Assembly: GCF_024498175.1 (NCBI RefSeq)
Contig: NZ_CP101823.1
Span: forward strand, 1,488,001 to 1,552,000
DNA length: 64,000 bases
Origin: Haloplanus salinarum
GTDB lineage: Archaea; Halobacteriota; Halobacteria; Halobacteriales; Haloferacaceae
Reading direction: 5' to 3'
The notes below the pieces were generated by a model. That model did no database searches. It had not been told where the DNA came from and was given only the letters and a program-made list of their open reading frames with translations. The number at the start of each line of letters is the position of its first letter. The first letter of the stretch is position 1. The position numbers were made by a program, and so were the translations under genes. This document shows, piece after piece, positions 1 to 64,000 of this stretch.

Positions 1-252
1 GCTGACAACCGCTTCTCTATTTGCAACAGTGTCCGAGACCGTCGTGACCGGGATCTCATTATCTAGTATGTCCAATGCCGACTGGAGGTAGGGATGATCG
101 TCGACACCATTGTGAAGTTCTTCGCGAACGACCGGTACTGTACAGATTCTTGAGAGTCCAGCTACTACCCACAACTGGTCGATGTAGGCAAAGTTTGATA
201 GAACAGTCGTATTGAGAACGCTTGGGTCCGCTGGAATATCGGCAGTCGTCAT
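1..252 (-). CDS. PIN-domain toxin (VapC-like), 3' end outside window
   Basis: This is the 5' part of a PIN-family ribonuclease toxin, continuing past base 1. The visible 84 residues start MTTADIPADPSVLNTTVLSN; the D/N-rich first strand and the Asn-Phe-Ala-Tyr-Ile segment match the N-terminal acidic strand of haloarchaeal PIN domains, and a conserved Val-Arg-Glu-Glu-Leu follows near residue 50. The start ATG overlaps the stop of the upstream RHH gene as ATGA, so the two genes are translationally coupled, as usual for toxin-antitoxin pairs. The catalytic C-terminal acids cannot be seen, so activity cannot be judged. Confidence 0.72.
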   Translation of the reverse strand, partial: MTTADIPADPSVLNTTVLSNFAYIDQLWVVAGLSRICTVPVVREELHNGVDDHPYLQSALDILDNEIPVTTVSDTVANREAVVS

Positions 253-617
253 TGCGAGTCCGATGTCTCGTTATCAGCAGGCTCATCATCGAATTCGAGT
301 TCTGTCGCCGTCTCCGCTTCGTAGGCCGCATCCTCCTCATCCACGAGCCCGAGCCGGAGTTCCACACCATGCTCACGGAGAATATCCCGCATTGTCCAGC
401 GGTCGATAGCAGCGAGTCGTGCAGCATCACCGAGCGTAATTCGTTCGCGTTCGTAGAGGGCGACTGCCGCAGCGATGCGTTCGTTTTCGTGGTCCTCGAA
501 ATATTCGCGCACGAACTCGCGCAGCGCGTCGCTCTTGCCTCCGAACACACCAGCCTCCACAGCGCCCTCAATGAGGAGGTCGAGGTCGTCAGGATAGGAA
601 CCAGTGATTCGTCCCAT
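249..617 (-). CDS. Ribbon-helix-helix / UPF0175-like antitoxin
   Basis: A 122-aa acidic protein. Residues 1-45 (MGRITGSYPDDLDLLIEGAV and on) resemble a ribbon-helix-helix DNA-binding segment; residues 45-90 contain a helix-turn-helix-like stretch (ALYERERITLGDAARLAAID) typical of UPF0175 proteins; the tail is highly acidic. The stop overlaps the start of the PIN gene (ATGA). By family knowledge this is the antitoxin that neutralises the PIN toxin and autoregulates the pair. The family call is good; the cognate pairing is inferred from adjacency. Confidence 0.75.
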   Translation of the reverse strand: MGRITGSYPDDLDLLIEGAVEAGVFGGKSDALREFVREYFEDHENERIAAAVALYERERITLGDAARLAAIDRWTMRDILREHGVELRLGLVDEEDAAYEAETATELEFDDEPADNETSDSQ

Positions 618-738
618 CGTTCTATCCCAGAGTACGTCTTCATACTATTTATGAACCCCGCCAGATGTCCTATAAATTGAGACGGCCAGCCTCAACTACT
701 GTGCGGGGCGTAGACCAACAAAACAATGATATACATTA

Positions 739-984
739 GACGGCCGGTCGATGTCTCATAAAGAGACATTTGTAGTAAGAAGATTTGTGACAGCTGAGTT
801 GGACGAATTTACACTCGACGGCCGGGGTGTATCTGTCCTAGCGGGACTATTTTATTCATTCGACGGTTGGTTCTCCTCCGGCCAAAATAGATCTGTAGCA
901 ATGAGAGTTGTAACGCCCTATTTTGGCAGATTCACACTCGACGGTTGGGGTGTAGGACGGTCTGTTACACCCGACCCACCGTCT
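739..984. repeat. Imperfect 123-bp tandem repeat (2 units)
   Basis: Two units of 123 bp, diverged but colinear. The period is a multiple of three, and one plus-strand frame is open across both units (751-1023), giving a repeated FTLDG(R/W)GV motif. It could be a fragment of a repeat-containing gene or a noncoding repeat; no start signal or homologous family was recognised. Confidence 0.45.
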
Positions 985-1033
985 ACTATCTTAACCTCAT
1001 TCGTGAAGCGCTGGGATGTTTGAAAATGAATTC

Positions 1034-1246
1034 CTATGCCGGTTCTGGAGAAGTGGGGTGTGGTTTTCTTCTGAGCAGACCGTATGGTAGAAGGGCGGTG
1101 GCTATGATGCCTCCAAAGAAGAGTAATTGGAGAATAGGGAAGAACGTGAGTGATGGGATTGTAAGTGCTCCAACGATCGTTGAGAGACAAAATAGCCCTC
1201 CACCAAGGAGGATGATATGCTTGACCGGCTCTGTTGAAACCCTCGC
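1034..1246 (-). pseudogene. Remnant of a two-TM membrane protein
   Basis: The minus strand reads a continuous hydrophobic peptide with two probable transmembrane helices (IILLGGGLFCLSTIVGALTI, then LTFFPILQLLFFGGIIATAL) and a basic Pro-rich tail ending at a TAG. There is an in-frame TGA directly upstream and no ATG or GTG between it and the first helix, so the 5' end is missing. It lies beside a dispersed repeat. Either a truncated gene or a small gene with an unusual start. Confidence 0.35.
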
Positions 1247-1268
1247 TCACTGATAGTTTGTTGAGTCT

Positions 1269-1291
1269 GTGCTGAATACAGGGCGCGTATC
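1269..1291 (+). repeat. Dispersed palindromic repeat, copy A
   Basis: Starts GTGCTGAATACAGGGCGCGT. The same core (GTGCTGA, then GCGCGTATC about 14 bp on) recurs at 3390, 9639 and 15289, with a palindromic variant at 15731, always in spacers. Confidence 0.5.
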
Positions 1292-1385
1292 TTGTGACCT
1301 GGTTGTGCCTGTGTACCGTGCTTTTTGTGTCTTCGTCATTGTCTCGATGTGAACACTATTTTCTGTCTACTGTCAGTACGGTCCG

Positions 1386-2456
1386 ATGATGGAACCGCTC
1401 GAGGTCGGACTACGGATTTTCGGTGGAATCGTTCTTATCGGGGTGAACGCCTACTTTGTTGCAATCGAATTCGCCCTGACCCGTCTCAGGCAGTACCCCA
1501 AATCGGAGCTCAACACACCCGGACTCGAACTCGCATGGGAGATGACTAACGACCTGGAGTTTTACCTGACGACGTGTCAGGTCTGGATCTCCGGGACCAG
1601 TATTGCACTGGGGATTATCGCCGAACCCGGACTCGCAGCCCTGTTCGAACCGCTGTTCGAAAACACGACCCTGGCATCGATCGGGGCTGGTTCGCTCCTC
1701 GGATTTCTTCTTATCAACCTAGTCCATCTCACCCACGGCGAACAGACACCGACGTACCTCGGCGTTGAACGCTCCAAACAGGTCGCCCAGTATGGAGCAC
1801 GACCACTGTACTGGTTTGCCAAAATACTCGCTCCGGCCATCTGGGTCGGTGACTCGGTTGCAAAGGCAACACTCGGCCTGTTCGGTATCGAGATGACCCA
1901 ATCATGGACAGAAACCGGTGAGGAAATCATCAAAACCCGTGCAGACCTCCGGAACCAGCTTGGATCGGTACTCAAAGAGGGCGAGGTGGCTGAGGACCGC
2001 CGTGAGGAAGTGATGAACGCCTTGACCATCGGCGAACAATCGGTGGAAGAGGTCATGATTCCGCCCGAGGATATCGTGGCACTGTCTACTGAAGACGATC
2101 TCGAATCGAACTTCGGGAAACTCGAAGAGCACCCACATACGCGGTATCCGCTGATTGGTGAGAACCTGACCGACTTCCGTGGAGTCGTCTACAGTCCGGC
2201 GCTGTTCAACCACCGTGAAGAACTGTTCGCCGGTGACCGCGAGTTCACTGAACTGGCAGCACCGCCGATGACGCTCTCACCCGATACCGACGTGAGTGAT
2301 GCGATCGATCAGTTCCAGACGGAAGGGCAGGAACTCGCGCTCGTCATCGAGGAGGGCGATGTGGTCGGGCAGGTGACTGTCACCGACCTGCTAGAGACCA
2401 TTATTGGTGAGGTCGAAGACCCACTTGATCAAGACGACCCCGATATACTCGATTAG
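1386..2456 (+). CDS. CNNM (DUF21) membrane protein with CBS pair
   Basis: A 356-aa membrane protein of the CNNM/CorC group (hemolysin C-like), which binds or transports divalent cations such as Mg2+. Residues 1-150 hold the DUF21 transmembrane region: a first helix near 9-30 with the N-x-Y-F-V-A-I-E-F motif, further helices near 65-120, and a Gly-Glu-Gln-Thr-Pro segment. Two CBS domains follow (about 215-345; EEVMIPPEDIVALSTEDDLE, then LSPDTDVSDAIDQF). The C-terminal CorC_HlyC domain of longer members is absent; the protein ends soon after CBS2, as in many archaeal members. The start is the first of two adjacent ATGs. The actual cation is not evident from sequence. Confidence 0.85.
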   Translation: MMEPLEVGLRIFGGIVLIGVNAYFVAIEFALTRLRQYPKSELNTPGLELAWEMTNDLEFYLTTCQVWISGTSIALGIIAEPGLAALFEPLFENTTLASIGAGSLLGFLLINLVHLTHGEQTPTYLGVERSKQVAQYGARPLYWFAKILAPAIWVGDSVAKATLGLFGIEMTQSWTETGEEIIKTRADLRNQLGSVLKEGEVAEDRREEVMNALTIGEQSVEEVMIPPEDIVALSTEDDLESNFGKLEEHPHTRYPLIGENLTDFRGVVYSPALFNHREELFAGDREFTELAAPPMTLSPDTDVSDAIDQFQTEGQELALVIEEGDVVGQVTVTDLLETIIGEVEDPLDQDDPDILD

Positions 2457-2642
2457 CGAACACAGACGTGTTCAGGTAGCGGTTTCACTGTACCATCAGG
2501 CCAACACTTCGAGGTAATTGAATAGGGGCTTCTAAGGTTGTATGACTCCCGATGTAGCCGCCAGCCTCTTGCCTCTAATTCAGCGGGCACTCTGTTGACT
2601 TGTCACTGATATGCCGCCTTTGAATTCGGGGGAACAGCGTTC

Positions 2643-3356
2643 TTGTGGTGGATGACGGACAACTATCAGCAGTCGAATGAATGGGCTCAGCAGCATCGAC
2701 AATCCCTGACGACGCGGCACACTCACGAGGATGTCCTCACGGACCGGGAGTTCGAACTCCTCTTGGAAGCGTGTAGTTCACTGCCGGAACCGCGAGACTT
2801 GCAGGCACGATTCGTGTGTCTAGCTGGTGGCCGACTCGGGCTCCGGGCTGGTGAGATCGCACACTTCCGGGCAGACTGGCTCGATTGGGATCGGATGCTG
2901 CTTCGCATTCCACAACACGAACCCTGTGAGTGCGGCTATTGTCGTCGGCAAGCAGCACAAGAGACGACTCACAACGAGCAACTCACACATGAAGAAGCGA
3001 TGGACACTCGCTGGCACCCGAAGACGGTTGCTTCCGCCCGGTCGATACCGATTGATCTGTCGCTCCGGTTGGAGTTGTGTTTGGAGCGGTTCACTGACCG
3101 GTACGACTCGTTCCCTCGATCCCGTACTACTGTCAATAGAAGAGTGACAGCTGCCGCCGAGGCAGCAGACATTGATGGCCGGGTCTATCCGCATTGTCTC
3201 CGTGCGACCGCTGCCAGCTACCACGCCTACCAAGGGGTTGCGCCGGTTCCACTCCAAGCGCTCATGGGGTGGAGCGACTTGGCCACAGCGCAGAAGTACA
3301 TCCGCATCTCCGGACGAGCCACGGCTGACGCTCTTCGGCAAGTCCATCACCGATGA
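2643..3356 (+). CDS. XerC/D-like tyrosine recombinase
   Basis: A 237-aa tyrosine recombinase. All core residues can be placed: Arg68 (GLRAGE), Lys127 (HPKTVASARSIPI), His184 and Arg187 (HCLR), Trp210 in the second-His position (LMGWSD) and nucleophile Tyr219 (AQKYI). The N-terminal SAM-like DNA-binding domain is short, and a CxCxxC cluster lies at 95-100, a haloarchaeal variant. Such proteins catalyse site-specific strand exchange for integration or chromosome/plasmid resolution. An ATG nine bases inside (2652) is an equally plausible start. No att site was recognised nearby. A dispersed palindromic repeat follows the stop. Confidence 0.82.
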   Translation: MWWMTDNYQQSNEWAQQHRQSLTTRHTHEDVLTDREFELLLEACSSLPEPRDLQARFVCLAGGRLGLRAGEIAHFRADWLDWDRMLLRIPQHEPCECGYCRRQAAQETTHNEQLTHEEAMDTRWHPKTVASARSIPIDLSLRLELCLERFTDRYDSFPRSRTTVNRRVTAAAEAADIDGRVYPHCLRATAASYHAYQGVAPVPLQALMGWSDLATAQKYIRISGRATADALRQVHHR

Positions 3357-3389
3357 AACCGGTCTAACATCCATCAACTCTCATCCTCC

Positions 3390-3418
3390 GTGCTGAATTG
3401 AATGCGCGTATCCAGCAC
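3390..3418 (+). repeat. Dispersed palindromic repeat, copy B
   Basis: GTGCTGAAT at one end pairs with ATCCAGCAC at the other (8 of 9 positions), around a GAATGCGCGT core. It lies 33 bp after the recombinase stop and could form a hairpin in the transcript. Confidence 0.5.
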
Positions 3419-3475
3419 GCGGCTCACAACAGATTTCCAAGAGAACTTTGGAATATCGCGAATAAATTCACAGTT

Positions 3476-4128
3476 ATGCGCCGCCGTGCATTCCTCGCGA
3501 CTGGCTTGACCGCAACCTCCACCATCATCGCGGGTTGTGGCTCACCCGGCTTACGGACTGATACTGTTTATTGTAAGTCATTACCGGTGGTTCGCCGAGA
3601 CGGTCCGGCGAACCACCGGCAACCAGTTACAATAATCCGTATGAATACACGAACCCGACCGTAACACACGACAACCACGATAACGCGAAATACCTCGAAT
3701 TCCGCGGCGATAACACTGAATTCGCCATCGTGGGTGTCGATCCCAATATGGATATCACGCCGAGAAGCCTTTTTATATCCATCTCCCACCGTGTAGACAC
3801 CCGTCTCCAGTCACTTACACAGCGGTTCGTGACTCCGGACAGTAACGGGACCCCGATACGACTCTCAGTTCAGCCTCCTGAGGATAATGAAAGTCCGAAT
3901 CTACCCATATCACTATCCCAAAACGAGAGGGGCGCGGTCTTGGAGGTAGATGAATTCGGTACTCTCGCCGATGAAAGTGTGTTTATTACGCTCACTATCA
4001 GCCACTGGCCCAAGTCAGCCCGCGGACTCGTCATCGAGAACACTGTGGAACTCATTGAGACGGAGGCACCCGACCACACGGCTGTCCTCAACGGGCAGCT
4101 CGAATTCAATGCCGATTCCGACATCTGA
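3476..4128 (+). pseudogene. Tat-type lipoprotein gene, frameshifted
   Basis: The ATG at 3476 starts a typical haloarchaeal lipoprotein leader, MRRRAFLATGLTATSTIIAG followed by Cys (twin Arg, lipobox AGC). That frame runs into a stop at 3662. The rest of the protein continues in another frame, from about 3630 (PYEYTNPTVTHDNHDNAKYL) to the stop at 4128: a roughly 160-residue beta-rich domain (FAIVGVDPNMDITPRSLFIS; VLEVDEFGTLADESVFITLT). The frame switch falls at or near a perfect 14-bp hairpin (3584-3619), so a small palindromic insertion or deletion probably broke the gene. I do not recognise the domain. Confidence 0.6.
3584..3619. repeat. Perfect 14-bp inverted repeat inside the lipoprotein gene
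   Basis: CCGGTGGTTCGCCG (3584-3597) and CGGCGAACCACCGG (3606-3619) are exact reverse complements around an 8-nt loop. A weaker outer pair GTAA/TTAC (3573, 3627) encloses it. It sits where the reading frame changes. Confidence 0.85.
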
Positions 4129-4363
4129 GTCAATAGGTCTACCGTCAACACGTGGACATTAGCAGGCTCTCCTTCGAATAACCGATCTTGGAACCTGTCG
4201 TCGCTGCGGTTTGGTTAGTAACTCGAGTGTTTTCTCGGTCGAGATTGACTGTTGTAAGTCGCTCGTGATTGGTGCTTTCTCCGGGTGGCTAGCAGGCGAC
4301 TCGGTCAGTGCCACAACGGCGCGGATCGACACGATAACGTCGCTCATTGCCGGGGTCTCGCCC

Positions 4364-5050
4364 TCAGGTGGAGAGTGGTGGCCACGTCGGTGCCACCGTC
4401 TCCTCGATGAGTTGGGTTTGAGCACGCCGTAGTCGTTCGGAGACGGAGGAGGCAGAGAGATCCAACTCTGTGGCAACATCTTCCAGAGACGTTCGTCGAG
4501 GGATGTCGAAGTAGCCCAATTCGTAGGCCGTTCGGAGCGCCTCGTGTTGGCGGTCAGTGAGTCCCTCGCCCGGTGGTTCAGTCTCCCCATCCTGCGTGAG
4601 ACGGCGCAATTGAAAACTGGCGTTGTGCTGCCAGAAATGCGAGAAATCGGTGAACGCGTTTCGACTGGCGAACCAACCCGTTTGGTTCCATCCGTAGTCC
4701 CTCACCTCGATCCGCTCGATGATGGCCTCAGCTGTCGCAAGTGCTTTGAGCCCAGTGAGTTCATCAATCTCGTCTCCAAGCTGTTCTTCGAAACTCAGCG
4801 CTGGCCGTATCTGATACCGGCGCGTATCTTCGGCCTGACCGATGAACGTCCATCTCTCTACATCGTGGGCGGCACTGAGGGCGTGCTCAAGGTCTCTCTG
4901 GGGCCCGCCCCTCGCGGTGACCAGAAACAGGGGCCGGTTCCCATGGTTGAACTGTAACTCCAAAATCAATGTCGCTTCGGAGACATCCGCTGCGACCCCA
5001 GTCAGAGGAAGTGCCTCGCAGTGGATCTCGAATTCGGCGACGAGGCCCAT
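4364..5050 (-). CDS. Bat-like HTH-10 transcriptional regulator
   Basis: A 228-aa regulator of the bacterio-opsin-activator type. Residues 1-155 form the variable sensor domain (no PAS or GAF motif seen); residues 165-220 are the C-terminal HTH-10 domain: LTDRQHEALRTAYELGYFDI, then RRTSLEDVATELDLSASSVS and a second helix with SERLRRAQ. The family regulates diverse genes in haloarchaea; the target is unknown. It is a single gene, convergent with the broken lipoprotein gene and divergent from the hydrolase gene at 5254. Confidence 0.85.
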   Translation of the reverse strand: MGLVAEFEIHCEALPLTGVAADVSEATLILELQFNHGNRPLFLVTARGGPQRDLEHALSAAHDVERWTFIGQAEDTRRYQIRPALSFEEQLGDEIDELTGLKALATAEAIIERIEVRDYGWNQTGWFASRNAFTDFSHFWQHNASFQLRRLTQDGETEPPGEGLTDRQHEALRTAYELGYFDIPRRTSLEDVATELDLSASSVSERLRRAQTQLIEETVAPTWPPLST

Positions 5051-5253
5051 ACATAATCCTCTATGCGGACGCTAAAGGGACTGCCGAAAATCGCCGGATA
5101 TACGATAGCCTCGTTGTGTCCTCCCAGTCTCAACAACTCGTTCGGGATTAGCTCCTCTCTGCTCGAAAGTAGGCCCAAGATTGCCACCCTTATTTAAAAA
5201 GCCGCATGACTGAGAGAATGTCTTAGCTCACTCCTCCGGCAACGTGATGATAC

Positions 5254-6045
5254 ATGTCGATGACACAGTCTGCAGATGGCACAGAAGTTGCCTACGAACG
5301 TCGTGGCGACGGTCGGCCGCTGATACTACTTCATGGCGGCATGGCTCCGCGAGAGTACTGGGACACAGTCGTGCCGCACTTCGATGACTTCGGTGCTGTT
5401 CTTCCTCGGCGGCCGGGGTTCGGAACCTGTCTGGACAGTCTTGAGACGACGAGTGCCGCTGACGTGCTTGATCGCGAAACCGAGTACGTATGCTCACTTG
5501 TCGACGCTGTCGACGGCAAATCGATCCTGTTCGGCCACTCGTTCGGCGCGCTGACTGCACTCGAGACTGCGAGAGATGCAGAGGTCGAGGCTGTCCTCGC
5601 TTACGAACCGGCCATCCTCCCCGATGGCTTTCGCGAGCAGGCAGATCTCGCCGATCGAATGGAGCAACTCATCAAGGATGGACAGCGATGCGAAGCAGTC
5701 AAACGATACATCGAGACGGTTCTCCACCCGGATGGAATCGACGATCTCGAGGGATGGCTGGCAGGATGGCCGGTCTGGCCGGATTGCGTCGACCTCGCCG
5801 AAGAAGTCGTCCGAATGAACCGCGCCGTCGAAAAATACGAACTGCCCACCCATTTCGACATCGACGCTCCCGTACTTGTTATGTCTGGTACCGACGGTCC
5901 GGCCTTTCTGCGGAAAAGCGCTCGCGACGTCCACGAGACGCTACCCCACAGCCGCTTCGTCGAGTTTGACGGTGTTAGTCACAGCGGCCCCGGCGAAGCA
6001 CCGGGACTGATCTCGTCGGAGGTGACCTCTTTCCTCGACCGATAA
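5254..6045 (+). CDS. Alpha/beta-fold hydrolase
   Basis: A 263-aa cytosolic alpha/beta hydrolase. It has the oxyanion HGG motif near 27-29, the nucleophile elbow GHSFG with Ser96, a probable acid Asp near 213 (VMSGTDGP) and the catalytic His near 245 (GVSHSG). A helical cap occupies about 125-195. The catalytic set is complete. The substrate cannot be told; the nearest general groups are esterases and MhpC-like hydrolases. The start ATG at 5254 has a second ATG two codons later. No operon partner. Confidence 0.85.
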   Translation: MSMTQSADGTEVAYERRGDGRPLILLHGGMAPREYWDTVVPHFDDFGAVLPRRPGFGTCLDSLETTSAADVLDRETEYVCSLVDAVDGKSILFGHSFGALTALETARDAEVEAVLAYEPAILPDGFREQADLADRMEQLIKDGQRCEAVKRYIETVLHPDGIDDLEGWLAGWPVWPDCVDLAEEVVRMNRAVEKYELPTHFDIDAPVLVMSGTDGPAFLRKSARDVHETLPHSRFVEFDGVSHSGPGEAPGLISSEVTSFLDR

Positions 6046-6371
6046 ATCGGAGACTGTGCTTCTCTCCATCGGGAGAGTCTCTCCGCAGTCTGTCCCGCTA
6101 CGCGTATTCGTACTCTGTATGGGTCACGACTTCCCGACAGTAATCAAGTGGTCGACGGACATACTGTGTCGATGTTTGACCGTTGGTCCGGCAGCTCACT
6201 CAGTTCGGGATCCCGTGTCTCGACGAGTCTTGTGTCTCCTGAGAGACATCGCGGTGCCGTTGATATGGACGGCCATTCTATCATCGAAACGCCGGTTCAA
6301 ACCACGTGATCACTAACTCGTCAGTCCTCGGTTGACGGATCACTAAGCCGAGCGAACGGCCGACATCTGCT
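6046..6371. other. Gene-free spacer between convergent genes
   Basis: A 326-bp spacer between the hydrolase and the minus-strand membrane protein. It has an imperfect GGGAGAGTCTCTCC palindrome near 6069 that could act in termination. No open frame with coding character was seen. Confidence 0.5.
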
Positions 6372-7463
6372 TTACTCACCCTTGTCGCCGACACCCGAGT
6401 TCTCCCCGCTCTTCGCTTTGGTTTCTCCCCAGTCGAGGTCGCGGGACCGGTCAGTCTCCCGGAGGATGAACGGCCCGATGGAGAGTGTGCGCTTCGTCAC
6501 GGTGACGATGCGGAGGATGTAGGACAATAGGAACGCGAACGGCAACAGGGAAATGGCCACGCCAGCGCTCACCACCACAACCAGTGTGCGCACGCCGAAT
6601 ACGGTCCCTGGGAACAGCGCCGGTTCGAGGTAGACGATGCCCGCGACCGCCGTGAGGAGCGCGGGTATGGACGCGTACAGCATCGTCCGGGAAAGGTCGA
6701 TGAGCGCCCACTGGAAGTACAGCGTCTTGAAGTGCTCGCGTGCCGGCCCGAACAGTTCGAGCGCGTTGATGAGTTCGTCGAACGCGTGGTGCGCTTCCTC
6801 GGTGAGCAGGTCCTCGTTCTCTGCGCGAATGCGGCGCGCCGCATACAACTTCCACGAGTAGTTGTAGTTCAGCGCGGAGAAGACCACGTCGAACTCCCCG
6901 AACTGGGACCCTTCGAGATTATTCTGGACGGCGTCCGCGTTTTTCTTCACGTTCTCTGTGAACGCGGCCACCTGGTCGTTCAGGTTGTCGTTGTCGATGT
7001 CTGCGATGGCGTCTTGGAGGGCGTCCGTGTGGCGCTTCGTGAGTTTCACGAGCGACCGGAGGAACGCCGAGGGCTGGGCGGGACTGACGGGTTCCTTGAT
7101 GACGTCCTCAACGTCCTTCCGGAACGCCATCGCACCCTCCATGCGTTCACGCTGGTCCCCGATCGGCCCCTGTTCCTGGGAGAGTACGAGCTGGCTGAGC
7201 GTGAGTACGAGCGTGACGGCCGTGATGATGGACGTGAGCAACCCCTGGAACAGCGTCTCGATAGGGTCCGCCTGGCTGAACAGCGCCAGCGTCCCGATCG
7301 GGTGGAGTTGCCCAACGATGGCAAGTGCGAGGAACACGCCGCCCGAGATTCCGGCGGCGACCAGCCACCGGTTCGCATTCAACAGTAGCCAGAATTTCCG
7401 ACTGCTCTCCGGTACGCGCTCCCGCATCGTGTCGCTTGGGCGACTTCCTTCACTGTCGCTCAT
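6372..7463 (-). CDS. Four-TM haloarchaeal membrane protein, function unknown
   Basis: About 363 residues from the ATG at 7463 (MSDSEGSRPSDTMRE). An open frame extends 57 codons upstream but has non-coding character, so the internal ATG is chosen. Two transmembrane helices near 34-55 and 75-100 are followed by a long soluble charged helical region (about 110-270, e.g. DNDNLNDQVAAFTENVKKNA) and two more helices near 275-340; both ends are hydrophilic. Similar proteins are widespread in haloarchaea as hypothetical membrane proteins. The layout suggests a channel-like or mechanosensing scaffold, but no diagnostic motif was found. Confidence 0.7.
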   Translation of the reverse strand: MSDSEGSRPSDTMRERVPESSRKFWLLLNANRWLVAAGISGGVFLALAIVGQLHPIGTLALFSQADPIETLFQGLLTSIITAVTLVLTLSQLVLSQEQGPIGDQRERMEGAMAFRKDVEDVIKEPVSPAQPSAFLRSLVKLTKRHTDALQDAIADIDNDNLNDQVAAFTENVKKNADAVQNNLEGSQFGEFDVVFSALNYNYSWKLYAARRIRAENEDLLTEEAHHAFDELINALELFGPAREHFKTLYFQWALIDLSRTMLYASIPALLTAVAGIVYLEPALFPGTVFGVRTLVVVVSAGVAISLLPFAFLLSYILRIVTVTKRTLSIGPFILRETDRSRDLDWGETKAKSGENSGVGDKGE

Positions 7464-7960
7464 ACCGTCCGTATTCCGCTCACGATTGAAAATTCCGGGC
7501 GACGAACTCGTCGGTCTGGACGCGTCCACGTCCCGTGACGGATAAGCCGCCGGGCGTCGAACCCCCTGGCATACCTCAGCAGACCGTTCTGGCACCTGGC
7601 GGTCTGACGTAGAACCGACCCTCGACCCGCTCAAAGGCAGGACGTCGGCAGACGTGGTGCCATGTCCGCCGAACCCTCAGCACCGGAGCCGCTGTGGCGG
7701 CGCCCGCCTCGTCGCAGTCTCGGCGTTCATCGCGGTGCGCGCCGGCGCAGGCCTGCGGTCCGACAGCGGTGACTGGGATGGGGGGAGCACGAGGACGCGC
7801 TGAACGCGCTCAGGTAGGCCGTACGACGCGGTGGGGTTGTTTGGGTTCTATCTCTGAGGGAGCGTTATCGCGTATTTGTCGTTGAGGTCGGCAACGTATT
7901 TTGTAGTAGCAACTTACAGTTCGGTTTCCTTGACGAGCACGTATAGCCCAGCGGTCCCAC
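7464..7960. other. Gene-free spacer, about 500 bp
   Basis: No convincing gene. Short open stretches in 7630-7800 (for instance a frame reading LVAVSAFIAVRAGAGL) could be remnants of a membrane protein but have no start signals. Confidence 0.4.
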
Positions 7961-8422
7961 TCAGTTGTCAGGTTCGACGGGGATTTCGACGCCGCCGCCT
8001 GTCCTGTCGCCGGACCCGTCCGTCTCCACCACTTCGGCGAGGTCCTCCAGTGCGAGCGCGACGTTGCGTTTGTTCGCCTTCCAGAGCGCGTCGATCACAG
8101 TACCAACGTAGGGGATGGATCCACCCGCCACGTCGATGGTGATGTTGGCGAGCATCTCCACAAGTGTCGTGAAGGTGACTCCGAGGTGCGCCGACTCGGC
8201 GACGATGTACAAGGAGAAGGCGCCACTCACCACGTCGCCAGCAACGGGGAGTGCCCCCAGAACGGGGTCGATTCCGATGCGGAAACCGATGCCGGGAACG
8301 CGCACACTCTCGTCGAGTATATACGCGACCGTCTCCATCCGCTTGAGCGCGGTCTCGTCGAGGCTCGCCGGTAGTTCACCCTCGTAGTCGACATCGAAGC
8401 GGGATTCGAAGTCCGCGGGCAT
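7961..8422 (-). CDS. DUF4112 membrane protein
   Basis: About 153 residues from the ATG at 8422 (MPADFESRFDVDYEGELPAS). The DUF4112 core is clear: GFRIGIDPVLGALPVAGDVV, then the helix VSGAFSLYIVAESAHLGVTF and a second helix with AGGSIPYVGTVIDALWKANK. The frame is open to an ATG at 8518, but that extension is Thr/Pro-rich, and its first codons are the terminal inverted repeat of the neighbouring IS, so the longer start looks created by the insertion. DUF4112 has no known function. Confidence 0.75.
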   Translation of the reverse strand: MPADFESRFDVDYEGELPASLDETALKRMETVAYILDESVRVPGIGFRIGIDPVLGALPVAGDVVSGAFSLYIVAESAHLGVTFTTLVEMLANITIDVAGGSIPYVGTVIDALWKANKRNVALALEDLAEVVETDGSGDRTGGGVEIPVEPDN

Positions 8423-8504
8423 GGGGGGTACTGTTTCGGGTTGGTGACCGAAAGTCTGTGTGGTGGGCGTCGTCCCGACGCTAGTCTCGGACCATTCATT
8501 CGGT

Positions 8505-9579
8505 ATAGAGGGTGCCATAGAAGACCTCTCACACCATGATTATGGTACTTCCCGGATTGTCACCACGTTCGTAGTTGGTGATTGCGACGACGAGGCGAAG
8601 ACACAGCGCAAGGAACACCTGCGCTCGTGCGTGGACGCGGCCTCGAGCGTGAGTGCGCCCGAGGCCGCAGTCTTTGACTGCTTCGTTGGTTCGTTCTACT
8701 CCTGTCCGCCGGTTGTACGTCTCGTCTAAGATCGATTGCTTCAGCTGAACATCCTCACCGTGTTCGTTGATGCGGTCTTCGACCCTGTACTCGATGTCTT
8801 TCGGGGCGTCAGTATTTCGTGGGTTGTACGGAACGACTGGCACGACCCCTGCGGCCAGCAGGTGGTCGTGCCAGTCGAGCGTGTCGTAGGCGCTGTCTCC
8901 AAGCATCCACACCGGCCTGGCGACGGCGAGTGCGTCACGCGTGACGCGCATCGCCGTCTCTTCCAGCGCTTGTTTGCTCTCAGTGAACTCGGCTGCAATC
9001 GGGATTTTTTGTCCGGTCGAGACGATTGTACAGCCGTAGCCGTAGTAGTACTCTTCAGCGGTTGGATCGTAGCATGTCGACGCGTCTGGATCGGCCGCCA
9101 TCGCTCTCACATCGGTTGAATCGATGGAGTACGTCAAGTCGAGCAGGCCGCCCGGCGCGGCCTGCTCGACGAGTCTCTCGAACACTTCGTAAACGACGTG
9201 TTCAAGATCGGTGAGAAGGCGATCGACCGCGTCTCTCGACGGCGGTCGATCGAACCCGCAGCTAAGCCAGACAACCGTGTTCCGAAGCTCCCGCTCAACC
9301 GGACGGAGTCGATAGACACCGTGGTAGTAGCAATGGAGGAAGCCGCGCATCAACTCTGGTGGCTCGTGATCTCGTGTTCGCCCCGTCTCCGCCGGGGCGA
9401 ACACGTCGAACTCTTCGAGAAACTCGAAGGAAAGATGCTCAAACAACGCTAACGTCTCGGTCTCCGCGACATTGAAGAACGACTCTACCGAAGGATCATC
9501 TTGCAGGGTCGCTGAACTCATTCCAACTCAGCGTTCACCCTGCTCTTTGGTGTGGTAACTGTTCTATGACACCCTCTAT
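8505..9579 (-). mobile_element. ISH51-like IS4-family insertion sequence
   Basis: About 1,075 bp bounded by 18-bp terminal inverted repeats: ATAGAGGGTGCCATAGAA at 8505-8522 and the complement of ATAGAGGGTGTCATAGAA at 9562-9579 (17 of 18 match). It holds one transposase gene. No clear target duplication was recognised. It sits directly upstream of the DUF4112 coding region. Confidence 0.85.
8529..9521 (-). CDS. IS4-family transposase (ISH51-like)
   Basis: A 330-aa DDE transposase. The acidic triad can be placed: the first Asp in TYSIDSTDVRAM, the second in MLGDSAYDTLDWHD, and the Glu in the YREK-equivalent NRRTGVERTNEAVKD. The whole protein strongly resembles haloarchaeal ISH51 transposases as I remember them (RPVERELRNTVVWLSCGFDR). 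Length is normal and the frame intact, so it may be active. It fills most of the element between the inverted repeats. Confidence 0.9.
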   Translation of the reverse strand: MSSATLQDDPSVESFFNVAETETLALFEHLSFEFLEEFDVFAPAETGRTRDHEPPELMRGFLHCYYHGVYRLRPVERELRNTVVWLSCGFDRPPSRDAVDRLLTDLEHVVYEVFERLVEQAAPGGLLDLTYSIDSTDVRAMAADPDASTCYDPTAEEYYYGYGCTIVSTGQKIPIAAEFTESKQALEETAMRVTRDALAVARPVWMLGDSAYDTLDWHDHLLAAGVVPVVPYNPRNTDAPKDIEYRVEDRINEHGEDVQLKQSILDETYNRRTGVERTNEAVKDCGLGRTHARGRVHARAQVFLALCLRLVVAITNYERGDNPGSTIIMV

Positions 9580-9638
9580 CTTCGCAACACGTCGGCTACT
9601 TCGTTGAAATTCTCATTCGTTGTGGGGTTTCAGTCGTC

Positions 9639-9661
9639 GTGCTGAATATAGAGCGCGTATC
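9639..9661 (+). repeat. Dispersed palindromic repeat, copy C
   Basis: Starts GTGCTGAATATAGAGCGCGT. Upstream (9601-9630) lies TCGTTGAAAT and GGGTTTCAG; GTTGAAAC also stands upstream of copy A (1233), so the repeat unit may be longer than the core. Confidence 0.5.
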
Positions 9662-9819
9662 GGTCAGCGACTTCGGGCCAGTAGACGATTGAACAAATCG
9701 GTCGTTACAGAGGATTATGATAGTGACTCGGTGACTTATGCAAACAATATTTTCTGATATTAATGTACTTAATATAATAAACGTCTGAGAATGGGATGCA
9801 GCTGGAAAATACATTAAAT

Positions 9820-10188
9820 TTAGAAATCAAATTTATGCATACGGCCCAAATATATATTATATTTACAGACGAAGTGCAGTTCCCACTCGTCATCGTTCCA
9901 GACCGTACGAACGTTCTGCACCGAGAGGTCAACGTCAGGACGAGTCTGGTACTCGCAGAGCAAGAAGTCCGAGAAGTGTTTCTTCAGGTTCGAGCCTTTC
10001 GAGAGTCGAACTCGATTGTTCTCGGAGTCGTGTTTGAACCCGTCTTCTTTGAACGTAACCGTGGAACGTGGTCGTTCGTCGCCATGTTTCCGGTAGCCGG
10101 GCGGATTTGCCTTGTCGTCTTTCTGTCGTGAAAAGTTGCGACTCTTCTTCTGAATGCATACGATCTCATCGAGATCGATTGAGTCCAA
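9820..10188 (-). pseudogene. Internal fragment of a TnpB (IS200/IS605) protein
   Basis: The minus-strand frame encodes a central part of a haloarchaeal TnpB-family protein: NRVRLSKGSNLKKHFSDFLL, then VDLSVQNVRTVWNDDEWELH and FVCK, the beta-rich wedge region before the RuvC domain. The N-terminal helices and the whole RuvC/zinc-finger half are missing. The surrounding bases (9700-9860) are strongly AT-rich. It is a dead remnant of an earlier insertion. Confidence 0.65.
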
Positions 10189-10373
10189 GAACCACTAAGC
10201 GAACCTACGGTGAGATGGTCGTCATTTTCTGCAAGCGTTCAGGTATTGGCCAGTATCCGATTCGTCGAGAGTGTCCGTGTCAATATGCCCTCCTTACTAA
10301 GCTCTCATATTAGCTATCCGCCGAGATATTAACTGACAGATTAGATATGGCCAGATTTAATATAACAACTATT

Positions 10374-10385
10374 GTTATTAATAAC
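10374..10385. promoter_or_regulatory. 12-bp palindrome at the nikM start
   Basis: GTTATTAATAAC is a perfect palindrome ending 3 bp before the nikM ATG. It extends as TATTGTTATTAATAACA and resembles TATTGTTAACA boxes next to the znuA and czcO-like starts. Probable operator or start-site element. Confidence 0.45.
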
Positions 10386-10388
10386 ACG

Positions 10389-11069
10389 ATGGCACACATC
10401 CACCTCGGTGAAGGCTCGTTCCCCCTGTGGGCACTTGTGCTGTGGACGACCCTCGGCGTGGCACTCGTCGGTGCAGTCGTCTATCGGATCCGCAAGGGCG
10501 GAATCAAGACCCACCAGATCGCACTCGCCGGCATCGGTGCGGCAGCGAGTTTCGCAATCTTCCAGCTGAATATCCCCGTCTGGGGTGGCATCCACATGAA
10601 CCTCACCGGCCTCGTTGGGATTCTCGCCGGGCCGCTGCTCGGTGCGTTGATCGCGCTGGTCGTCAACATCTTCTCGGCGGCGCTCGGGCACGGTGCGGTC
10701 GGTCTGATCGGCGCGAATACGCTCGTCAACGCGAGCGAAGCTATCGTCGCCTACTACGCGTTCAAGACCCTGATGGGGATGGACTGGGACGTCTTCCCCG
10801 CCAGCGCCAGTGCCGCGACGCTCGGCCTTTCCGCAGGCGCGTTCCTGATGGGGGCGATCATCGTCATCAGCGGCGTGAACGGGAGCGCGCTGCCGCGCGG
10901 TGATCTGACGATTGCCGTCGCCGGTCTCGTCGGGCTCAACCTCGGCGTCGCCGTCATCGAGGGTATCCTGACGGGCTTCATCGTTCAGTTCCTCGCCTCC
11001 GTCCGCCCCGACCTCGTCGGCCTCGCCGACCGTGACACCCAGGAGGAGCCGACCGGGGTGACGGCCTGA
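10389..11069 (+). CDS. nikM: ECF Ni/Co transporter S component NikM/CbiM
   Basis: A 226-aa substrate-binding membrane subunit of an energy-coupling-factor nickel/cobalt importer. The start is set at 10389 so that the protein begins MAHIHLGEGSFP, because the free N-terminus and its early His residues form the metal site in this family; an ATG 14 codons upstream would bury them. About six transmembrane helices follow, with the conserved NLTGLVGILAGPLLGALIAL and GHGAVGLIGANTLVNA segments. It leads the operon nikM-nikN-nikQ-nikO-DUF1405. Nickel versus cobalt cannot be decided from sequence; the nearby NikR regulators favour nickel. Confidence 0.88.
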   Translation: MAHIHLGEGSFPLWALVLWTTLGVALVGAVVYRIRKGGIKTHQIALAGIGAAASFAIFQLNIPVWGGIHMNLTGLVGILAGPLLGALIALVVNIFSAALGHGAVGLIGANTLVNASEAIVAYYAFKTLMGMDWDVFPASASAATLGLSAGAFLMGAIIVISGVNGSALPRGDLTIAVAGLVGLNLGVAVIEGILTGFIVQFLASVRPDLVGLADRDTQEEPTGVTA

Positions 11070-11392
11070 TGCAGCGCTGGAAGCAGTACGGTGGTCTTGC
11101 TGGCCTCTTCGTTACCTTTCTCGCCGCTGGGTACTGGGGCTTCACCGCAACCGGCGGCGCACTGCCGTGGGCCAAACGCTCCGCACAGGCACTCCAGCGC
11201 GGTGTGCAGGAGGGTGGCGGTTCGCTTGTCGACTTCGGCCGCGGTATCGTGGTGGCCGGCCCCATTCGGAAGGGCGGAATGATGCTCGAATTCGGCGCGA
11301 TCGTCCTCGTACTGGTTGTCCTCGGTATCGGATTGTACGTCTACGTCGACCGCTACGGTGGCTTCGAGGACGGAGAACGCCCGGCTCGGTAA
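11069..11392 (+). CDS. nikN: ECF Ni/Co transporter small subunit NikN-like
   Basis: A 107-aa protein with two transmembrane helices (about 8-30 and 75-95, the second LEFGAIVLVLVVLGIGLYVY) separated by an extracellular loop, the layout of NikN/CbiN, which joins the M subunit and aids metal capture. Its ATG overlaps the last base of the nikM stop codon (TGATG). It has diverged from bacterial CbiN, so the assignment rests mostly on topology and position. Confidence 0.75.
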   Translation: MQRWKQYGGLAGLFVTFLAAGYWGFTATGGALPWAKRSAQALQRGVQEGGGSLVDFGRGIVVAGPIRKGGMMLEFGAIVLVLVVLGIGLYVYVDRYGGFEDGERPAR

Positions 11393-11394
11393 CC

Positions 11395-12207
11395 GTGACG
11401 ACACTCTCGAACCACGTTCCCGATCCGCGGCTCATCACGGCGTTCGCCGAACGGCGAGACGGACCGTTACACCGCGTCAACCCATGGACGAAGGTCGGCG
11501 TCGTCGGTGCACTCGTCCTCGCCGTCACGGTGTTCAACCGCCTTGCGCTCTTGGCCGGACTGTACGGAGCCGTACTGGTGGTCTACGGACTCGCAGGACT
11601 GCCATACCGACGGTTGGCCGGCTGGTACACGCTCCCGATGCTGTTCATCGTCTCGGTCGCCGGGCCGCTGGCGTTCCTCGAACCGGGGACACCGATCGGT
11701 GGCGCGCTCTCGACACCGCTCGGTGAACTTTCTGTCACGTGGGCAGGGCTCGTGCTCTTCGGGGAGCTCAGCTGTCGATCACTCACGGTCGTCACGTTTG
11801 CGCTGACGGCGTCGATGACGACCAAATACACGGACGTCGCGTACATGCTCGGGCGACTACTCCCGCGGCCAATCGACCAGATCGCGTTGCTCACCTATCG
11901 GTTCACGTTCGTCATGATCGAGACGCTCGAGGACCTCGTGAAAGCCGCACTCTCCCGTGGTGCGAACTTCTCGGAGTTCTGGTCGAACAAACGGCTGTAC
12001 GCGAGAATCCTCGGCATGACGATGTTGTCGGCGATCGAACAGTCAGAACGACTCGTCAAGTCGATGGAAGCCCGTGGCTACAACGGCGACATCACGCTGT
12101 ACGGCGACGTCTCGCGACCGCCGGTCCACGAACTGTTCGTCGTGATCGGGTCGTACGTCGCTGTCGTCGGCTACGCAGCGGTCGCGGTCTACGGGGTGAG
12201 ACTGTGA
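11395..12207 (+). CDS. nikQ: ECF transporter T component NikQ/CbiQ
   Basis: A 270-aa membrane coupling protein. It starts at a GTG three bases after the nikN stop (VTTLSNHVPDPRLITAFAER); longer upstream frames overlap nikN and lack coding character. It carries the EcfT features: LHRVNPWTKVGVVGALVLAV, several helices, and the cytoplasmic coupling helices with the Ala-Arg-Gly motifs (ALSRGANFSEF and SMEARGYNGDI) that contact the ATPase. It transmits ATP hydrolysis by NikO to the M subunit. Its stop overlaps the nikO start (GTGA). Confidence 0.88.
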   Translation: MTTLSNHVPDPRLITAFAERRDGPLHRVNPWTKVGVVGALVLAVTVFNRLALLAGLYGAVLVVYGLAGLPYRRLAGWYTLPMLFIVSVAGPLAFLEPGTPIGGALSTPLGELSVTWAGLVLFGELSCRSLTVVTFALTASMTTKYTDVAYMLGRLLPRPIDQIALLTYRFTFVMIETLEDLVKAALSRGANFSEFWSNKRLYARILGMTMLSAIEQSERLVKSMEARGYNGDITLYGDVSRPPVHELFVVIGSYVAVVGYAAVAVYGVRL

Positions 12208-13079
12208 GTCGAGACGATTCACCGCTCGTCGATCTTCAGTGTGAGGCCCACACCTACCCAGACGGGACGGTCGGCATGCACGACGTCGACTTCTCGGTGT
12301 ACCCCGACGAAGTCGTCGCCTTAGTCGGTGGCAACGGTGCCGGGAAGTCGACGCTCCTCGAACACCTGAACGCGACGCTCGTTCCCGACGACGGCGAACT
12401 CGTCGTCGACGGCACGCCGATCACCGAAGACAACAAGGCACACGCGCGGCGGGAAGTCGGGTTCGTCTTCCAGGACGCCGATACGCAACTCGTCGCGCCC
12501 ACGGTCCTCGATGACGTGATGTTCGGCCTCCAGAACTACGGCGTCCCCGGTGACGAAGCGAGAGAACGCGCTCGTGAGGCGCTCGCGACTGTCGACGCGG
12601 GCCACCTCGAAGACCGGATTCCTCACTATCTGAGCGGTGGCGAGAAACGCCTCGTCGGCCTCGCCGGCGTGCTCGTCCTCGAACCGAGCGTGGTCGTGCT
12701 GGACGAACCGCTCGCAGGGCTCGACCCCGAGCGGTCCCAACTGGTCGCCGACCGGATCAAGCAGATTCACGAGGACGGTATCAGCGTCGTCCTGTCGACG
12801 CACGACCTCGAATTTGCCGCTGAAGTCGCAGACCGAGTCTGCGTGATGGCCGACGGCAACGTCGTCGGAAGTGGAACGCCCAAAGCGGTGTTCTACGACG
12901 ACGCGCTGTTGGCGGACGCGAACCTTCACCCGCCGAGTGCGGTCCGTGTGGCTCGCGATGCAGGGCTGGGGGCGACCGAACAGCCGGTGACGGAAGCGGA
13001 TCTGGTGGCGCTCCTCACAGAAGCCGACACCCTGGGACCCACACAGACACCCTCTCCAGATGGGCGCGGACACGACTGA
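12204..13079 (+). CDS. nikO: ECF transporter ATPase NikO/CbiO
   Basis: A 291-aa ABC ATPase. It starts at GTG 12204, overlapping the nikQ stop by 4 bp; the open frame upstream lies inside nikQ. Walker A is GGNGAGKST near 47-55, the Q-loop FQDADTQL, the signature LSGGEKR, Walker B VVVLDEPLAGLDPE and the switch His in LSTHDLEFAAEVAD. All ATPase motifs are intact. A 50-residue C-terminal extension past the core is usual in CbiO-type proteins. It powers nickel/cobalt import with NikMNQ. Confidence 0.92.
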   Translation: MSRDDSPLVDLQCEAHTYPDGTVGMHDVDFSVYPDEVVALVGGNGAGKSTLLEHLNATLVPDDGELVVDGTPITEDNKAHARREVGFVFQDADTQLVAPTVLDDVMFGLQNYGVPGDEARERAREALATVDAGHLEDRIPHYLSGGEKRLVGLAGVLVLEPSVVVLDEPLAGLDPERSQLVADRIKQIHEDGISVVLSTHDLEFAAEVADRVCVMADGNVVGSGTPKAVFYDDALLADANLHPPSAVRVARDAGLGATEQPVTEADLVALLTEADTLGPTQTPSPDGRGHD

Positions 13080-13809
13080 GCGCCTCCCTCGGTATCTCGC
13101 GCCACTTCCTCGGCGGATCGAGATCGTTGCCCTGCAGTACGCGTGGGTAATCGTCGCGATCAACCTCGCGGGAACGGCATTCGGCTTCTGGTACTACATC
13201 CCCCAGTTCCAACTCGAACCGGTCGTCGCGTGGCCGGTTGTCCCGGATAGTCCGACGGCTACGCTGTTCATCGCCTGCTCGCTGGCGCTGTACAAACTCG
13301 GCCGGTCGAACGAGTACCTGAACGTGTTGGCGTTTTTCGGTTGTATCAAGCTCGGCCTCTGGACGCCGTACGTCCTGACGGTGTTCGCAGACGCGTTTCT
13401 CGCGACGGTCACGCCACCATCGCAGGTCGTTCCACTACTCGGACGAGAACTCGCCTCGAACGCGATGTACGCGTTCCTGTTCGTCTCACACCTGGGGATG
13501 GTCGTCCAGGCGTTCCTCATCCATCGCTACAGTGACTTTCCGGGTCGAGCGATTCTCGTTGCCGTGATCTGGTACGGATTCAACGACCTCGTCGACTACT
13601 TCGTCCCGATTGTCGGGACACCGCATCACACCCTGTTGCCGGTCGAACCGATTGTGAACGGCACCGTCCAGCACGTCTCCCCGGCACACGAGATTGCAGC
13701 TGCGGGTGCTGTTGCGCTGACGATACTGGCGACAGTGGTTGCAGTTCTGACTCGCAGAGAGAAACAGGGTATCCGGGTGGGAACCGATTCAGCGCCCGGC
13801 AGCCAGTAA
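13060..13809 (+). CDS. DUF1405 multi-pass membrane protein
   Basis: A 249-aa protein with about six transmembrane helices. It overlaps nikO by 20 bp, so it is cotranscribed. DUF1405 hallmarks include LQYAWVIVAINLAGTAFGFW near the N-terminus, ACSLALYKLGRSNEYLNVLA and the WYGFNDLVDY segment. DUF1405 (YpjA-like) proteins have no known function; here the position at the end of a Ni/Co importer operon suggests an accessory role in metal uptake. Its 3' end overlaps the convergent PDGLE gene by 21 bp. Confidence 0.8.
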   Translation: MGADTTERLPRYLAPLPRRIEIVALQYAWVIVAINLAGTAFGFWYYIPQFQLEPVVAWPVVPDSPTATLFIACSLALYKLGRSNEYLNVLAFFGCIKLGLWTPYVLTVFADAFLATVTPPSQVVPLLGRELASNAMYAFLFVSHLGMVVQAFLIHRYSDFPGRAILVAVIWYGFNDLVDYFVPIVGTPHHTLLPVEPIVNGTVQHVSPAHEIAAAGAVALTILATVVAVLTRREKQGIRVGTDSAPGSQ

Positions 13810-14100
13810 CCGTCCAAGCCCCAGCGCGAGGCTGAGTGTGAGCAGAGTGCCGAGGAATGCGCCACCCAGTGTTCCGGCGTGTGGTCCAAGTCCTGGTAGT
13901 GCGTATCCCGCAAAGAGACTCACACTGGTCGGCACACCTTCGGAGGCAGCACCGGCGAGTACAGCGGCGTTCTCCATCGGCTCTGCGTACCCGGTTCGCG
14001 CAGATGCCCATGCGAATGCTGGTGTGAGTACCACGAGTCCGAGGAGCCCGGCAAGCGAGCGTCGTTGCCATGGTGTCCGGACAAACGATCGGGCGCTCAT
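13789..14100 (-). CDS. PDGLE-domain protein (CbiN-like)
   Basis: A 103-aa protein with an N-terminal helix (LAGLLGLVVLTPAFAWASAR), an extracellular stretch with the family motif TGYAEPMENAA, and a C-terminal helix (LGGAFLGTLLTLSLALGLGR). This matches PDGLE proteins, which take the CbiN place beside CbiM. The start overlaps the cbiM stop (ATGA). The 3' end overlaps DUF1405 from the opposite strand. It presumably pairs with the second CbiM. Confidence 0.78.
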   Translation of the reverse strand: MSARSFVRTPWQRRSLAGLLGLVVLTPAFAWASARTGYAEPMENAAVLAGAASEGVPTSVSLFAGYALPGLGPHAGTLGGAFLGTLLTLSLALGLGRLLAAGR

Positions 14101-14735
14101 GCGCGGATACCCTCCGGTTGGAGCTGTTCGGATTCGACGCCGGCGCGGTCGAGAAGCCGCACTCCTGCGAGGGTGAGTACACCTTCACCGATACCGAGGA
14201 TGAAGTGCCCACCGGTCATGATGGCGACGACCGCGATGAACTCACCGGTGAACCCAGGTGAGACGCCAAGTTGGAGGCCGGCAGATGCAGCAGCAGCGGT
14301 GATTCCGATCCACCCGCTGGCCACGATTGCCAGCAGTTCGTTGCGATCTGCGAGTGTTACGTAGACTGCGTACCCGACATACGCTTGGACGATAGCCATA
14401 TTCCAGATGTTGGCTCCGAGTGCGAGCGCGCCGCCGTCACCGAAGACGAGCGCCTGAACGGCGACAACGAGAGCGACGGCGAGTGCCCCCAGGTGAGGGC
14501 CGAGTACGATCGCGGCGAACGCACCGCCGACGAAGTGCGCACTCGTTCCGCCGGGGATCGGCCAGTTGAGCATCTGTCCGGCGAACACGGCTGCGGCGAC
14601 GACGGCGAACAATTGAATCCGATACTCGGTTAGCGAGTCACGTGCTCGCATTGCGGCCACGGCCAATACCGCGCCGGCGATCAGGAGGAACGCGCCTGCC
14701 ATCCACGGGTGTAAGAATCCATCTGGTGTGTGCAT
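14097..14735 (-). CDS. cbiM: Second Ni/Co S component, CbiM type
   Basis: A 212-aa membrane protein beginning MHTPDGFLHPWMAGAF, the classic CbiM N-terminus (Met-His-x-Pro-Asp-Gly) whose His2 and amino group bind the metal; for that reason the ATG at 14735 is chosen over one 15 codons upstream. Conserved GTSAHFVGGAFAAIVLGPHL and FGDGGALALGANIWNMA follow. Only the PDGLE gene accompanies it; no second Q or O gene is in view, so it either shares NikQO or works alone, as reported for some CbiMN pairs. It is divergent from nikR (14842). Confidence 0.85.
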   Translation of the reverse strand: MHTPDGFLHPWMAGAFLLIAGAVLAVAAMRARDSLTEYRIQLFAVVAAAVFAGQMLNWPIPGGTSAHFVGGAFAAIVLGPHLGALAVALVVAVQALVFGDGGALALGANIWNMAIVQAYVGYAVYVTLADRNELLAIVASGWIGITAAAASAGLQLGVSPGFTGEFIAVVAIMTGGHFILGIGEGVLTLAGVRLLDRAGVESEQLQPEGIRA

Positions 14736-14841
14736 CGATTCCGAGTTCCGTAGATCTGGATATATGACTTCCGAAACCAATCATAATATAGCTACCACAG
14801 TTACTAGACACTCATATGAATTCAGTTCTGATTAATACTCG

Positions 14842-15231
14842 ATGCGCACAAGTTTCAACATCCCCGACGACCTCCTCTCCGAGTTCGATGAAACGTGGCA
14901 GGCAGAGGGATTAGATTCGCGTTCGCGTGGCGTCCGCGAAGCGATGCAGGAGTATATCGAGGCCCACACCAGACTGGAGGACATCGAAGGCGACGTCGTC
15001 GTTATCATCGCTTTCGATTACGAACACGAAGCGGTCATCGAAGAGATTCACGACGTACAACATCAGTTTCAGGACGTCATCACGACCACGAATCATATCC
15101 ATGAAGGAGAATGGTGTCTCGAGACACTCTTCTGCAGCGGACCGGCACCGCGTGTCCGGGACCTCACGTATCGCTTGCGCGATTTCGATGCGGTGAGTCG
15201 GGTCAAACTGATGCTCCTCGCTGAGCACTGA
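14842..15231 (+). CDS. nikR: NikR-family metal-responsive repressor (1)
   Basis: A 129-aa ribbon-helix-helix regulator (MRTSFNIPDDLLSEFDETWQ) with a C-terminal ACT-like metal domain. The high-affinity Ni ligands can be placed at His74, His85, His87 and Cys92. The His87-Cys92 gap has four residues rather than the five seen in the second copy here and in bacterial NikR, so the site may be altered. It is divergent from cbiM and only about 1 kb past the nikMNQO operon, so it probably controls one or both. A dispersed repeat lies 58 bp past the stop. Confidence 0.85.
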   Translation: MRTSFNIPDDLLSEFDETWQAEGLDSRSRGVREAMQEYIEAHTRLEDIEGDVVVIIAFDYEHEAVIEEIHDVQHQFQDVITTTNHIHEGEWCLETLFCSGPAPRVRDLTYRLRDFDAVSRVKLMLLAEH

Positions 15232-15288
15232 ATTGTACTCACGGCTGACCCTGTTGAGATCCTGGATTGAGGACATTTTACAACGAGG

Positions 15289-15311
15289 GTGCTGAGTGCA
15301 TAGCGCGTATC
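15289..15311 (+). repeat. Dispersed palindromic repeat, copy D
   Basis: GTGCTGAGTGCATAGCGCGT and then ATC; matches copies A-C at the GTGCTGA and GCGCGTATC blocks. It lies just after nikR. Confidence 0.45.
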
Positions 15312-15409
15312 GGTCACGTAGGCCGGCGGTGGTTACGCACCCGAACGGATCTTGCGAGTATGACACACAACCGAGGTATTATTAATATACAGTAGCGCGA
15401 CTGCACAGT

Positions 15410-15637
15410 ATGGATATCAATGTCGGAGCCACTGATAAATCAGTGCGGACAACAGTCGGTGCAGTCGCCGGAGTGCTTTCCCTGGCGGTCCTCGCCGGGC
15501 AGCTCGCCGCGCCAGCTCTTGCCTCACCGGTGCTCGGTGTCGTCGCGCTCATCATGCTTGGAACGGCCGCGACTCGCTCCTGTCCAGTCTACTCCGTCCT
15601 GGGCATGAGTACGTGCCCGCGAAACGCTGGGCCGTAG
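15410..15637 (+). CDS. Small membrane protein, DUF2892/YgaP-like
   Basis: A 75-aa protein with two hydrophobic helices (VGAVAGVLSLAVLAGQLAAP and ASPVLGVVALIMLGTAATRS) followed by a Cys pair (SCPVYSVLGMSTC). It matches the inner-membrane DUF2892 fold (NVGATDKSVRTTVG at the start, CPVYSVLG motif at the end). The two cysteines are typical and could bind metal or carry persulfide. Single gene; a dispersed repeat follows about 90 bp downstream. Confidence 0.8.
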   Translation: MDINVGATDKSVRTTVGAVAGVLSLAVLAGQLAAPALASPVLGVVALIMLGTAATRSCPVYSVLGMSTCPRNAGP

Positions 15638-15730
15638 GGCGTCGAATCGATAACGCTGTTGTCCTTCCGACCACGTAGCGAGGGAAACGACGAACCCGAC
15701 TGGCCTAAGCAGAGATAGCGTCAACGGGAC

Positions 15731-15759
15731 GTGCTGCATACATACTCCGTATTCAGCAG
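15731..15759 (+). repeat. Dispersed palindromic repeat, copy E
   Basis: TGCTGCATAC (15732-15741) and GTATTCAGCA (15749-15758) form an inverted repeat (9 of 10). This is the most symmetric copy and lies between convergent genes, where it could act as a bidirectional terminator. Confidence 0.5.
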
Positions 15760-15796
15760 ACGGGTTCTTTCAATTTCTGAGAATTTCAACACCGAA

Positions 15797-16228
15797 TCAC
15801 GACTCGATGCGCTGTTCAATGGAATCTTCGCCGAGTGAGGTGAGCGAGTAATCTACTGCCCGGACATCCGGCACTGCCCGGACGGTGTTGACGAAGTCGG
15901 ATAGGGCCTCCGTGGTCCCCTCCAGGACGTACAACTCCATACAGTACTGGTCCTGGACGTGTGCATGAGTAGTCGCGGAGACGATAGCATCGTACTCGTG
16001 GCGTACTCCCGTGAGACGCTGCTGGACGGCAGGTTGACAGTACTCGAAGACCACTGATACTGTACACATATGCTTCTGTCCGTCGATAGTTCGCCCCTGA
16101 AACTCTTCGAGTAGCGTCCGTGTGCCTTCGCGGACGACCTCGCTTCGGCCACTGTACCCGTGTTCGTCGGCGAACTCGTCGATGCGTTCCAGTAACGCCT
16201 CGGGCATCGAAATGCTAACGACGCTCAT
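15797..16228 (-). CDS. NikR-family metal-responsive repressor (2)
   Basis: A 143-aa NikR homologue. The RHH domain spans 1-45 (MSVVSISMPEALLERIDEFA), the metal domain 50-135. The Ni-site ligands are canonical: His77, His88, His90 and Cys96, with the HAHVQDQYC signature and exact bacterial spacing. It is divergent from the first CobW gene across a 100-bp region holding an ATACTAA/TTAGTAT inverted repeat just upstream of its own start, which suggests autoregulation and control of the CobW operon. Whether it senses nickel, cobalt or zinc cannot be told from the sequence. Confidence 0.87.
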   Translation of the reverse strand: MSVVSISMPEALLERIDEFADEHGYSGRSEVVREGTRTLLEEFQGRTIDGQKHMCTVSVVFEYCQPAVQQRLTGVRHEYDAIVSATTHAHVQDQYCMELYVLEGTTEALSDFVNTVRAVPDVRAVDYSLTSLGEDSIEQRIES

Positions 16229-16230
16229 AT

Positions 16231-16261
16231 ATACTAAATTTCTATTCCGAGGTATTAGTAT
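16231..16261. promoter_or_regulatory. Candidate operator of NikR (2)
   Basis: ATACTAA (16231-16237) and TTAGTAT (16255-16261) are perfect reverse complements separated by 17 bp, like the long-spaced half-sites of bacterial NikR operators. The site begins 3 bp from the regulator's start codon. Confidence 0.5.
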
Positions 16262-16293
16262 CTGTTATGACTGTCGGTACTATATCGTAATAA

Positions 16294-16308
16294 TTAGTAT
16301 TTTAGTAT
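16294..16308 (+). promoter_or_regulatory. Paired TTAGTAT half-sites upstream of cobW
   Basis: TTAGTAT occurs at 16294-16300 and again at 16302-16308, 20-35 bp before the CobW start at 16329. The sequence is the same as the operator half-site on the other side of the divergent spacer; it also overlaps the expected TATA region. Confidence 0.4.
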
Positions 16309-16328
16309 AGTAGATTCATAACTCGCGT

Positions 16329-17546
16329 ATGCCGTTCAACAACGACCCGATCCCGGTGACAATTCTCAGCGGAAGCCTCGGTGCCGGCAAGACGACGACG
16401 CTCAACCACATTCTCAGTAGCGAGCAGGAACTGAACGCTGCCATCTTAGTCAACGATATGGGCGAAGTGAACGTCGACGCCGACCTCGTCGAACGCGAGT
16501 CGGATCTCACCCAGAACGACGACGAGATCATCGAGATGTCGAACGGGTGTATCTGCTGTCGGCTCCGTGGCGACATGCTCGACGAAGTGGGACGATTGGC
16601 CGAAGAGCGAGACTTCGAATACCTCCTCGTGGAATCGTCTGGAATCAGTGAACCGATTCCGGTCGCTCAGACGTTCGCCCGCGGATTCGAGGACGCGGAG
16701 TTCGACCCTACGGGCGTCTACGAACTCGACACGATGGTCAGTGTCGTCGACGCACACAGCTTCTGGCAGGGTTTCGACTCCGGACAGGTGCTCACTGACG
16801 ATGAAATGGAGCCGCAGGGAAATCGTGTCCCCGAGGAAGCCCTCATGGACCAGATCGAGTTCTGCGACGTTCTCCTGTTGAACAAGTGCGACCTCGTTCC
16901 GGACGACGAACTCGAGGAGATGGAGGCCGTCCTGAAGACGCTCCAGCCGCGAGCGAAGATCATCCGGACCGAACACGGCGCCGTCGATCCCGAGGAGATC
17001 CTGAACACGGGTCGATTCGACTTCGAGGCGGCAAGCCAGTCCGCCGGGTGGAAGCGTGAATTGCAGGAAGGACACCACCACGAGTCAGCCGCCGACGAAC
17101 ACGGCGTCACCTCGTTCGTCTTCGACGCCGACCGACCGTTCCATCCAGAGCGGATCGCTCGTCTCTTTGCCGATCTTCCCGACGGTATCGTTCGCGCAAA
17201 GGGCTTTTTCTGGTCCGCCGGTCGCGAAGACATCGCGATGGGGCTCGACAAAGCAGGCCAGTCGGTCCGGGCCGGTCCGAAAGGGACGTGGATCGCCACG
17301 CTCCCGAAGGCCCAACAGGAGCGCTACTTCGCCGCCCGCCCCGGAATCAAAGAGGACTGGGACGACCAGTGGGGCGACCGCGGATCAGAACTCGTGTTCA
17401 TCGGCCGCGAATTCGATCAGGAGACACTAATCGAGCGACTGGAGGACTGTGTCCTCTCGGACGCAGAGATGGCCGAGGACTGGAACGAGTACTCGGACCC
17501 GTTCACCGCCGACGAACAGCGCGAACTCGCACTGGCCGACGACTGA
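16329..17546 (+). CDS. CobW/COG0523 metallochaperone GTPase (1)
   Basis: A 405-aa G3E-family GTPase. Walker A is SGSLGAGKTT (14-23), the metal-binding CxCC motif is SNGCICCRL with Cys74, Cys76 and Cys77, and the guanine motif is NKCD near 186-189. The C-terminal CobW_C domain starts near 255 (TSFVFDADRPFHPERIARLF) after a short His stretch (GHHHESAADEHG). COG0523 proteins hand Zn, Co or Ni to client enzymes, often under metal limitation. It is first in the operon cobW-cobW-moaB-nifU and lies opposite a NikR gene. The cognate metal is unknown. Confidence 0.9.
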   Translation: MPFNNDPIPVTILSGSLGAGKTTTLNHILSSEQELNAAILVNDMGEVNVDADLVERESDLTQNDDEIIEMSNGCICCRLRGDMLDEVGRLAEERDFEYLLVESSGISEPIPVAQTFARGFEDAEFDPTGVYELDTMVSVVDAHSFWQGFDSGQVLTDDEMEPQGNRVPEEALMDQIEFCDVLLLNKCDLVPDDELEEMEAVLKTLQPRAKIIRTEHGAVDPEEILNTGRFDFEAASQSAGWKRELQEGHHHESAADEHGVTSFVFDADRPFHPERIARLFADLPDGIVRAKGFFWSAGREDIAMGLDKAGQSVRAGPKGTWIATLPKAQQERYFAARPGIKEDWDDQWGDRGSELVFIGREFDQETLIERLEDCVLSDAEMAEDWNEYSDPFTADEQRELALADD

Positions 17547-18868
17547 TGGCCGTCGACGAGCAACCCCCGGTCACGATCCTCAGTGGCGGACTCGGCGCCG
17601 GAAAGACGACCCTACTCAATCACCTCCTCACGGTTGGCGGCGAGGAGTACGATATCGCCGTTCTCGTCAACGACGTCGGCGAGGTGAACGTCGACGCCGA
17701 CCTCATCGAGAATGGCTCCGAACTCTCGATCGAAGACGGCGGTGTCACGGAGCTGTCGAACGGCTGTATCTGCTGTGGGCTGCAGAACGAACTCGATCAG
17801 GAACTGAGACGTCTCGCGTTCGACGAGGAGTTCGACTATCTGGTCATCGAAGCCTCGGGTATCAGCGATCCAGTTCCCATCGCCCAGCGGTTCGTCTCGC
17901 CCGCGCGTGCGTCAGCACTGTACGATCTCGATACGACCGTCACGGTGGTCGACGCCGCACAGTTCCATCAGGCGTTCGTCGATGGCCGCCCACTCAAGTC
18001 GACAGACGACGACGCCCGACCGCTGTCGGACCTCCTCGCCGAGCAAGTCGAGTTCTGCGACGTGCTCATCCTCAACAAGTGCGATCTCGTTTCCGAGACA
18101 GAGCGCGAAGCGGTCGAACGCGTCGTCCGAACACTCCATCCCGGAGTAGAGGTCGTCCGAACGACCGAAAGCACCGTCGACCCGGAACGAGTTCTCGGAA
18201 CGGGTCGATTCGATCGAGACGAGGCAAGTAACTCCGCCCGGTGGAAACAGGCACTCTCGCCCGATCACGGCGACAGCACAGACGTCGATTCGGACGAGCA
18301 CCACGAGAGCCAGACGGAGGCGGACGACCACAGTCACGAACATGGCGACGACCACGACCACAGCCACGACGAAGCGCACGACCATCGTCACCCACCAGAG
18401 GAGTTCGGTGTCGACTCGTTCGTCTACGAGCGCCACCGGCCGTTCCATCCCGAACGCTTCAGCGAGTGGCTCCGTTCGTTCCCCGATTCCGTCGTCAGAG
18501 CCAAGGGCCACCTGTGGGTCGCTGGCCGCGAGCGCTACGCCCTCGACCTGAGCCAGGCGGGAACACAGACCCACGTCGAGGTCAACGGGCGGTGGGCAGT
18601 CACACTCCCCGAGTTCCGGTGTGAGTCCTATCGCGAATCGCGGTCGGACCTCCACTGGGACGAACAGTGGGGTGACCGCGAAGTGAAACTCGTCTTCATC
18701 GGGGCTGGGATGGACGAATCCAGCATCGTGGATACGCTCGACGACTGCCTCGTTTCGGAGACAGGGATGGACGAGAACTGGGAAGCGTTCGAGAATCCGT
18801 TCCCGGGGACGATGGAGTGGTCGCAGTCCCCGATGGAACAACGCCTCGTGGTAGGTGACCGATCGTGA
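17546..18868 (+). CDS. CobW/COG0523 metallochaperone GTPase (2), His-rich
   Basis: A 440-aa paralogue. It starts at an ATG overlapping the previous stop (TGATG); the longer upstream frame lies inside the first gene. Walker A is SGGLGAGKTT, the CxCC motif NGCICCGLQ and the guanine motif NKCD. Between the GTPase and CobW_C domains, residues about 245-290 form a His/Asp-rich loop (DHSHEHGDDHDHSHDEAHDH), a likely metal reservoir missing from the other copies. The C-terminal domain has the usual FHPERFSEWL. Tandem paralogues with different loops suggest different clients or metals. Confidence 0.9.
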   Translation: MAVDEQPPVTILSGGLGAGKTTLLNHLLTVGGEEYDIAVLVNDVGEVNVDADLIENGSELSIEDGGVTELSNGCICCGLQNELDQELRRLAFDEEFDYLVIEASGISDPVPIAQRFVSPARASALYDLDTTVTVVDAAQFHQAFVDGRPLKSTDDDARPLSDLLAEQVEFCDVLILNKCDLVSETEREAVERVVRTLHPGVEVVRTTESTVDPERVLGTGRFDRDEASNSARWKQALSPDHGDSTDVDSDEHHESQTEADDHSHEHGDDHDHSHDEAHDHRHPPEEFGVDSFVYERHRPFHPERFSEWLRSFPDSVVRAKGHLWVAGRERYALDLSQAGTQTHVEVNGRWAVTLPEFRCESYRESRSDLHWDEQWGDREVKLVFIGAGMDESSIVDTLDDCLVSETGMDENWEAFENPFPGTMEWSQSPMEQRLVVGDRS

Positions 18869-19437
18869 TCCAGAATGACCGCGAACTTCCTCCAGTAGCG
18901 GACCGACGGACGACGGATGCCGACGGCCACGACTGTATCGACCCGCTAGGCGTGGCCATCGTAACCGTGTCCTCGTCCCGCGGAGATGGCGTCGAAACGA
19001 CGCCACCCGATCCCAGTGGTGACGCCATTGCGAGTATCCTCGTCGAAGCGGGTCACGTCGTCACGTCACGCCGGATGGTTCCGGACGACTACGTCGGAAT
19101 CAAGACCACAGTGAGCGAGTGCCTGGATCGGCCGGACGTCGACGTCGTCGTCACTACGGGCGGGACGGGCGTCACCGTCGACGACGTCACTCCGAACGCG
19201 GTGAGCGAGCTCTTCGACCGCGAACTGCCTGGCTTCGGCGAGGCGTTCAGATGGCTCTCGTGGGAGGAGGTACGGACGCGTATCGTCTCCACCCGTGCGA
19301 CAGCGGGCATCGCCCGCGACGTTCCGGTGTTCGTGCTACCGGGAAGTGAGAACGCCGTCGAGCTCGCCACGGCGGAAATTATCGCCGAGGAAGGTCCGCA
19401 TCTCGCTGGACTCGCAACCAGGCACGAGGTGGCGTAG
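18865..19437 (+). CDS. MoaB/MogA-like molybdopterin-binding protein
   Basis: A 190-aa protein starting at a GTG that overlaps the CobW stop. The MoCF_biosynth fold is clear: VAIVTVSSSRGDG, then DVVVTTGGTGVTVDDVTPNA and the C-terminal VFVLPGSENAVELATAEIIA. MoaB/MogA proteins adenylylate molybdopterin before metal insertion. A divergent copy within a metallochaperone operon suggests cofactor metallation under metal stress, but that is inference. Part of its 3' end is duplicated about 390 bp downstream. Confidence 0.85.
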   Translation: MIQNDRELPPVADRRTTDADGHDCIDPLGVAIVTVSSSRGDGVETTPPDPSGDAIASILVEAGHVVTSRRMVPDDYVGIKTTVSECLDRPDVDVVVTTGGTGVTVDDVTPNAVSELFDRELPGFGEAFRWLSWEEVRTRIVSTRATAGIARDVPVFVLPGSENAVELATAEIIAEEGPHLAGLATRHEVA

Positions 19438-19824
19438 ATGCAGGGTTCCGAAGTGTATCAGGAGGTAATCCTGGATCACTATCGGAACCCGCGACGGTGG
19501 GGCGAACTCTCGCCAGCTACCGTCTCCCACACTGGCGAGAATGCTTCCTGTGGCGACGAACTCACGTTCGACCTCAGACTCGCCGATGACGGCGAAACGA
19601 TCGAAGAGGTCGCGTTTACTGGAGAGGGCTGTGCGATCAGCATTGCCAGCGCGAGCCTGCTTGCGGAGGAACTCCCGGGAATGACGCTCTCGAAAGTTCG
19701 TGACCTCGACCGTGATGATGCCCTCGACCTTCTGGGAATCGAGCTGACGCCGATGCGCGTCCCGTGTGCTGTGCTCGCGGAGAAAGTGGTTCAGGACGGC
19801 GTTGAAAGCTATGAGGATGGCTAA
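19438..19824 (+). CDS. NifU/IscU (SufU-like) Fe-S scaffold
   Basis: A 128-aa scaffold protein. It begins VYQEVILDHYRNPRRWGELS, typical of SufU/IscU. The three cluster-ligand cysteines are present: ENASCGDE, GEGCAISIASASLL and MRVPCAVLAEKV, with the Asp after the first Cys. It starts directly after the moaB stop. In the SufU subgroup these cysteines bind zinc and accept sulfur from SufS. Finding it in a CobW operon suggests Fe-S or zinc cofactor assembly as a client process. Confidence 0.87.
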   Translation: MQGSEVYQEVILDHYRNPRRWGELSPATVSHTGENASCGDELTFDLRLADDGETIEEVAFTGEGCAISIASASLLAEELPGMTLSKVRDLDRDDALDLLGIELTPMRVPCAVLAEKVVQDGVESYEDG

Positions 19825-19825
19825 T

Positions 19826-19995
19826 CAACCCGTGCAACAGCGGGTATCGCCCGCGACGTACCAGTGTTCGTGCTACCGGGAAGTGTGGACACAGTCGAGT
19901 TCGCCACGGTGGAAATCATCGCCGAGGAAGGTCCGCATCTCGCTGGACTCGCAACTCGACACGCGAACGAGAACGTCGACAGTGAACAGCACTGA
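19826..19995 (+). pseudogene. Duplicated 3' end of the MoaB-like gene
   Basis: Directly after the NifU stop the sequence reads STRATAGIARDVPVFVLPGS, then VDTVEFATVEIIAEEGPHLA and GLATRH, nearly identical to the last 50 residues of the MoaB-like protein (19289-19434), followed by a new tail NENVDSEQH and a stop. There is no start codon or N-terminal domain. The DNA is also closely similar, so this is a partial tandem duplication that presumably once carried the NifU gene between two moaB copies. Confidence 0.8.
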
Positions 19996-20049
19996 TGACC
20001 ACCGAACGACAAGAAGTCAGCATCCGATGAAACTGGAGAGACGAACCCG

Positions 20050-20370
20050 ATGACCTCGATCGAAGCGAACGAACTGCTTCCGGCTGAACGGATTCGACGA
20101 GCGGCCGTCGCCGGAGACGTTACCCAACTGCATCGTGGCGACAAACACGCCTCCGAAGGTGACCGCTTCGAGATCGATGATATCGTCTTCGAAGTGACCA
20201 CCGTACGAGAGGAGCGACTAGGGGACCTGACAGACGAGGACGCCCGAGCCGAAGGGTCACCGGATCTCGACGCATACAAGGAGCGGATCGAGCGGACCCA
20301 CGACGTGACGTGGGACGACGACGATACTGCTGTCCTCCACCGATTCGAGAGAGTCGATCAAGACGGGTGA
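20050..20370 (+). CDS. ASCH-domain protein
   Basis: A 106-aa protein with an ASCH (PUA-like) fold. Residues 24-110 read VTQLHRGDKHASEGDRFEID, DIVFEVTTVREERLGDLTDE and VLHRFERV: the conserved Gly-Asp turn, beta strands and the E-x-x-Y helix of ASCH proteins. ASCH domains bind RNA or modified nucleosides, and some are ribonucleases or amidohydrolases. It is probably cotranscribed with the CobW-MoaB-NifU operon from 55 bp downstream of the duplicated fragment. Exact role unknown. Confidence 0.7.
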   Translation: MTSIEANELLPAERIRRAAVAGDVTQLHRGDKHASEGDRFEIDDIVFEVTTVREERLGDLTDEDARAEGSPDLDAYKERIERTHDVTWDDDDTAVLHRFERVDQDG

Positions 20371-20430
20371 GTTGGGTCATCCGTCGGCCGACGGGCTCCG
20401 TGCCAGCGCTGGCGGCGCAAAGCGCGTTGC

Positions 20431-20565
20431 TCAGGCGGTGACACCGAGGGCTTCTAGTTCTTCGGTGGAGTATTCAGCGCGAAGTTCTTCCGTCGAGTGG
20501 TCTTCGAGAACCTCCGCTCGCTCTTCGTCACTCATCTCGGCCGGGTCGCTGAAGCAGTGACACAT
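20431..20565 (-). CDS. Small 44-aa protein with CHC motif
   Basis: A short minus-strand gene, MCHCFSDPAEMSDEERAEVL followed by EDHSTEELRAEYSTEELEAL and GVTA. The Cys-His-Cys at residues 2-4 and the acidic amphipathic helices look like a small haloarchaeal metal-binding protein. The codon use is haloarchaeal. It lies convergent to the ASCH gene and upstream, in opposite orientation, of the zinc uptake operon; the spacer before znuA holds putative operators. Function unknown. Confidence 0.6.
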   Translation of the reverse strand: MCHCFSDPAEMSDEERAEVLEDHSTEELRAEYSTEELEALGVTA

Positions 20566-20692
20566 TGCAACCGTATCTGGGTGCCACAACTACTAAACGC
20601 CTGTTAGCACGCTTCTCTAGCTTATGTAATACGGAATCTGAGGTAGCAACGATTAGCAATTCCAGGCTCCGCGTTAGTTACCCCAATGTAAG

Positions 20693-20718
20693 TTACTAAG
20701 ACTCTCTATTACTTAGTG
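20693..20718. promoter_or_regulatory. Inverted repeat upstream of the znuA operon
   Basis: ACTAAG (20695-20700) and CTTAGT (20712-20717) are separated by 11 bp, within TTACTAAG...CTTAGTG. A related TTACTAAG (10294-10301) lies upstream of nikM. Possible operator for a metal regulator; about 70 bp before the znuA start. Confidence 0.4.
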
Positions 20719-20773
20719 GGTGATTATTAACTGAACTATTCAAAATCATAGCTCTTATTATCTAGAATAGCAG

Positions 20774-20784
20774 TGTTAACAATA
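20774..20784 (+). promoter_or_regulatory. TGTTAACAATA box at the znuA start
   Basis: This 11-bp sequence ends 1 bp before the znuA ATG. Its exact complement (TATTGTTAACA) lies at 29192-29202 against the start of the CzcO-like gene, and a related palindrome precedes nikM. Confidence 0.45.
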
Positions 20785-20785
20785 G

Positions 20786-22312
20786 ATGTCGCGATACACC
20801 CGACGACGACTCATCGCAACTGGACTCGGTACGACAACCATCGGCGCGCTCGCGGGCTGTACGTCGAGCAACGACGACTCCGGCGCGACGGAGAGCGCCG
20901 GGCCGGAAGCCCAGTCTTCGTTCTTCGTATTCGGGGACTTGGCCAGCCAGGTTGCAGGCGACACTGCGACCGCAGAGACGCTCGTCCCGATCGGTCAACA
21001 CGGCCACGGGTGGGAACCAGGCTCCAAAATACAGGGAACGATCCTCGAATCGGATCTCTTCCTCTACGGGATGGAGGGGTTCCAGCCGTGGGCTGACGAC
21101 CTCGTGACGAGTCTCCGTGACGACGACGCCGACGTCGACATCGTCGCTGCCGGTGCTGGTATCGACCTCATCGAAGGCGGACACGACCACGGTCACGAAG
21201 AAGACCACGAGGAAGGCCACGACGAACACGAAGAGCACCACGGCGAATCGGCCCCGTGGGAGTGGGCTGGTCTCTACCACCTCGAAGCTGGCACCTACAC
21301 GTACACGTTCCACGAGGGCCCCGATCCGAAGATGCAGCTCGCCGTTATCGCAACCGAAGAGGGCGGCGACCACGGCATTCACCACGTCGAGGAGACCGCA
21401 ACCACCCTCTACGACGACCACGACACGCACACGCCAGTAGAAGACGTCGGGACACTCACGCCGTCCAGCGAGGCGCTCTATCACCTCCAGTTCGCGGACT
21501 CCGGCGAGACGACGTTCACCCTCGACACCGAAACCGAGGGTCACTACGTCCTCTTCGCCCAGCACGCTCCCGCGGAGTTCGACGCGACGCTCACCAACGG
21601 CAGTGGGTCGGCCATCGACCCCGAAGTGACCGAGACTGCCGGCGGACACGGATACGAGGGCGATGGCGAACACGAAGGTGAACACGACCACGAGAGTGGG
21701 GAGGAACACGAAGACGAGCACGAGGGAGAAAGCGAACACGAAGGCGAGGAGGGACACAACCACGACCACTCCGGCGGAACGGACCCGCACTTCTGGCTAG
21801 ACCCGGAGCGAGCGAAGCAGGCGGTCGACAACATCCGGAGCGGGTTCGTCGACGTCGACAGCGACAATGCCAGTGCCTACGCCGAGAACGCCGAGTCGTA
21901 CCGTAATCGTCTGGACGAACTCGACGAGTCGTTCCAGTCCGCGCTTGAGGGCGCCTCGAAAGACGTCGTGTTCGTCGCTGGTCACAACGCCTTCCAGTAT
22001 CTCGGCCAGCGCTACGGCTTCGAAGTACAGACACTGACGGGACTGTCACCGGACGACCAGCCGACGCCGAAGGACATCGAGCGGGCCCAGGAGATCATTG
22101 CCGAGCACGACCTCCAGCACGTCTGTGCGGATCCGCTCGAATCCCAGACCGCGGCGAACCAGCTCGTCGAAGAAACCGACGCCACCGAAGTCCTGCCGCT
22201 GACGCCGATTCCCGGACAGACCCAGGAGTGGGCCGACGAGGACTGGGGCTACGTCGAGATCATGGAAAACATCAATCTCGAGACGCTGAAGCAGGCCCTC
22301 GACGCAGCATGA
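20786..22312 (+). CDS. znuA: Zinc ABC transporter binding lipoprotein (ZnuA) with inserted domain
   Basis: A 508-aa cluster-A-1 binding protein. It has a Tat-like leader with Arg6-Arg8 and lipobox ALAGC (Cys25). Zinc ligands of the family can be placed: His72/His74 (GQHGHGWEP), His335 (DPHFWLDP), a His in VAGHNAFQYLGQRYG and the Asp of CADPLESQTA. It is about 200 residues longer than usual: between two His-rich loops (132-153 and about 287-330) sits an extra beta domain (about 155-275, WEWAGLYHLEAGTYTYTFHE and GETTFTLDTETEGHYVLFAQ). It leads the operon znuA-DUF7511-znuC-znuB-FAD-DUF7124. Confidence 0.9.
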   Translation: MSRYTRRRLIATGLGTTTIGALAGCTSSNDDSGATESAGPEAQSSFFVFGDLASQVAGDTATAETLVPIGQHGHGWEPGSKIQGTILESDLFLYGMEGFQPWADDLVTSLRDDDADVDIVAAGAGIDLIEGGHDHGHEEDHEEGHDEHEEHHGESAPWEWAGLYHLEAGTYTYTFHEGPDPKMQLAVIATEEGGDHGIHHVEETATTLYDDHDTHTPVEDVGTLTPSSEALYHLQFADSGETTFTLDTETEGHYVLFAQHAPAEFDATLTNGSGSAIDPEVTETAGGHGYEGDGEHEGEHDHESGEEHEDEHEGESEHEGEEGHNHDHSGGTDPHFWLDPERAKQAVDNIRSGFVDVDSDNASAYAENAESYRNRLDELDESFQSALEGASKDVVFVAGHNAFQYLGQRYGFEVQTLTGLSPDDQPTPKDIERAQEIIAEHDLQHVCADPLESQTAANQLVEETDATEVLPLTPIPGQTQEWADEDWGYVEIMENINLETLKQALDAA

Positions 22313-22530
22313 GCGACACCGCGTCTGGCGACACGGAACCGGAGTGGGACGGGAACGCCGAGCCCGGTCCGTCCGAGAGCCCTCGTTCGGGATTGATGGC
22401 ACTGGTCGTCGGTCCGGCCGAACGACCAGCGTGTACGATCTATCCGCCGGACGTGGCCGTTCCGTATCGGACGACGACTTGGATTACGGCGTACGGGAAC
22501 TCGTTCGTCGACCTCGACGACTACCGATGA
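22309..22530 (+). CDS. Small DUF7511-like protein
   Basis: A 73-aa protein starting at an ATG that overlaps the znuA stop by 4 bp. The C-terminal half (ACTIYPPDVAVPYRTTTWIT then AYGNSFVDLDDYR) matches a family of small haloarchaeal proteins I recall as DUF7511, with the CTIYPPD and TTWI motifs. No catalytic residues are evident. It is translationally coupled on both sides (znuA, znuC), so it may take part in transporter control. Confidence 0.65.
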   Translation: MSDTASGDTEPEWDGNAEPGPSESPRSGLMALVVGPAERPACTIYPPDVAVPYRTTTWITAYGNSFVDLDDYR

Positions 22531-23303
22531 CGACAGCAACGACAGAGAGGGAACGGTCGGGGGACCCTCTCATCAGCGTCGACGACGTCACGTTCGGCTA
22601 CGGAGAGGTCCCGGTTCTCGAGTCGGTATCGATCGACGTCGAACCTGGATCCTTCCTCGGACTGGTCGGGCCGAACGGCAGCGGCAAGAGCACGCTGCTC
22701 GACCTGATGCTCGGTCTCCGACGGCCCGACAGTGGAACGGTTTCGCTGTTCGGCGAACCCGCCCACGAGTTCGAGGCCGGGGAGCGAATCGGATACGTCG
22801 CACAGGACGCGACGAAGGCAGCACGCGATATGCCGATCACGGTTCGAGAGGTGGTCGAAATGGGACGGTACCCACGGCGGCTCGTCGGCCGATTCTCGAC
22901 AGCGGACCGGCGAGCGGTCGAGGAGGCGCTGGAACAGGTCGGAATCACAGATCTCGCGTCTCGGCGGGTCGGCCGACTGTCCGGTGGCCAACGCCAACGG
23001 GTCTTCATCGCCCGTGCGCTCGCCTCGGAGGCCGACCTGCTCGCACTCGACGAACCGACGGTCGGCGTCGATGCCGAATCCAGAGAGGAGTTCTACAGCC
23101 TTATCCACGAATTGAACGCGACTGGACTGACCGTCATCCTGATCGAACACGACATCGGCGTCGTCACCACGCACGCGACGGACATCGCCTGTATCAACCG
23201 CCAGTTGTACTTCGACGGTAACCCGGAGGAGTTCGTCGAGACTGATGCACTCTCGCAGGCATACGGAAAGGACCAGCACGTCCTCCAGCACGACCACAGA
23301 TGA
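22527..23303 (+). CDS. znuC: Zinc ABC transporter ATPase (ZnuC)
   Basis: A 258-aa ABC ATPase beginning MTTATTERERSGDPLISVDD; the ATG overlaps the previous stop. Walker A is GPNGSGKST, Q-loop YVAQDATK, signature LSGGQRQRV, Walker B LLALDEPTVGVD and the switch His in LIEHDIGVV. Family: metal (Zn/Mn) ABC ATPases. It pairs with ZnuB and supplies the energy for zinc uptake from the ZnuA lipoprotein. The C-terminus is His-rich (KDQHVLQHDHR). Confidence 0.92.
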   Translation: MTTATTERERSGDPLISVDDVTFGYGEVPVLESVSIDVEPGSFLGLVGPNGSGKSTLLDLMLGLRRPDSGTVSLFGEPAHEFEAGERIGYVAQDATKAARDMPITVREVVEMGRYPRRLVGRFSTADRRAVEEALEQVGITDLASRRVGRLSGGQRQRVFIARALASEADLLALDEPTVGVDAESREEFYSLIHELNATGLTVILIEHDIGVVTTHATDIACINRQLYFDGNPEEFVETDALSQAYGKDQHVLQHDHR

Positions 23304-24358
23304 TGCACACACTACACCGCCTCGGAGGGAGTATCCCATTCGAGGATGCGATCGCATCCCTCCTCCTCACAGTCAATATTTTCGCCCCCATCGAGTGGTT
23401 CCTCGACCACATCTTCGGTGCCGGAATGGACGTGTTGGCCGACCTGCTCGGCACGCCGATGCTCGGGTATCCCTACATGCAGCGGGCCTACCTCGCTGCG
23501 GTGTGTATCGCCCTCATCGGCCCGGTCGTCGGAACGTTTCTCGTCCATCGAGAGATGGCGATGATCAGCGACACCCTCGCACACACTGCCTTCGCCGGCG
23601 TCGCCGTCGGATTGTTCCTCAATTCGGCCCTCTCGCTCACGCTGTCCCCGCTGTTCACCGCGTTCGTGGTCGCAGTCGTCACGGCGCTACTCGTGGAGTT
23701 ACTCGTCGAACACGCCGGGGCGTACAGCGACACCTCGCTGGCGATCGTCCTGACGGGCGGGTTCGCCGTCGGCAGTATTCTCATCACTGCAACCGACGGT
23801 GGCATTGCGGTCGGCATCGACGCCTACCTCTTCGGCAGTCTGGCGACCGTCTCGACGGAGAACGTCGGGATCCTCGTGTTGATGAGCGTCCTCGTCGGCA
23901 GCCTCGTCACGCTGGTGTATCGGCCACTCCTGTACGTCACGTTCGACGCGACGGCCGCCCGCGCGGCGCGACTGAACGTCCGCCTGTACAAACGCCTCAT
24001 GGTCGTGCTCACGGCGCTGGTCGTCGTCAGCGCGATGCAGATCATGGGCGTCATTCTGGTCGCTGCGATGCTTGTCGTTCCGGTCGCTGCCGCGGCGCAG
24101 GTCGCCGGGAGTTTCAAGCAGTCCATCTTGCTGGCGATCCTCGCTGCTGAGTTCGCGGCGATAGCCGGTGTAACACTATCGTACGTCTATGGAATTGCGG
24201 CCGGTGGCTCGATTGTCGTCGCGGCGATTGCTGTGTACGCCGTCGCCCTCGGCTTCCAGGGGCTGGCACATCGTCTCCCAACCGTTCGACGGCACCGAAG
24301 CCAACGGCCCGGACAGACCCGAGACGGACTCGAAGCCGACGGAGGCGAGAGAGAGTGA
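23300..24358 (+). CDS. znuB: Zinc ABC transporter permease (ZnuB)
   Basis: A 352-aa ABC-3-family permease with about eight helices, starting in a 4-bp overlap with znuC. Diagnostic segments are YMQRAYLAAVCIALIGPVVG, HREMAMISDTLAHTAFAGVA and AMQIMGVILVAAMLVVPVAA. The N-terminus has an extra 45-residue stretch before the first conserved helix, and the C-terminus is charged. It forms the membrane channel of the ZnuABC importer. Confidence 0.92.
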   Translation: MMHTLHRLGGSIPFEDAIASLLLTVNIFAPIEWFLDHIFGAGMDVLADLLGTPMLGYPYMQRAYLAAVCIALIGPVVGTFLVHREMAMISDTLAHTAFAGVAVGLFLNSALSLTLSPLFTAFVVAVVTALLVELLVEHAGAYSDTSLAIVLTGGFAVGSILITATDGGIAVGIDAYLFGSLATVSTENVGILVLMSVLVGSLVTLVYRPLLYVTFDATAARAARLNVRLYKRLMVVLTALVVVSAMQIMGVILVAAMLVVPVAAAAQVAGSFKQSILLAILAAEFAAIAGVTLSYVYGIAAGGSIVVAAIAVYAVALGFQGLAHRLPTVRRHRSQRPGQTRDGLEADGGERE

Positions 24359-25647
24359 CCGTCGACGGACTGGACACCGATACCACGTTGAGCGGGCCAC
24401 AGTCCTACGAGTACGTGATCATCGGTGGCGGTATTCACGGAACCTGCCTGGCGAACTATCTCCTCGCCGAGGGAGCGTACAGACACCAGGACCTCCGTCT
24501 CGTCGACCCTCGCGACCAGTTACTCGCGTCGTTCGAGACGAAGGCTCGTCAGTGCGGGATGCGAACGCTCCGGTCGACGTTCGTCCACCACATCGGCACG
24601 GAGCCGTTCTCGCTTGAATCGTTCGCGGAGGGGGCAGGTCGGGAGGCCGAACTCGTCTCGACGGAGAACTATCCGAATCGACCGACGCTGGAACTCTTTC
24701 TCGACCACGCTCGAGACGTCATCGACCGGCATGGTATCGACGAGTGTCACCTGCAGTCGAGGGTGACGGGAGTTACCAGGACTGGGGCAGGTGACCGACT
24801 CGAGGTACAGACGGATGCTGGGTCACTCGAAGCTCGCCACGTCGTGTTAGCCATCGGACTCGGTGGCTCGCGAACGCTCCCCACGTGGGGGACGTCACTC
24901 CCCGATGACGCCCCGCTCGTTCACGTCTGGGACGACGAGTTCGACCCGACGACAGCAGCGGAATTTTCGGGTCCGACGTACGTCGTTGGGGGCGGTATCA
25001 CCGCTGGGCAACTTGCCTGCTGCCTCTCGGAACACACGGACGTGACACTCTGTTCGCGTCACGACCTCGATATCGAACTGACCGAAGCCGACCCGTACTG
25101 GATCAACTGGCGACACATCGAACAGGAGATCCACACACTCCCGTCGGGGTCGAAGGCCCGCCTTGACCGGATTCGGGCCGCCCGCAACGACGCGACGATC
25201 CCACCGTACGTCGAGCGTCGACTGGACGAGGCGCGTGACTGTGACGACCTCGAAATCCGACGCGGCGAGATCGCGTCCGCAGACGCGACAGACGAGGGAT
25301 TACTGGTGCGGTTCGACGACGGTACGACCGCAACGAATGCGCAGGTCGTCCTCGCGACCGGACTCGATCCGGTCCCAGAGCACCCACTAGTCGGATCCGT
25401 CGCCGAGTCGTTGTCACTCGAACGCGGGGCCGGCGGCTTTCCCGTCCTCGACGACCGGACGCTCGCGTGGCGAGGGACCGATGGCAGCCGTTCTGCGGTG
25501 TACGTTTCGGGAGCGCTCGCAGAACCCAGCGTCGGTCCCTTCGCCCGGAACATCGTCGGCGCTCGTCGAGTCGCAGAACGGCTCCTCGCGTCACGACACA
25601 GGGCCGGTTCAGAAAGAGCACCGTCGGCTCCCAGAGGGAGGTCTTGA
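24355..25647 (+). CDS. FAD/NAD(P)-binding flavoprotein of the zinc operon
   Basis: A 430-aa flavoprotein starting at a GTG overlapping the znuB stop. The N-terminal Rossmann motif is YVIIGGGIHGTCLANYLL; a second dinucleotide site is TYVVGGGITAGQLACCLSEH; a late VLATGLDPVPEHPLVG contains the ATG motif of NAD(P)-dependent monooxygenase-like proteins. It resembles the CzcO / L-lysine N-hydroxylase group. The substrate is unknown. Its place within the znu operon implies a role in metal metabolism, for example making or processing a metallophore, but no such pathway gene is adjacent. Confidence 0.8.
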   Translation: MTVDGLDTDTTLSGPQSYEYVIIGGGIHGTCLANYLLAEGAYRHQDLRLVDPRDQLLASFETKARQCGMRTLRSTFVHHIGTEPFSLESFAEGAGREAELVSTENYPNRPTLELFLDHARDVIDRHGIDECHLQSRVTGVTRTGAGDRLEVQTDAGSLEARHVVLAIGLGGSRTLPTWGTSLPDDAPLVHVWDDEFDPTTAAEFSGPTYVVGGGITAGQLACCLSEHTDVTLCSRHDLDIELTEADPYWINWRHIEQEIHTLPSGSKARLDRIRAARNDATIPPYVERRLDEARDCDDLEIRRGEIASADATDEGLLVRFDDGTTATNAQVVLATGLDPVPEHPLVGSVAESLSLERGAGGFPVLDDRTLAWRGTDGSRSAVYVSGALAEPSVGPFARNIVGARRVAERLLASRHRAGSERAPSAPRGRS

Positions 25648-25648
25648 G

Positions 25649-25963
25649 ATGCCGTCGGACGACGTAACGCTCGCCTTCTCGTTCCAGGCACTCGAAGAAC
25701 TAACCCGACCGACACGAGCGTTCGACGACGCCGCGACGTGGGCGAGTCATGTCGGAATCGTCTCCTCGGAATCGTCCTTCGTCGAACGATGGCGAGTCCG
25801 TGAGGCGGGATACCCGCAGGACTTCTTGTCGGGTCCGCGTTCGATCGGAGAGGCACTCTCGAGTCTTCGAAATCACTTCGAGACGGAAAGGCACGTGTTC
25901 GTCGGGACGGACGAGACCGGGGGGTCGCAGAGACGGTACCTGACTGGATCTTCCAATCGGTGA
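25649..25963 (+). CDS. Small DUF7124-like haloarchaeal protein
   Basis: A 104-aa protein, MPSDDVTLAFSFQALEELTR and on, with the conserved ASHVGIVS and EAGYPQDFLSGPRS segments that I associate with haloarchaeal DUF7124. It follows the flavoprotein stop by one base and is the last gene of the znu operon. It has no Cys or transmembrane segment. Function unknown. Confidence 0.65.
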   Translation: MPSDDVTLAFSFQALEELTRPTRAFDDAATWASHVGIVSSESSFVERWRVREAGYPQDFLSGPRSIGEALSSLRNHFETERHVFVGTDETGGSQRRYLTGSSNR

Positions 25964-26091
25964 CCGATGCTGCAACGGCTGCGGACTGGCGGCTTGGAAC
26001 TACGTTCTCGACTGGCTACGACTGGCCTTAGCGAGTCAAGTCTGGGACCGAATTTCCGGTCCAAGTTATCCACGAGTAGCGGCCGGCCGCC

Positions 26092-26664
26092 TCAGAGAAA
26101 TCGCTTGTCGGCCTGTTCTGACCGGATCGTCGATTCCGACGCATCGAGCCAGCCCGTTTCCACCTCGGACGGGATATCGAACTCGGGAACGAACGGTTTG
26201 ATATCAAGCAGCGGCGTCCCGTCGACGACATCGATACCGCTCACGGTCAGTTCCCGTTCTGTGACGGACTCGATTGCCACAACAGAGAGGCCGATCGAAT
26301 TCGGACGTTGTGGCGCCCGTGTCGAGAAGACTCCTCGTCGTTCGTCATCGAGAAACGGTTCGACCCGTAGGGGAGCGTCGTCGCCAGATGCGTGAAAATG
26401 GTACAACAGGATACAGTGCGAGAAATCGGCAAGATCCGCTAATCCATCCGCATACGACGCCTCGATCTCGACAGTTCCCGTGACTGAATCTGCTCCGATC
26501 GGTTGAACTGGCATTCCTTCTGGTGATTCGAACGGCGTCCGTATCACCCCAATTGATTCGTAGCTGAACGTGTCCTTGGGCACGTTCGTGGCTTCGTCTT
26601 GTAGAGAAAATAGCTTTATTGAACCCATTCGCTGGCAATAATTTTCAAAGTCTGGCATATACAT
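26092..26664 (-). CDS. trmO: TrmO/TsaA-type tRNA methyltransferase
   Basis: A 190-aa YaeB/TsaA-fold protein. The conserved IGVIRTPFESPEGMPVQP, DFSHCILLYHFHASG, FSTRAPQRPNSIGLSVVAIE and DGTPLLDIKPFVPEFD motifs are all present. TrmO methylates N6-threonylcarbamoyladenosine at position 37 of tRNAs using SAM. The fold starts near residue 33; the first 32 residues are weakly conserved, so an ATG 12 codons inside may be the true start. Single gene, convergent with the znu operon. Confidence 0.87.
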   Translation of the reverse strand: MYMPDFENYCQRMGSIKLFSLQDEATNVPKDTFSYESIGVIRTPFESPEGMPVQPIGADSVTGTVEIEASYADGLADLADFSHCILLYHFHASGDDAPLRVEPFLDDERRGVFSTRAPQRPNSIGLSVVAIESVTERELTVSGIDVVDGTPLLDIKPFVPEFDIPSEVETGWLDASESTIRSEQADKRFL

Positions 26665-26839
26665 AGCGCGCGTTCAGCGCGTCAGCCACGTGGGAGCAGG
26701 AGGTGTCCAATCCAGTCAATTTACCGAGTCTGTCCGTCGAGGTTCGGGCGCATCCCACGGGCTAAAATGTTTTGATGAAAATTAGTTTTCAAGAAAAAAG
26801 GAATATTTTTCTTCTATACAACTCTAATTTGCTAACGCA

Positions 26840-27070
26840 ATGGTAGTAGAAACAGCGGACCTACGATCGGAACTCGAAGCGAAGGGAGAATTGATGCTCG
26901 CAGTCTCAGAATTCGACGAACCACTGGAGATGCACCTCCATGATACGGAGATTGAGGACGGTGTCATAACAATCCAATTGACTGATGGTGTCCTCACGTT
27001 CGATGTCGATGAAGTAGTGGCTGTCTGGCATCATACGCATTCGCTCGCAGATTTCGGACTGGAAGACTGA
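26840..27070 (+). CDS. Small conserved acidic protein, His-rich end
   Basis: A 76-aa protein, MVVETADLRSELEAKGELML and on, ending VAVWHHTHSLADFGLED. It is predicted to be mostly beta strand with a single C-terminal helix. His residues cluster in MHLHDTE and WHHTHS, which could bind metal. It has its own AT-rich promoter region (26765-26835). No family recognised; its place between metal genes is the only functional hint. Confidence 0.6.
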   Translation: MVVETADLRSELEAKGELMLAVSEFDEPLEMHLHDTEIEDGVITIQLTDGVLTFDVDEVVAVWHHTHSLADFGLED

Positions 27071-27312
27071 TATCAACGGGCGGTGGGTCGTAGGTCGCCG
27101 GATCTCGGCACAGAGTCAAAGCGATCGGCATCTTACGAACGCATATTTATTTGCTCGTTTGATGACGAATAGCGGAAAAACCGAACTGGGTGTGCTGGCC
27201 ACGTCCCCTGTCTCTCACACGCCAATTACACCGGTCACTGACGGTTTCAACGGATCTCGAAAAATTAATTTCGTGAGTAATACCGGTGTTTTCTCCGTGT
27301 CACCGTGACCAG

Positions 27313-27465
27313 TCAGTGATTCTCGTGGATGTGGTCGCGCAGCGCGTCGGTCTCCTCGAACTGCTCGTCGCACTCGGCACACGTGTTGTGGTGAAGCGCG
27401 ACGTGCTGGGTCACGCCGGCAGCGCTCTGGAACTGTGCATCGCAGCTGGAGCAGGTGTACGACAT
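27313..27465 (-). CDS. 50-aa protein with two C2H2 zinc fingers
   Basis: MSYTCSSCDAQFQSAAGVTQ, then HVALHHNTCAECDEQFEETD and ALRDHIHENH. Two C2H2 fingers are visible: C-x2-C-x12-H-x4/5-H and C-x2-C-x12-H-x3-H. Such tiny zinc-finger proteins are frequent in haloarchaea and can regulate transcription or bind partners. The start is the only ATG in frame, as an in-frame stop lies just upstream. A GTTATTAAAAATAG box at 27501 resembles one next to the third CobW gene. Confidence 0.8.
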   Translation of the reverse strand: MSYTCSSCDAQFQSAAGVTQHVALHHNTCAECDEQFEETDALRDHIHENH

Positions 27466-27606
27466 TACATTAACAACTGAGTCGCTTATTCACTAAAAAC
27501 GTTATTAAAAATAGGGGCAGAGCGATTGATACGGACTAGTAAATCGACTCTCCAGCTAACTAAGATTGACCGGCTGGGACGTCGAAAAAGCCCACCCCAA
27601 ATAGAG

Positions 27607-27873
27607 CTAAATCAACTCTCCTGCCTGTTCACGGAGGGGCTGTGCGAGACTTCTGTCGTCGACCAGTTTCTCGAGTTCGTTCGTCGCTCGGCACTGACCG
27701 AGAGCGTTCAGTGCCTGGCGACGATACCCCCCGTCGAGACCACTCGTGACGACGATCAGACGAAGTTGCGTGGTTGCCCCAGCCTCCGCGAGTCCGTTGA
27801 TGGCGTCTTCCCGAGCGTGCCGCGGCGCGTTCTTGTCGGCGACCGTCTGGAAGAGTGAACGTGGTGAAGACAT
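27607..27873 (-). CDS. HEAT-repeat protein paired with CobW (3)
   Basis: An 88-aa all-helical protein: LFQTVADKNAPRHAREDAIN, GLAEAGATTQLRLIVVTSGL and YRRQALNALGQCRATNELEK. These read as two and a half HEAT/Armadillo-type repeats. It starts 2 bp after the CobW stop, so it is cotranscribed. Small HEAT-like proteins beside COG0523 GTPases may help client docking; this is inference from the pair only. Confidence 0.7.
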   Translation of the reverse strand: MSSPRSLFQTVADKNAPRHAREDAINGLAEAGATTQLRLIVVTSGLDGGYRRQALNALGQCRATNELEKLVDDRSLAQPLREQAGELI

Positions 27874-27875
27874 CG

Positions 27876-29138
27876 TCAGTCGGCGAGGCCGACCTCTTCG
27901 GCACCGTTCTCGCCCGCTTCGGTGTCGTCGCTCTCCGCCGCTCCATCCTCGGATTCGAACGTCGGGAAACGGTCCTCGAAGGCGTCCCAGTCGGCGGCTA
28001 TCTCTTCGTCGGTCAGTGTAGCTGCATCGAGATCCGTTCGGAGTGCATCGTGGTCCATGTCGGTACCGATAAGAACGAGTCGGGTTCCTCTGTCACCCCA
28101 GACCTCCTCAAGCTGGGGATTGGCCTCGAAGTAGGCCTCGCGCTCTTCAGTCGGAAGGGCTGCAATCCATCTGCCCGCGGGTGCAATTCGAATAGAGTGG
28201 CCAGCAGCATCTATCCCGAGTGCCATATCCTCACGCCCCGCGAGCCAGAAGTGGCCCTTCGACCGGACCACATTCGTCGGAAACTCGTCCAGCAACTCGG
28301 CGAATCGTTCGGGATGGAACGGCCGCCTCGATTCGAAAACGAACGAGGTGACGCCGTGTTCCTCCTCGGCAGACTCGTGTGGTTCCTGCAGTTCCTGCAT
28401 CCAGCCAGCGGACTGACTCGCTGATTCGAAATCGAACCGACCAGTATCGACGATTGCCTCCGGATCGACGGCGCCGTGTTCGGTTCGGATGATCTCCGCG
28501 CGCGGTTGCAGCACCTCGATCATCTCTTCGATCTCGTCGAGCGTCTCCTCGCCGACGAGGTCACACTTGTTCAACAGGAGGACGTCACAGAACTCGATCT
28601 GATCGACCAAGAGGCTTCCAAGGTCCTTCTCGGTGTCGCCGTCCATCAGCGATTCCTTCGAATCGAACGTCGTCCAGAACTGGTGGGCATCGACCACAGT
28701 GACGGTCGTGTCGAGTTCGTAGTAGTCCATCACCTCGATGCCGGTCTCCTCGTAGAACTCCGTGGGGTCGAGGTCTTCTTGGTCGAATCCCATGGTGAGC
28801 GTCTGGGCGACGGGCAACGGTTCGGCGACGCCCGTCGATTCGATTATCAGGTAGTCGAACTCGCGGGCTTGTGCGAGCTTCGCGAGCGCGTCCAGCAGGT
28901 CGCCGCGTAGCTCACAGCAGATACAGCCGTTCGATAGTTCGATCAGGTCCTCGTCGTCCTCCGAGATGTCCGAGTGTTCGACGACGCGCTCGGCGTCGAC
29001 GTTCACCTCGCCCATGTCGTTGACGAGGACCGCGACGTCCAGGTCCGTTCGGGTGTTCAGGAGGTTGTTCAACACGGTCGTCTTGCCCGCGCCGAGGTTG
29101 CCGCTCAGCACGGTGACGGGAATCGTCTCTCGACTCAT
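27876..29138 (-). CDS. CobW/COG0523 metallochaperone GTPase (3)
   Basis: A 420-aa G3E GTPase. Walker A SGNLGAGKTT, CxCC motif SNGCICCEL, guanine motif NKCDLVG, and CobW_C domain from about 270 (TSFVFESRRPFHPERFAELL). The C-terminal 35 residues are Glu/Asp/Gly-rich. It is closest to copy 1 but has an insertion at about 115-125 (FYEETGIEVMDYYE). It is followed by the HEAT-repeat gene and divergent from a CzcO-like flavoprotein gene. GTTATTAAGAATAG lies 2 bp upstream of the start and may be promoter or operator. Confidence 0.9.
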   Translation of the reverse strand: MSRETIPVTVLSGNLGAGKTTVLNNLLNTRTDLDVAVLVNDMGEVNVDAERVVEHSDISEDDEDLIELSNGCICCELRGDLLDALAKLAQAREFDYLIIESTGVAEPLPVAQTLTMGFDQEDLDPTEFYEETGIEVMDYYELDTTVTVVDAHQFWTTFDSKESLMDGDTEKDLGSLLVDQIEFCDVLLLNKCDLVGEETLDEIEEMIEVLQPRAEIIRTEHGAVDPEAIVDTGRFDFESASQSAGWMQELQEPHESAEEEHGVTSFVFESRRPFHPERFAELLDEFPTNVVRSKGHFWLAGREDMALGIDAAGHSIRIAPAGRWIAALPTEEREAYFEANPQLEEVWGDRGTRLVLIGTDMDHDALRTDLDAATLTDEEIAADWDAFEDRFPTFESEDGAAESDDTEAGENGAEEVGLAD

Positions 29139-29191
29139 CTGTTATTAAGAATAGAGAGTATATTATTTATAATTAGCTATCTACTACCCTA

Positions 29192-29202
29192 TATTGTTAA
29201 CA
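29192..29202 (-). promoter_or_regulatory. TGTTAACAATA box (complement) at the czcO-like start
   Basis: TATTGTTAACA ends at the base before the GTG start of the flavoprotein gene; it is the exact complement of the box touching the znuA start. Confidence 0.4.
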
Positions 29203-29565
29203 GTGACATCCGAAGAAGCCCGTAAACACGAGTCGCTCGACGTAGCGATTGTCGGGGGAGGTGCCGCAGGCGTCGGTCTTGGGGCCGTCCTCGCGGATCT
29301 GGGTCTCGACTCCTACGCCATCCTCGAGCGAGGCGAAGTCGGGGCGGCGTTCCAACAGTGGCCAGAAGAAATGCGCCTCATCACGCCATCGTTCCCAGCA
29401 ACAGCTTCGGCTACCGCGACCTCCACGCCGTCACCACTGATACCTCGCCCGCATTTGCGCTCGACAGTGAACACCCGACCGGCGGAGAGTACACCGAATC
29501 TCTCCAAGGGGTCGTCGAGTTTCACGACTTACCCGTCCGAACCGGTGTAGACGTGGAGTCGTTGA
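29203..29565 (+). pseudogene. CzcO-like flavoprotein gene, frameshifted and truncated
   Basis: The GTG at 29203 starts a COG2072-type flavoprotein (DVAIVGGGAAGVGLGAVLAD, then LERGEVGAAFQQWPEEMRLI and TPSF). The frame changes near 29390; the protein continues in another frame as SNSFGYRDLHAVTTDTSPAF, then EYTESLQGVVEFHDLPVRTG and VDVESL, where the sequence is cut off by the left-hand hairpin of an IS200/IS605 derivative. So it carries both a frameshift and an insertion or deletion. Intact relatives are about 360 residues and lie next to CDF or CobW genes. Confidence 0.8.
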
Positions 29566-30056
29566 CCTCCTCCCACCCCTGAAGGGGTGGGATTCCCCGA
29601 AGGGGAGTTCAAGGTTGCGCGTTTCCTCGGCCCTCAAGTACGCTTTCGCGTGGGGCGTTCGACGGTGGCCGATCGGTTACGACCCCGAGCGTGCTTTTCA
29701 GCGCGTACAGCCCGGTCAAACGGGCCTTCCCACCCGGACGCGCCGGGCGCTTCGGTGGAACGGAATACCGTCCGTTCCTCCACGGTCGGGTATTCAGCCG
29801 ACTGGGTACCACCAGTCGCGTCCGACCCGTAGGCCGGGACGTGGTGGTGTGGTTCTTCGGCTTTCTTACCCGGCGGGCTGTGGACGCGAAGCGTCCGTTG
29901 GGGTCGAAGACCCCATGCCACAACTGGGGAACGCCGTCACCACATAGTATGGGAGGGCCGAACTTAACAATTCGGGACACAACTCCCGTCAGGCTATCTG
30001 GTGGTTTGTCTCCCATCGTGTCGGCTTCATCCCACGGCTAAAGCCGTGGGCTTTCG
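29566..30056 (-). mobile_element. Non-autonomous IS200/IS605 (TnpB-type) derivative
   Basis: About 490 bp between two perfect hairpins. On the left CCCACCCCT-GA-AGGGGTGGG (29572-29591), followed by TCCCCGAAGGGGA. On the right CCCACGGCT-AA-AGCCGTGGG (30031-30050). Read on the minus strand, the right side matches the left end of the intact element at 31.7 kb (CCGTGGG, TGAAGCCGACAC, ACAAACCAC in the same order), and the left side carries a TnpB-like C-terminal tail (RNLELPFGESHP). The tnpB body is absent. It lies between the broken flavoprotein gene and a truncated tnpB. Confidence 0.65.
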
Positions 30057-30566
30057 CCTTGAACAACTGTAATCGCCGTTGCGGGCGGTGAGCGTACTTT
30101 CTGTAACGCTCCATTCGTCAGAGTTGAGGTACTGCCGTTGGTAGCCATCGTCGGCATCGGGAAGTGCGAGCGAACACCGGACGCGACTCTCTGTCGTGGA
30201 GAGAGAAACCGTGTCGTCATCGAACAGCGTCATCGTCCGGGTGTCGTACTTCACCGTGGGTGCGGTGAACGTCGGCTTGCTGACCTTCTTGCCGTTGGAC
30301 CGGCGTTCGATACAGCCAGTGATGGCTTGTGCGGCTTGGTGGGTGGCGAGAATCGCATGCTGACTCCCGAGGCCGGTTTGCTCACGCACGTCGTCGTAGG
30401 CGAGGGGCTGTACGTCGCTCTTGGCGTTGCACTTGCCCCACGCCATGTCGGTGGCGAGCTGGCAACCACGCTTCCACTCAGAGATGGTCTCCTCAAGCAA
30501 CTCGCGTTGCCTACCATCTACCGAGAGTCGGGTGATTGCTGTCCGGCGCACGTAGTCGTCTGCCAC
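30057..30566 (-). pseudogene. Truncated tnpB (N-terminal part)
   Basis: Begins with GTG (MADDYVRRTAITRLSVDGRQ) and reads through the N-terminal helical and beta-wedge domains (LGSQHAILATHQAAQAITGC; VSLSTTESRVRCSLALPDAD) to NGDYSC, where it meets the hairpin of the 490-bp element. The RuvC and zinc-finger halves are missing. It is closely related to the intact tnpB at 31815 but not identical, so the two arrived or diverged separately. Confidence 0.8.
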
Positions 30567-30748
30567 AGATTCAATGTAGTCTCGTGGCTAGTTATATATT
30601 AGTTTCTGTGGCCTATACGAACGCGCTCCTCCCCTCACTACTCGCACCCTTCGGTCGCTCCTTGAGGAAGGGGACTCCGCGCTACTGCTTCAGTTGAACA
30701 GCACCGTTCTCGACGCTGCAGAGAAGGAACGCCGACTTCGTACCTAGG

Positions 30749-31561
30749 TCAGGACTCCGCCGGCTCCAGCATGGCTGGCTCGACGTTGATTCGGAGGCGA
30801 TACGTACTGTCGGTCGATCCGGTGTCGGGCCGCGTCGGGTCCAGTGAGGAATATCCACTCGTGAACGACGCGACGAGTTCCTCGCGGGCGGGGAGGTCGA
30901 TGCCGAGCTGATCGGCGAGGTAGACGATCCGCTTGGTCGCAGCGCCGTTGTCGAGGCGTTCGAGGTACTCGCCGACAGTGACCCAGTCGCAACCCCGTTC
31001 GTCGGCAGTACGCATCGCGGTTGCGAGTTCTCGAAGGCCACCACAGAACTCGGGGTGGTCCGCACAGTCGACCAGTGTCTTCTCCAGGTCGCTGACCTGA
31101 ACGGTCGTGCCCTCGATCGATGTCGGCTCAACGCCGAAGAATTTCCGCTCGGTGACTGTCGTGACGCGGTACGGGACGCCGTGGATCTCCCTGCTTTGCG
31201 CTCGGGTCGGCGTAACGACGTACACCGTCCGGGGGACCTGTTCGGTCAGCCCGTGGTGGCTGAGGGCGCTGTAGTAGCCGATGTACATCGGCTCGGCGAC
31301 GTGGGCGGCGATGAGGTACTCGTGGGTGGTGTACACGGCTTCCTCGCCGGCTGTGAGTGGAATGATGAGATACGTGCCCGGGAAGAGCCGGTCGAGCCAG
31401 CCCTTCTCGGTGAGTCGGGAGGCGATCTCGCGGGCGGTATTTGGGGGGACCTCCAGCGTCGTCTCGATGTCGTCGACGGAGATGATTTGCTGACCCGCGC
31501 CAGCGAGTCGTGCAAGGAGTCGACTTTCTCGAGTCGAGAGCCCCTGGCGTATATTTTGCAT
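30749..31561 (-). CDS. AbiEi-family antitoxin, orphan
   Basis: About 270 residues from the ATG at 31561 (MQNIRQGLSTRESRLLARLA); the longer frame adds 16 poor residues. An N-terminal winged-helix domain (ETTLEVPPNTAREIASRLTE and KGWLDRLFPGTYLI) is followed by the AbiEi_1 core (YIGYYSALSHHGLTEQVPRT, SIEGTTVQVSDLEKTLVDCA). It is the antitoxin of type IV AbiE systems. The toxin AbiEii nucleotidyltransferase should follow downstream, but only 180 bp of spacer and a truncated tnpB are found there. So the toxin was probably lost by insertion. Confidence 0.8.
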   Translation of the reverse strand: MQNIRQGLSTRESRLLARLAGAGQQIISVDDIETTLEVPPNTAREIASRLTEKGWLDRLFPGTYLIIPLTAGEEAVYTTHEYLIAAHVAEPMYIGYYSALSHHGLTEQVPRTVYVVTPTRAQSREIHGVPYRVTTVTERKFFGVEPTSIEGTTVQVSDLEKTLVDCADHPEFCGGLRELATAMRTADERGCDWVTVGEYLERLDNGAATKRIVYLADQLGIDLPAREELVASFTSGYSSLDPTRPDTGSTDSTYRLRINVEPAMLEPAES

Positions 31562-31724
31562 TTGTTCTATGGTGCTTACACCTGCGTTTCTTACATAGAG
31601 TATAAACACTGGCTTCCTTTAGCCTTGCGACTGCCGTGGACGGCGGAGACGAGCAGACTTAACCAACAAAATCGGGGTGTGGAACCGTGCGTTGGTTAAG
31701 GATTCAAACTAGGTATCGAGGCAG

Positions 31725-33090
31725 GTTCCCCTCCCCACCGTGGGCGGGGTTGAAGCCGACACTCGCTGCCACAAACCACAGACTATTAAGTACCTCTACC
31801 TTCTATTGAAAATTGTGGCAGAGGACTACCTGAGACGTACCGCAATCACCCGCCCCATCCTCACCGACGAGCAACAGGACTTCCTCGACGCCACCATCAG
31901 CGAGTGGAAAGATGCCTGTAACATCAGTAGTCGCATCGGATGGGAACACGGTGAAACGCGGAAAACCTACCTCCAAGACCTCGCCTACGACACGGTGCTG
32001 GAGGAAACACGTCTCGGGAGTCAGCACGCAATTCTCGCCACCCATCAGGCCGCAGCCGCGCTCGATGGTGTCGAAGCAATCAAAGACCTTGATGAACACT
32101 ACAAAACGTCTCGACCGGAGTTCACCAGTAACACGGTGAAATACGACACGCGAACGATGACGCTGTTCGATGATGGGTCTGTGTCGCTCTCCACCGTCGA
32201 TGGCCGGATTCGGTGTGACCTGAACCTCCCCGATGAAGATGACGGCTATCAACACGAATACCTCGCCGATGACGAGTGGGAAGTCACGGAGTCTACGCTG
32301 TCAAAGCGTGATGGCGACTACTACCTGCACCTCGGGTTTCGTAAAGACAAACCGGAGAAACAGGTCGAACAACAGGGTGACGACGAGGACAGGACAGTTC
32401 TCGGCGTTGACCTCGGCATCGTCAACATCGCCACCACCAGTACAGCGTACTTCGCCTCCGGCAGAGAACTTCGACACCAGCATCGAGAGTTCGAGCGGAT
32501 TCGTGGCAATCTCCAGCAGACTGGTACACAATCCGCCCATCGGACGATTCAGCAGATGAGCGGTAGGGAATCACGGTATCTCCGTGGCCATCTTCATCAA
32601 GTTGCGAACCAAATTCTCGAAGAAGCACGATTTCACGACTGCGAGTACCTCGCCTTCGAGAATCTGAAACACATCAGGGAGCGTGCGCCGCCCGTCAAAG
32701 AGTTCCACCAGTGGGCGCACCGCAAGCTCGTTGACTTCGTGAAGTACAAGGCTGAAGCCGACGGGATTAGCGTCGAGTTTGTAGACCCTGAGAATACGAG
32801 TCGGCGGTGTCCCGACTGTGGTCACACGAGCGACGGGAACCGAGTGCGACAGACGGAGTTTGAGTGTGAGTCGTGCGGGGCAACTCAGAATGCAGATTAC
32901 GTCGGTGAGAAGAATGTTGGATGGCGGTATGTCCGTCGAGGCCTACAGTCGTCGCGGCGGACGGGCGACAGTCAACTCGCCCTGAAGTCAGGAACGGTGA
33001 CGCCGAATCGGGGATTTGTCCCGTCCGACTAACCACGGTCGGTAGAGGCCGAGTTCACTGACAAGCCCCGCGCCACCGTGCGCGGGGCAG
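31725..33090 (+). mobile_element. TnpB-only IS200/IS605 (IS1341-group) element
   Basis: The left end has an imperfect hairpin at about 31733-31749 (CCCCACCGTGGGCGGGG); the right end has a perfect 9-bp stem GCCCCGCGC/GCGCGGGGC (33065-33088). One tnpB lies between. No tnpA (Y1 transposase) is in the window, so it depends on one in trans. Exact ends were judged from the hairpins only. Confidence 0.75.
31815..33032 (+). CDS. tnpB: TnpB RNA-guided nuclease family protein, intact
   Basis: A 405-aa protein starting at GTG 31815 (VAEDYLRRTAITRPILTDEQ), by analogy with the truncated copy. RuvC residues are all present: Asp near 200 (LGVDLGIVN), Glu near 280 (YLAFENLKH) and Asp near 360 (NADYVGEKNVG). 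A four-Cys zinc finger spans about 333-354 (CPDCGHTSDG and CESCG). Family knowledge: TnpB uses an omega RNA encoded at the 3' end and right end of its element to cut DNA, promoting element retention. The tail region and right-end hairpin (33000-33090) would then encode that RNA. The protein looks functional. Confidence 0.9.
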   Translation: MAEDYLRRTAITRPILTDEQQDFLDATISEWKDACNISSRIGWEHGETRKTYLQDLAYDTVLEETRLGSQHAILATHQAAAALDGVEAIKDLDEHYKTSRPEFTSNTVKYDTRTMTLFDDGSVSLSTVDGRIRCDLNLPDEDDGYQHEYLADDEWEVTESTLSKRDGDYYLHLGFRKDKPEKQVEQQGDDEDRTVLGVDLGIVNIATTSTAYFASGRELRHQHREFERIRGNLQQTGTQSAHRTIQQMSGRESRYLRGHLHQVANQILEEARFHDCEYLAFENLKHIRERAPPVKEFHQWAHRKLVDFVKYKAEADGISVEFVDPENTSRRCPDCGHTSDGNRVRQTEFECESCGATQNADYVGEKNVGWRYVRRGLQSSRRTGDSQLALKSGTVTPNRGFVPSD

Positions 33091-34024
33091 TTGACGCGCC
33101 GTCTTCGACTACGTCGATGAGCGCTTCTACTGTGGAACTGATCCGGTCGAGACGGTCGCGAACGATCTCGGGATCGTCCGACTCCCACGCAGCGAGGTAG
33201 AACGCCGACCCACTAGTGTCGAGCCCGCAGTACCGCCCGACGACGTACGCGACGGCTTCGGCCTCGACTTCGCGTTTCGCCCGCTCGGTGTCGTCGTCGA
33301 CGTCGAAGTGGAGCAGAGCGTGGGCGTACTCGTGAATTAGCGTCCGCGCGAGGTCGGCCTCGTTCTCCCGATCACGCACCTCGACGAGCGGCTGAACGTC
33401 GACGAGGCTCAGCTGCTCGCAGATGCCCTTCGCCTCGCCGTGGGTCCACTCCTCGGCTGGAACGATCCGCACCGTCACGCCAAGTTCGTCGGCGGCACCA
33501 GTCAGCCGACCGACGAGGTCGCCGGCGTCCCCGGTCGCTTCCGTGTCCAGGTCAGGAAGCGGCTCATCTTCGGTCTGGGAGACGTCGAACACCGGCGCAG
33601 GCTTGAACCCGACGAGGCCCTCTGACCACTTTTCAGGCGGTGTCTCGTCGTAGTCAAAGTCGTTGTCCTCGTGGTAGCTTGGTGAGTTTTCGCACTCCGG
33701 GCACTGCTTGGTGATGATCGGTGCCCAGATCCAGATGGCCGATTCGCCCTCGTTTAGGTGGCGGTCGAACTCCTCCTGCCACGTCCGGTAGCCCGCCACC
33801 CGAGTCGCCTCAGGACATTGGCGCTTGATCAGCAGCGTGTTCCGATACGAGTAGTCGTGGAAGCGGCTCTGGACGTCCAGCCACTCCTGGAATTCCGCGC
33901 TGGCCTGCGCGTCGTCGACGCCGGCGACGAGGTCGTCGATCCACTGTTCGATCGTCCTGTTCATCTCGTCGGATCGTGTGTCGGTCTGGTCGAAGGAGAC
34001 CGACGAGTCTCTGGTCGTGGACAT
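33029..34024 (-). CDS. ArdC-like / DUF955 zinc metallopeptidase
   Basis: About 331 residues from the ATG at 34024 (MSTTRDSSVSFDQTDTRSDE). The N-terminal ArdC-type ssDNA-binding domain spans about 20-110 (QEWLDVQSRFHDYSYRNTLL; VAGYRTWQEEFDRHLNEGES), with a CPEC insert near 115. The zincin site HEYAHALLHF (HExxH) is near 255, with a downstream Glu (KREVEAEAVAYVV). ArdC proteins protect incoming plasmid DNA from restriction. The last 20 residues (TAPRTVARGLSVNSASTDRG) are encoded by the right-end hairpin of the TnpB element, so the native C-terminus has been replaced. Confidence 0.82.
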   Translation of the reverse strand: MSTTRDSSVSFDQTDTRSDEMNRTIEQWIDDLVAGVDDAQASAEFQEWLDVQSRFHDYSYRNTLLIKRQCPEATRVAGYRTWQEEFDRHLNEGESAIWIWAPIITKQCPECENSPSYHEDNDFDYDETPPEKWSEGLVGFKPAPVFDVSQTEDEPLPDLDTEATGDAGDLVGRLTGAADELGVTVRIVPAEEWTHGEAKGICEQLSLVDVQPLVEVRDRENEADLARTLIHEYAHALLHFDVDDDTERAKREVEAEAVAYVVGRYCGLDTSGSAFYLAAWESDDPEIVRDRLDRISSTVEALIDVVEDGASTAPRTVARGLSVNSASTDRG

Positions 34025-34112
34025 CGTGTTCACCGAATCGAGTTCACGGCGACCGCGTCTGTTCAGACAGCGCCGCACTCCTCAGAGGCGTCGAAAAAAC
34101 CGAGTCTGTCGG

Positions 34113-34469
34113 TTAGCGGAGTTCGTGGCGTTCGTCAGCGAAACCGACCCTAACGAGGTACTCGAGGAACTCGTCGACCCGATCCACGTCGCTGGGGGTG
34201 TCGGTCGCGAGGTGGCGGGCCCACTCGACTGCCCACTGAAACGCAGGATCAGCTCCACCCTTGCCATGAATGTACCACCAGCGCGCCGCTTTCAGCACGA
34301 CGAGCGGGTTCGTCGGCGGCTCCGTACTCGCCAGCGCACGGGTCAGCGACTGGATCTCCTCGGGAACGTCGCTTGCGTCGACGTCGCCGGACTGCGTGTT
34401 CGCGATATCGACGGGAATCTCGTCGATCGAGATATCTCTCGGTGACTGTTGTTGACTCACGGAAATCAC
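34113..34469 (-). CDS. Hypothetical protein, plasmid-type, 118 aa
   Basis: An acidic, mainly helical protein; the conserved-looking core is PTNPLVVLKAARWWYIHGKG then FQWAVEWARHLATDTPS. The start is a GTG, with a second GTG 3 codons in. It lies 88 bp upstream of the ArdC-like gene, in the same orientation, and could be cotranscribed. I have seen such proteins only in mobile haloarchaeal contexts and cannot assign a function. Confidence 0.5.
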   Translation of the reverse strand: MISVSQQQSPRDISIDEIPVDIANTQSGDVDASDVPEEIQSLTRALASTEPPTNPLVVLKAARWWYIHGKGGADPAFQWAVEWARHLATDTPSDVDRVDEFLEYLVRVGFADERHELR

Positions 34470-34546
34470 CTAACTGCGAGGACGTTCGCTGAAGCCCTCA
34501 CCCTCTCAGGGGGCGAAAAACAACCCACAGTCGGTCCGGCGGAGTC

Positions 34547-34690
34547 TCAGCGGCCGATGGTGCCTTGGCGTGTAATCGGCGCGTCCGGGTTGATGCTGAA
34601 CGCGACGATGGTGGCGTCCTCGGTTGCAGTGACCGCCACATCGTCGTCACCGGTCACGAGTGCGCTCTCGGTGTACCGACCGATCCGCTC
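34547..34690 (-). pseudogene. C-terminal fragment of a pirin/YhaK-like protein
   Basis: The minus strand reads ERIGRYTESALVTGDDDVAV, then TATEDATIVAFSINPDAPIT and RQGTIGR before a TGA. This is the end of the second cupin barrel of pirin-like proteins. There is no start: the frame begins exactly where the 965-aa gene of the giant operon ends (stop at 34689). The rest of the pirin gene is not in view. It marks a recombination joint. Confidence 0.7.
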
Positions 34691-37586
34691 AGTCGATTTC
34701 GTGGCCGTACACGACGGTGGCGGCGACCAGCGACCCGCCCCGGTCGTAGATCAGGACGGCGTCCCCGTCGTTGTTCCAGATCGGTCGTTCCGACCCCCAG
34801 TAGTGCTCGGTGTCGGTGTCGGTGCCCGAACCGGTACGGAGGGTGAGCGACTGGCCCGGATCGAGACGGGTGCCGTCGGGGAACCGGTAGGCGTGATCGG
34901 CGAGGTCCCGAACCGTCCACCGCGAGACGTCGAGTTCCTCGCCAGCGACGTTCTCGACGGTGACGTACTCCTCGGTGAGTGCGTCGCGGTCGTCGTCCGG
35001 CGGATCGAAGGCGGTGTCGGTGACGGACAGCGGTGGCTCCGCGGGCAGCGCCGACAGGTCGGGGTAGTCGACCGACGCGACCACGTCCCCCTCGTCGTCG
35101 CGGACGGTGATCGTATCCGCCGTGTCGTGCCAGCGGTAGGCGTCGAGCCCCCAGTAGAGGTCGCGGTCGGTATCGGTGCCCGTGCCCGTGCGCACCCGCA
35201 CGCGATCGCCGGGAGCGAGTTCGAATCTCTCCGGGAACTCGTAGCCGTGGCCGGCGGCATCCTCGACCCGCCAGCCGGTGAGCGTCAGCATGGCGCCGCT
35301 GGTGTTCTCGATGGCGACGTACTCGTCGGCTGGCGACTGGATCGACGGCGAGTCGGTGTCGACGCGGTACTCGACGACCGACACCGGCCGGCCGGTCGAC
35401 GGCGGCGTAGCGTCGGCGAGCGTCCCGGTGATGGGTTCGGACTCCGCCGGCGGCGCCCGTCCGCCCGGCGGCGCCGCCTCCGTCGTCGGTTCGGTGAAGT
35501 CGAACCGGAGGCCGCTGGAGGCCTCGCCGCGGCCGGTCGACACGCGCCGCCCGGACCACACGTACGTCCGGCCGTCCGTCCACGTCGCGTAGCGGTAGCG
35601 CTGCGAGACGGTCGTGCCGGCGCGGGTGACCTCGTCCTCGTAGAGCCGCATCGACGGGTCGAGGACCCGACCCTGTGGCGTCGGGAGCGCGTCGTCCGGA
35701 TCGTCGAGCGTGCCCGCGTCGAGCAGGATCGCCGGTTCGAGCCGGTACGACTCCGCCCCCTCGGGGTCGGGCTTGAGCGGGACCCAGTGGTCGGGCACGT
35801 CCGTCGCGAGCGTGTACGACTGCTCGGTCCCCGGCGCGGTTTCACCGACCGTCTCGGTCAACACCAGGCGGTGGTCGCGGGTCCCGTCGTCGGTGACCAC
35901 CGGCCGGTGGATCGAGAGGGCCTCGGCGTCGGCCCAGACCGACGCCCCGGCGCCGGCGTGCCGGACCCGGTCGGTGTCGTAGGCCGGGTCGCCGCCGGTG
36001 TACACCGTCAGCGTCTCGCTCGGGGGAACGACCGCGCCGTCCCGTTCGCCGAACGTGTGGACCGTCGTGTCGTCGGCGCGGAGTTGCCAGCCGGTGACGT
36101 CGAGTGGCGCGTCGCCGTCGTTGCGGACGGCGACGTACTCCTCGTCGGGCGGGCCGGGCGTGACGTCGACCACCGAGAGGGTCGGTTGGGTGAACTCGCT
36201 CCGGTCGCGGCGCCCTCCGATCGGGCTCTCGACCAGCGTCTCGATACCGAACACCAGGTTCGCGACCTCGTCGCGGGTGAACCGGACCTCCTCGACAGGA
36301 TCGGCGTCGATGGTCGTCTCGACGAGCGGCGGGAGGAGGAGCCCCGGTTCGTCGTGCCCGGGGAGGTCGAACTCGAAGCCGCCCCAGTCCGTCGCGTCGT
36401 CGCGCTCGACGGTCGGTTCGACGGTCGTCTCGATGCCGAACGTGTCCCGCACGGTGAGGTCGGTGATCCGCGTCACGGAGCCGACGGGTGCCGACAGCGG
36501 CAGCGTGAACCAGTCGGTGCCGGCGACCAGGGCGAACTCCAGCAACAGGAGCCGTGAGAGGTCCTCGCCGGCGGCCGACACCGACCCGAGGTCGACGTTC
36601 GCGTCCTCCAGTTCCCAGAACCGCGGCGCGGGCATCCCCTCGAAGCGAGCCCGCGTCGGCGGCCGCGAGAACGACGCCGTCTCCGTCTCGCCGGCGGCCG
36701 GCGAGAGGCTGCCGGACCGCACCGAGAAGGCGTGCCAGTCCAGCCTGCCGCCGCGGTGGCCGTCGACGTCGAAGACGGTCTCGTTGTCCGGATCGCCCGC
36801 CGCGACCGACCCGGCGTACGAGAGCCGGTCGTCGTCCCACGCCTCCTCGCCGCCGCCGACGGCGGCCGTCGCCGGTTCGGCGTACAGGTCGCGGTACCAC
36901 TCGACGTAGCCGACCGCCGCGCGCTTGAACGGTTCGTCGAGCGCCCGGTCGGCCGCGACCGGGAGCCACGCTTCGGCGGCCCGCCAGCCGCTCCAGTCGA
37001 CGTCGCTCCGGTCGTCGGCGCCGACGATGCCGTCGGCACGGGCGAGCGTCCGGTAGATTTCGACGCCGTCGAGCGCCCGACCCTCCAGAACCGCGGCGAA
37101 CCGCCGGCCCTCGCCGTCCAGCGTCGCCTCGTCGAGGTCGAGCAGGAACGCCTCCGGGAAGTCCTCCGGCGCCGGGAGCGGCGGATCGCCGGCCGCCGCG
37201 TCACCGACTGCGTCGCGATAGCGGTCCAGAAAGCCCATCCCGGCCTCGACGGCCGTCCGCGCGTCCGGATCGGCGCCGTCGCCGACCGCGACCGGTTCGC
37301 GTTCGACCATCGTCGCGAGCGGCGGGTCGGTCGTCGGGTCGTACGGTTCCGCGTCGCCGTCGCCGAGCGCGACCCGGTTCAGGCGGTCGTGGCTGTAGTC
37401 CACGTCCGCACGCACCGGCGAGCCGGCGTCTTCGCCGCGGAATTCGCCGAGTTGTCGCTGCCGAGTCAGCATCCAGAGCGGGTCCGCGACAGCGGCGCGG
37501 AGCGCGTCGGTCAGCCCCTCGTCGCGCGCGATCGGTTCCAGCCGTTCCCACATCGTGTACGACCGCAGGTGTGTGTCGTGTGTCAT
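34689..37586 (-). CDS. 965-aa protein with triple lamin-tail-like domains
   Basis: Last gene of the giant operon. Starts at ATG 37586 (MTHDTHLRSYTMWERLEPIA) behind a GGAGG; an in-frame GTG at 37592 overlaps the previous stop. The N-terminal 500 residues carry a DPLWMLTRQRQLGEFRGEDA segment that I recall from uncharacterised large bacterial proteins. The C-terminal half has three lamin-tail-like (LTD) repeats: EYVAVRNDGDAPLDVTGWQL, EYVAIENTSGAMLTLTGWRV and EYVTVENVAGEELDVSRWTV, the last two followed by RTGTGTDTD and YWG motifs. No signal peptide or membrane helix. Role unknown; the LTDs suggest surface or binding functions. Confidence 0.8.
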   Translation of the reverse strand: MTHDTHLRSYTMWERLEPIARDEGLTDALRAAVADPLWMLTRQRQLGEFRGEDAGSPVRADVDYSHDRLNRVALGDGDAEPYDPTTDPPLATMVEREPVAVGDGADPDARTAVEAGMGFLDRYRDAVGDAAAGDPPLPAPEDFPEAFLLDLDEATLDGEGRRFAAVLEGRALDGVEIYRTLARADGIVGADDRSDVDWSGWRAAEAWLPVAADRALDEPFKRAAVGYVEWYRDLYAEPATAAVGGGEEAWDDDRLSYAGSVAAGDPDNETVFDVDGHRGGRLDWHAFSVRSGSLSPAAGETETASFSRPPTRARFEGMPAPRFWELEDANVDLGSVSAAGEDLSRLLLLEFALVAGTDWFTLPLSAPVGSVTRITDLTVRDTFGIETTVEPTVERDDATDWGGFEFDLPGHDEPGLLLPPLVETTIDADPVEEVRFTRDEVANLVFGIETLVESPIGGRRDRSEFTQPTLSVVDVTPGPPDEEYVAVRNDGDAPLDVTGWQLRADDTTVHTFGERDGAVVPPSETLTVYTGGDPAYDTDRVRHAGAGASVWADAEALSIHRPVVTDDGTRDHRLVLTETVGETAPGTEQSYTLATDVPDHWVPLKPDPEGAESYRLEPAILLDAGTLDDPDDALPTPQGRVLDPSMRLYEDEVTRAGTTVSQRYRYATWTDGRTYVWSGRRVSTGRGEASSGLRFDFTEPTTEAAPPGGRAPPAESEPITGTLADATPPSTGRPVSVVEYRVDTDSPSIQSPADEYVAIENTSGAMLTLTGWRVEDAAGHGYEFPERFELAPGDRVRVRTGTGTDTDRDLYWGLDAYRWHDTADTITVRDDEGDVVASVDYPDLSALPAEPPLSVTDTAFDPPDDDRDALTEEYVTVENVAGEELDVSRWTVRDLADHAYRFPDGTRLDPGQSLTLRTGSGTDTDTEHYWGSERPIWNNDGDAVLIYDRGGSLVAATVVYGHEID

Positions 37587-37588
37587 CG

Positions 37589-40500
37589 TCACTCTCCTCC
37601 GTCCCACCAGTCGAACCGGCCGAACCGGACGGACGGGGCGTCCGGCACAGACTCGTTCGACCCGGCGACCGTGGTGTCGTTGTACGGGAACACGAGTCCG
37701 GGGAGCGTGTGGCCGAACTCCTCGAGGGCGTCGAGGTCGACGCCGCGGAGTTCGACGAGTTCGCGGGTCTCCGACAGCGTCGTCTGGATCGCCTCCCGCG
37801 ACCACTCGACGGGGTCGGTCGGCGTCCACGACTCCCCGCGTCGCTCCCACGCCGGCGGCACGGCGAGCAGCGCGGACTGGGGCGCGCGGGCGCCGGCGTC
37901 GTCGTACTGCAGGCCGACGCCGATCGTCTCCTCCGTCGCCGGGACGGGGTCGACCCAGCCATCGAGTGCGAGTCCCGCGACCGGCGGCTGGCCGTTCCGT
38001 CCGGGCGTCCGTGCGAGTGGGGCGTCGATCCCCGCCCGCGACCCGAACGCGGCGACCATCGACAGTTCGCCGCCGTCGGGCGTCTCGCCGTCGCGGCCGA
38101 TCCAGTCGACCGAGTCGTGGCCCAACTGACCGACCGCGAGGCGATCGTGGGTGTCGCCGTCGTCGGCCAGCGACAGGGCGTCCGCGTACGTCAACGCGTC
38201 GCGCAACAGCGCCGGCTGGTCCCTTACCCGGGCGATCCGCTGCAGCCACGTGTCGACGGCGTAGGGGTCGTCGCCGAGCGCCCGTTCGCTGTCGGCGAAG
38301 GCACTCCTGACTGCCGCCGGGTCAGCCGGCGCGAACGGCGGCAGGACGGTGAACTCCTCGCCGAGCAACGCCTCGAGTCGCGCGCACTGGCCGTCGACGG
38401 TCGGCTCCGCGGCCACCTCGTCCGGATCGTACGCCGCCGCCGACCGGCGCCGGTCGCGGAGTTTCCCCGCGACCGACCGGGCCTGTGCGAGCAGCGTCCG
38501 CCGGTCGGCCGGCCTCCCGCCGGTCCGGGACTGCGGCGTCGCGCCGTAGACGCCGACGTAGGTGGCACGCACCAACGCGAGTCGGAGCGCCTCGAGCGAC
38601 GACTTCCGTAGCGCCCGCGTCGGCGACTCGCCGTCCAGCAGCGGTCGGAGGCGGTCCCGGACCGCGCCGTCGGTCGCGTACTCGAGGTCGACCAGGTCGT
38701 CGAGGTGGTCCCGTGCGATCCGGTCGGCGGGCCCGGCACCGTACGACTGGGCGCCGGTCCTCGCCACCCGAACCGCGTAGCCGGTCAGATCCGGTATCGC
38801 GCGTTCGAGCGCGTCGGCGAGCGCCCGCGGATCGTCGGTCCGGTCGTCGAACAGCGTCGCGGGGTCGCTCCCCGACCGGGAGAGCGCGGCCGTCGCGTCC
38901 GACAGTCGCTCCTGGAAGGCGGCCGGATCCCCGTGCCTGGCGAACAGCGACGGATGCGAGGTCAGCGCCGTGAGATCACGGACGAGGAGGTGTGGCTCGT
39001 CGACGTGTCCGGCGAGCGCCGTGACGACGGGCTCGGGTCGGCGGACCAGCGCCGCTAGCGCCCGCGCGACCGCCGGCGCGTCGGGGTCACCGATCCGGTC
39101 GGACAGCACCCGGCGCAGCCCGGGATCGAAGCCGCCGAACTCGACCGGGAGATCGAGTTCGGGGTCGGCTAGGAAGCTCCGGATGCGGCCCCGCACCTCG
39201 CCGCGTGGCCCGCGCCCCAGCGGGCTCTCGACCTCGGCCCCGGCGACGGTCGCGTACCGCCCTGCCCAGGGCTTCGCGAGGTCCCCACGAGCGTTGACGA
39301 TGTCGGTGACGCCCAGCCGTTCGAGCGGTTCGACGACCGCGTCGATGGCGTCGGCGAGGGCGTCGAGTTCGTGGCGCTCGAGTTCGAGCAGGGCGCCGAT
39401 CGCCCGCAGGTCCGCGTCGGTCAGGGCGTCGTCGCCCGCGGCCCGGGTCAGCGCCGAGACGCGCCCCGCGAGCTCCGCCTCCGAGCGGAGGCCGTCCCAG
39501 TGGGCGTCTCGAACGGCGTCGTCGACGGCGGCGGCCGGGGCGTCGGCGCGCGACGGGTCGACGACGGCCAGCAGCCGCCGGAGCCAGAACAACCGCGGCA
39601 CGACGACGAACTCCTCCTCGAGGAGCGAGGGGAGGGCGGACGGCTCGGGGCGTGGCGGGACGATCCGGAACGACCGGCTCGCGAGCACCTCCCTGACCGT
39701 CCCGTCACCCGATCGGAGCCGGCGCTCGAACCGCTCGGCTCGCGCCTCGAACCCGAGTTGGGCGATGATCGCCAGCTTCGCCTCGGTCGGCAGCGACTCG
39801 ATCAACGACCGGCGGCGTTCCCGGGGTTCGTCCTCGTACTCCTCGAGCGCCTCGCGGCGTTCGTCGTCCAGCCGGTCCGCGGCGATTTCGAGCACGAGTT
39901 CGGCCTGCTCTTCGACCGGGAGCCGCGAGAGGGCGCGCCACACCGCCTCGTCGAGGCGCTCCTCTGTGACGACCGTAACGAGCAGTCCCGTGCCGTCCGG
40001 GTAGCCGTCGAGGTCGACGGTGACGGACGCGACCCCCTCGTCGTCGGTCCGGACCGACCGCGTCTCCCACAGCGCCGGTTCGCCGGCGCTCCCCAGGGTG
40101 ACCGTCACGTCGGTTCGCGGGGCGTCGGTGGCGACCGAGAGCGTCGCCCCCTGCTCCGGCGGGACTTGCGCCTCGGCGAGGGTCTCCGACAGCTCCGTCG
40201 GCCCGGCCCGGAGCGCGCTCGCCATCGCCCGGAGTTCGGCCGGGAGCGACTGCGACTGGCCGTCGGGTCGTGCGTAGTCGGCGAGGCGGCCCACGGTGTC
40301 GACGAGTTGGGAGAGCGGGGCCGCGCGGTCCAGCGACGCCGTCGCCTCCTCGATGCGCTCCGCCATCTCGATCAGCGTCGGCCCGGACTCGTCGTCCAGC
40401 GTCGCCAGCCGGTTCGCGATCATCGCCTCGATTTCCGTCACCGCCTCGGCCGCCCCGTCGGCGCGGTCGGCCAGCCGATCCGCCGTGCCCGGCGCGTTCG

Positions 40501-43500
40501 TCGACTGTCCGTCGAGATACCCCTCGTCGGCCTCGGCGGACGGATGCGCCAGATCGGTCGCGTCGGCCGGTCGGGCCTCGCCGATCAGCTCCGAGAGGCT
40601 GCGGGCGTGCTCGACGAAGGCCGCCACGCTCACGTCGGCGTCCTCGGGGGTGTCGCCGAACGACAGCTCCAGCTCCGCGTCGTTCTGGATCGGCGGGTCG
40701 TTGCGGGGGCGACGCCGGAAGAGCCGGTAGCCGATCCGGCGCTCCAGCGCCGAGCCGTCGGTCTCCCCTTGAGTCGCTGTCAGCGCGACTGCGTCCAGCG
40801 GCGAGAGGTCGAGTTCGTCGAACCGGCAGTCGTCGGCGACGGCGAACGACCGCTCCTCTGGGGCGGCCGGCCACGCCTCGTACCGCAGGACCGCCGTTCC
40901 GTCGCCGTCGCCGTCCCCGGAAACCGAGAGCCGGAACCCCTCCTCGGTGACGGTGGTGATCTTCCCGCGTCGGTGGCCGGCGACGCCGCCGTCGGCGTCG
41001 GGGCGCGGGAGCGAGAGGACGTGGTGGTCGGAGCCGTAGCGAGCGTCGCCGCCGTGGCTCCGGACCGTCTGTGCCGTGGGACCGACCGCGACTCCCTCGG
41101 ACCAGCCGGCTGACCCGGCGTCGAGCGCCGGCGTCGTCGCTCCGTCGGCGGTCGATACACCGCCGACGCCGGTGACGGCTATCGCCCCCGGCTTGCCGTC
41201 CGTCTCGACGGTCACGGTCTCTCCGTCCGCGGGCACGGTTACCGTCCCGACCGCCGGCGGGCCGCCGACGGCGCCGTCGCTCGTCTCCGCTCTCGCCGAA
41301 TCGACGGCGACGTAGGTGACCAGTCGCGGCGTCGCCGCCCAGGGGACGCCCTCGTCGGGCCGGCGGTAGGCGAGTTCGAGCGTCGATCCGAGGCCAGTGA
41401 CGCGTGCGGTCGTCCGGCCGCCGAGTCGCTCCCCGTCGGGGTAGAGCAGGTCGAGGGCGGCGTCCTCGGAGACGGTCCGGGCGTCGGCGCCGGTGGTCGG
41501 GTCCGTCGCGGCCGCCGTCACCGTCTGGCCGATTTCGCCGCCGGCGTCGGCGACGGCGATGCCGCGGGAGAGGCCGCCCGCGTCGGCCACCGATCCGCTC
41601 GCGTCCGCCGCGCCCGTCGCCATCGTCGCGGTGAGCCTGACGTGGTCGGCGTCGACGCCGAGGTCGACGGTCTGTGTCGCGTCGCCGTCGTCCACGTCGG
41701 TCGCGCTCGGCGGGCGGGCGACGAAGCTCCCGGCGCGCACCTCGGAGCGGTCCCCGGTCTTCACGGCCGTGTAGGCGAGCGAGAGCGTCCCGTCGGTGGG
41801 CGTCTCGACGGTCGAGAACGCGAGTTCGAACCCGTCGTCGGTCGTCCGCCGGAGCCGGCCGGTGATCGTGCCCGCGGCCCCATCGGCGGTCCGGAGGGGG
41901 ACGTTGATCGCGGCCGACGAGTCGGTCGCGTAGTGCGTCTCCGTGGGGCCGACGGCGACGCTCGTCGACTGCTGCGTGACGGCGCCGTCGGCCGCGACCG
42001 TCGCGGTGCCGTGGAGCCACCCCGGCACCGTCGACGCGGCGCCGACCGACTCCGTGATCGTCTCGACGCCGGTCGAGGCGGTGAACACCAGGAGGTCGGG
42101 TTCGAAGCCGACGTCGTCGACTGAGACGCGCTCCGGCCCGTCCGGAACCTCGATCGACCCCGTGGCGAAGTCCCGATCGGCGGTCCACTGGAAGGCGGCC
42201 CGGCAGCCGACGCGGTCGGGCGACGGGAGCTGTTCGCCGAGCCAGCCGTCGAGCGCGGGTTCGGCGTCGCTGCGGACCGACACCGAGTCGAGCGTCCGCG
42301 CACCGTCGCCGTCGACCGGCGACGGGTCGAGCAGGTCGGGATCGATCGGCTCCGCGAGGTCCGAGCGGTCGACGTACGGGAGCGAGAGCGCGTCTGGGAG
42401 GTCGGCGACCCCCAGGGTCTCCCGCAGCGACACCTGCCAGTCGCTCGGCGTCGGCACCGAGTCGGCGTCGCCGAACAGGAGCAAGAGCCGGTGGTTCACC
42501 CCGGTCTCTGTCCGGGGCGTGTCCAAGACGTCCGGGTCCTGCATGAGTTCGCCCCGCGAGAGGGCTTCGAGCGCCGCGCTGGCACGCTGGACGTTGCCCG
42601 TCGCGAGCTGGTGAACGCTCTCCGCGACCAGCAGGTCGGCGATGGCGTCGATCTCGTCGTCGATCTCCGACAGCAGGGCGTCGATCTCGGCGCTCGCCGC
42701 GGAGTTCGGTTCGGGGAACGGATCGCCCCGGGGGAGGTCGCCGTCGTCCCACGCCTCGTAGACCGCCATCCCGTCGACCACCTCGCTGGCCGCGGAGAGG
42801 TCGACCTCGCTGGGTTCGGCGCCGCCGTGATCGAGACGGCCGGCGATCGAGGGGTACGCCTCGCGGAACGGGGCGATGTACCGCTCGGCGTCGGTTACGG
42901 CGTTGTCGTCGTCCTCGCTGATCCGGTGGAGGCCCCGCTCGAACCGGTAACCGACCAGTTCGGAGAGCGAGGAGCCGTTCCTGACGCCGGTCAGATACGG
43001 CCAGACCGCCTGGAGCCGTTCCGCCGAGAGGTCGACCGCGAGCGTCTCGCCGTGTGGGCCGTCGGCGTTCGTCTTGTGGCCGTTCCGGAGGATCGACGCC
43101 GTCGTCGCCTGGTTCTGAGAGGGCGCGAGCAGGTACTCGGCATCGGTGTCCGGGTCCGGCGTGAGATCCGTCACGTAGCCGTAGGCGCCGACGTGGACAT
43201 CGGGTTCCCGCTCCCGGACCCGTTCGAGGCGGCGGGTCGCGACCGACGTCCACCACGCGTCGAGGCGGTGGCTACAGAGGTCCATCGCGCCGCGGGCGAT
43301 GCGGTCGAGATCCGCGGATTCGGGGTCGATCCGCCCGAGTCGGTCGAGGCTGGCCGCGAACGACGCGAGGACCGGGTCGACCTGCGGGGCGTCGCCGGCC
43401 ACGCTCGCGCCGATGGCGTCGCGGTACTCGTCGCCGCTCGACAGGGACGGGTGGTTCGCCAGCGCGTCCGGGATCGGGTCCTCGAGGTCGTCGTACGCCG

Positions 43501-46384
43501 TCCGGTCGCCGTGGTCGTAGCTCGTCGGCTCCGGGCCGACCGTCGGCAGGTCGCCGTAGAGCGCGCCCATCCGGATGCGGCTGGAGACGCAGGCCCGCTG
43601 GACGGCGACGAGCAACAACTGGCGCAGCAGCGAGTCGTCGGCCGACAGGACGTCGTCGAAGCCGCGGCGGCAGTATCGGCCGAGCACCCAGCGACGCGCG
43701 ATCGCGATGCCGAGCGCCTGGATCGTCTCGGCGTCGGGATGGGTGCCGAGCGCGCGCAGCGGGTTCAGCGGCGGCCACTGCGGGGCGTCCGACAGCATCG
43801 TCGACAGCAGTTGCAGATACGTGTCGATCGAGTCGTCGGTCAGCGGGAGCTCCTCGCTCGTCGCCGTGGCGGTGAACCCGAGCGTGAGCAGGTCGTCGAG
43901 TCGGGGATCGAACCCGTCGAACCCGGCCGTCGAGAGGGCGCGATCGACCTGCGGGTCGCCGACCTCGAACCGGTCGGCGTCGAGCACCCGACCGAACACG
44001 GGGTGGTCCTCGCCGAGCAGCCAGGACCGGCGCCGGTACCGCGACGCCGTCGCCTCCTGACCGAGGGCGTCCAGCAACGCCTGGTCGGCACCGTCGTCGG
44101 TCACCGTCGGGAGGCCGGCCGCGGCGTCCCGCCAGGCGTCGCGGAGCCCCCAGACGCGCTCGATCAGATCGGTCGTCACGACCCCGTCGTCGACGTCGCC
44201 GAGGCGACGGGGCGACCAGTCCGTCGACTCCTCGCCGCCGTCGTCGCCCTCGTCCGTCTCGATCGGGTCTCCGAGACTCGACGGCGGCGTGTCGAACGGC
44301 GTGACCGGGAGAACGCCGTAGGGCTGTCGACCGGTCCGGATCGTCCCGAGGGGGCCGTCCGCCCGGACGTACTCCGCGAAGTGCGTCCGGTACTCGTCGA
44401 GCCAGGAGAGGACCGTCTCCCCCATCAGCTCCTGTGTCAGCGGCGTCTCGTAGTCGCCGACGCCGGGTTCGCCGTCGTACAGCCGCTCCCAGTCCCAGCC
44501 GAGGAGCAGATGCTTCGCGTGGTAGCCGAGCGTCGCCGGCCAGAGCACCCGCTGGAGGTCGCCCGCCGTGGCGGCGTGTCGCGTGTCGGCGCCGTCGACG
44601 TTGGCGAAGACGTGATCTCGTCCGTCCGAGGCGATTCCCAGCCCCCTCGCCGTCAGGTCGCCGTCGGTGCCGTCGCCGCCGGTCACCAGCGGCGGCCCCA
44701 CCTCGACCGGGGCGCTCCCCGCGGGGTCCCGCGCCGACGAGTGGCCCGACGGTTCGTCCGCGTTGTTCGTCGGCGTGCCCGGCGAGAGCAGGGAGAGCCC
44801 GTCCGTGTAGTGGTGGGCGCTGACGAGTTCCTCGAGTTCCTCGGCCGTGCTGGTTCGGTCCGACGAGGTCCGGAGCCCCGTCACCTCGACCGTCGAGAAC
44901 CCCTCCTCGGGGACGAACCCGGACGGCAGGTCGACGGTGACGGCCATCCCGACGGACTCGGCGCGGCCGTAGTCGACCATCCACTCGACCCCGTCGCCGG
45001 CGACGGTGTCCCCCGCGGACGCGGCCGTGTTCGCGACGTTCGAGGGATCGGGCCCGGCAAAGAGCGGCTCGGCGATCGGATTCCCGGTGACGCGCTCGAC
45101 GCGTTCGGTCCCCGAGTCGTCGCTCCAGCGGGCGCGGACAACCCACCGATCTGGCAGGAGTCGGAGCCGGGGCTGGCGGCTCCAGGAGTCGGGCTTGTCC
45201 GGGACCGCCGGGAACGCGAGCGCCGGCGGTCGGTCGGCGCCGAAAGGTGGGTCGCCGTCGTCCCAGCCGGCGAGGAGCCGAGCGTCGACGCCCTCGCCCT
45301 GTCCGTCGACCGGGCCGAGCGCGTGGACGATCCACGCGGCACGCTCCCGGCCGAAGGAGTCGACACCCCGCCCCCAGGCGCGTTCTCGGACCTGCTCGAA
45401 GCGATCGCCCGGATCGGCGGCGAAGTCGTCGAGCTGTTCGAACAGGCCGGCGACCGGGTCGCGCAGGTCCGCGGGGAGCTGCGAGGGGTCGTACGCGTCG
45501 GCCGGCTGGACGCCGCCACTCGGGTCCGAAACCGCCGTCGGGAGGTCGTGAGCGACGAGCCAGAGGCGACCCCAGAAGCGTCGCCCCCACTCGCGTTCCC
45601 GTGCCGTCAGTTCGGGTTCGTGGCTGTCGACGTGGATCTGCTCTGGGTAGGTCCGGACCCGGAGGGCCACGGGGTCGCCCTCGACGCCGCCGTCGGCGTC
45701 GACGAAGCGCGTCTCCAGCCGAACCGGCAGCATCGCGATCGGTGCGTCCCACGACAGTGCAGCCATCGGATCGACGCCCCGCTCGTCGGCCGTCTCCAGC
45801 GTCGAGACGTGCTCGGCTTTCGCACGCTCGATTTCGGCTCGGACCCGGTTGCGCTCGGCCGCGGCGTTGTCGACGACCCGCTCGAAGCCGTCCGCCAGCA
45901 GCGCCATCCCCGACGCGTCCACCCCCTCAAGTAGCGCGGCGAACTCGTCGACGGCCGCCCGACGCTCCGGGACGGCGCTCGGATCGTCGATGCGGATCGG
46001 CGACCGATCCCACCGGCGTTCGAGGAACCGCTCGCCCGGACCCAGCCCCCACTGCCCGCCGAGGCCAGCGGTCGGGTCCGCGTCCGACGCTCCGTCGTCC
46101 GACAGGAACGTCTCGACGGCCGTCACGAACGCGTCGAAGGGCAACTCGCCCACCGGGTCGGCGAGGACAGCGGCCGGGAACGACTGCTGGAGGAACCGGT
46201 CGAAGGCGGCGGTGATCTCGTCGTCGGTCCGAATCCGCTCCCGGTCGCGCTCCATGCGCTCGGCGCGGTCGGCGAGCGCCGTCCGGACGGTGCGGGCGCC
46301 CGCGACGACCGTCTCGAGACGCTCCGCGTCGGCCCGCAGTCGGTCGAGGCGCTCGCGCTGGTTCGACAGCGCCGACTCCACCAT
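37589..46384 (-). CDS. Giant 2,931-aa protein of unknown function
   Basis: Starts at ATG 46384, one base into the previous stop, and ends in a GTGA next to the 965-aa gene. Residues 1-50 look coiled-coil (NQRERLDRLRADAERLETVV). Near 230-290 is AMLPVRLETRFVDADGGVEG and LRVRTYPEQIHVDSHEPELT, recalled from large bacterial hypothetical proteins. Residues about 1420-1840 hold three copies of a beta module (DVGFEPDLLVFTASTGVETI; GTITGRLRRTTDDGFELAFS; later RGKITTVTEEGFRLSVSGDG) like phage tail modules. The remainder is Arg/Glu/Ala-rich helix. No signal peptide, membrane segment or enzyme motif seen. Confidence 0.75.
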   Translation of the reverse strand: MVESALSNQRERLDRLRADAERLETVVAGARTVRTALADRAERMERDRERIRTDDEITAAFDRFLQQSFPAAVLADPVGELPFDAFVTAVETFLSDDGASDADPTAGLGGQWGLGPGERFLERRWDRSPIRIDDPSAVPERRAAVDEFAALLEGVDASGMALLADGFERVVDNAAAERNRVRAEIERAKAEHVSTLETADERGVDPMAALSWDAPIAMLPVRLETRFVDADGGVEGDPVALRVRTYPEQIHVDSHEPELTAREREWGRRFWGRLWLVAHDLPTAVSDPSGGVQPADAYDPSQLPADLRDPVAGLFEQLDDFAADPGDRFEQVRERAWGRGVDSFGRERAAWIVHALGPVDGQGEGVDARLLAGWDDGDPPFGADRPPALAFPAVPDKPDSWSRQPRLRLLPDRWVVRARWSDDSGTERVERVTGNPIAEPLFAGPDPSNVANTAASAGDTVAGDGVEWMVDYGRAESVGMAVTVDLPSGFVPEEGFSTVEVTGLRTSSDRTSTAEELEELVSAHHYTDGLSLLSPGTPTNNADEPSGHSSARDPAGSAPVEVGPPLVTGGDGTDGDLTARGLGIASDGRDHVFANVDGADTRHAATAGDLQRVLWPATLGYHAKHLLLGWDWERLYDGEPGVGDYETPLTQELMGETVLSWLDEYRTHFAEYVRADGPLGTIRTGRQPYGVLPVTPFDTPPSSLGDPIETDEGDDGGEESTDWSPRRLGDVDDGVVTTDLIERVWGLRDAWRDAAAGLPTVTDDGADQALLDALGQEATASRYRRRSWLLGEDHPVFGRVLDADRFEVGDPQVDRALSTAGFDGFDPRLDDLLTLGFTATATSEELPLTDDSIDTYLQLLSTMLSDAPQWPPLNPLRALGTHPDAETIQALGIAIARRWVLGRYCRRGFDDVLSADDSLLRQLLLVAVQRACVSSRIRMGALYGDLPTVGPEPTSYDHGDRTAYDDLEDPIPDALANHPSLSSGDEYRDAIGASVAGDAPQVDPVLASFAASLDRLGRIDPESADLDRIARGAMDLCSHRLDAWWTSVATRRLERVREREPDVHVGAYGYVTDLTPDPDTDAEYLLAPSQNQATTASILRNGHKTNADGPHGETLAVDLSAERLQAVWPYLTGVRNGSSLSELVGYRFERGLHRISEDDDNAVTDAERYIAPFREAYPSIAGRLDHGGAEPSEVDLSAASEVVDGMAVYEAWDDGDLPRGDPFPEPNSAASAEIDALLSEIDDEIDAIADLLVAESVHQLATGNVQRASAALEALSRGELMQDPDVLDTPRTETGVNHRLLLLFGDADSVPTPSDWQVSLRETLGVADLPDALSLPYVDRSDLAEPIDPDLLDPSPVDGDGARTLDSVSVRSDAEPALDGWLGEQLPSPDRVGCRAAFQWTADRDFATGSIEVPDGPERVSVDDVGFEPDLLVFTASTGVETITESVGAASTVPGWLHGTATVAADGAVTQQSTSVAVGPTETHYATDSSAAINVPLRTADGAAGTITGRLRRTTDDGFELAFSTVETPTDGTLSLAYTAVKTGDRSEVRAGSFVARPPSATDVDDGDATQTVDLGVDADHVRLTATMATGAADASGSVADAGGLSRGIAVADAGGEIGQTVTAAATDPTTGADARTVSEDAALDLLYPDGERLGGRTTARVTGLGSTLELAYRRPDEGVPWAATPRLVTYVAVDSARAETSDGAVGGPPAVGTVTVPADGETVTVETDGKPGAIAVTGVGGVSTADGATTPALDAGSAGWSEGVAVGPTAQTVRSHGGDARYGSDHHVLSLPRPDADGGVAGHRRGKITTVTEEGFRLSVSGDGDGDGTAVLRYEAWPAAPEERSFAVADDCRFDELDLSPLDAVALTATQGETDGSALERRIGYRLFRRRPRNDPPIQNDAELELSFGDTPEDADVSVAAFVEHARSLSELIGEARPADATDLAHPSAEADEGYLDGQSTNAPGTADRLADRADGAAEAVTEIEAMIANRLATLDDESGPTLIEMAERIEEATASLDRAAPLSQLVDTVGRLADYARPDGQSQSLPAELRAMASALRAGPTELSETLAEAQVPPEQGATLSVATDAPRTDVTVTLGSAGEPALWETRSVRTDDEGVASVTVDLDGYPDGTGLLVTVVTEERLDEAVWRALSRLPVEEQAELVLEIAADRLDDERREALEEYEDEPRERRRSLIESLPTEAKLAIIAQLGFEARAERFERRLRSGDGTVREVLASRSFRIVPPRPEPSALPSLLEEEFVVVPRLFWLRRLLAVVDPSRADAPAAAVDDAVRDAHWDGLRSEAELAGRVSALTRAAGDDALTDADLRAIGALLELERHELDALADAIDAVVEPLERLGVTDIVNARGDLAKPWAGRYATVAGAEVESPLGRGPRGEVRGRIRSFLADPELDLPVEFGGFDPGLRRVLSDRIGDPDAPAVARALAALVRRPEPVVTALAGHVDEPHLLVRDLTALTSHPSLFARHGDPAAFQERLSDATAALSRSGSDPATLFDDRTDDPRALADALERAIPDLTGYAVRVARTGAQSYGAGPADRIARDHLDDLVDLEYATDGAVRDRLRPLLDGESPTRALRKSSLEALRLALVRATYVGVYGATPQSRTGGRPADRRTLLAQARSVAGKLRDRRRSAAAYDPDEVAAEPTVDGQCARLEALLGEEFTVLPPFAPADPAAVRSAFADSERALGDDPYAVDTWLQRIARVRDQPALLRDALTYADALSLADDGDTHDRLAVGQLGHDSVDWIGRDGETPDGGELSMVAAFGSRAGIDAPLARTPGRNGQPPVAGLALDGWVDPVPATEETIGVGLQYDDAGARAPQSALLAVPPAWERRGESWTPTDPVEWSREAIQTTLSETRELVELRGVDLDALEEFGHTLPGLVFPYNDTTVAGSNESVPDAPSVRFGRFDWWDGGE

Positions 46385-49300
46385 CAGTCACCACCCCCGG
46401 AACCGGGGACGATGTCTTGGGCGTGGATCGCGATCCGGACCGGCCGCTGCCAGGTGATCCGGGCCATGTGGGCGCCGTTCGTCCCCCAGGCGGCCGCGTC
46501 CTCGCGGTCGAACGGTTCGCTCCCGTCCTCGAGCCAACTCGTGTTCTCCTCGACGGCCCAGTTCCCCGACGCGGGCCGGGCGTCGCTCACGTCGACGTGC
46601 GTCGGTGCGTCGCCGCTCGTGACGTGTCCCCAAGAGAGCGCCGACCAGCCGTGTTCCGCGCTGTCGTCGGCCGTTGTGATCGTGGTCCGGCCCCCCTCGC
46701 CGTCGTCGTGTGTGATCCCGGCCGGAATCCCCGAGGTGTCCTCGTCGTCGCCCGGTTCGTCCAGGCCGAAACGTGCCTCGCCGACTGGCTCCTCGAACGC
46801 GAAGAACCACCCGAGGTCGTCCGTCTCGCCCTCGCCGCCCGTGACCGACGCCGTCGGATCCGCGCCCGTCACCTCGTCGGGCGTCAGGTCGAAGCCGAGG
46901 AACGTCATGTCCGGCTCGATTTCGCCGCGGAACACCGGATACTCGACGTGTTCGCTCGCGGCCGGATCGTCGCTGGGGGTCGACGAGGGCCACCGCGGCA
47001 CCCGGTCGTCGCCCTCCTCGTACGCCTTCGCGGCGTAGATGGCCGTGTTCGGGTACCGCCGCAACAGGTTCCCCCGGATCAGGACCACGACGTTCGTCGT
47101 CGCCGCTGGGTCCGTCGGTGGCGGGTCGCGTATCGACCGCTCGCTCCCGGTCCGGGTGTTCGTCCCGAGCGGGCTGCGTGCCCGTCGGTTGGGTCCCTCG
47201 TCGTCCCACAGGTGCAGCGGGAAGACGTCGTCGAGCCGGTCCGGATCGTCGGGTTTGGGGACGCGGCTACGCTGGTCCCAGAACCGCTTGAAGTACGAGC
47301 CACGCTGGTCGGTCGGGTACCGTCGCCAGCGGAGCTCCCGGGCCATCTCGTGGTTGAGGCCGACGAGATACGCCTCGATGAACGCCGGGTTGGTCGCGAG
47401 GGCGCCGACGGTGTCGTCCTCGACCTCGTCGGCACCGGGGAGGAGGTGCTCCGTCGAGACGTCCTTCAGGCTCCGGTAGGTCGGCTGGGGGAACTCGGGG
47501 GCGGCCATGATCGTATCGAGGGGGTCGGCGCGCTCCCCGACGTCGCCACCAAGCCGTTCGGACACCCGCTCTTCGAGCGCCCGCTCGAAGTCGAGGCTGG
47601 CGTCGATCGCACCCTGCGGATCGGGCGCCGGTCGCTCGCGGGGCGTGGCGTCGTAGCCACAGAACGCCCCTTCGAGGTAGTCGGCGTCCGATCCGGGACG
47701 CTCGTCGAGGTGTTCTCGGATTCGGTGGATCGCGAACTGCACGTCAAGCACGCGGTCGATCGCTCGCTCGACGTGGCGGACCGTCACCTCCTCGAAGGGT
47801 TCGGACAGCGGCACCGGCCCACGCAACGGGTCCATGAGGTCGCCGTAGAGCCGGCCGCGCCGGCGGTGGTCCAGGTCGTCGCTGACCGACGGGAGGTCCT
47901 CGGCGAGTTCGGCGGCCACGACGGTGCCGAACGGCCCCTCGTCGGGGTTGCGCCCCTGGAACGTGCTCGCCCGGCCGTACAGTTGGTCCCAGCTGACGCC
48001 GATGCGGGTGTGCTGCGACTCGTACGCGTCCCGATCGATCGACCCCTCGCGAAGCCCGTCGAGGATGCGTTCGAGGGCGTCCATCACCGTCCGGCTCGAC
48101 CCCTCGATTTCGTCGAGATGCCGGCGCGCCGCGAGGACGCGCTCGTCCACCTCGCGCTCCGTCGACTCCTCGTCGAGCGCGCGCGACTGTTCGCACAGCC
48201 GATCCGGGTCGGTCTCCCCCGCGACGGACTTGCTCCCGTCGGGACCGCCCGTCCCCGACGGCGGGTCGAGCCGTCCGTCGAGCAACCCCCGAACGATCGA
48301 CGGGGCGTCCACCGCGCCGTCGACGCGGCGGGCCAGCGGCCCGCGGCCGCTGACGAGCCGACGGAACGGCGCCGAGAGCGTCGCCTCCGGGAACGACGAG
48401 TCCGCGAGCCGCGAGGCGGCGGTCTCCCCGTCTTGGAGGACGCGGCCGTGTGCCGGCGCGGTGAACGACAGCAGGGTCCCCGTGTCGGTTCGGCCAGCGA
48501 GCGTCCGGGCGACGGTGTTCGAGGCGGCCCGGGAGAGCTGTGCGGCCGAGAGCAGCCGGTTCGCCCTGCGTATTTCGCCCACCTGCTCCCAGGCGGACGC
48601 CATCAACTCCTCCTGGTTGTCCCTGACGACGCCCGTACCGATCCCGGCGGGCACCCGGTAACTCGGATCGAGGTTGAGGTCGTACAGCCACTCGACCTCG
48701 TTCTCGTCGCTGTTCGCCCAGTCGTCGACATCGTCGAGTTCGTCCCGCTGGGCGTGCCACTGCCCGTAGATCGGCGGGCCCACGGCGGGGTACGACGTCC
48801 GGTCTTGGATCGACTCCGGGCGGTTGAGCAGCGTCCGCAGTTCGTCGGTCAGTCCCGCCGGGTAGTCGTCGACCGAGACGCCGTCCGTCGGCCCGAGCGC
48901 GCCGCCAACGTCGACGGTCGTGCCGGGCGACGCCAGCGTCTCGGGGCCCGGGTCCGACGCGTCGACCGTCCGGACCCCGACCGTCGCGCCCGAGAGTTCC
49001 CGCGGCGTGAGCTTCCGCGCGAGATACTCGAAGTCGCCTTTCTTGCCCGTCTCGAAGGCCCAGTGGTCGTACATCGGCAACACGAGTTCGTCGCCGGTGT
49101 CCCCGCCCCAGGCCAGCGACAAGCCCTCCTCGTCGGGCACCGACTCGCCGAGTCCCGCCAGTCGGCCGGCCTCGAACGTCGGTACCAGCGCCGCGACGTA
49201 GCTGGTGTTTGCGGTCAGGTTGCGCGGACAGAGGAGCCGAGCGACCGTCGCCGTCGAGTCCGCCGCCAGTTCCTCCGGGATGCTCCGGCCGTGCTGTGCC

Positions 49301-49872
49301 TTCGGACTGCCGACGATCTGTGAGTGGGTCCAGGCCCAGGCCTCGTCTGCCGGCGGCAACTGTGCCGAGGGGTCCGCGTCGCCGCCGATCCTGAGCGCCG
49401 GCAGCGGACGACTGCCGTCGGACTCCGTCTCCACGCCCGCCGTCCCCTCGACCACGACGAGTCGCAGCCAGGGCAAGTTGCGTCCGTGGTCGTCCGTCCG
49501 CGTCGGGCTGAACAGCCACGGCAGGTCCACGGCGTCTATCTCGACCAGCGGGAAGTAGTTCGGCGGGAACTCGTCGGAGCCCGGCTTGGGCTCCCGGCGG
49601 ACGATCTGTCGCCGGTCGAAGCCGGTGACTCGACCCGGGCCGTACATCTCGAGGTCGACCGTGCCGCGCTCGCTCGTTCGATCGCCGTCCGTGGTCGCGA
49701 CGGCATCGTAGGACACCTCGATTCCCCCGCCCGAGGGGAGCGACCCGTCGGCGGCGTCGCTCTCGCTGAACGGTGCCGTCGGCCGGAACCCGCGGCGCAC
49801 GCTGCCGTAGAAGCGGTATTTCGTCGCGTCGTCGTCGCCCGATTCGATCGCGGTGTCCGTGTCGTCTGGCAT
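46384..49872 (-). CDS. 1,162-aa protein of unknown function
   Basis: Starts at ATG 49872 (MPDDTDTAIESGDDDATKYR), two bases after the previous stop, and overlaps the start of the 2,931-aa gene by one base. An N-terminal beta-rich region (RRGFRPTAPFSES; DAVDLPWLFSPTRTDDHGRN) is followed by a large helical middle and a C-terminal domain with TTNVVVLIRGNLLRRYPNTA, IEPDMTFLGFDLTP and DLGWFFAFEEPVGEARFGLD. I recall the last motifs from similar multi-gene sets in bacteria, also uncharacterised. No signal peptide or transmembrane helix. Probably a structural partner of the giant protein. Confidence 0.75.
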   Translation of the reverse strand: MPDDTDTAIESGDDDATKYRFYGSVRRGFRPTAPFSESDAADGSLPSGGGIEVSYDAVATTDGDRTSERGTVDLEMYGPGRVTGFDRRQIVRREPKPGSDEFPPNYFPLVEIDAVDLPWLFSPTRTDDHGRNLPWLRLVVVEGTAGVETESDGSRPLPALRIGGDADPSAQLPPADEAWAWTHSQIVGSPKAQHGRSIPEELAADSTATVARLLCPRNLTANTSYVAALVPTFEAGRLAGLGESVPDEEGLSLAWGGDTGDELVLPMYDHWAFETGKKGDFEYLARKLTPRELSGATVGVRTVDASDPGPETLASPGTTVDVGGALGPTDGVSVDDYPAGLTDELRTLLNRPESIQDRTSYPAVGPPIYGQWHAQRDELDDVDDWANSDENEVEWLYDLNLDPSYRVPAGIGTGVVRDNQEELMASAWEQVGEIRRANRLLSAAQLSRAASNTVARTLAGRTDTGTLLSFTAPAHGRVLQDGETAASRLADSSFPEATLSAPFRRLVSGRGPLARRVDGAVDAPSIVRGLLDGRLDPPSGTGGPDGSKSVAGETDPDRLCEQSRALDEESTEREVDERVLAARRHLDEIEGSSRTVMDALERILDGLREGSIDRDAYESQHTRIGVSWDQLYGRASTFQGRNPDEGPFGTVVAAELAEDLPSVSDDLDHRRRGRLYGDLMDPLRGPVPLSEPFEEVTVRHVERAIDRVLDVQFAIHRIREHLDERPGSDADYLEGAFCGYDATPRERPAPDPQGAIDASLDFERALEERVSERLGGDVGERADPLDTIMAAPEFPQPTYRSLKDVSTEHLLPGADEVEDDTVGALATNPAFIEAYLVGLNHEMARELRWRRYPTDQRGSYFKRFWDQRSRVPKPDDPDRLDDVFPLHLWDDEGPNRRARSPLGTNTRTGSERSIRDPPPTDPAATTNVVVLIRGNLLRRYPNTAIYAAKAYEEGDDRVPRWPSSTPSDDPAASEHVEYPVFRGEIEPDMTFLGFDLTPDEVTGADPTASVTGGEGETDDLGWFFAFEEPVGEARFGLDEPGDDEDTSGIPAGITHDDGEGGRTTITTADDSAEHGWSALSWGHVTSGDAPTHVDVSDARPASGNWAVEENTSWLEDGSEPFDREDAAAWGTNGAHMARITWQRPVRIAIHAQDIVPGSGGGD

Positions 49873-49874
49873 GG

Positions 49875-50678
49875 TTACTGATCTCCCGTGTCTCGCTCGT
49901 GTGTCGCGACGACGCGCAGTTCGCCGTCCACGTCGGCGTGCTCCGAGAGGTACGCCGCCTTCGCGTCCTTCGCCGCCGTCTGCGACTGCCCGCCCTCGGG
50001 GTTGGGGTCCACCGCCGTCGCCAACGCGAGGTCCTCGGCCCACACCACCACGTACTGGGTGTCGGCCACCGACACCGACTGGTCGGGGCCGGCGAAGCGT
50101 TCCGATCCGGTCGTCCGGCTGTCGGCCGTGGCGACCGCCCCGGTCTTCTCGAGTTCCGCGGCCGTGTCCAAGTGGAGCGTCGAGTCACCGACGCCCGCTG
50201 GCAGATCCGCGCCGGCGAGCCGGTAGTTCCCGTCGCTCTCGTCGATGACCGTTGTCTCGAAATCGAGCGTCGCGACCGACGCCAGCGAGCCGTCGTCGCG
50301 CCCCGCGAAGGACAACTGGTTGTTCTCGATGCGCTTGCCGGCGGGTAACTGCTCGAACGCCTCCGACTGGAGCTTCTCGCTGTCGGACATCTGCTTGAAC
50401 TTCGCCGGCGCGAACCGCTCGGTCGCGTCGTCGGGGGCGGGCAACTCCCCGCCCGTCGTCGAGAAGTTCTCGACGGCGAACCGGTCGTATGTCGGCGTCG
50501 CGTTGCCGTACTTCTCGATGGTCGTCTGCAGGGGGACGACGGTCTGTCGAACCGACACCGTTCCGAGCGGGTGGACGAGCACCGGCGCCGACTCGGGGGC
50601 CGAACCCTCCGTCTGCGGTTGGCGGACGCTCACGAGCGTGGTCCGGTCGTCGGGCAACTGGGCGGCCCAGTTGCCCAC
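49875..50678 (-). CDS. 267-aa ORF, probably the C-terminal part of the DUF6603 protein
   Basis: Begins at a GTG inside the DUF6603 gene, overlapping it by 49 bp in another frame. It reads GNWAAQLPDDRTTLVSVRQP, VLVHPLGTVSVRQTVVPLQT, then ERFAPAKFKQMSDSEKLQSE and ends DGELRVVATHERDTGDQ. In relatives as I recall them this segment follows the DUF6603 domain in the same chain, and the end of the longer ORF (LHQALGRWATGPPSCPTTGP) looks like out-of-frame reading of the same DNA. So this is either a broken gene, a programmed frameshift or a coupled second ORF. Confidence 0.7.
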   Translation of the reverse strand: MGNWAAQLPDDRTTLVSVRQPQTEGSAPESAPVLVHPLGTVSVRQTVVPLQTTIEKYGNATPTYDRFAVENFSTTGGELPAPDDATERFAPAKFKQMSDSEKLQSEAFEQLPAGKRIENNQLSFAGRDDGSLASVATLDFETTVIDESDGNYRLAGADLPAGVGDSTLHLDTAAELEKTGAVATADSRTTGSERFAGPDQSVSVADTQYVVVWAEDLALATAVDPNPEGGQSQTAAKDAKAAYLSEHADVDGELRVVATHERDTGDQ

Positions 50679-53545
50679 CGCCCCAGCGCCTGGTGGAGGT
50701 CACCCAGCACGTCGGCCGTCGGCAGCGACTGGGCCTCCGGGTTCGAACCGATCGAGACGTCGACGTTGACCGTCACCGAGAGGAAGACGACTTCGATGGT
50801 CACCTTCCCCCGGACGCGCCAGGGCTTGGGCCCCGAGAGCGTCCCGTCGACCTCGATACCGAACGTCGACCCCTTCAGGGCGACCTGCATCTTCGCGTAG
50901 AAGTCGACGACGAACTCGAAGGGGTCGAACCGGAACAGCGCGTCGAAGCTCAGCTCGCCGTCGACGGACGCCGCGCCGGCCTCCGCCTCGAGGGTCACGC
51001 CGGCGCCGATCTGGAAGGTGTTGGGCGTCGTCGCGACGTACGCGGTCAACTCGACCGAGGTGCTCCCGCCGCCCTTCGAGAGGCTCGCCCGCATCCGGTC
51101 GAGTTCGGGGAAGGAGTCCGGCGGGGTGTAGCGCGGGTTGAACCCGCCGATCGACAGGATGAACGAAGAGTTGTCGCCCCAGCCGGACCGCAGCGCCATG
51201 TCGCCGGAGACGTCGAACATGGCGATCTTCGAGTCGTACAGCGAGGCGTCGATCGCGATGCGCTTCTCGGGGATGTCGACCACGCCCAGGATGCTGAACT
51301 TCAGGTCGACGATCGCCCCCTCGCCCTGCGGGAGTCCTAGCGTGATCTTGCCGAGCAGCGCGATCTTCCAGGTCGGGATCGACACCATGATCCCGACGTC
51401 GATGAAGATGATCGGCGGAATCCCCCAACTGAACTTCGCCATCGGGCCGAAGACGTGCGTGTCGGGCTTCGGCGGGAAGAACGTCCGGAGGTCGCTGATG
51501 ATCTCCGGCGCGTTCGCGACGACGTCCTCCGGGAACAGCACCGATCCGATCCGGCCGTTCCGGACCCCCTCGCCGAGGCGCTTGGCCCGGAACCCCCTGT
51601 GGACCCCGACGAGGCCGCCGAGGGCGTTCAGGAAAAAGCCCATCGGCAGCGTGACCGCGGGGAAGTCGGCCGTGATCAGGATCAGCAGCGAGTAGCCCTC
51701 GCGCCCGTCCGCGAGCGGCGTCTTCAGAATCCCGACGGCGTTGACCGCGACCTCCTGGATCTGGAGCGACAGCGCGCCGGAGTATCGTCCCGCGTCGGGG
51801 TCGAACGAGAGGAAGCCGCCGCCGCTGACCGCCCCGGTGTCGATCGCGAGGCCGATCCCGGTCGGCGGTTTGAACCCCAGATCGACGTCGAGCGGGCCGA
51901 GCGAGCCGTCGCTTCGCTGCGGCACCGAGAACGTCGCCGAGAGGCCGACGTTCCGAACCTGCGCGTCGACGGGGCCGATCGACAGCGACGACGTCAGCCC
52001 CAACTCGACCGGCACCGAAGACGACTCGCCCCCGACCTCGATGGCGACGTCGATCGTCTCGATGGTCAGGGTGTCGAGGATCGTCTCGTGGATCGGGAGC
52101 GTCGCGTCGAGGCTGGCGCTCCCCTCGACGAAGACACCCTTGTCCGTCCCCCAGCCGACGCCGAGGTCGAAGTCGGTGGCGAGACCCTCCTCCGGGAGGA
52201 CCGTCGCGAGGAACCCCCCGGCGTCGCTCGGCGCGATGACGAACGACGCGCCGGCGGCGCGGGCCACCATCCGGACCGACTGGCTCGGCACCGACAGGGT
52301 CGTCGACACGTCCGCCCCGAGCGAACCGATCTCCAGGCGCGTCGCGTCCTCGCCGCCGATCAGATACGCGAACTCGCTGTCGGGGGGGGGCTGCTTCTCC
52401 GCCGACGTCGACAGCCGCAGTTCGCCCTCGTCGACCCCCTCGAGGGAGACTCCGTCCGGCGTGATCGCGAGCCCCGGTATCCTCGCGGTCGCCTGAAACG
52501 CCAACTGCCACGAGCCGAGCGGGAACCGGTACGACGCCGAGCCGAGGGGTTCGAGGACGGTCGAGAACTCGCCCGCCGTCGGATCGAAGTAGAACACCGC
52601 GGTGAGCCGGAACCGCGAGGAGAGCGTCCCGGAGTCGTCGCCGTTCCCGGAGTCGCCGTCGCCGGAGCCGTTGCCGTTCTCGGAGTCGTCGTCCCCGGTG
52701 TCGAACGATCCGGACACGGCTATCGAGAGCGCCCCGACCGGCTCCGCCCCGTCGGGCACCGCGTCGGACTCGACGTCGAGGGCGGTGATCCCCTCGCCGG
52801 TGGACTCGACGTTCGTCGTCGCCCACGCCTCGATGCCGGTCGTCCCGATCAGCGTCGCCAGCCGCGGCAGCAGTTCGTCCAGTCCGGCGGCGGCCTCGTC
52901 GACGCTGAGCGCCGCGAAGTCCGTCTCCCCGAAGTACGCCTCCTTGAGCGTCGGGCCCGGTTCGGTCAACAGCGGACCGAGCCGTTCGAACGCGATCTGC
53001 GCGTTCGGACCGCCGGCGCGGAGCGTGGTCCCGTCGGCGACGCCCCGCCCCTCCCAGGCCGCCGTCTCGTAGATCGTCAGCACCCAGGCGATCTGTTCGA
53101 AGAGCGGGTGGTTGTTGCGGGTGTACTCCGTCACCAGCACCGACACCAAGTCGGCCCCGAACTGCTCGACGTCCTCCTCGGTCAGTTCGCTGAGCGTCTC
53201 GACCGACTCCCTGACGGTCTCGATGGCCCGAAACAGGTCGCCGACCGTCGAAACGAGACCGACGAACTCCTCGAGCGACGTCGGGGGGTCCTCCGTCGCC
53301 GCGAGCAACTGCTCGGCCGCGGAGAAGATCGATTCGAAGGCGGCCGGAAGTTCGTCGAGGGGGACCGCGTCGGGGTTCCACCCCATGTTGACCAGCAGCG
53401 CCTCCCGCTGGTAGGGGTCCTCGGCGGCGAGCGTGACCGGTTCGGTCAGTTCCGTCAGGGTGCGTTCGAGCGCACCCCCCTCCTCGTCCCCGCCGACGCC
53501 CGGCGCGTCGTCGCCGGGAGTCCCCGGACCGTCGCCGTCAGACAT
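50630..53545 (-). CDS. DUF6603-domain protein, 971 aa
   Basis: Starts at ATG 53545 (MSDGDGPGTPGDDAPGVGGD), overlapping the PhoD-like stop by 8 bp. Residues 20-200 are helical; about 282-305 form a Gly/Asp/Ser/Asn linker; the rest is strongly beta-rich, with long amphipathic strands. The DUF6603 signature is clear: FFLNALGGLVGVHRGFRAKR, FPPKPDTHVFGPMAKFSWGI and PTWKIALLGKITLGLPQGEG. No signal peptide. The beta repeats suggest a large propeller- or barrel-like scaffold. DUF6603 has no known function. The last 15-20 residues look out of frame (see the next ORF). Confidence 0.8.
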   Translation of the reverse strand: MSDGDGPGTPGDDAPGVGGDEEGGALERTLTELTEPVTLAAEDPYQREALLVNMGWNPDAVPLDELPAAFESIFSAAEQLLAATEDPPTSLEEFVGLVSTVGDLFRAIETVRESVETLSELTEEDVEQFGADLVSVLVTEYTRNNHPLFEQIAWVLTIYETAAWEGRGVADGTTLRAGGPNAQIAFERLGPLLTEPGPTLKEAYFGETDFAALSVDEAAAGLDELLPRLATLIGTTGIEAWATTNVESTGEGITALDVESDAVPDGAEPVGALSIAVSGSFDTGDDDSENGNGSGDGDSGNGDDSGTLSSRFRLTAVFYFDPTAGEFSTVLEPLGSASYRFPLGSWQLAFQATARIPGLAITPDGVSLEGVDEGELRLSTSAEKQPPPDSEFAYLIGGEDATRLEIGSLGADVSTTLSVPSQSVRMVARAAGASFVIAPSDAGGFLATVLPEEGLATDFDLGVGWGTDKGVFVEGSASLDATLPIHETILDTLTIETIDVAIEVGGESSSVPVELGLTSSLSIGPVDAQVRNVGLSATFSVPQRSDGSLGPLDVDLGFKPPTGIGLAIDTGAVSGGGFLSFDPDAGRYSGALSLQIQEVAVNAVGILKTPLADGREGYSLLILITADFPAVTLPMGFFLNALGGLVGVHRGFRAKRLGEGVRNGRIGSVLFPEDVVANAPEIISDLRTFFPPKPDTHVFGPMAKFSWGIPPIIFIDVGIMVSIPTWKIALLGKITLGLPQGEGAIVDLKFSILGVVDIPEKRIAIDASLYDSKIAMFDVSGDMALRSGWGDNSSFILSIGGFNPRYTPPDSFPELDRMRASLSKGGGSTSVELTAYVATTPNTFQIGAGVTLEAEAGAASVDGELSFDALFRFDPFEFVVDFYAKMQVALKGSTFGIEVDGTLSGPKPWRVRGKVTIEVVFLSVTVNVDVSIGSNPEAQSLPTADVLGDLHQALGRWATGPPSCPTTGPRS

Positions 53546-56500
53546 TGTCGCGCTCCACCTCCGAGACGTCGACGGCACCCTGAATCAGGTCCGAGGGTCG
53601 GCTCGAGACGTTGCCGGTCGGCACCGTCGAACTCGGCGGCGCGACGCCCTGCTTCCCGCCGATGCCGAGGGCGTTGGGCAGCATGTCGACCGTGAACTGC
53701 GTGTAGGGGTGTGCCTCGGCGGTCCCGCCCATCCGCCACCAGAGTTTGTGGTTGACGAACCGCCACTCGTTGGGCACCGACTGGTTTCGGAAGGTGAGGT
53801 CCTGTGTCCCCCAGTCGAGCGTCACCTCGCCGACGTTGTTCCGGCCGACGACCTCCCCGCCGTAGTCGCGGTACTTGTTGAACCGCCGCCAGGCGTCGGC
53901 CGGGTCGGTGGCGTCCCCCTCGGACCCCCCCGACGACGGCTCCCACGACTCCGTCGTCATCTGCCGGCCCCGGAGGTAGTCGACGCGATACTCCCAGTGG
54001 GGTTTCCCTCCACGCTGCATCTCCGTGAGCAGCCCGACCCCCCAAGTCGCGTCCTCCTCGAGACCTTCGAGGTGGGATATCGTCGCGTCCTCCAGCGACT
54101 GGAGCATCTCGTCGACGCCGCCGTAGTCGGTCCGGTTTCCGATGATATCGTCGAGTTCCTGGTAGACGATCCGGGCCTGTGACTGGGTGCCCTGTTTGGG
54201 CGTACCGAACAACGTGAACAGCTCCCAGCCGTTCCCGAGTCGCTCGAGATACCGATCGACGTCGGAGCTCGAAATCGCGTTGCCGCCGGCCCAACTGACG
54301 ACGGTCTGGCCGACTTTCCGCAGATCGTAGTCCCGCATCAGCGAGACGGCGTATGGGTCGCTCGGGCCGTCGGCCCCGAGGACGATGTCGCCCTCGGCGT
54401 ACCGGAGTTTGATCGTCCCGAGGTCGATGGTTTCCAGTAGCGGCTTGTTGTCCGAGAGGCTCCACGTCCCCGTCGGCGCCGGGAGCTTGAGGACCGGAAT
54501 CCGCATCAGTTCCAGTTCCCCCTCCTCTTTGAACCGATCCCACTGGATCGCGATCCAATCGGAGACCCCCTCGAAGTCGATTTCGGCGCCTTCGATGAAG
54601 TACTTCGTCGTGATGAGCTGTTCCGACGGGGTCGTCTCGTTCCAGGGCGTCGCCAGCGTCGCCCGCGAGTCCGTCTTGAGGATGTCCGTGTTCGCCGCAC
54701 GCTCCAGAACCCCGTGGAGCCGCTGTGCCATCGGCGGCGTCGGCTGCTGATCGGGCATCTCGTAGATGTACCGATCGACGATGTCCCAGTTTCCACTCGG
54801 GGTGATCTCGTTGATGAACTCCATGTACGGGAGCGGGTCGAGGTCGTCGACCACCTCGCGGGCCTCGTCGAAGGAGTCGTTCCACTCCGTGATCGTCTCC
54901 GGCGCGCTCTCGTGGTACCAGCCGCCGAAGGCGGAGGCACGCCTCGCGGTGTAGCCGACGGGATGGAGGAGGTTCGTCAGGAACGATTCGTTCTTGGCCG
55001 CGCTGGCCGTGAGGTTCGCGAACCGAGACGAGAACGCGGTCTTGTCCTCCTTGTCGTAGTTGTGCCAGTACTCCGTCCGCGTCGTGTAGCCGTAGTGCAC
55101 GTCGCCCGAGAGCGTGACGACGTGCTCGCTCAGCCTGGACACGTCCCGCAGGAACGACTCCAGAGCCGCACGTTGGAGGCGCCAGTGCTCGTAGTCCGCG
55201 TGTGCCTCGGCGGAGACAATGTCCCAGTCCCGCTCCGACTCCGGAACGTCGCGTGCTTGGAGGAACTCGTTGTTGGTCTCGCGTGGGTAGTGTTTGCCCC
55301 ACTCCTGGCCGAGGTCGACCAGCGGCACCGTCCACAGCGGGACCGGACTGACGAGAAACAGGGGTTTCGAGCGATCCCAGGAGTTGATCGGGACGTCGAA
55401 CCACGGCGCCATGTCGAACGTCCGTTCGAAGTCGACGAGTTGCGTCCGCTGGCCCAGCGCCGAGAGCAGTTCCGGCGCGGCCTTCGGCGAGGGGTATCCC
55501 CGCCAGGTTCGGGTGTCGAGTACCCCGATGCCGTACTCGCCGGGGAAGAGCGCGAAGTGGTACGTGATCCGATCCGGCGTCCCGCCGTCGGAGTCGCCGT
55601 TGCCGGAATCGTCCTCCCCGGAGTCGCCGCTGCCGGACATCGGACTCGCGCCGACCCGGTTCCACTTCCCCGGCGTGTAGATGTCAGCGTGTGACTCACC
55701 CTCCGGGACCATCGCGTCCGTCCGGTGGGGAATCCCGAGCAAGTCGTCGAGTTCGGTGCTCTTCGGGCCGTCGAGGTCGCGGTCGACGTAGTCGTCAAAC
55801 CCGTCGAGGAGCGTCTCGCCCGAGCCGCCGCTGTACGTCGTCGGCTGGTTTCCCCACATCTGACAGACGTTCGCCGCCAGCATCCCGTTCTGGATGCAGG
55901 CGTGACCCAGCGGCCGCGACAGCACGGACTCGACCCACTCACCGGTCAGGAACCAGTCGTCGGTCACGTCGTGGTCGTCCCACATCATGTACGTCGGGAC
56001 GTTCGCGAGGACGCGCCGAACGTCGGACAACTCCTCTTTGAAGTACTGGAGCCGTTGCTTGTCGTCTTCGTACTCCGATTCGGCCTCCGAGACGACGTCG
56101 CGTGCGACCTTCGGGCTCTGTGTCTCGTCTTTGAGCGTCGAGAGGGTCAACGACGACTTCGGGGTCCCGTCGCTGTCGGTCAGTTCGCTCGGCAGTTCGC
56201 CGCCGTTGTCGTTTCTGATCGTCCTGAAGATGTGTGAGGGGATATCCTGGCCGTCGTTCCACACCGTCTCGAGGTCGGGGAACGTCGACGAGACGTCGCC
56301 CGACGGCCAGAGCACGTCGGACCAGACGGCCAGGTACATCGCGAAGTACTCCCCGACACCGAAGAGGTGGCTCGTGGCGAGTTTCGGCTCCGTGTCCATG
56401 CCCGCGACGTTGTTGGCGTAGTACTGGCGGTAGTCCGGCCACAACTGGTAGAGGGTGACCGTGTCCCACTCCTCTTTCCAGTCCTCGAACAGCGGCACCT

Positions 56501-57227
56501 CCTCGGCTCTGCCGAGGAACTGCGTCCCGGCATTCCACAGGAGGGTACAGAACGTGTCCGCGACGTCGTCGGCGTAGATCTGATCGCCGGTCAGAAACAG
56601 CGAGTGGGGGCGATCCGTGGGCGTCCCGAGGTTGTCGGCGATGGGCTGCCGGATCGCCGACAGCGCCCCCCGCTTCTTGCCGTGTGGCTTGCGACAGGAC
56701 GCGTGGAAAAATCGGAGGTCGTTCTTGTCCTTCGGGGGAATCGCGAAGGAGGGGAGCGACTCGTCCCCGGTCGCGTGGACCCGCGGGAGGCCGTTCCCGT
56801 CGGGCGCGAGGACGCCGGGCGTCGAGAGCGACGCGCCGCCCGAGCCACCGACCACCGACGGCCGGTCACCGGGGAAGGTGAACGTCAGATCGTACTCGTA
56901 GGTAGTCCCCGGGGAGAGACTCAATCCGCTCACCTCGACGACCCCGACGAAGAGGTTCGAGCCGACCTCGAGAAGCGACGTCTCCCCGGACGTTCCCTCC
57001 TGTGAGCCGCCCGAGCGGACCTCCAGATCGACCTCGACCTCGGCGTGTGTCGCGATCCAGACCGCGACCGATTCGTCCGTCACGCGGCGAAGGATCGGCC
57101 CCGCCAACACGAGCGGCAGCGTCTCCGCGTCGGCCTCGTCGCTCGCCGTGACGCTCAGCGCGCCGTCGCCGTCGGTCGTCAGGTGCGGGACCGAAGTCCG
57201 CCACGGGTCGCGGAGGCCCTCAGGCAT
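53538..57227 (-). CDS. PhoD-like phosphatase with long C-terminal extension, 1,229 aa
   Basis: First gene of the giant operon. An N-terminal Ig-like PhoD_N domain (about 35-120) precedes the metallophosphatase domain. Metal-site motifs are present: FFHASCRK (174-180), LTGDQIYADD (near 213-221), MMWDDHDVTDDW (near 415-425) and LSGDVHYGY (near 706-714). An Asp/Gly/Ser linker lies near 529-546. PhoD enzymes are Ca/Fe phosphodiesterases, usually exported by Tat, but no leader is visible here. Residues about 830-1229 (e.g. WDRFKEEGELELMRIPVLKL; FTLFGTPKQGTQSQARIVYQ) are extra, and I do not recognise them. The normal length is 450-550. Confidence 0.85.
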   Translation of the reverse strand: MPEGLRDPWRTSVPHLTTDGDGALSVTASDEADAETLPLVLAGPILRRVTDESVAVWIATHAEVEVDLEVRSGGSQEGTSGETSLLEVGSNLFVGVVEVSGLSLSPGTTYEYDLTFTFPGDRPSVVGGSGGASLSTPGVLAPDGNGLPRVHATGDESLPSFAIPPKDKNDLRFFHASCRKPHGKKRGALSAIRQPIADNLGTPTDRPHSLFLTGDQIYADDVADTFCTLLWNAGTQFLGRAEEVPLFEDWKEEWDTVTLYQLWPDYRQYYANNVAGMDTEPKLATSHLFGVGEYFAMYLAVWSDVLWPSGDVSSTFPDLETVWNDGQDIPSHIFRTIRNDNGGELPSELTDSDGTPKSSLTLSTLKDETQSPKVARDVVSEAESEYEDDKQRLQYFKEELSDVRRVLANVPTYMMWDDHDVTDDWFLTGEWVESVLSRPLGHACIQNGMLAANVCQMWGNQPTTYSGGSGETLLDGFDDYVDRDLDGPKSTELDDLLGIPHRTDAMVPEGESHADIYTPGKWNRVGASPMSGSGDSGEDDSGNGDSDGGTPDRITYHFALFPGEYGIGVLDTRTWRGYPSPKAAPELLSALGQRTQLVDFERTFDMAPWFDVPINSWDRSKPLFLVSPVPLWTVPLVDLGQEWGKHYPRETNNEFLQARDVPESERDWDIVSAEAHADYEHWRLQRAALESFLRDVSRLSEHVVTLSGDVHYGYTTRTEYWHNYDKEDKTAFSSRFANLTASAAKNESFLTNLLHPVGYTARRASAFGGWYHESAPETITEWNDSFDEAREVVDDLDPLPYMEFINEITPSGNWDIVDRYIYEMPDQQPTPPMAQRLHGVLERAANTDILKTDSRATLATPWNETTPSEQLITTKYFIEGAEIDFEGVSDWIAIQWDRFKEEGELELMRIPVLKLPAPTGTWSLSDNKPLLETIDLGTIKLRYAEGDIVLGADGPSDPYAVSLMRDYDLRKVGQTVVSWAGGNAISSSDVDRYLERLGNGWELFTLFGTPKQGTQSQARIVYQELDDIIGNRTDYGGVDEMLQSLEDATISHLEGLEEDATWGVGLLTEMQRGGKPHWEYRVDYLRGRQMTTESWEPSSGGSEGDATDPADAWRRFNKYRDYGGEVVGRNNVGEVTLDWGTQDLTFRNQSVPNEWRFVNHKLWWRMGGTAEAHPYTQFTVDMLPNALGIGGKQGVAPPSSTVPTGNVSSRPSDLIQGAVDVSEVERDNV

Positions 57228-57307
57228 CGGCGCTCACGCGTCCCGACGCTGCCACAGAAGAGTCAACCTGTTGGCACGTCATCGCGCGTAAAATCAGAAA
57301 GCGGCGT

Positions 57308-57318
57308 ATTAAAAGTAA
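57308..57318 (-). promoter_or_regulatory. Candidate promoter of the giant operon
   Basis: On the minus strand TTACTTTTAATACG lies about 80 bp upstream of the PhoD-like start and is the only TATA-like stretch in that otherwise GC-rich leader. The IS1595 element begins just behind it. Confidence 0.35.
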
Positions 57319-57331
57319 CTCCCTTCGGAAG

Positions 57332-58307
57332 CAGATTGTTGGTCGGGTAGAACTGTCGCTGTGAAAGCGTAGCGGGCAAGGGTGACGCGACGCGTCACTC
57401 GAACGCAATGTTCCCATTTGAATTGCTGAGTTCAGAGGCGAGGGCCGCGAACCTGCTGGAGCAGGTTCGCTGGTGCGAGGGCCTCTGTTGCCCGCGCTAC
57501 CGGTCTGAGTCGGTGATTAAACACGGCAGCTATCGAGAGTATCAACGGTACCTCTGTAAGGATTGCGACCGCACGTTCAACGAACTGGCAACACAATCTT
57601 CGCGCACGCGAAGATCGGCCTCGACAAGCTGTTGTTCGCGTTCTACTCGTTCCTCCGGTTCAACACGAGTATCCGCCAGTTAGACGCTGAAAGTGACGTT
57701 TCGTATCGCTCGCTTCACCGGCGCGTCGAGCAGTTCGCCAGAACGCTCGACGCGCCAACGATCGATCTCGTTGGCCCGGTCGAGATCGACGAGTTCTACG
57801 TCTCTGCCGGGAAGAAAGGCCGCGAGCGCGACTCTCGGTCGCGCTCGCGTGCCCTCTCGAAACGCGGACGAGGAACGTATGAGGGAGATAAACCGCCAGT
57901 GTTCACGCTTGTTGATCGCGGCAGCGGTCATCGATACGTCGTCCCGGCGAAATCTGCCGACGAAGCGACGGTGCGACTCCTTCTCGACAACCACGAGAAG
58001 GAGTCGCTGATTGTCTATACTGACGGATTTCGGGCCTATGATCCACTCGACGATGACGAGAGCTTCCACCGAGAATCAGTAATTCACGGTGACGGCGAGT
58101 ACGTTGATGGAGACGCACACGTGAACACGTGCGAGAGCCACGCGTCGCTGGCGCGACGGTGGCTCTCGCCGCACCGAGGCGTCTCAAAGGACAAACTGAC
58201 AGCGTATCTCAGACCGTTCGAGCTTCGACGGCGAATCCTCCGCAAACCGGGACGAGAAGCACTGAAACAGATTATCCGAGAAGTTCTCTGACACACCAAC
58301 AATGTAC
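57332..58307 (+). mobile_element. IS1595-family insertion sequence
   Basis: About 976 bp. Both ends contain ATTGTTGGT as an imperfect inverted repeat (57335-57343 and, complemented, around 58296-58304). The element lies at the 5' edge of the giant operon. No target duplication could be fixed. Confidence 0.65.
57408..58291 (+). pseudogene. IS1595-family transposase, one-base frameshift
   Basis: The first frame (57408 on) gives MFPFELLSSEARAANLLEQV and a zinc-ribbon-like part with CCPRYRSE and CKDCDRTF. Near 57585 the frame shifts; the rest follows as TGNTIFAHAKIGLDKLLFAF through to the stop at 58291. Catalytic acids are visible: Asp in VEIDEFYVS, Asp in YTDGFRAYDP and the N/E region VNTCESHASLARRWLSPHRG. 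One base is missing relative to an intact gene. Probably inactive, unless frameshifting is programmed. Confidence 0.8.
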
Positions 58308-58645
58308 TTCACAAGAGTGCCATTCTAAAAAACCACGAGCTGACGTTCTATCTCCGCAATGCGCCGTCCGGAAACGACGATTTCTATCCCGGATTTGCGG
58401 AGCGATTTAATTCTGATGACGAGATTCAGGCCTCGCTTCCGGATCGAACCGAGCGGCGAGGTCGAAAATCGAATGTTCTTGAGTCCACGTATGAAATTGA
58501 GATCGACGAACATGGCGACTTGTTCAATGCATATGTGGCTGCACTAGCGACGGCTGTCGACGAACATATCGTCTCACACCACGCTTTGGTTGAGCGTATT
58601 GACGAACTCTATCAGGAAACGGTCGTAGAAGACTTGAAGAGGTAA
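58308..58645 (+). pseudogene. 3' remnant of an unknown gene behind IS1595
   Basis: A continuous frame runs from the IS edge to a TAA: SAILKNHELTFYLRNAPSGN, DDFYPGFAERFNSDDEIQAS, then EIEIDEHGDLFNAYVAALAT and LVERIDELYQETVVEDLKR. It looks like the C-terminus of a real haloarchaeal protein with a terminal coiled helix. No start is available, as the 5' part was removed by the IS. Family unknown. The base composition is lower in GC than the giant operon. Confidence 0.5.
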
Positions 58646-58672
58646 CTTCCACTCAAAACAGAAGTCGAGTCG

Positions 58673-59125
58673 TCAGCCCATCGCCTCTTGGAACCGCTCA
58701 CGAAGCGCGTCCTCTCGCTCTTCGAACTGCTCGACTTTCTCCTGTAGGTCGTCGCTGACGCGCTCGATGCTCGCCAGCGCTCGTTCACCCTCCAGCGAGG
58801 CCTGCGACCCGTCGTCGCCGTCCGCCTCCAGTTCCTCCTCGTAGGCTCGCTCGACCCGCTCGATGGTACCCTCGGGGTTGAACAGGATGTCGTTGGCCGT
58901 GCGGACGTAGCCGTCCAGCGACGCACCCTCCTTGCCCTGGAAGAAGTGAGTGAGTGAGCGCGTACGTCGCGCCGGAATGCAGTGTCCACATATCGATCTC
59001 GACGGGGGAGGCAGCGTTGGCCTCGGCATCGCTCGCGGCACGCTCGGCCAGGTAGTCCGGGAAGCCCAGCAGGCTGTGAACTGTCTCAGGATCCAGTCCT
59101 GAGACTTCCCGTGGATTAGTCGGAC
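58673..59125 (-). pseudogene. Truncated and frameshifted haloarchaeal gene
   Basis: The 5' part (LDPETVHSLLGFPDYLAERA, then SPVEIDMWTLHSGATYALTH) and 3' part (FFQGKEGASLDGYVRTANDI, then EQFEEREDALRERFQEAMG) are in different frames, joined at a GTGA/TCAC tandem (58949-58963) that looks like a 4-bp slippage insertion. The N-terminus is cut by the 3' end of the tnpB behind it. The C-terminal 60 residues are coiled-coil. Function unknown. Confidence 0.6.
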
Positions 59126-60392
59126 ACTCCCGTGACACCATCGGTCTGATATCCTCGAACGGTATCGTGGGTCACGGTCGGGGCGTCCACGGCCCCCGAT
59201 GCCTGCCGTCGCACCTTTCGTACTTGGGGGAGGTTGTTGAGAGCAGGCACATTCCAGTCTTGATGCTTCTCGATGCCTTTCACAGCGATGTTGACGCTTG
59301 CACCACGGTCGGCGTGGTCTTGATGCTTGCACGACCGGCACTTGAACCGCTTCTTGTTCCGGTTCCCACACTCCGTATGTCCACATATTGGACACCGCTG
59401 ACTCGTATATTCAGGGTCAATCCACGTCGTTGGCACACCCTCGAAGCCGGCTTTGTACGACGTGTAGTATTGAAGCGCACGGAACGGCAGGTGGTGCAAG
59501 CGTCGGTTCATCAGCGTTCCGTAGTCGATACTCTCGCGCATCTCTTTGAGGTCTTCAAAGACGATGCACGGTTTCTCGAACTGGTGGCTCCACTCCACGA
59601 TATGACGGCTCACCTTGTGGAGTCGGTCACGGACAAACCGTTCCTCACGCCCTTCCAGCGTGTCGTGCATACTCGGTTTCTCGGCGTTCTGTACCCGCTT
59701 CCGCATCGTGAAGTAGCGGTGGCGCTCGAACTTGATTTCGGGGAAGTCGATGACCAGCGTGTCCTCGACGCCCTCTGCTGACAGTGCCGATAGTGCAACG
59801 CTGTCTTCGTTCACGTCTACGCCGATGACCGTCCGAGAGTCCTGTTTCTCTCGGACGGTACGCTCGGTATTCGTGACGTTGACGTGCAACTCGGGTGTTC
59901 CGTCATAGAACAGTGCTTCCGCCGTCCCAATCGTCCACTCGCCACCAGAGAGCTCGGCTCGGAGAATACGAGATGGGTGTCGTCGCCTTCCAGCACGCCT
60001 TTGACGTGCTTATACGGCTTGGCACTGATACGGAACTCCACGGTTCCATCGTCTCGGAGCGTGAGGTTGTAGCCTTCTTCGTAGTTGGCTCGAAGCGGGT
60101 ACGCGCCGTCTTTAGTGTGACTCGGGAGGCCGAAGTCGTCGTACTCGTGGTAGTTTTCTATCGCGCCGAGCGCTTTCGCTACGACACGTTGTGAGGTATT
60201 TTTCACGAGGTCGGCATCGTCGGCCACACGGTCGGGGATTTCATCCCAGTCCACGCCCTCTTTGGCGAGACGGATCGTTTCGTTGTACGCCCACCGCGAT
60301 TCGAGCGTGGCGTCGTACAGCAGGCTCTCGTTGTCACTCTGGATGTCGAGCTGAAAATCCAGCGTCTTCACGAGAGTCTGCTCCTGTGTCAT
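59116..60392 (-). pseudogene. tnpB (IS200/IS605), single frameshift
   Basis: The N-terminal part starts at ATG 60392 (MTQEQTLVKTLDFQLDIQSD) and the C-terminal part ends at 59116. Near 59945 the reading changes from HLVF in frame one to RAELSGGEWTIGTAEALFYD in frame two: one base gained or lost. RuvC acids remain: Asp in VIGVDVNEDS, Glu in IVFEDLKEM and Asp in HADRGASVN; zinc-finger Cys pairs in CPICGHTE and CRSCKHQ. It is a different subfamily from the copies at 30-33 kb. Confidence 0.82.
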
Positions 60393-60431
60393 TTCTCCAT
60401 CTCGGTGTAACAGTGCGTTGTGTTTCAATAT

Positions 60432-60612
60432 CAGCCATCCACGGTGAAAGTGGAACACTCACCTGAGCTTACGGCCTTCACGCTTGAGGCCAAATTCCGA
60501 GGCACTCGGCCTGCTCCGGCTGTAGAACTCCGTGACGGTGAACGGGAGCTCCGAGAAATCAAGCTCGATGTCCTGGGCGTCACGGATGAACTCGAAGAGG
60601 TCGTCGGCGACG
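60432..60612 (+). pseudogene. Gene fragment between tnpB and IS6
   Basis: The plus strand reads EHSPELTAFTLEAKFRGTRP, then LREIKLDVLGVTDELEEVVG and DEL, with haloarchaeal acidic composition, until the IS6 end. No start signal or family seen. Perhaps the middle of a gene cut on both sides by insertions. Confidence 0.25.
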
Positions 60613-61316
60613 AGTTGGTCGTGTTAACTTTGGCATCGATTCCACCAGACGGCGAGGGCTTGGAGCCACGATTCTGCTGTCGTCGGCTCAACGTGGCTGA
60701 ACGTATTTGAAAATGAAGAGGTTCGTCGTTTTACCTCACGAAATAGACGTTCGACGGCATTCCGATTGCCATGGAGTTCGTATCTGCAATCGAGGCCGTG
60801 TCGATCGAGGGCAGTTTGGAGCCATTGGGCATCGTCGACGAGAAACACGGCGGTTTCGACATCGTGTTTCTCGCGTAATTCACTCAGGAAGATTTCGGTG
60901 AGACCGGTCGTATACGTGCTAAAGAGCCGAATATGAAGGAATGTGTTTGTTTCAGGATCGATGGCGGCGTACAGCCAGTACTGCTGATCGTTGATTCGAA
61001 TCACGGTTTCGTCAAGCGCAACGTGATTCGGGCTCGCACCGCCTTCGGGCTGTAAATCGGCCTTTTGCACCCAGTTGTGGACGGCCGTTCGAGAGCGTTC
61101 GACACCCAACCTTTCAAGAATCGAGATGGTATTCGAAAGTGATAGTCCTGCCACGTGCATCTGAATACCGAGTCGCATCGCGAACTCGGGTGTCCGCTGA
61201 CGCTCCACAAAATCTAATTCGATCCAGTCGCTATCGTCGCTGAGGCGTGTGATTTCTGGCATAGACACTCAGAAATCAGCACGCCTCACTCTTCACGCTT
61301 AATTTGACACGACCCA
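60613..61316 (-). mobile_element. IS6-family insertion sequence
   Basis: About 700 bp with ends sharing GGTCGTGTTAAC (left, 60613) and GGTCGTGTCAAATT (right, read on the minus strand) as imperfect inverted repeats. It contains one transposase gene. No target duplication recognised. Confidence 0.7.
60624..61268 (-). CDS. IS6-family transposase
   Basis: A 214-aa DDE transposase with an intact frame. An N-terminal HTH region (LSLSNTISILERLGVERSRT and AVHNWVQKAD) is followed by the catalytic triad: Asp in NHVALDETVIRI, Asp in VFLVDDAQWLQTAL and Glu in RNAVERLFREVKRRTSSFSN. It resembles haloarchaeal IS6 (ISH15-type) transposases; the length is normal. It may be active. IS6 elements often cause cointegrates and deletions, which fits the number of broken genes around it. 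Confidence 0.87.
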   Translation of the reverse strand: MSMPEITRLSDDSDWIELDFVERQRTPEFAMRLGIQMHVAGLSLSNTISILERLGVERSRTAVHNWVQKADLQPEGGASPNHVALDETVIRINDQQYWLYAAIDPETNTFLHIRLFSTYTTGLTEIFLSELREKHDVETAVFLVDDAQWLQTALDRHGLDCRYELHGNRNAVERLFREVKRRTSSFSNTFSHVEPTTAESWLQALAVWWNRCQS

Positions 61317-61469
61317 TGAGGGGACGGGAAGAGCTCCGACTAAGTTACGCGTTATAGACAAGTCGAGATGAATCCCGGAATTACGAATCTGAATTTGAGA
61401 ATCGAGTCTCAATTACCGAGGACTGTATATGGGAGTAGGGCGCGAACACTGTCCCAAGAGGTGCCAACC

Positions 61470-61952
61470 ATGACCGAATCCCCGCGAGATGGGGTCCAAT
61501 CGTGGACTGAGTCGATGAGCGCCCGCGACCGCATTCGGGCGGTCGCCGAGTCACTTCGCGAACCCCGCTCAGTTAACTGGATCAGCGAGCAGGCCGACGC
61601 CGCCTGGAGCACGACCAACGAGGAACTTCAGGATCTCGTCGGCCAGGGCCAGTTGCGTCGCGTCGAGGCCGGCGAGACCACGCGCTACCAGCCGGACTAC
61701 ACGCGACTGCTCTTCGATGAGATCCGCACGCTCATCGAGAAAAACACCCGCGAGGAGCTGCGGAGTGAATTGGCTGCGATCACCGAGGAGATTGAGGAGT
61801 GGCAGGCGACCTACGACGTCGAGACGTGGGAGGAGCTCGAACAATCGCTCGCTGACGGCGACCTGGCAAATGCGGAGCTCCGGAACCGCCGCGACGTGAT
61901 CACGCGGTGGGTGGAGAATCTGGAAGACCGCCGGCTTATCAAGCATTCGTAG
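61470..61952 (+). CDS. DUF7342-like winged-helix regulator
   Basis: A 160-aa protein from ATG 61470 (MTESPRDGVQSWTESMSARD). Residues 15-75 form a winged helix (RIRAVAESLREPRSVNWISE; QADAAWSTTNEELQDLVGQG), followed by a wing (RRVEAGETTRYQPDYTRLLF) and a C-terminal coiled helical domain (NTREELRSELAAITEEIEEW). The gene at the right window edge encodes a paralogue with the same layout. Such haloarchaeal DNA-binding proteins often sit beside small toxin-like partners; here none follows. Target unknown. Confidence 0.72.
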   Translation: MTESPRDGVQSWTESMSARDRIRAVAESLREPRSVNWISEQADAAWSTTNEELQDLVGQGQLRRVEAGETTRYQPDYTRLLFDEIRTLIEKNTREELRSELAAITEEIEEWQATYDVETWEELEQSLADGDLANAELRNRRDVITRWVENLEDRRLIKHS

Positions 61953-62065
61953 GCGCTCTACTCGGATGTCGAAGCCGCTCGCGAACAGCGGGTCACTATG
62001 GCTGATCGCGTCACAAACTAATTCTAGTGATCGTCTAACGGGCGAGCGTCATTGGGGGGACCCAG

Positions 62066-62887
62066 CTACTCGCAGGACTGTTCGTCCGCCATCTGCTGGA
62101 GTTCGACGGCTGCCTTCTCGAAGTGTTCCGAGAGGAACGGCGTTCCCGACGTCACCCGCTCCTCAAGGAACGCAACGGCGTCAGTGACCGCATCAGCGTC
62201 GCGTTCCGCGGTCGCGACACAGTCGACATACCCGTCGAGTGCCCGACTGAACGCACGCGAGAAGTGGTCGTAGGCGCCGTCGACGCGCTCCATATTGTCG
62301 TCGAGCGACTCGACGAGGGCCCGATAGACGGTCGCCGCCGACGCGTACCGCCCATGCTCGCGGTACTCGTTCGCGAGATCGAACCACTGCGTGAAGTCGA
62401 TGGGCTCGAAGACGACGTGGTACTCAGGGTTCGTCTCTTCGAACTGCCGGTCGATCGAGGCACGAAGCTCGTCGACCGACTGTCTCGTCGGCTCGCCGAC
62501 GTGGGCGAGAAACCGGGCGCGGAGATCCGCATCGGCCGCGAGTTCTTCACGCAGGAACGCGCGGAGTTTGTCGGCGTTGGCGCCGTTAAGTGCGGCGTCG
62601 AGTCGATCGCCGTCGTCAGGCGGGGGGTCGTCGACACACCGAAGCAACACGGCGACGACGTGCTTGCACGCTCCCGGCCCATCGTACGGACAATCACACC
62701 ACGGGGAAACCCCGTCGGTGGCGAGGTCAACACGGATATCGTACTGACGGCTGCCACTCACGACGGCTGTGACGGTGGTGTCGACGCGGTGAATTTCGTG
62801 GATGTGACCCTCGTCACGGTATCCTTCACCGCGTTCGAAGACCGCGTCCGTACAGATGTCTCGAACCGTGTCCTCAGTTACGTCCAT
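62066..62887 (-). CDS. SWIM zinc-finger protein
   Basis: About 273 residues from ATG 62887 (MDVTEDTVRDICTDAVFERG). The SWIM finger CDCPYDGPGACKHVVAVLL (CxC...CxH) lies near 65-85, in the usual place after a beta strand pair. A large helical domain follows (DKLRAFLREELAADADLRAR; HGRYASAATVYRALVESLDD). SWIM fingers bind DNA or protein partners. This haloarchaeal type is common but unassigned. An upstream in-frame ATG at 62989 adds 34 residues of poor quality. Confidence 0.82.
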   Translation of the reverse strand: MDVTEDTVRDICTDAVFERGEGYRDEGHIHEIHRVDTTVTAVVSGSRQYDIRVDLATDGVSPWCDCPYDGPGACKHVVAVLLRCVDDPPPDDGDRLDAALNGANADKLRAFLREELAADADLRARFLAHVGEPTRQSVDELRASIDRQFEETNPEYHVVFEPIDFTQWFDLANEYREHGRYASAATVYRALVESLDDNMERVDGAYDHFSRAFSRALDGYVDCVATAERDADAVTDAVAFLEERVTSGTPFLSEHFEKAAVELQQMADEQSCE

Positions 62888-63026
62888 ATGCGTGGACGAT
62901 GGTTCCAGCGCGGACGGGAAAACCGATACGTTGCTCTCGCTTGCGCTCCGGATTGGAACGTCCCCACTCTGAGAGAAGCAACGATACAACCGCAGTACGG
63001 CGGAAATCCGAAGCTTGAATGAAGTC

Positions 63027-63164
63027 CTACTCGGCCGCGAGTTCGTCGTAGATTTCCTCGTACTCGTCGAGGTCCTGCCGGCCGAGGAATCAAATGAGAT
63101 ACCGCCGCGCCTCCTTAGCGGACAACTCCTCCAACCGCTCGGGGTGGTCGCGGTCAGTCGGCAT
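63027..63164 (-). pseudogene. Small 45-codon gene with internal TGA
   Basis: MPTDRDHPERLEELSAKEAR followed by RYLI, then TGA, then FLGRQDLDEYEEIYDELAAE and TAG. The frame and composition continue unchanged past the TGA, so a Trp or Arg codon was probably mutated. It begins 2 bp after the stop of the preceding gene in the same operon. Related small acidic proteins in haloarchaea are about 45-60 residues. Confidence 0.55.
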
Positions 63165-63166
63165 CC

Positions 63167-63619
63167 TCACGGTGGATTTGCTGCGCTATTCAGTCGATCC
63201 AGGTCTTCATTCTCGTATGCTGCTCGCCACATCGTATGGACTGCACGACTCACGAGCGACACTTCCGTCACGTCGATACAGGACGGTTTGGCATCAGTCG
63301 TCGTGGCGTCGGGCAGCGGGTGGAAATGGATTTCGGGGGAGTGTGTATTCGGGTGGCGATCGAAGCGCCAGTTGACGCCGTCGCTATCGACGTAGTGGAA
63401 CGAATACATCCCGAGTTCGCTCCATTGGATATCGAGCCGAGCGCTCTCGGCATCGGCGAGCCCATCGCTGAGACTGATCCGCAGTTCCGTGGGAGCGACG
63501 ACATCGTCGTACGCTGTTTCGTCGACAAGCGACTCGAGATCAAGCCAGAGGTCGCGAATCCGCTGGAGTGCCGGAAGATAGATCGGCCCGAACTCGCCGG
63601 CCCGGTCGTCGTCGCTCAT
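63167..63619 (-). CDS. Small haloarchaeal protein of an HTH-linked pair, 150 aa
   Basis: From ATG 63619 (MSDDDRAGEFGPIYLPALQR), overlapping the stop of the HTH gene (ATGA). It contains a DLWLDLESLVDETAYDDVVA helix, then beta strands (GMYSFHYVDSDGVNWRFDRH; PEIHFHPLPDATTTDAKPSC) and a C-terminal helix. The pairing with a DUF7342-type HTH gene, followed by a small ORF, is recurrent in haloarchaea and looks like a toxin-antitoxin or defence-type module, but there is no diagnostic active site. Function unknown. Confidence 0.6.
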   Translation of the reverse strand: MSDDDRAGEFGPIYLPALQRIRDLWLDLESLVDETAYDDVVAPTELRISLSDGLADAESARLDIQWSELGMYSFHYVDSDGVNWRFDRHPNTHSPEIHFHPLPDATTTDAKPSCIDVTEVSLVSRAVHTMWRAAYENEDLDRLNSAANPP

Positions 63620-64000
63620 ACGGCAAGCTGGTGGCTGGCCTCGTCGTAGGCGAGTGCGGCTTGTGCGACGGCGAGATTCTGCCGGGTCGTCCGCCACGCG
63701 GTGAGGTCGTCCCAGCCTTCCGTCTCGTCGGCATCGAGTTGCCGGGTGAGTTCCTCCGGCGACACCACGTCGTAGCGGTCCTCATAGCGCCGGATTTCGG
63801 CCTTCATGCCTTGAATACTGTCGAGCAACGCCGCCCGATCGACTTCCTCACGCAGTTCGCGGATCCGGGACATCAACACCCGGTCGCTGTTGCGCTTATA
63901 CAGCGTCGTTTGGCCGTCTGGTTCCGTCTCGGCGAACCCTGTATTCACCAGCGTTTTGCAGTGGCGACGCGCCGTTGGCTCGCTTACAAGGGCGCGGTCG
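63616..64000 (-). CDS. DUF7342-like winged-helix regulator, 5' end outside window
   Basis: The visible 127 codons read LVSEPTARRHCKTLVNTGFA and ETEPDGQTTLYKRNSDRVLM (second half of a winged helix and its wing), then the coiled helical domain RIRELREEVDRAALLDSIQG and so on, ending SHQLAV. The start lies past base 64000. It is translationally coupled (ATGA) to the next gene. It is a paralogue of the gene at 61470. Confidence 0.72.
   Translation of the reverse strand, partial: DRALVSEPTARRHCKTLVNTGFAETEPDGQTTLYKRNSDRVLMSRIRELREEVDRAALLDSIQGMKAEIRRYEDRYDVVSPEELTRQLDADETEGWDDLTAWRTTRQNLAVAQAALAYDEASHQLAV

What the first reader, a model, noticed from the sequence alone, without database searches (positions are those of the whole stretch)
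34689..57227. A 22.5-kb operon of six coupled ORFs encoding about 7,500 residues with no known system
Six minus-strand ORFs overlap by 1-49 bp or lie 2 bp apart: PhoD-like (1,229 aa), DUF6603 (971), its frame-shifted tail (267), 1,162, 2,931 and 965 aa. Only PhoD, DUF6603 and lamin-tail-like domains are recognisable. No Tat or Sec leader, membrane helix or classical secretion gene is present. Some motifs (RLETRF, QLGEFRGEDAGSPV, RGNLLRRYPNTA) recall large uncharacterised bacterial proteins, so this looks like a laterally moved set that builds one large complex with a phosphoesterase. The function is open: extracellular structure, storage body, defence or injection-type device are all guesses.
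Basis: partly seen in the sequence, partly recalled or inferred. Interest (0 to 1): 0.88.

Follow-up and report, generated by a model that had tools for sequence, protein, structure and literature searches.

The report
Undescribed five-gene system with swappable enzyme
Bacteria and archaea from many phyla share an undescribed block of four very large genes, always in the same order, usually headed by one interchangeable attack-type enzyme (phospholipase, protease or pore-former); it looks like an unknown machine for carrying or presenting such enzymes, and this window holds an archaeal copy with a phosphodiesterase.

Summary
The ORFs are real and where stated. The operon is not unique. Four of its families, DUF6603 (D), the 1,162-aa protein (M), the 2,931-aa protein (L) and the 965-aa protein (T), occur in the order D-M-L-T, nearly always tightly packed, in loci from about a dozen bacterial phyla and from Halobacteria, Thermoplasmata and a Hermodarchaeum. 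In 292 Halobacteria genomes strong D and T hits, searched separately, fall in the same 10 genomes. No paper in the library mentions DUF6603. M, L and T match no Pfam or PDB sequence family apart from accessory domains, and the T model has no PDB fold match. The PhoD gene is not constant: it fills a slot before D that elsewhere holds phospholipase D, subtilase, M64-like or trypsin-like peptidase, a pore-forming T6SS-type effector (BTH_I2691-like) or a calpain-like protein, with intact catalytic motifs where checked. D tracks its cargo, and some Nitrospira operons carry two cargo-D pairs before one M-L-T. Two unrelated protease classes share a C-terminal tag. D models as an amphipathic beta-meander without a signal peptide. 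Best reading: a non-contractile effector carrier or presentation complex; the target is not shown. Corrections: the '267-aa ORF' is D's frame-shifted tail, and the operon's G+C matches the chromosome.

The parts
53538..57227 (-). Cargo slot: PhoD-like metallophosphoesterase with N-terminal DUF7800, 1,229 aa, no Sec/Tat leader; motifs LTGDQIYAD, WDDHD, SGDVH
   Evidence: Pfam PhoD 31.7 bits (cut-off 27), DUF7800 32.1 bits; motifs and hydropathy; 14 other loci have PhoD in this slot
50630..53545 (-). D: DUF6603 protein, main part, 971 aa from ATG 53545
   Evidence: Pfam DUF6603 392 bits; start site; relatives across the collected loci
49875..50678 (-). D tail: frame-shifted C-terminus of DUF6603 (267-aa ORF), not a separate gene
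   Evidence: 41% identical to residues 904-1158 of the single 1,159-aa gene in H. gomorrense; junction sequence
46384..49872 (-). M: 1,162-aa protein, no Pfam family; motifs FPPNYFPLVE, NPAFIEAYLVGLNHEMARELRWRRYPTDQRG, RGNLLRRYPNT
   Evidence: 71 relatives in genome contigs
37589..46384 (-). L: 2,931-aa protein, motif RLETRF; no Pfam family
   Evidence: order in relatives
39950..40174 (-). Weak BGTF (haloarchaeal surface protein) domain within L, residues 2071-2145; two relatives of L bear this domain in their annotated names
   Evidence: NCBIfam NF045517 24.7 bits, cut-off 40; names
34689..37586 (-). T: 965-aa protein with QLGEFRGEDAGSPV motif; core shared with bacteria plus lamin-tail domains
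   Evidence: AF2 model of a relative, no PDB fold match
34707..35030 (-). Best of three lamin tail domains in T
   Evidence: Pfam LTD 160.5 bits, 3 stretches
57307..57314 (-). TTTTAATA, archaeal TATA-like box about 80 bp before the PhoD start; candidate single promoter (inference from sequence)
   Evidence: Sequence read
57563..58291 (+). ISXO2/IS1595-type transposase flanking the operon upstream
   Evidence: Pfam DDE_Tnp_IS1595 73 bits
31740..33032 (+). IS605 OrfB (TnpB/Cas12f-like) protein flanking the operon downstream
   Evidence: Pfam

Best explanation
The operon encodes a large multi-subunit carrier made of D, M, L and T, dedicated to one co-translated, exchangeable effector enzyme encoded first (here a PhoD-like phosphodiesterase). 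The enzyme pairs with its own D; D, an amphipathic beta-meander made without a signal peptide, binds or enters membrane or lipid; M, L and T form the common scaffold, with surface-type accessory domains in Haloarchaea (BGTF, lamin-tail). The complex is assembled in the cytoplasm and presents or delivers the enzyme, most likely against other cells. Shown: the conserved D-M-L-T order, co-inheritance, the exchangeable slot, intact catalytic motifs in the checked classes, D-cargo pairing, a shared C-terminal tag on two unrelated protease classes, no leaders. Inferred: physical complex, membrane or lipid action of D, export or release, hostile use.
For: Order: no locus has another order of the four on one strand; 36 of 83 read D-M-L-T and 8 D-D-M-L-T, many others are cut by contig ends or have fused or split ORFs; median gaps -4, 8 and 1 bp. 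Independent test: in 292 Halobacteria genomes, strong D hits (10) and T hits (10) are the same genomes, same strand, order as in the window, and all ten were read as complete D-M-L-T. Slot: 44 of 61 D genes with enough upstream sequence follow a co-directional ORF of at least 300 aa within 100 bp, 34 within -20 to +30 bp. Classes: PhoD 15, PLD 10, S8 7, M64-like 4, calpain-like 4, BTH_I2691-like 3, S1-like 2, galactose-oxidase-like 1, some unassigned. Catalytic motifs: two HKD in PLDs, D-H-S in S8, HExxH in M64-like, PhoD motifs. BTH_I2691-family Tke5 is an antibacterial pore-forming toxin (PMC12909789 abstract). D tracks cargo: 17 changes on the D tree against a shuffled mean of 31 (minimum 25), or 23.6 (minimum 19) after dereplication. 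Shared C-terminal tag of S8 and S1-like cargos: hhalign E 5.5e-11. D model: about 28 long beta-strands, face hydropathy 2.1 versus -0.7, alternation 2.83 versus 1.40 shuffled; Foldseek hits are FimD, LptD, ApoB100, porins.
Against: No immunity gene is evident: nothing lies between cargo and D, and no consistent small gene precedes the cargo. No secretion or lysis gene is consistently linked. Foldseek TM-scores for D are low (0.12-0.16 by query) and its best hits are mostly outer-membrane proteins, which these archaea lack, so only an analogy is possible. D also occurs without T (about 20 of 31 Actinomycetes genomes). The window's own D is frame-shifted, so this copy may be dead. Calpain-like and S1-like calls for some cargos rest on motifs or weak matches.
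Confidence: 0.45

Rival explanations
1. An intracellular defence or cell-suicide system: D-M-L-T senses infection or damage and releases a membrane- or protein-degrading effector.
For: A swappable effector beside a constant module is the logic of many defence systems; no leaders; AbiEi gene and IS elements nearby; a restriction endonuclease near L102.
Against: No PADLOC model hits D, M or L; only the lamin-tail part of T matches one; annotated flanks of the plasmid loci carry few defence genes; no ATPase or nucleotide-binding family found; a size of 15-22 kb is unusual.
Confidence: 0.2
2. A surface-bound or lipid-bound enzyme complex for housekeeping or nutrition (phosphate, peptide or lipid scavenging), not hostile.
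For: Lamin-tail and BGTF surface-type domains in the archaeal proteins; PhoD and proteases are common scavenging enzymes; no immunity gene; ApoB lipid belt among the fold hits of D.
Against: No signal peptides on the window's proteins; a T6SS-type pore former has no obvious nutritional use; patchy, plasmid- and IS-linked distribution.
Confidence: 0.22
3. Cargo and scaffold for contractile injection systems (eCIS or archaeal T6SS).
For: Cargo types overlap with T6SS effectors; one Rhizocola copy lies beside a sheath-bearing cluster that looks like an eCIS.
Against: No sheath gene in the window's genome and in 10 of 18 genomes tested; proteins of that eCIS-like cluster recur beside no other locus, apart from one weak match in L051.
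Confidence: 0.05
4. A non-functional relic here: the frameshift in D inactivates this copy (compatible with any of the functions above).
For: D is split at about 50650 while the relative is intact.
Against: Every other ORF of 22 kb is open, with GC3 of 0.89-0.94 and intact PhoD motifs, which argues for a recent shift or a sequence error.
Confidence: 0.3

Closest known systems
T6SS and eCIS effector systems, including BTH_I2691-family pore formers (PMC12909789) and haloarchaeal contractile systems (PMC11566945)
   Same: Overlapping effector types (phospholipase D, pore former, protease); exchangeable cargo beside a constant machine
   Different: No sheath in this genome; D, M, L, T match no tail or baseplate family; the carrier is four giant proteins
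Polymorphic toxin systems (PMC3482391)
   Same: Rapidly exchanged enzymatic payloads with a constant delivery part
   Different: Payload is a separate first gene, not a C-terminal domain; no immunity gene seen; no known trafficking domain
DUF6603 family (Pfam PF20248)
   Same: D is a clear member (392 bits)
   Different: Pfam names only the domain; the operon, its partners and the cargo slot are not described in the papers searched
Second DUF6603 operon type in Actinobacteria found here (L109-L111)
   Same: DUF6603 plus a protein whose N-terminus aligns with M (hhalign E 2.8e-6); in L110 a metallo-beta-lactamase-fold gene overlaps the start of D
   Different: No L or T; laminin-G protein and an unrelated protein of about 1,000 aa instead
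PhoD alkaline phosphatase/phosphodiesterase
   Same: Pfam match and metal-site motifs
   Different: Classical PhoD is Tat-exported and about 550-600 aa (my knowledge); this one has no leader, 1,229 aa, and is tied to D

Membership tests
Contractile injection system (T6SS/eCIS/archaeal CIS) | Sheath protein (PF04984) in the genome | tested here: not met
   None in G000; 8 of 18 operon-bearing genomes have one
Contractile injection system (T6SS/eCIS/archaeal CIS) | Tail/baseplate families among the operon proteins | tested here: not met
   No Pfam match; the one strong PHROG tail match (phrog_7043) falls on the lamin-tail region of T
Polymorphic toxin system | Toxin domain fused C-terminally to a trafficking domain | tested here: not met
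   Effector is a separate upstream ORF
Polymorphic toxin system | Adjacent immunity gene | tested here: not met
   Cargo overlaps or abuts D; no consistent small gene on the other side
Known anti-phage defence systems (PADLOC 2.0) | Match of core proteins to a defence model | tested here: not met
   Only the lamin-tail region matches an SNc+LTD model
DUF6603 (PF20248) | Match above curated cut-off | tested here: met
   392 bits, cut-off 27
PhoD (PF09423) | Match above curated cut-off and metal-site motifs | tested here: met
   31.7 bits, cut-off 27; GDQIYAD, DDHD, SGDVH
PhoD (PF09423) | Tat signal | tested here: not met
   No hydrophobic N-terminus; the Anaerolineae relative L052 has a Tat-like one
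Virus or provirus | Relatives in viral contigs | tested here: not met
   No relative of M in IMG/VR; one unverified gut 'Bacteriophage sp.' contig
Effector carrier (proposed here) | Physical complex of cargo, D, M, L, T and delivery to another cell | not testable with these tools
   Needs protein and cell experiments

The most novel reading that the evidence does not exclude
A widespread, non-contractile, non-viral effector-delivery machine of Bacteria and Archaea in which a soluble amphipathic beta-meander protein (D) carries its cognate enzyme into or onto a target membrane with three giant partners.
Probability: 0.3. Interest if true: 0.95.

Novelty: categorically new. Interest (0 to 1): 0.8.

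Why it matters
A four-gene block of 15-22 kb, conserved in order across two domains of life and coupled to interchangeable attack-type enzymes, would be a new kind of microbial machine. It would give hypotheses for several uncharacterised protein families (three of them without any Pfam model) and make archaeal-bacterial antagonism through a non-contractile route directly testable.

Tried and rejected
Chance ORFs in G+C-rich DNA: rejected, since relatives keep the same reading frames and order. Foreign composition of the island: rejected, the chromosome is 65-72% G+C in eight of nine samples. Contractile injection cargo: rejected as a general explanation. Viral origin: no relatives in viral contigs. 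Fold of T: no PDB match; the single BFVD match below E 0.001 has negligible probability (0.14) and TM-score. Sequence-profile search of M, L, T and D against PDB: nothing meaningful; helical designed proteins hit D's N-terminus. Calpain-like cargo against PDB: no hit, so that label rests on a short motif around the cysteine and on position only. A literature search for DUF6603 found no paper. Two ideas from memory were tested: BTH_I2691/VasX-like cargo (found as partial matches below the family cut-off) and recurring linkage of eCIS clusters (one locus only). A tag search in 290 Burkholderiales genomes found one strong hit, beside D, too few to generalise. The short gene before the pore-former-like cargo in L100 was checked as a possible immunity gene; it looks like a truncated lipase instead.

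Full report
What is there. The six minus-strand ORFs exist at the stated places and with the stated lengths. The junctions are an 8-bp overlap (PhoD/D), 49 bp (D/D tail), a 2-bp gap (D tail/M), a 1-bp overlap (M/L) and a 2-bp gap (L/T). A TATA-like TTTTAATA lies about 80 bp before the first gene. The tail ORF is not a gene of its own: in Halobaculum gomorrense the same protein is one 1,159-aa ORF, and the tail aligns with its residues 904-1158 at 41%. The window therefore carries a 1-bp frameshift in D or a sequence error.

Setting. The operon has 71.3% G+C; eight of nine 20-kb samples of the chromosome have 65-72%, whereas the window flanks have 58-59%. The odd stretch is thus the neighbourhood (insertion sequences, CobW and ZnuABC-type genes, AbiEi), not the operon. 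None of 11 congeners has DUF6603.

A conserved core. A profile of M found 71 loci in genome contigs, from Nitrospirota, Actinomycetota, Acidobacteriota, Myxococcota, Chloroflexota, Pseudomonadota, Bacteroidota, Planctomycetota, Halobacteria, a Thermoplasmata archaeon and a Hermodarchaeum (several are metagenome bins whose binning I cannot check). Plasmid records from Natrinema, Salinigranum, Halobellus, Halalkalicoccus, Streptomyces, Nocardia, Rhizobium and Paraburkholderia show the same order. Over 83 loci the four families never appear in another order on one strand; 44 show all four in separate ORFs in the order D-M-L-T (8 of them with two D), and the rest are cut by contig ends or carry fused or split ORFs. 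One locus, L096, has D on the opposite strand. Median gaps are -4, 8 and 1 bp.

These loci were found through M, so I tested D and T separately in 292 Halobacteria genomes. Ten have strong DUF6603 matches (two more have weak ones), ten have T, and they are the same ten, always on one strand with D first and T more than 10 kb downstream; all ten were read as complete D-M-L-T. If genomes were independent draws the chance would be about 1 in 1e18 (my arithmetic; relatedness makes the real figure larger). In 297 genomes of the class of Rhizocola (Actinomycetes), T occurs in 13, of which 11 also have D; one of the two others is a contig-edge fragment and one a 38-residue match. D occurs in 31, so D also lives without T. 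Three of those other loci show a second operon type, with a laminin-G protein, a metallo-beta-lactamase-fold gene overlapping the start of D in L110, and (in L109 and L111) a protein after D whose N-terminus aligns with M (hhalign E 2.8e-6).

The exchangeable slot. The gene before D is tightly coupled to it in most loci (44 of 61 within 100 bp) but belongs to unrelated families: PhoD (15 loci, including this one and Salinigranum), phospholipase D (10), S8 subtilase (7), M64-like metallopeptidase (4), a calpain-like protein (4 haloarchaea), BTH_I2691-like pore former (3 haloarchaea), trypsin-like protease (2), galactose-oxidase-like (1), others unassigned. Catalytic motifs are intact in PhoD, PLD, S8 and M64-like members checked. 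The BTH_I2691 matches are partial and below the family cut-off (39.5, 21 and 23 bits against 150) but lie on the C-terminal hydrophobic part; a member of that family, Tke5, is a potent antibacterial pore-former (PMC12909789 abstract).

Cargo and D travel together. On a tree of 49 D proteins the cargo type changes at least 17 times, against 31 on average (minimum 25) for shuffled labels; after thinning to 38 rows 17 against 23.6 (minimum 19). Several Nitrospira operons hold two pairs, PLD-D then S8-D or M64-D, before a single M-L-T, and the D copies group by their cargo. S8 and trypsin-like cargos, unrelated as enzymes, share a C-terminal segment of about 115 residues (hhalign 97%, E 5.5e-11; also in a second trypsin-like gene in Paraburkholderia at E 7e-18). 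I read this as a docking tag; it was not found in PhoD, PLD or the other classes, so the other cargos must dock otherwise if at all.

What the proteins look like. D modelled from 32 relatives (pLDDT 79, pTM 0.51) has about 220 mostly helical residues and then a long beta-meander; strands alternate strongly (face hydropathy 2.1 and -0.7; difference 2.83 against 1.40 shuffled), and the nearest solved folds are FimD, LptD, ApoB100 and porins at E about 1e-4 but low TM-score. None of the D, M, L or T families has a general signal peptide or membrane helix; five M proteins have one hydrophobic stretch in mid-chain. T (pLDDT 76, pTM 0.75) matches no solved fold. M, L and T profiles match no PDB sequence. 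The archaeal proteins add lamin-tail (T) and BGTF-like (L) domains typical of surface proteins.

How it most likely works. Shown: a constant D-M-L-T module tied to an interchangeable enzyme through D. Inferred: the five proteins form one assembly; D's amphipathic sheet engages membrane or lipid; the complex presents or delivers the enzyme. That the target is another cell is supported by the kinds of cargo and is my favoured reading, with confidence 0.45. Against it stand the lack of an immunity gene and of any linked export or lysis gene. Intracellular defence and a non-hostile surface or lipid-bound enzyme complex remain open rivals. Contractile systems are not needed: this genome has no sheath gene, and only one locus lies beside an eCIS-like cluster.

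Novelty. No paper in a library of 5.39 million mentions DUF6603; preprints and most subscription papers were not searched. Outside DUF6603 the core has no Pfam family except added accessory domains. I rate it categorically new as a system, with the function unproven.

Noticed in passing
window 16329-29138: Three CobW-type metal chaperone genes around a ZnuA/ABC-3 transporter cluster in low-G+C DNA, a possible metal (zinc) island beside the operon.
   Followed up: partly
window 30749-31609: Clear AbiEi antitoxin (PADLOC E 6e-98); the partner was not identified.
   Followed up: no
window 33029-34078: Protein with weak ArdC N-terminal and M78/IrrE peptidase matches next to an IS605 OrfB gene.
   Followed up: no
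L109-L111: Second DUF6603 operon type in Actinobacteria with a laminin-G protein, a metallo-beta-lactamase-fold gene coupled to DUF6603 (L110), and an M-like protein (L109, L111).
   Followed up: partly
L124-L125: In Rhizocola a D-M-L-T copy lies a few kb from a sheath-bearing, eCIS-like cluster.
   Followed up: partly
L070:19346-20680, L084:10717-11916, L097:18947-21205: Genes directly after T encode an H-type lectin/tail-fibre-like protein, a protein with a weak peptidoglycan-binding match, and an Amidase_2 protein: possible target-binding or wall-opening additions.
   Followed up: no
L106 (MT835531.1): An unverified human-gut 'Bacteriophage sp.' contig carries M-L-T; probably a bacterial contig mislabelled.
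   Followed up: no
L100:10723-11457: A short ORF resembling a truncated lipase lies before the pore-former-like cargo in Halalkalicoccus.
   Followed up: no
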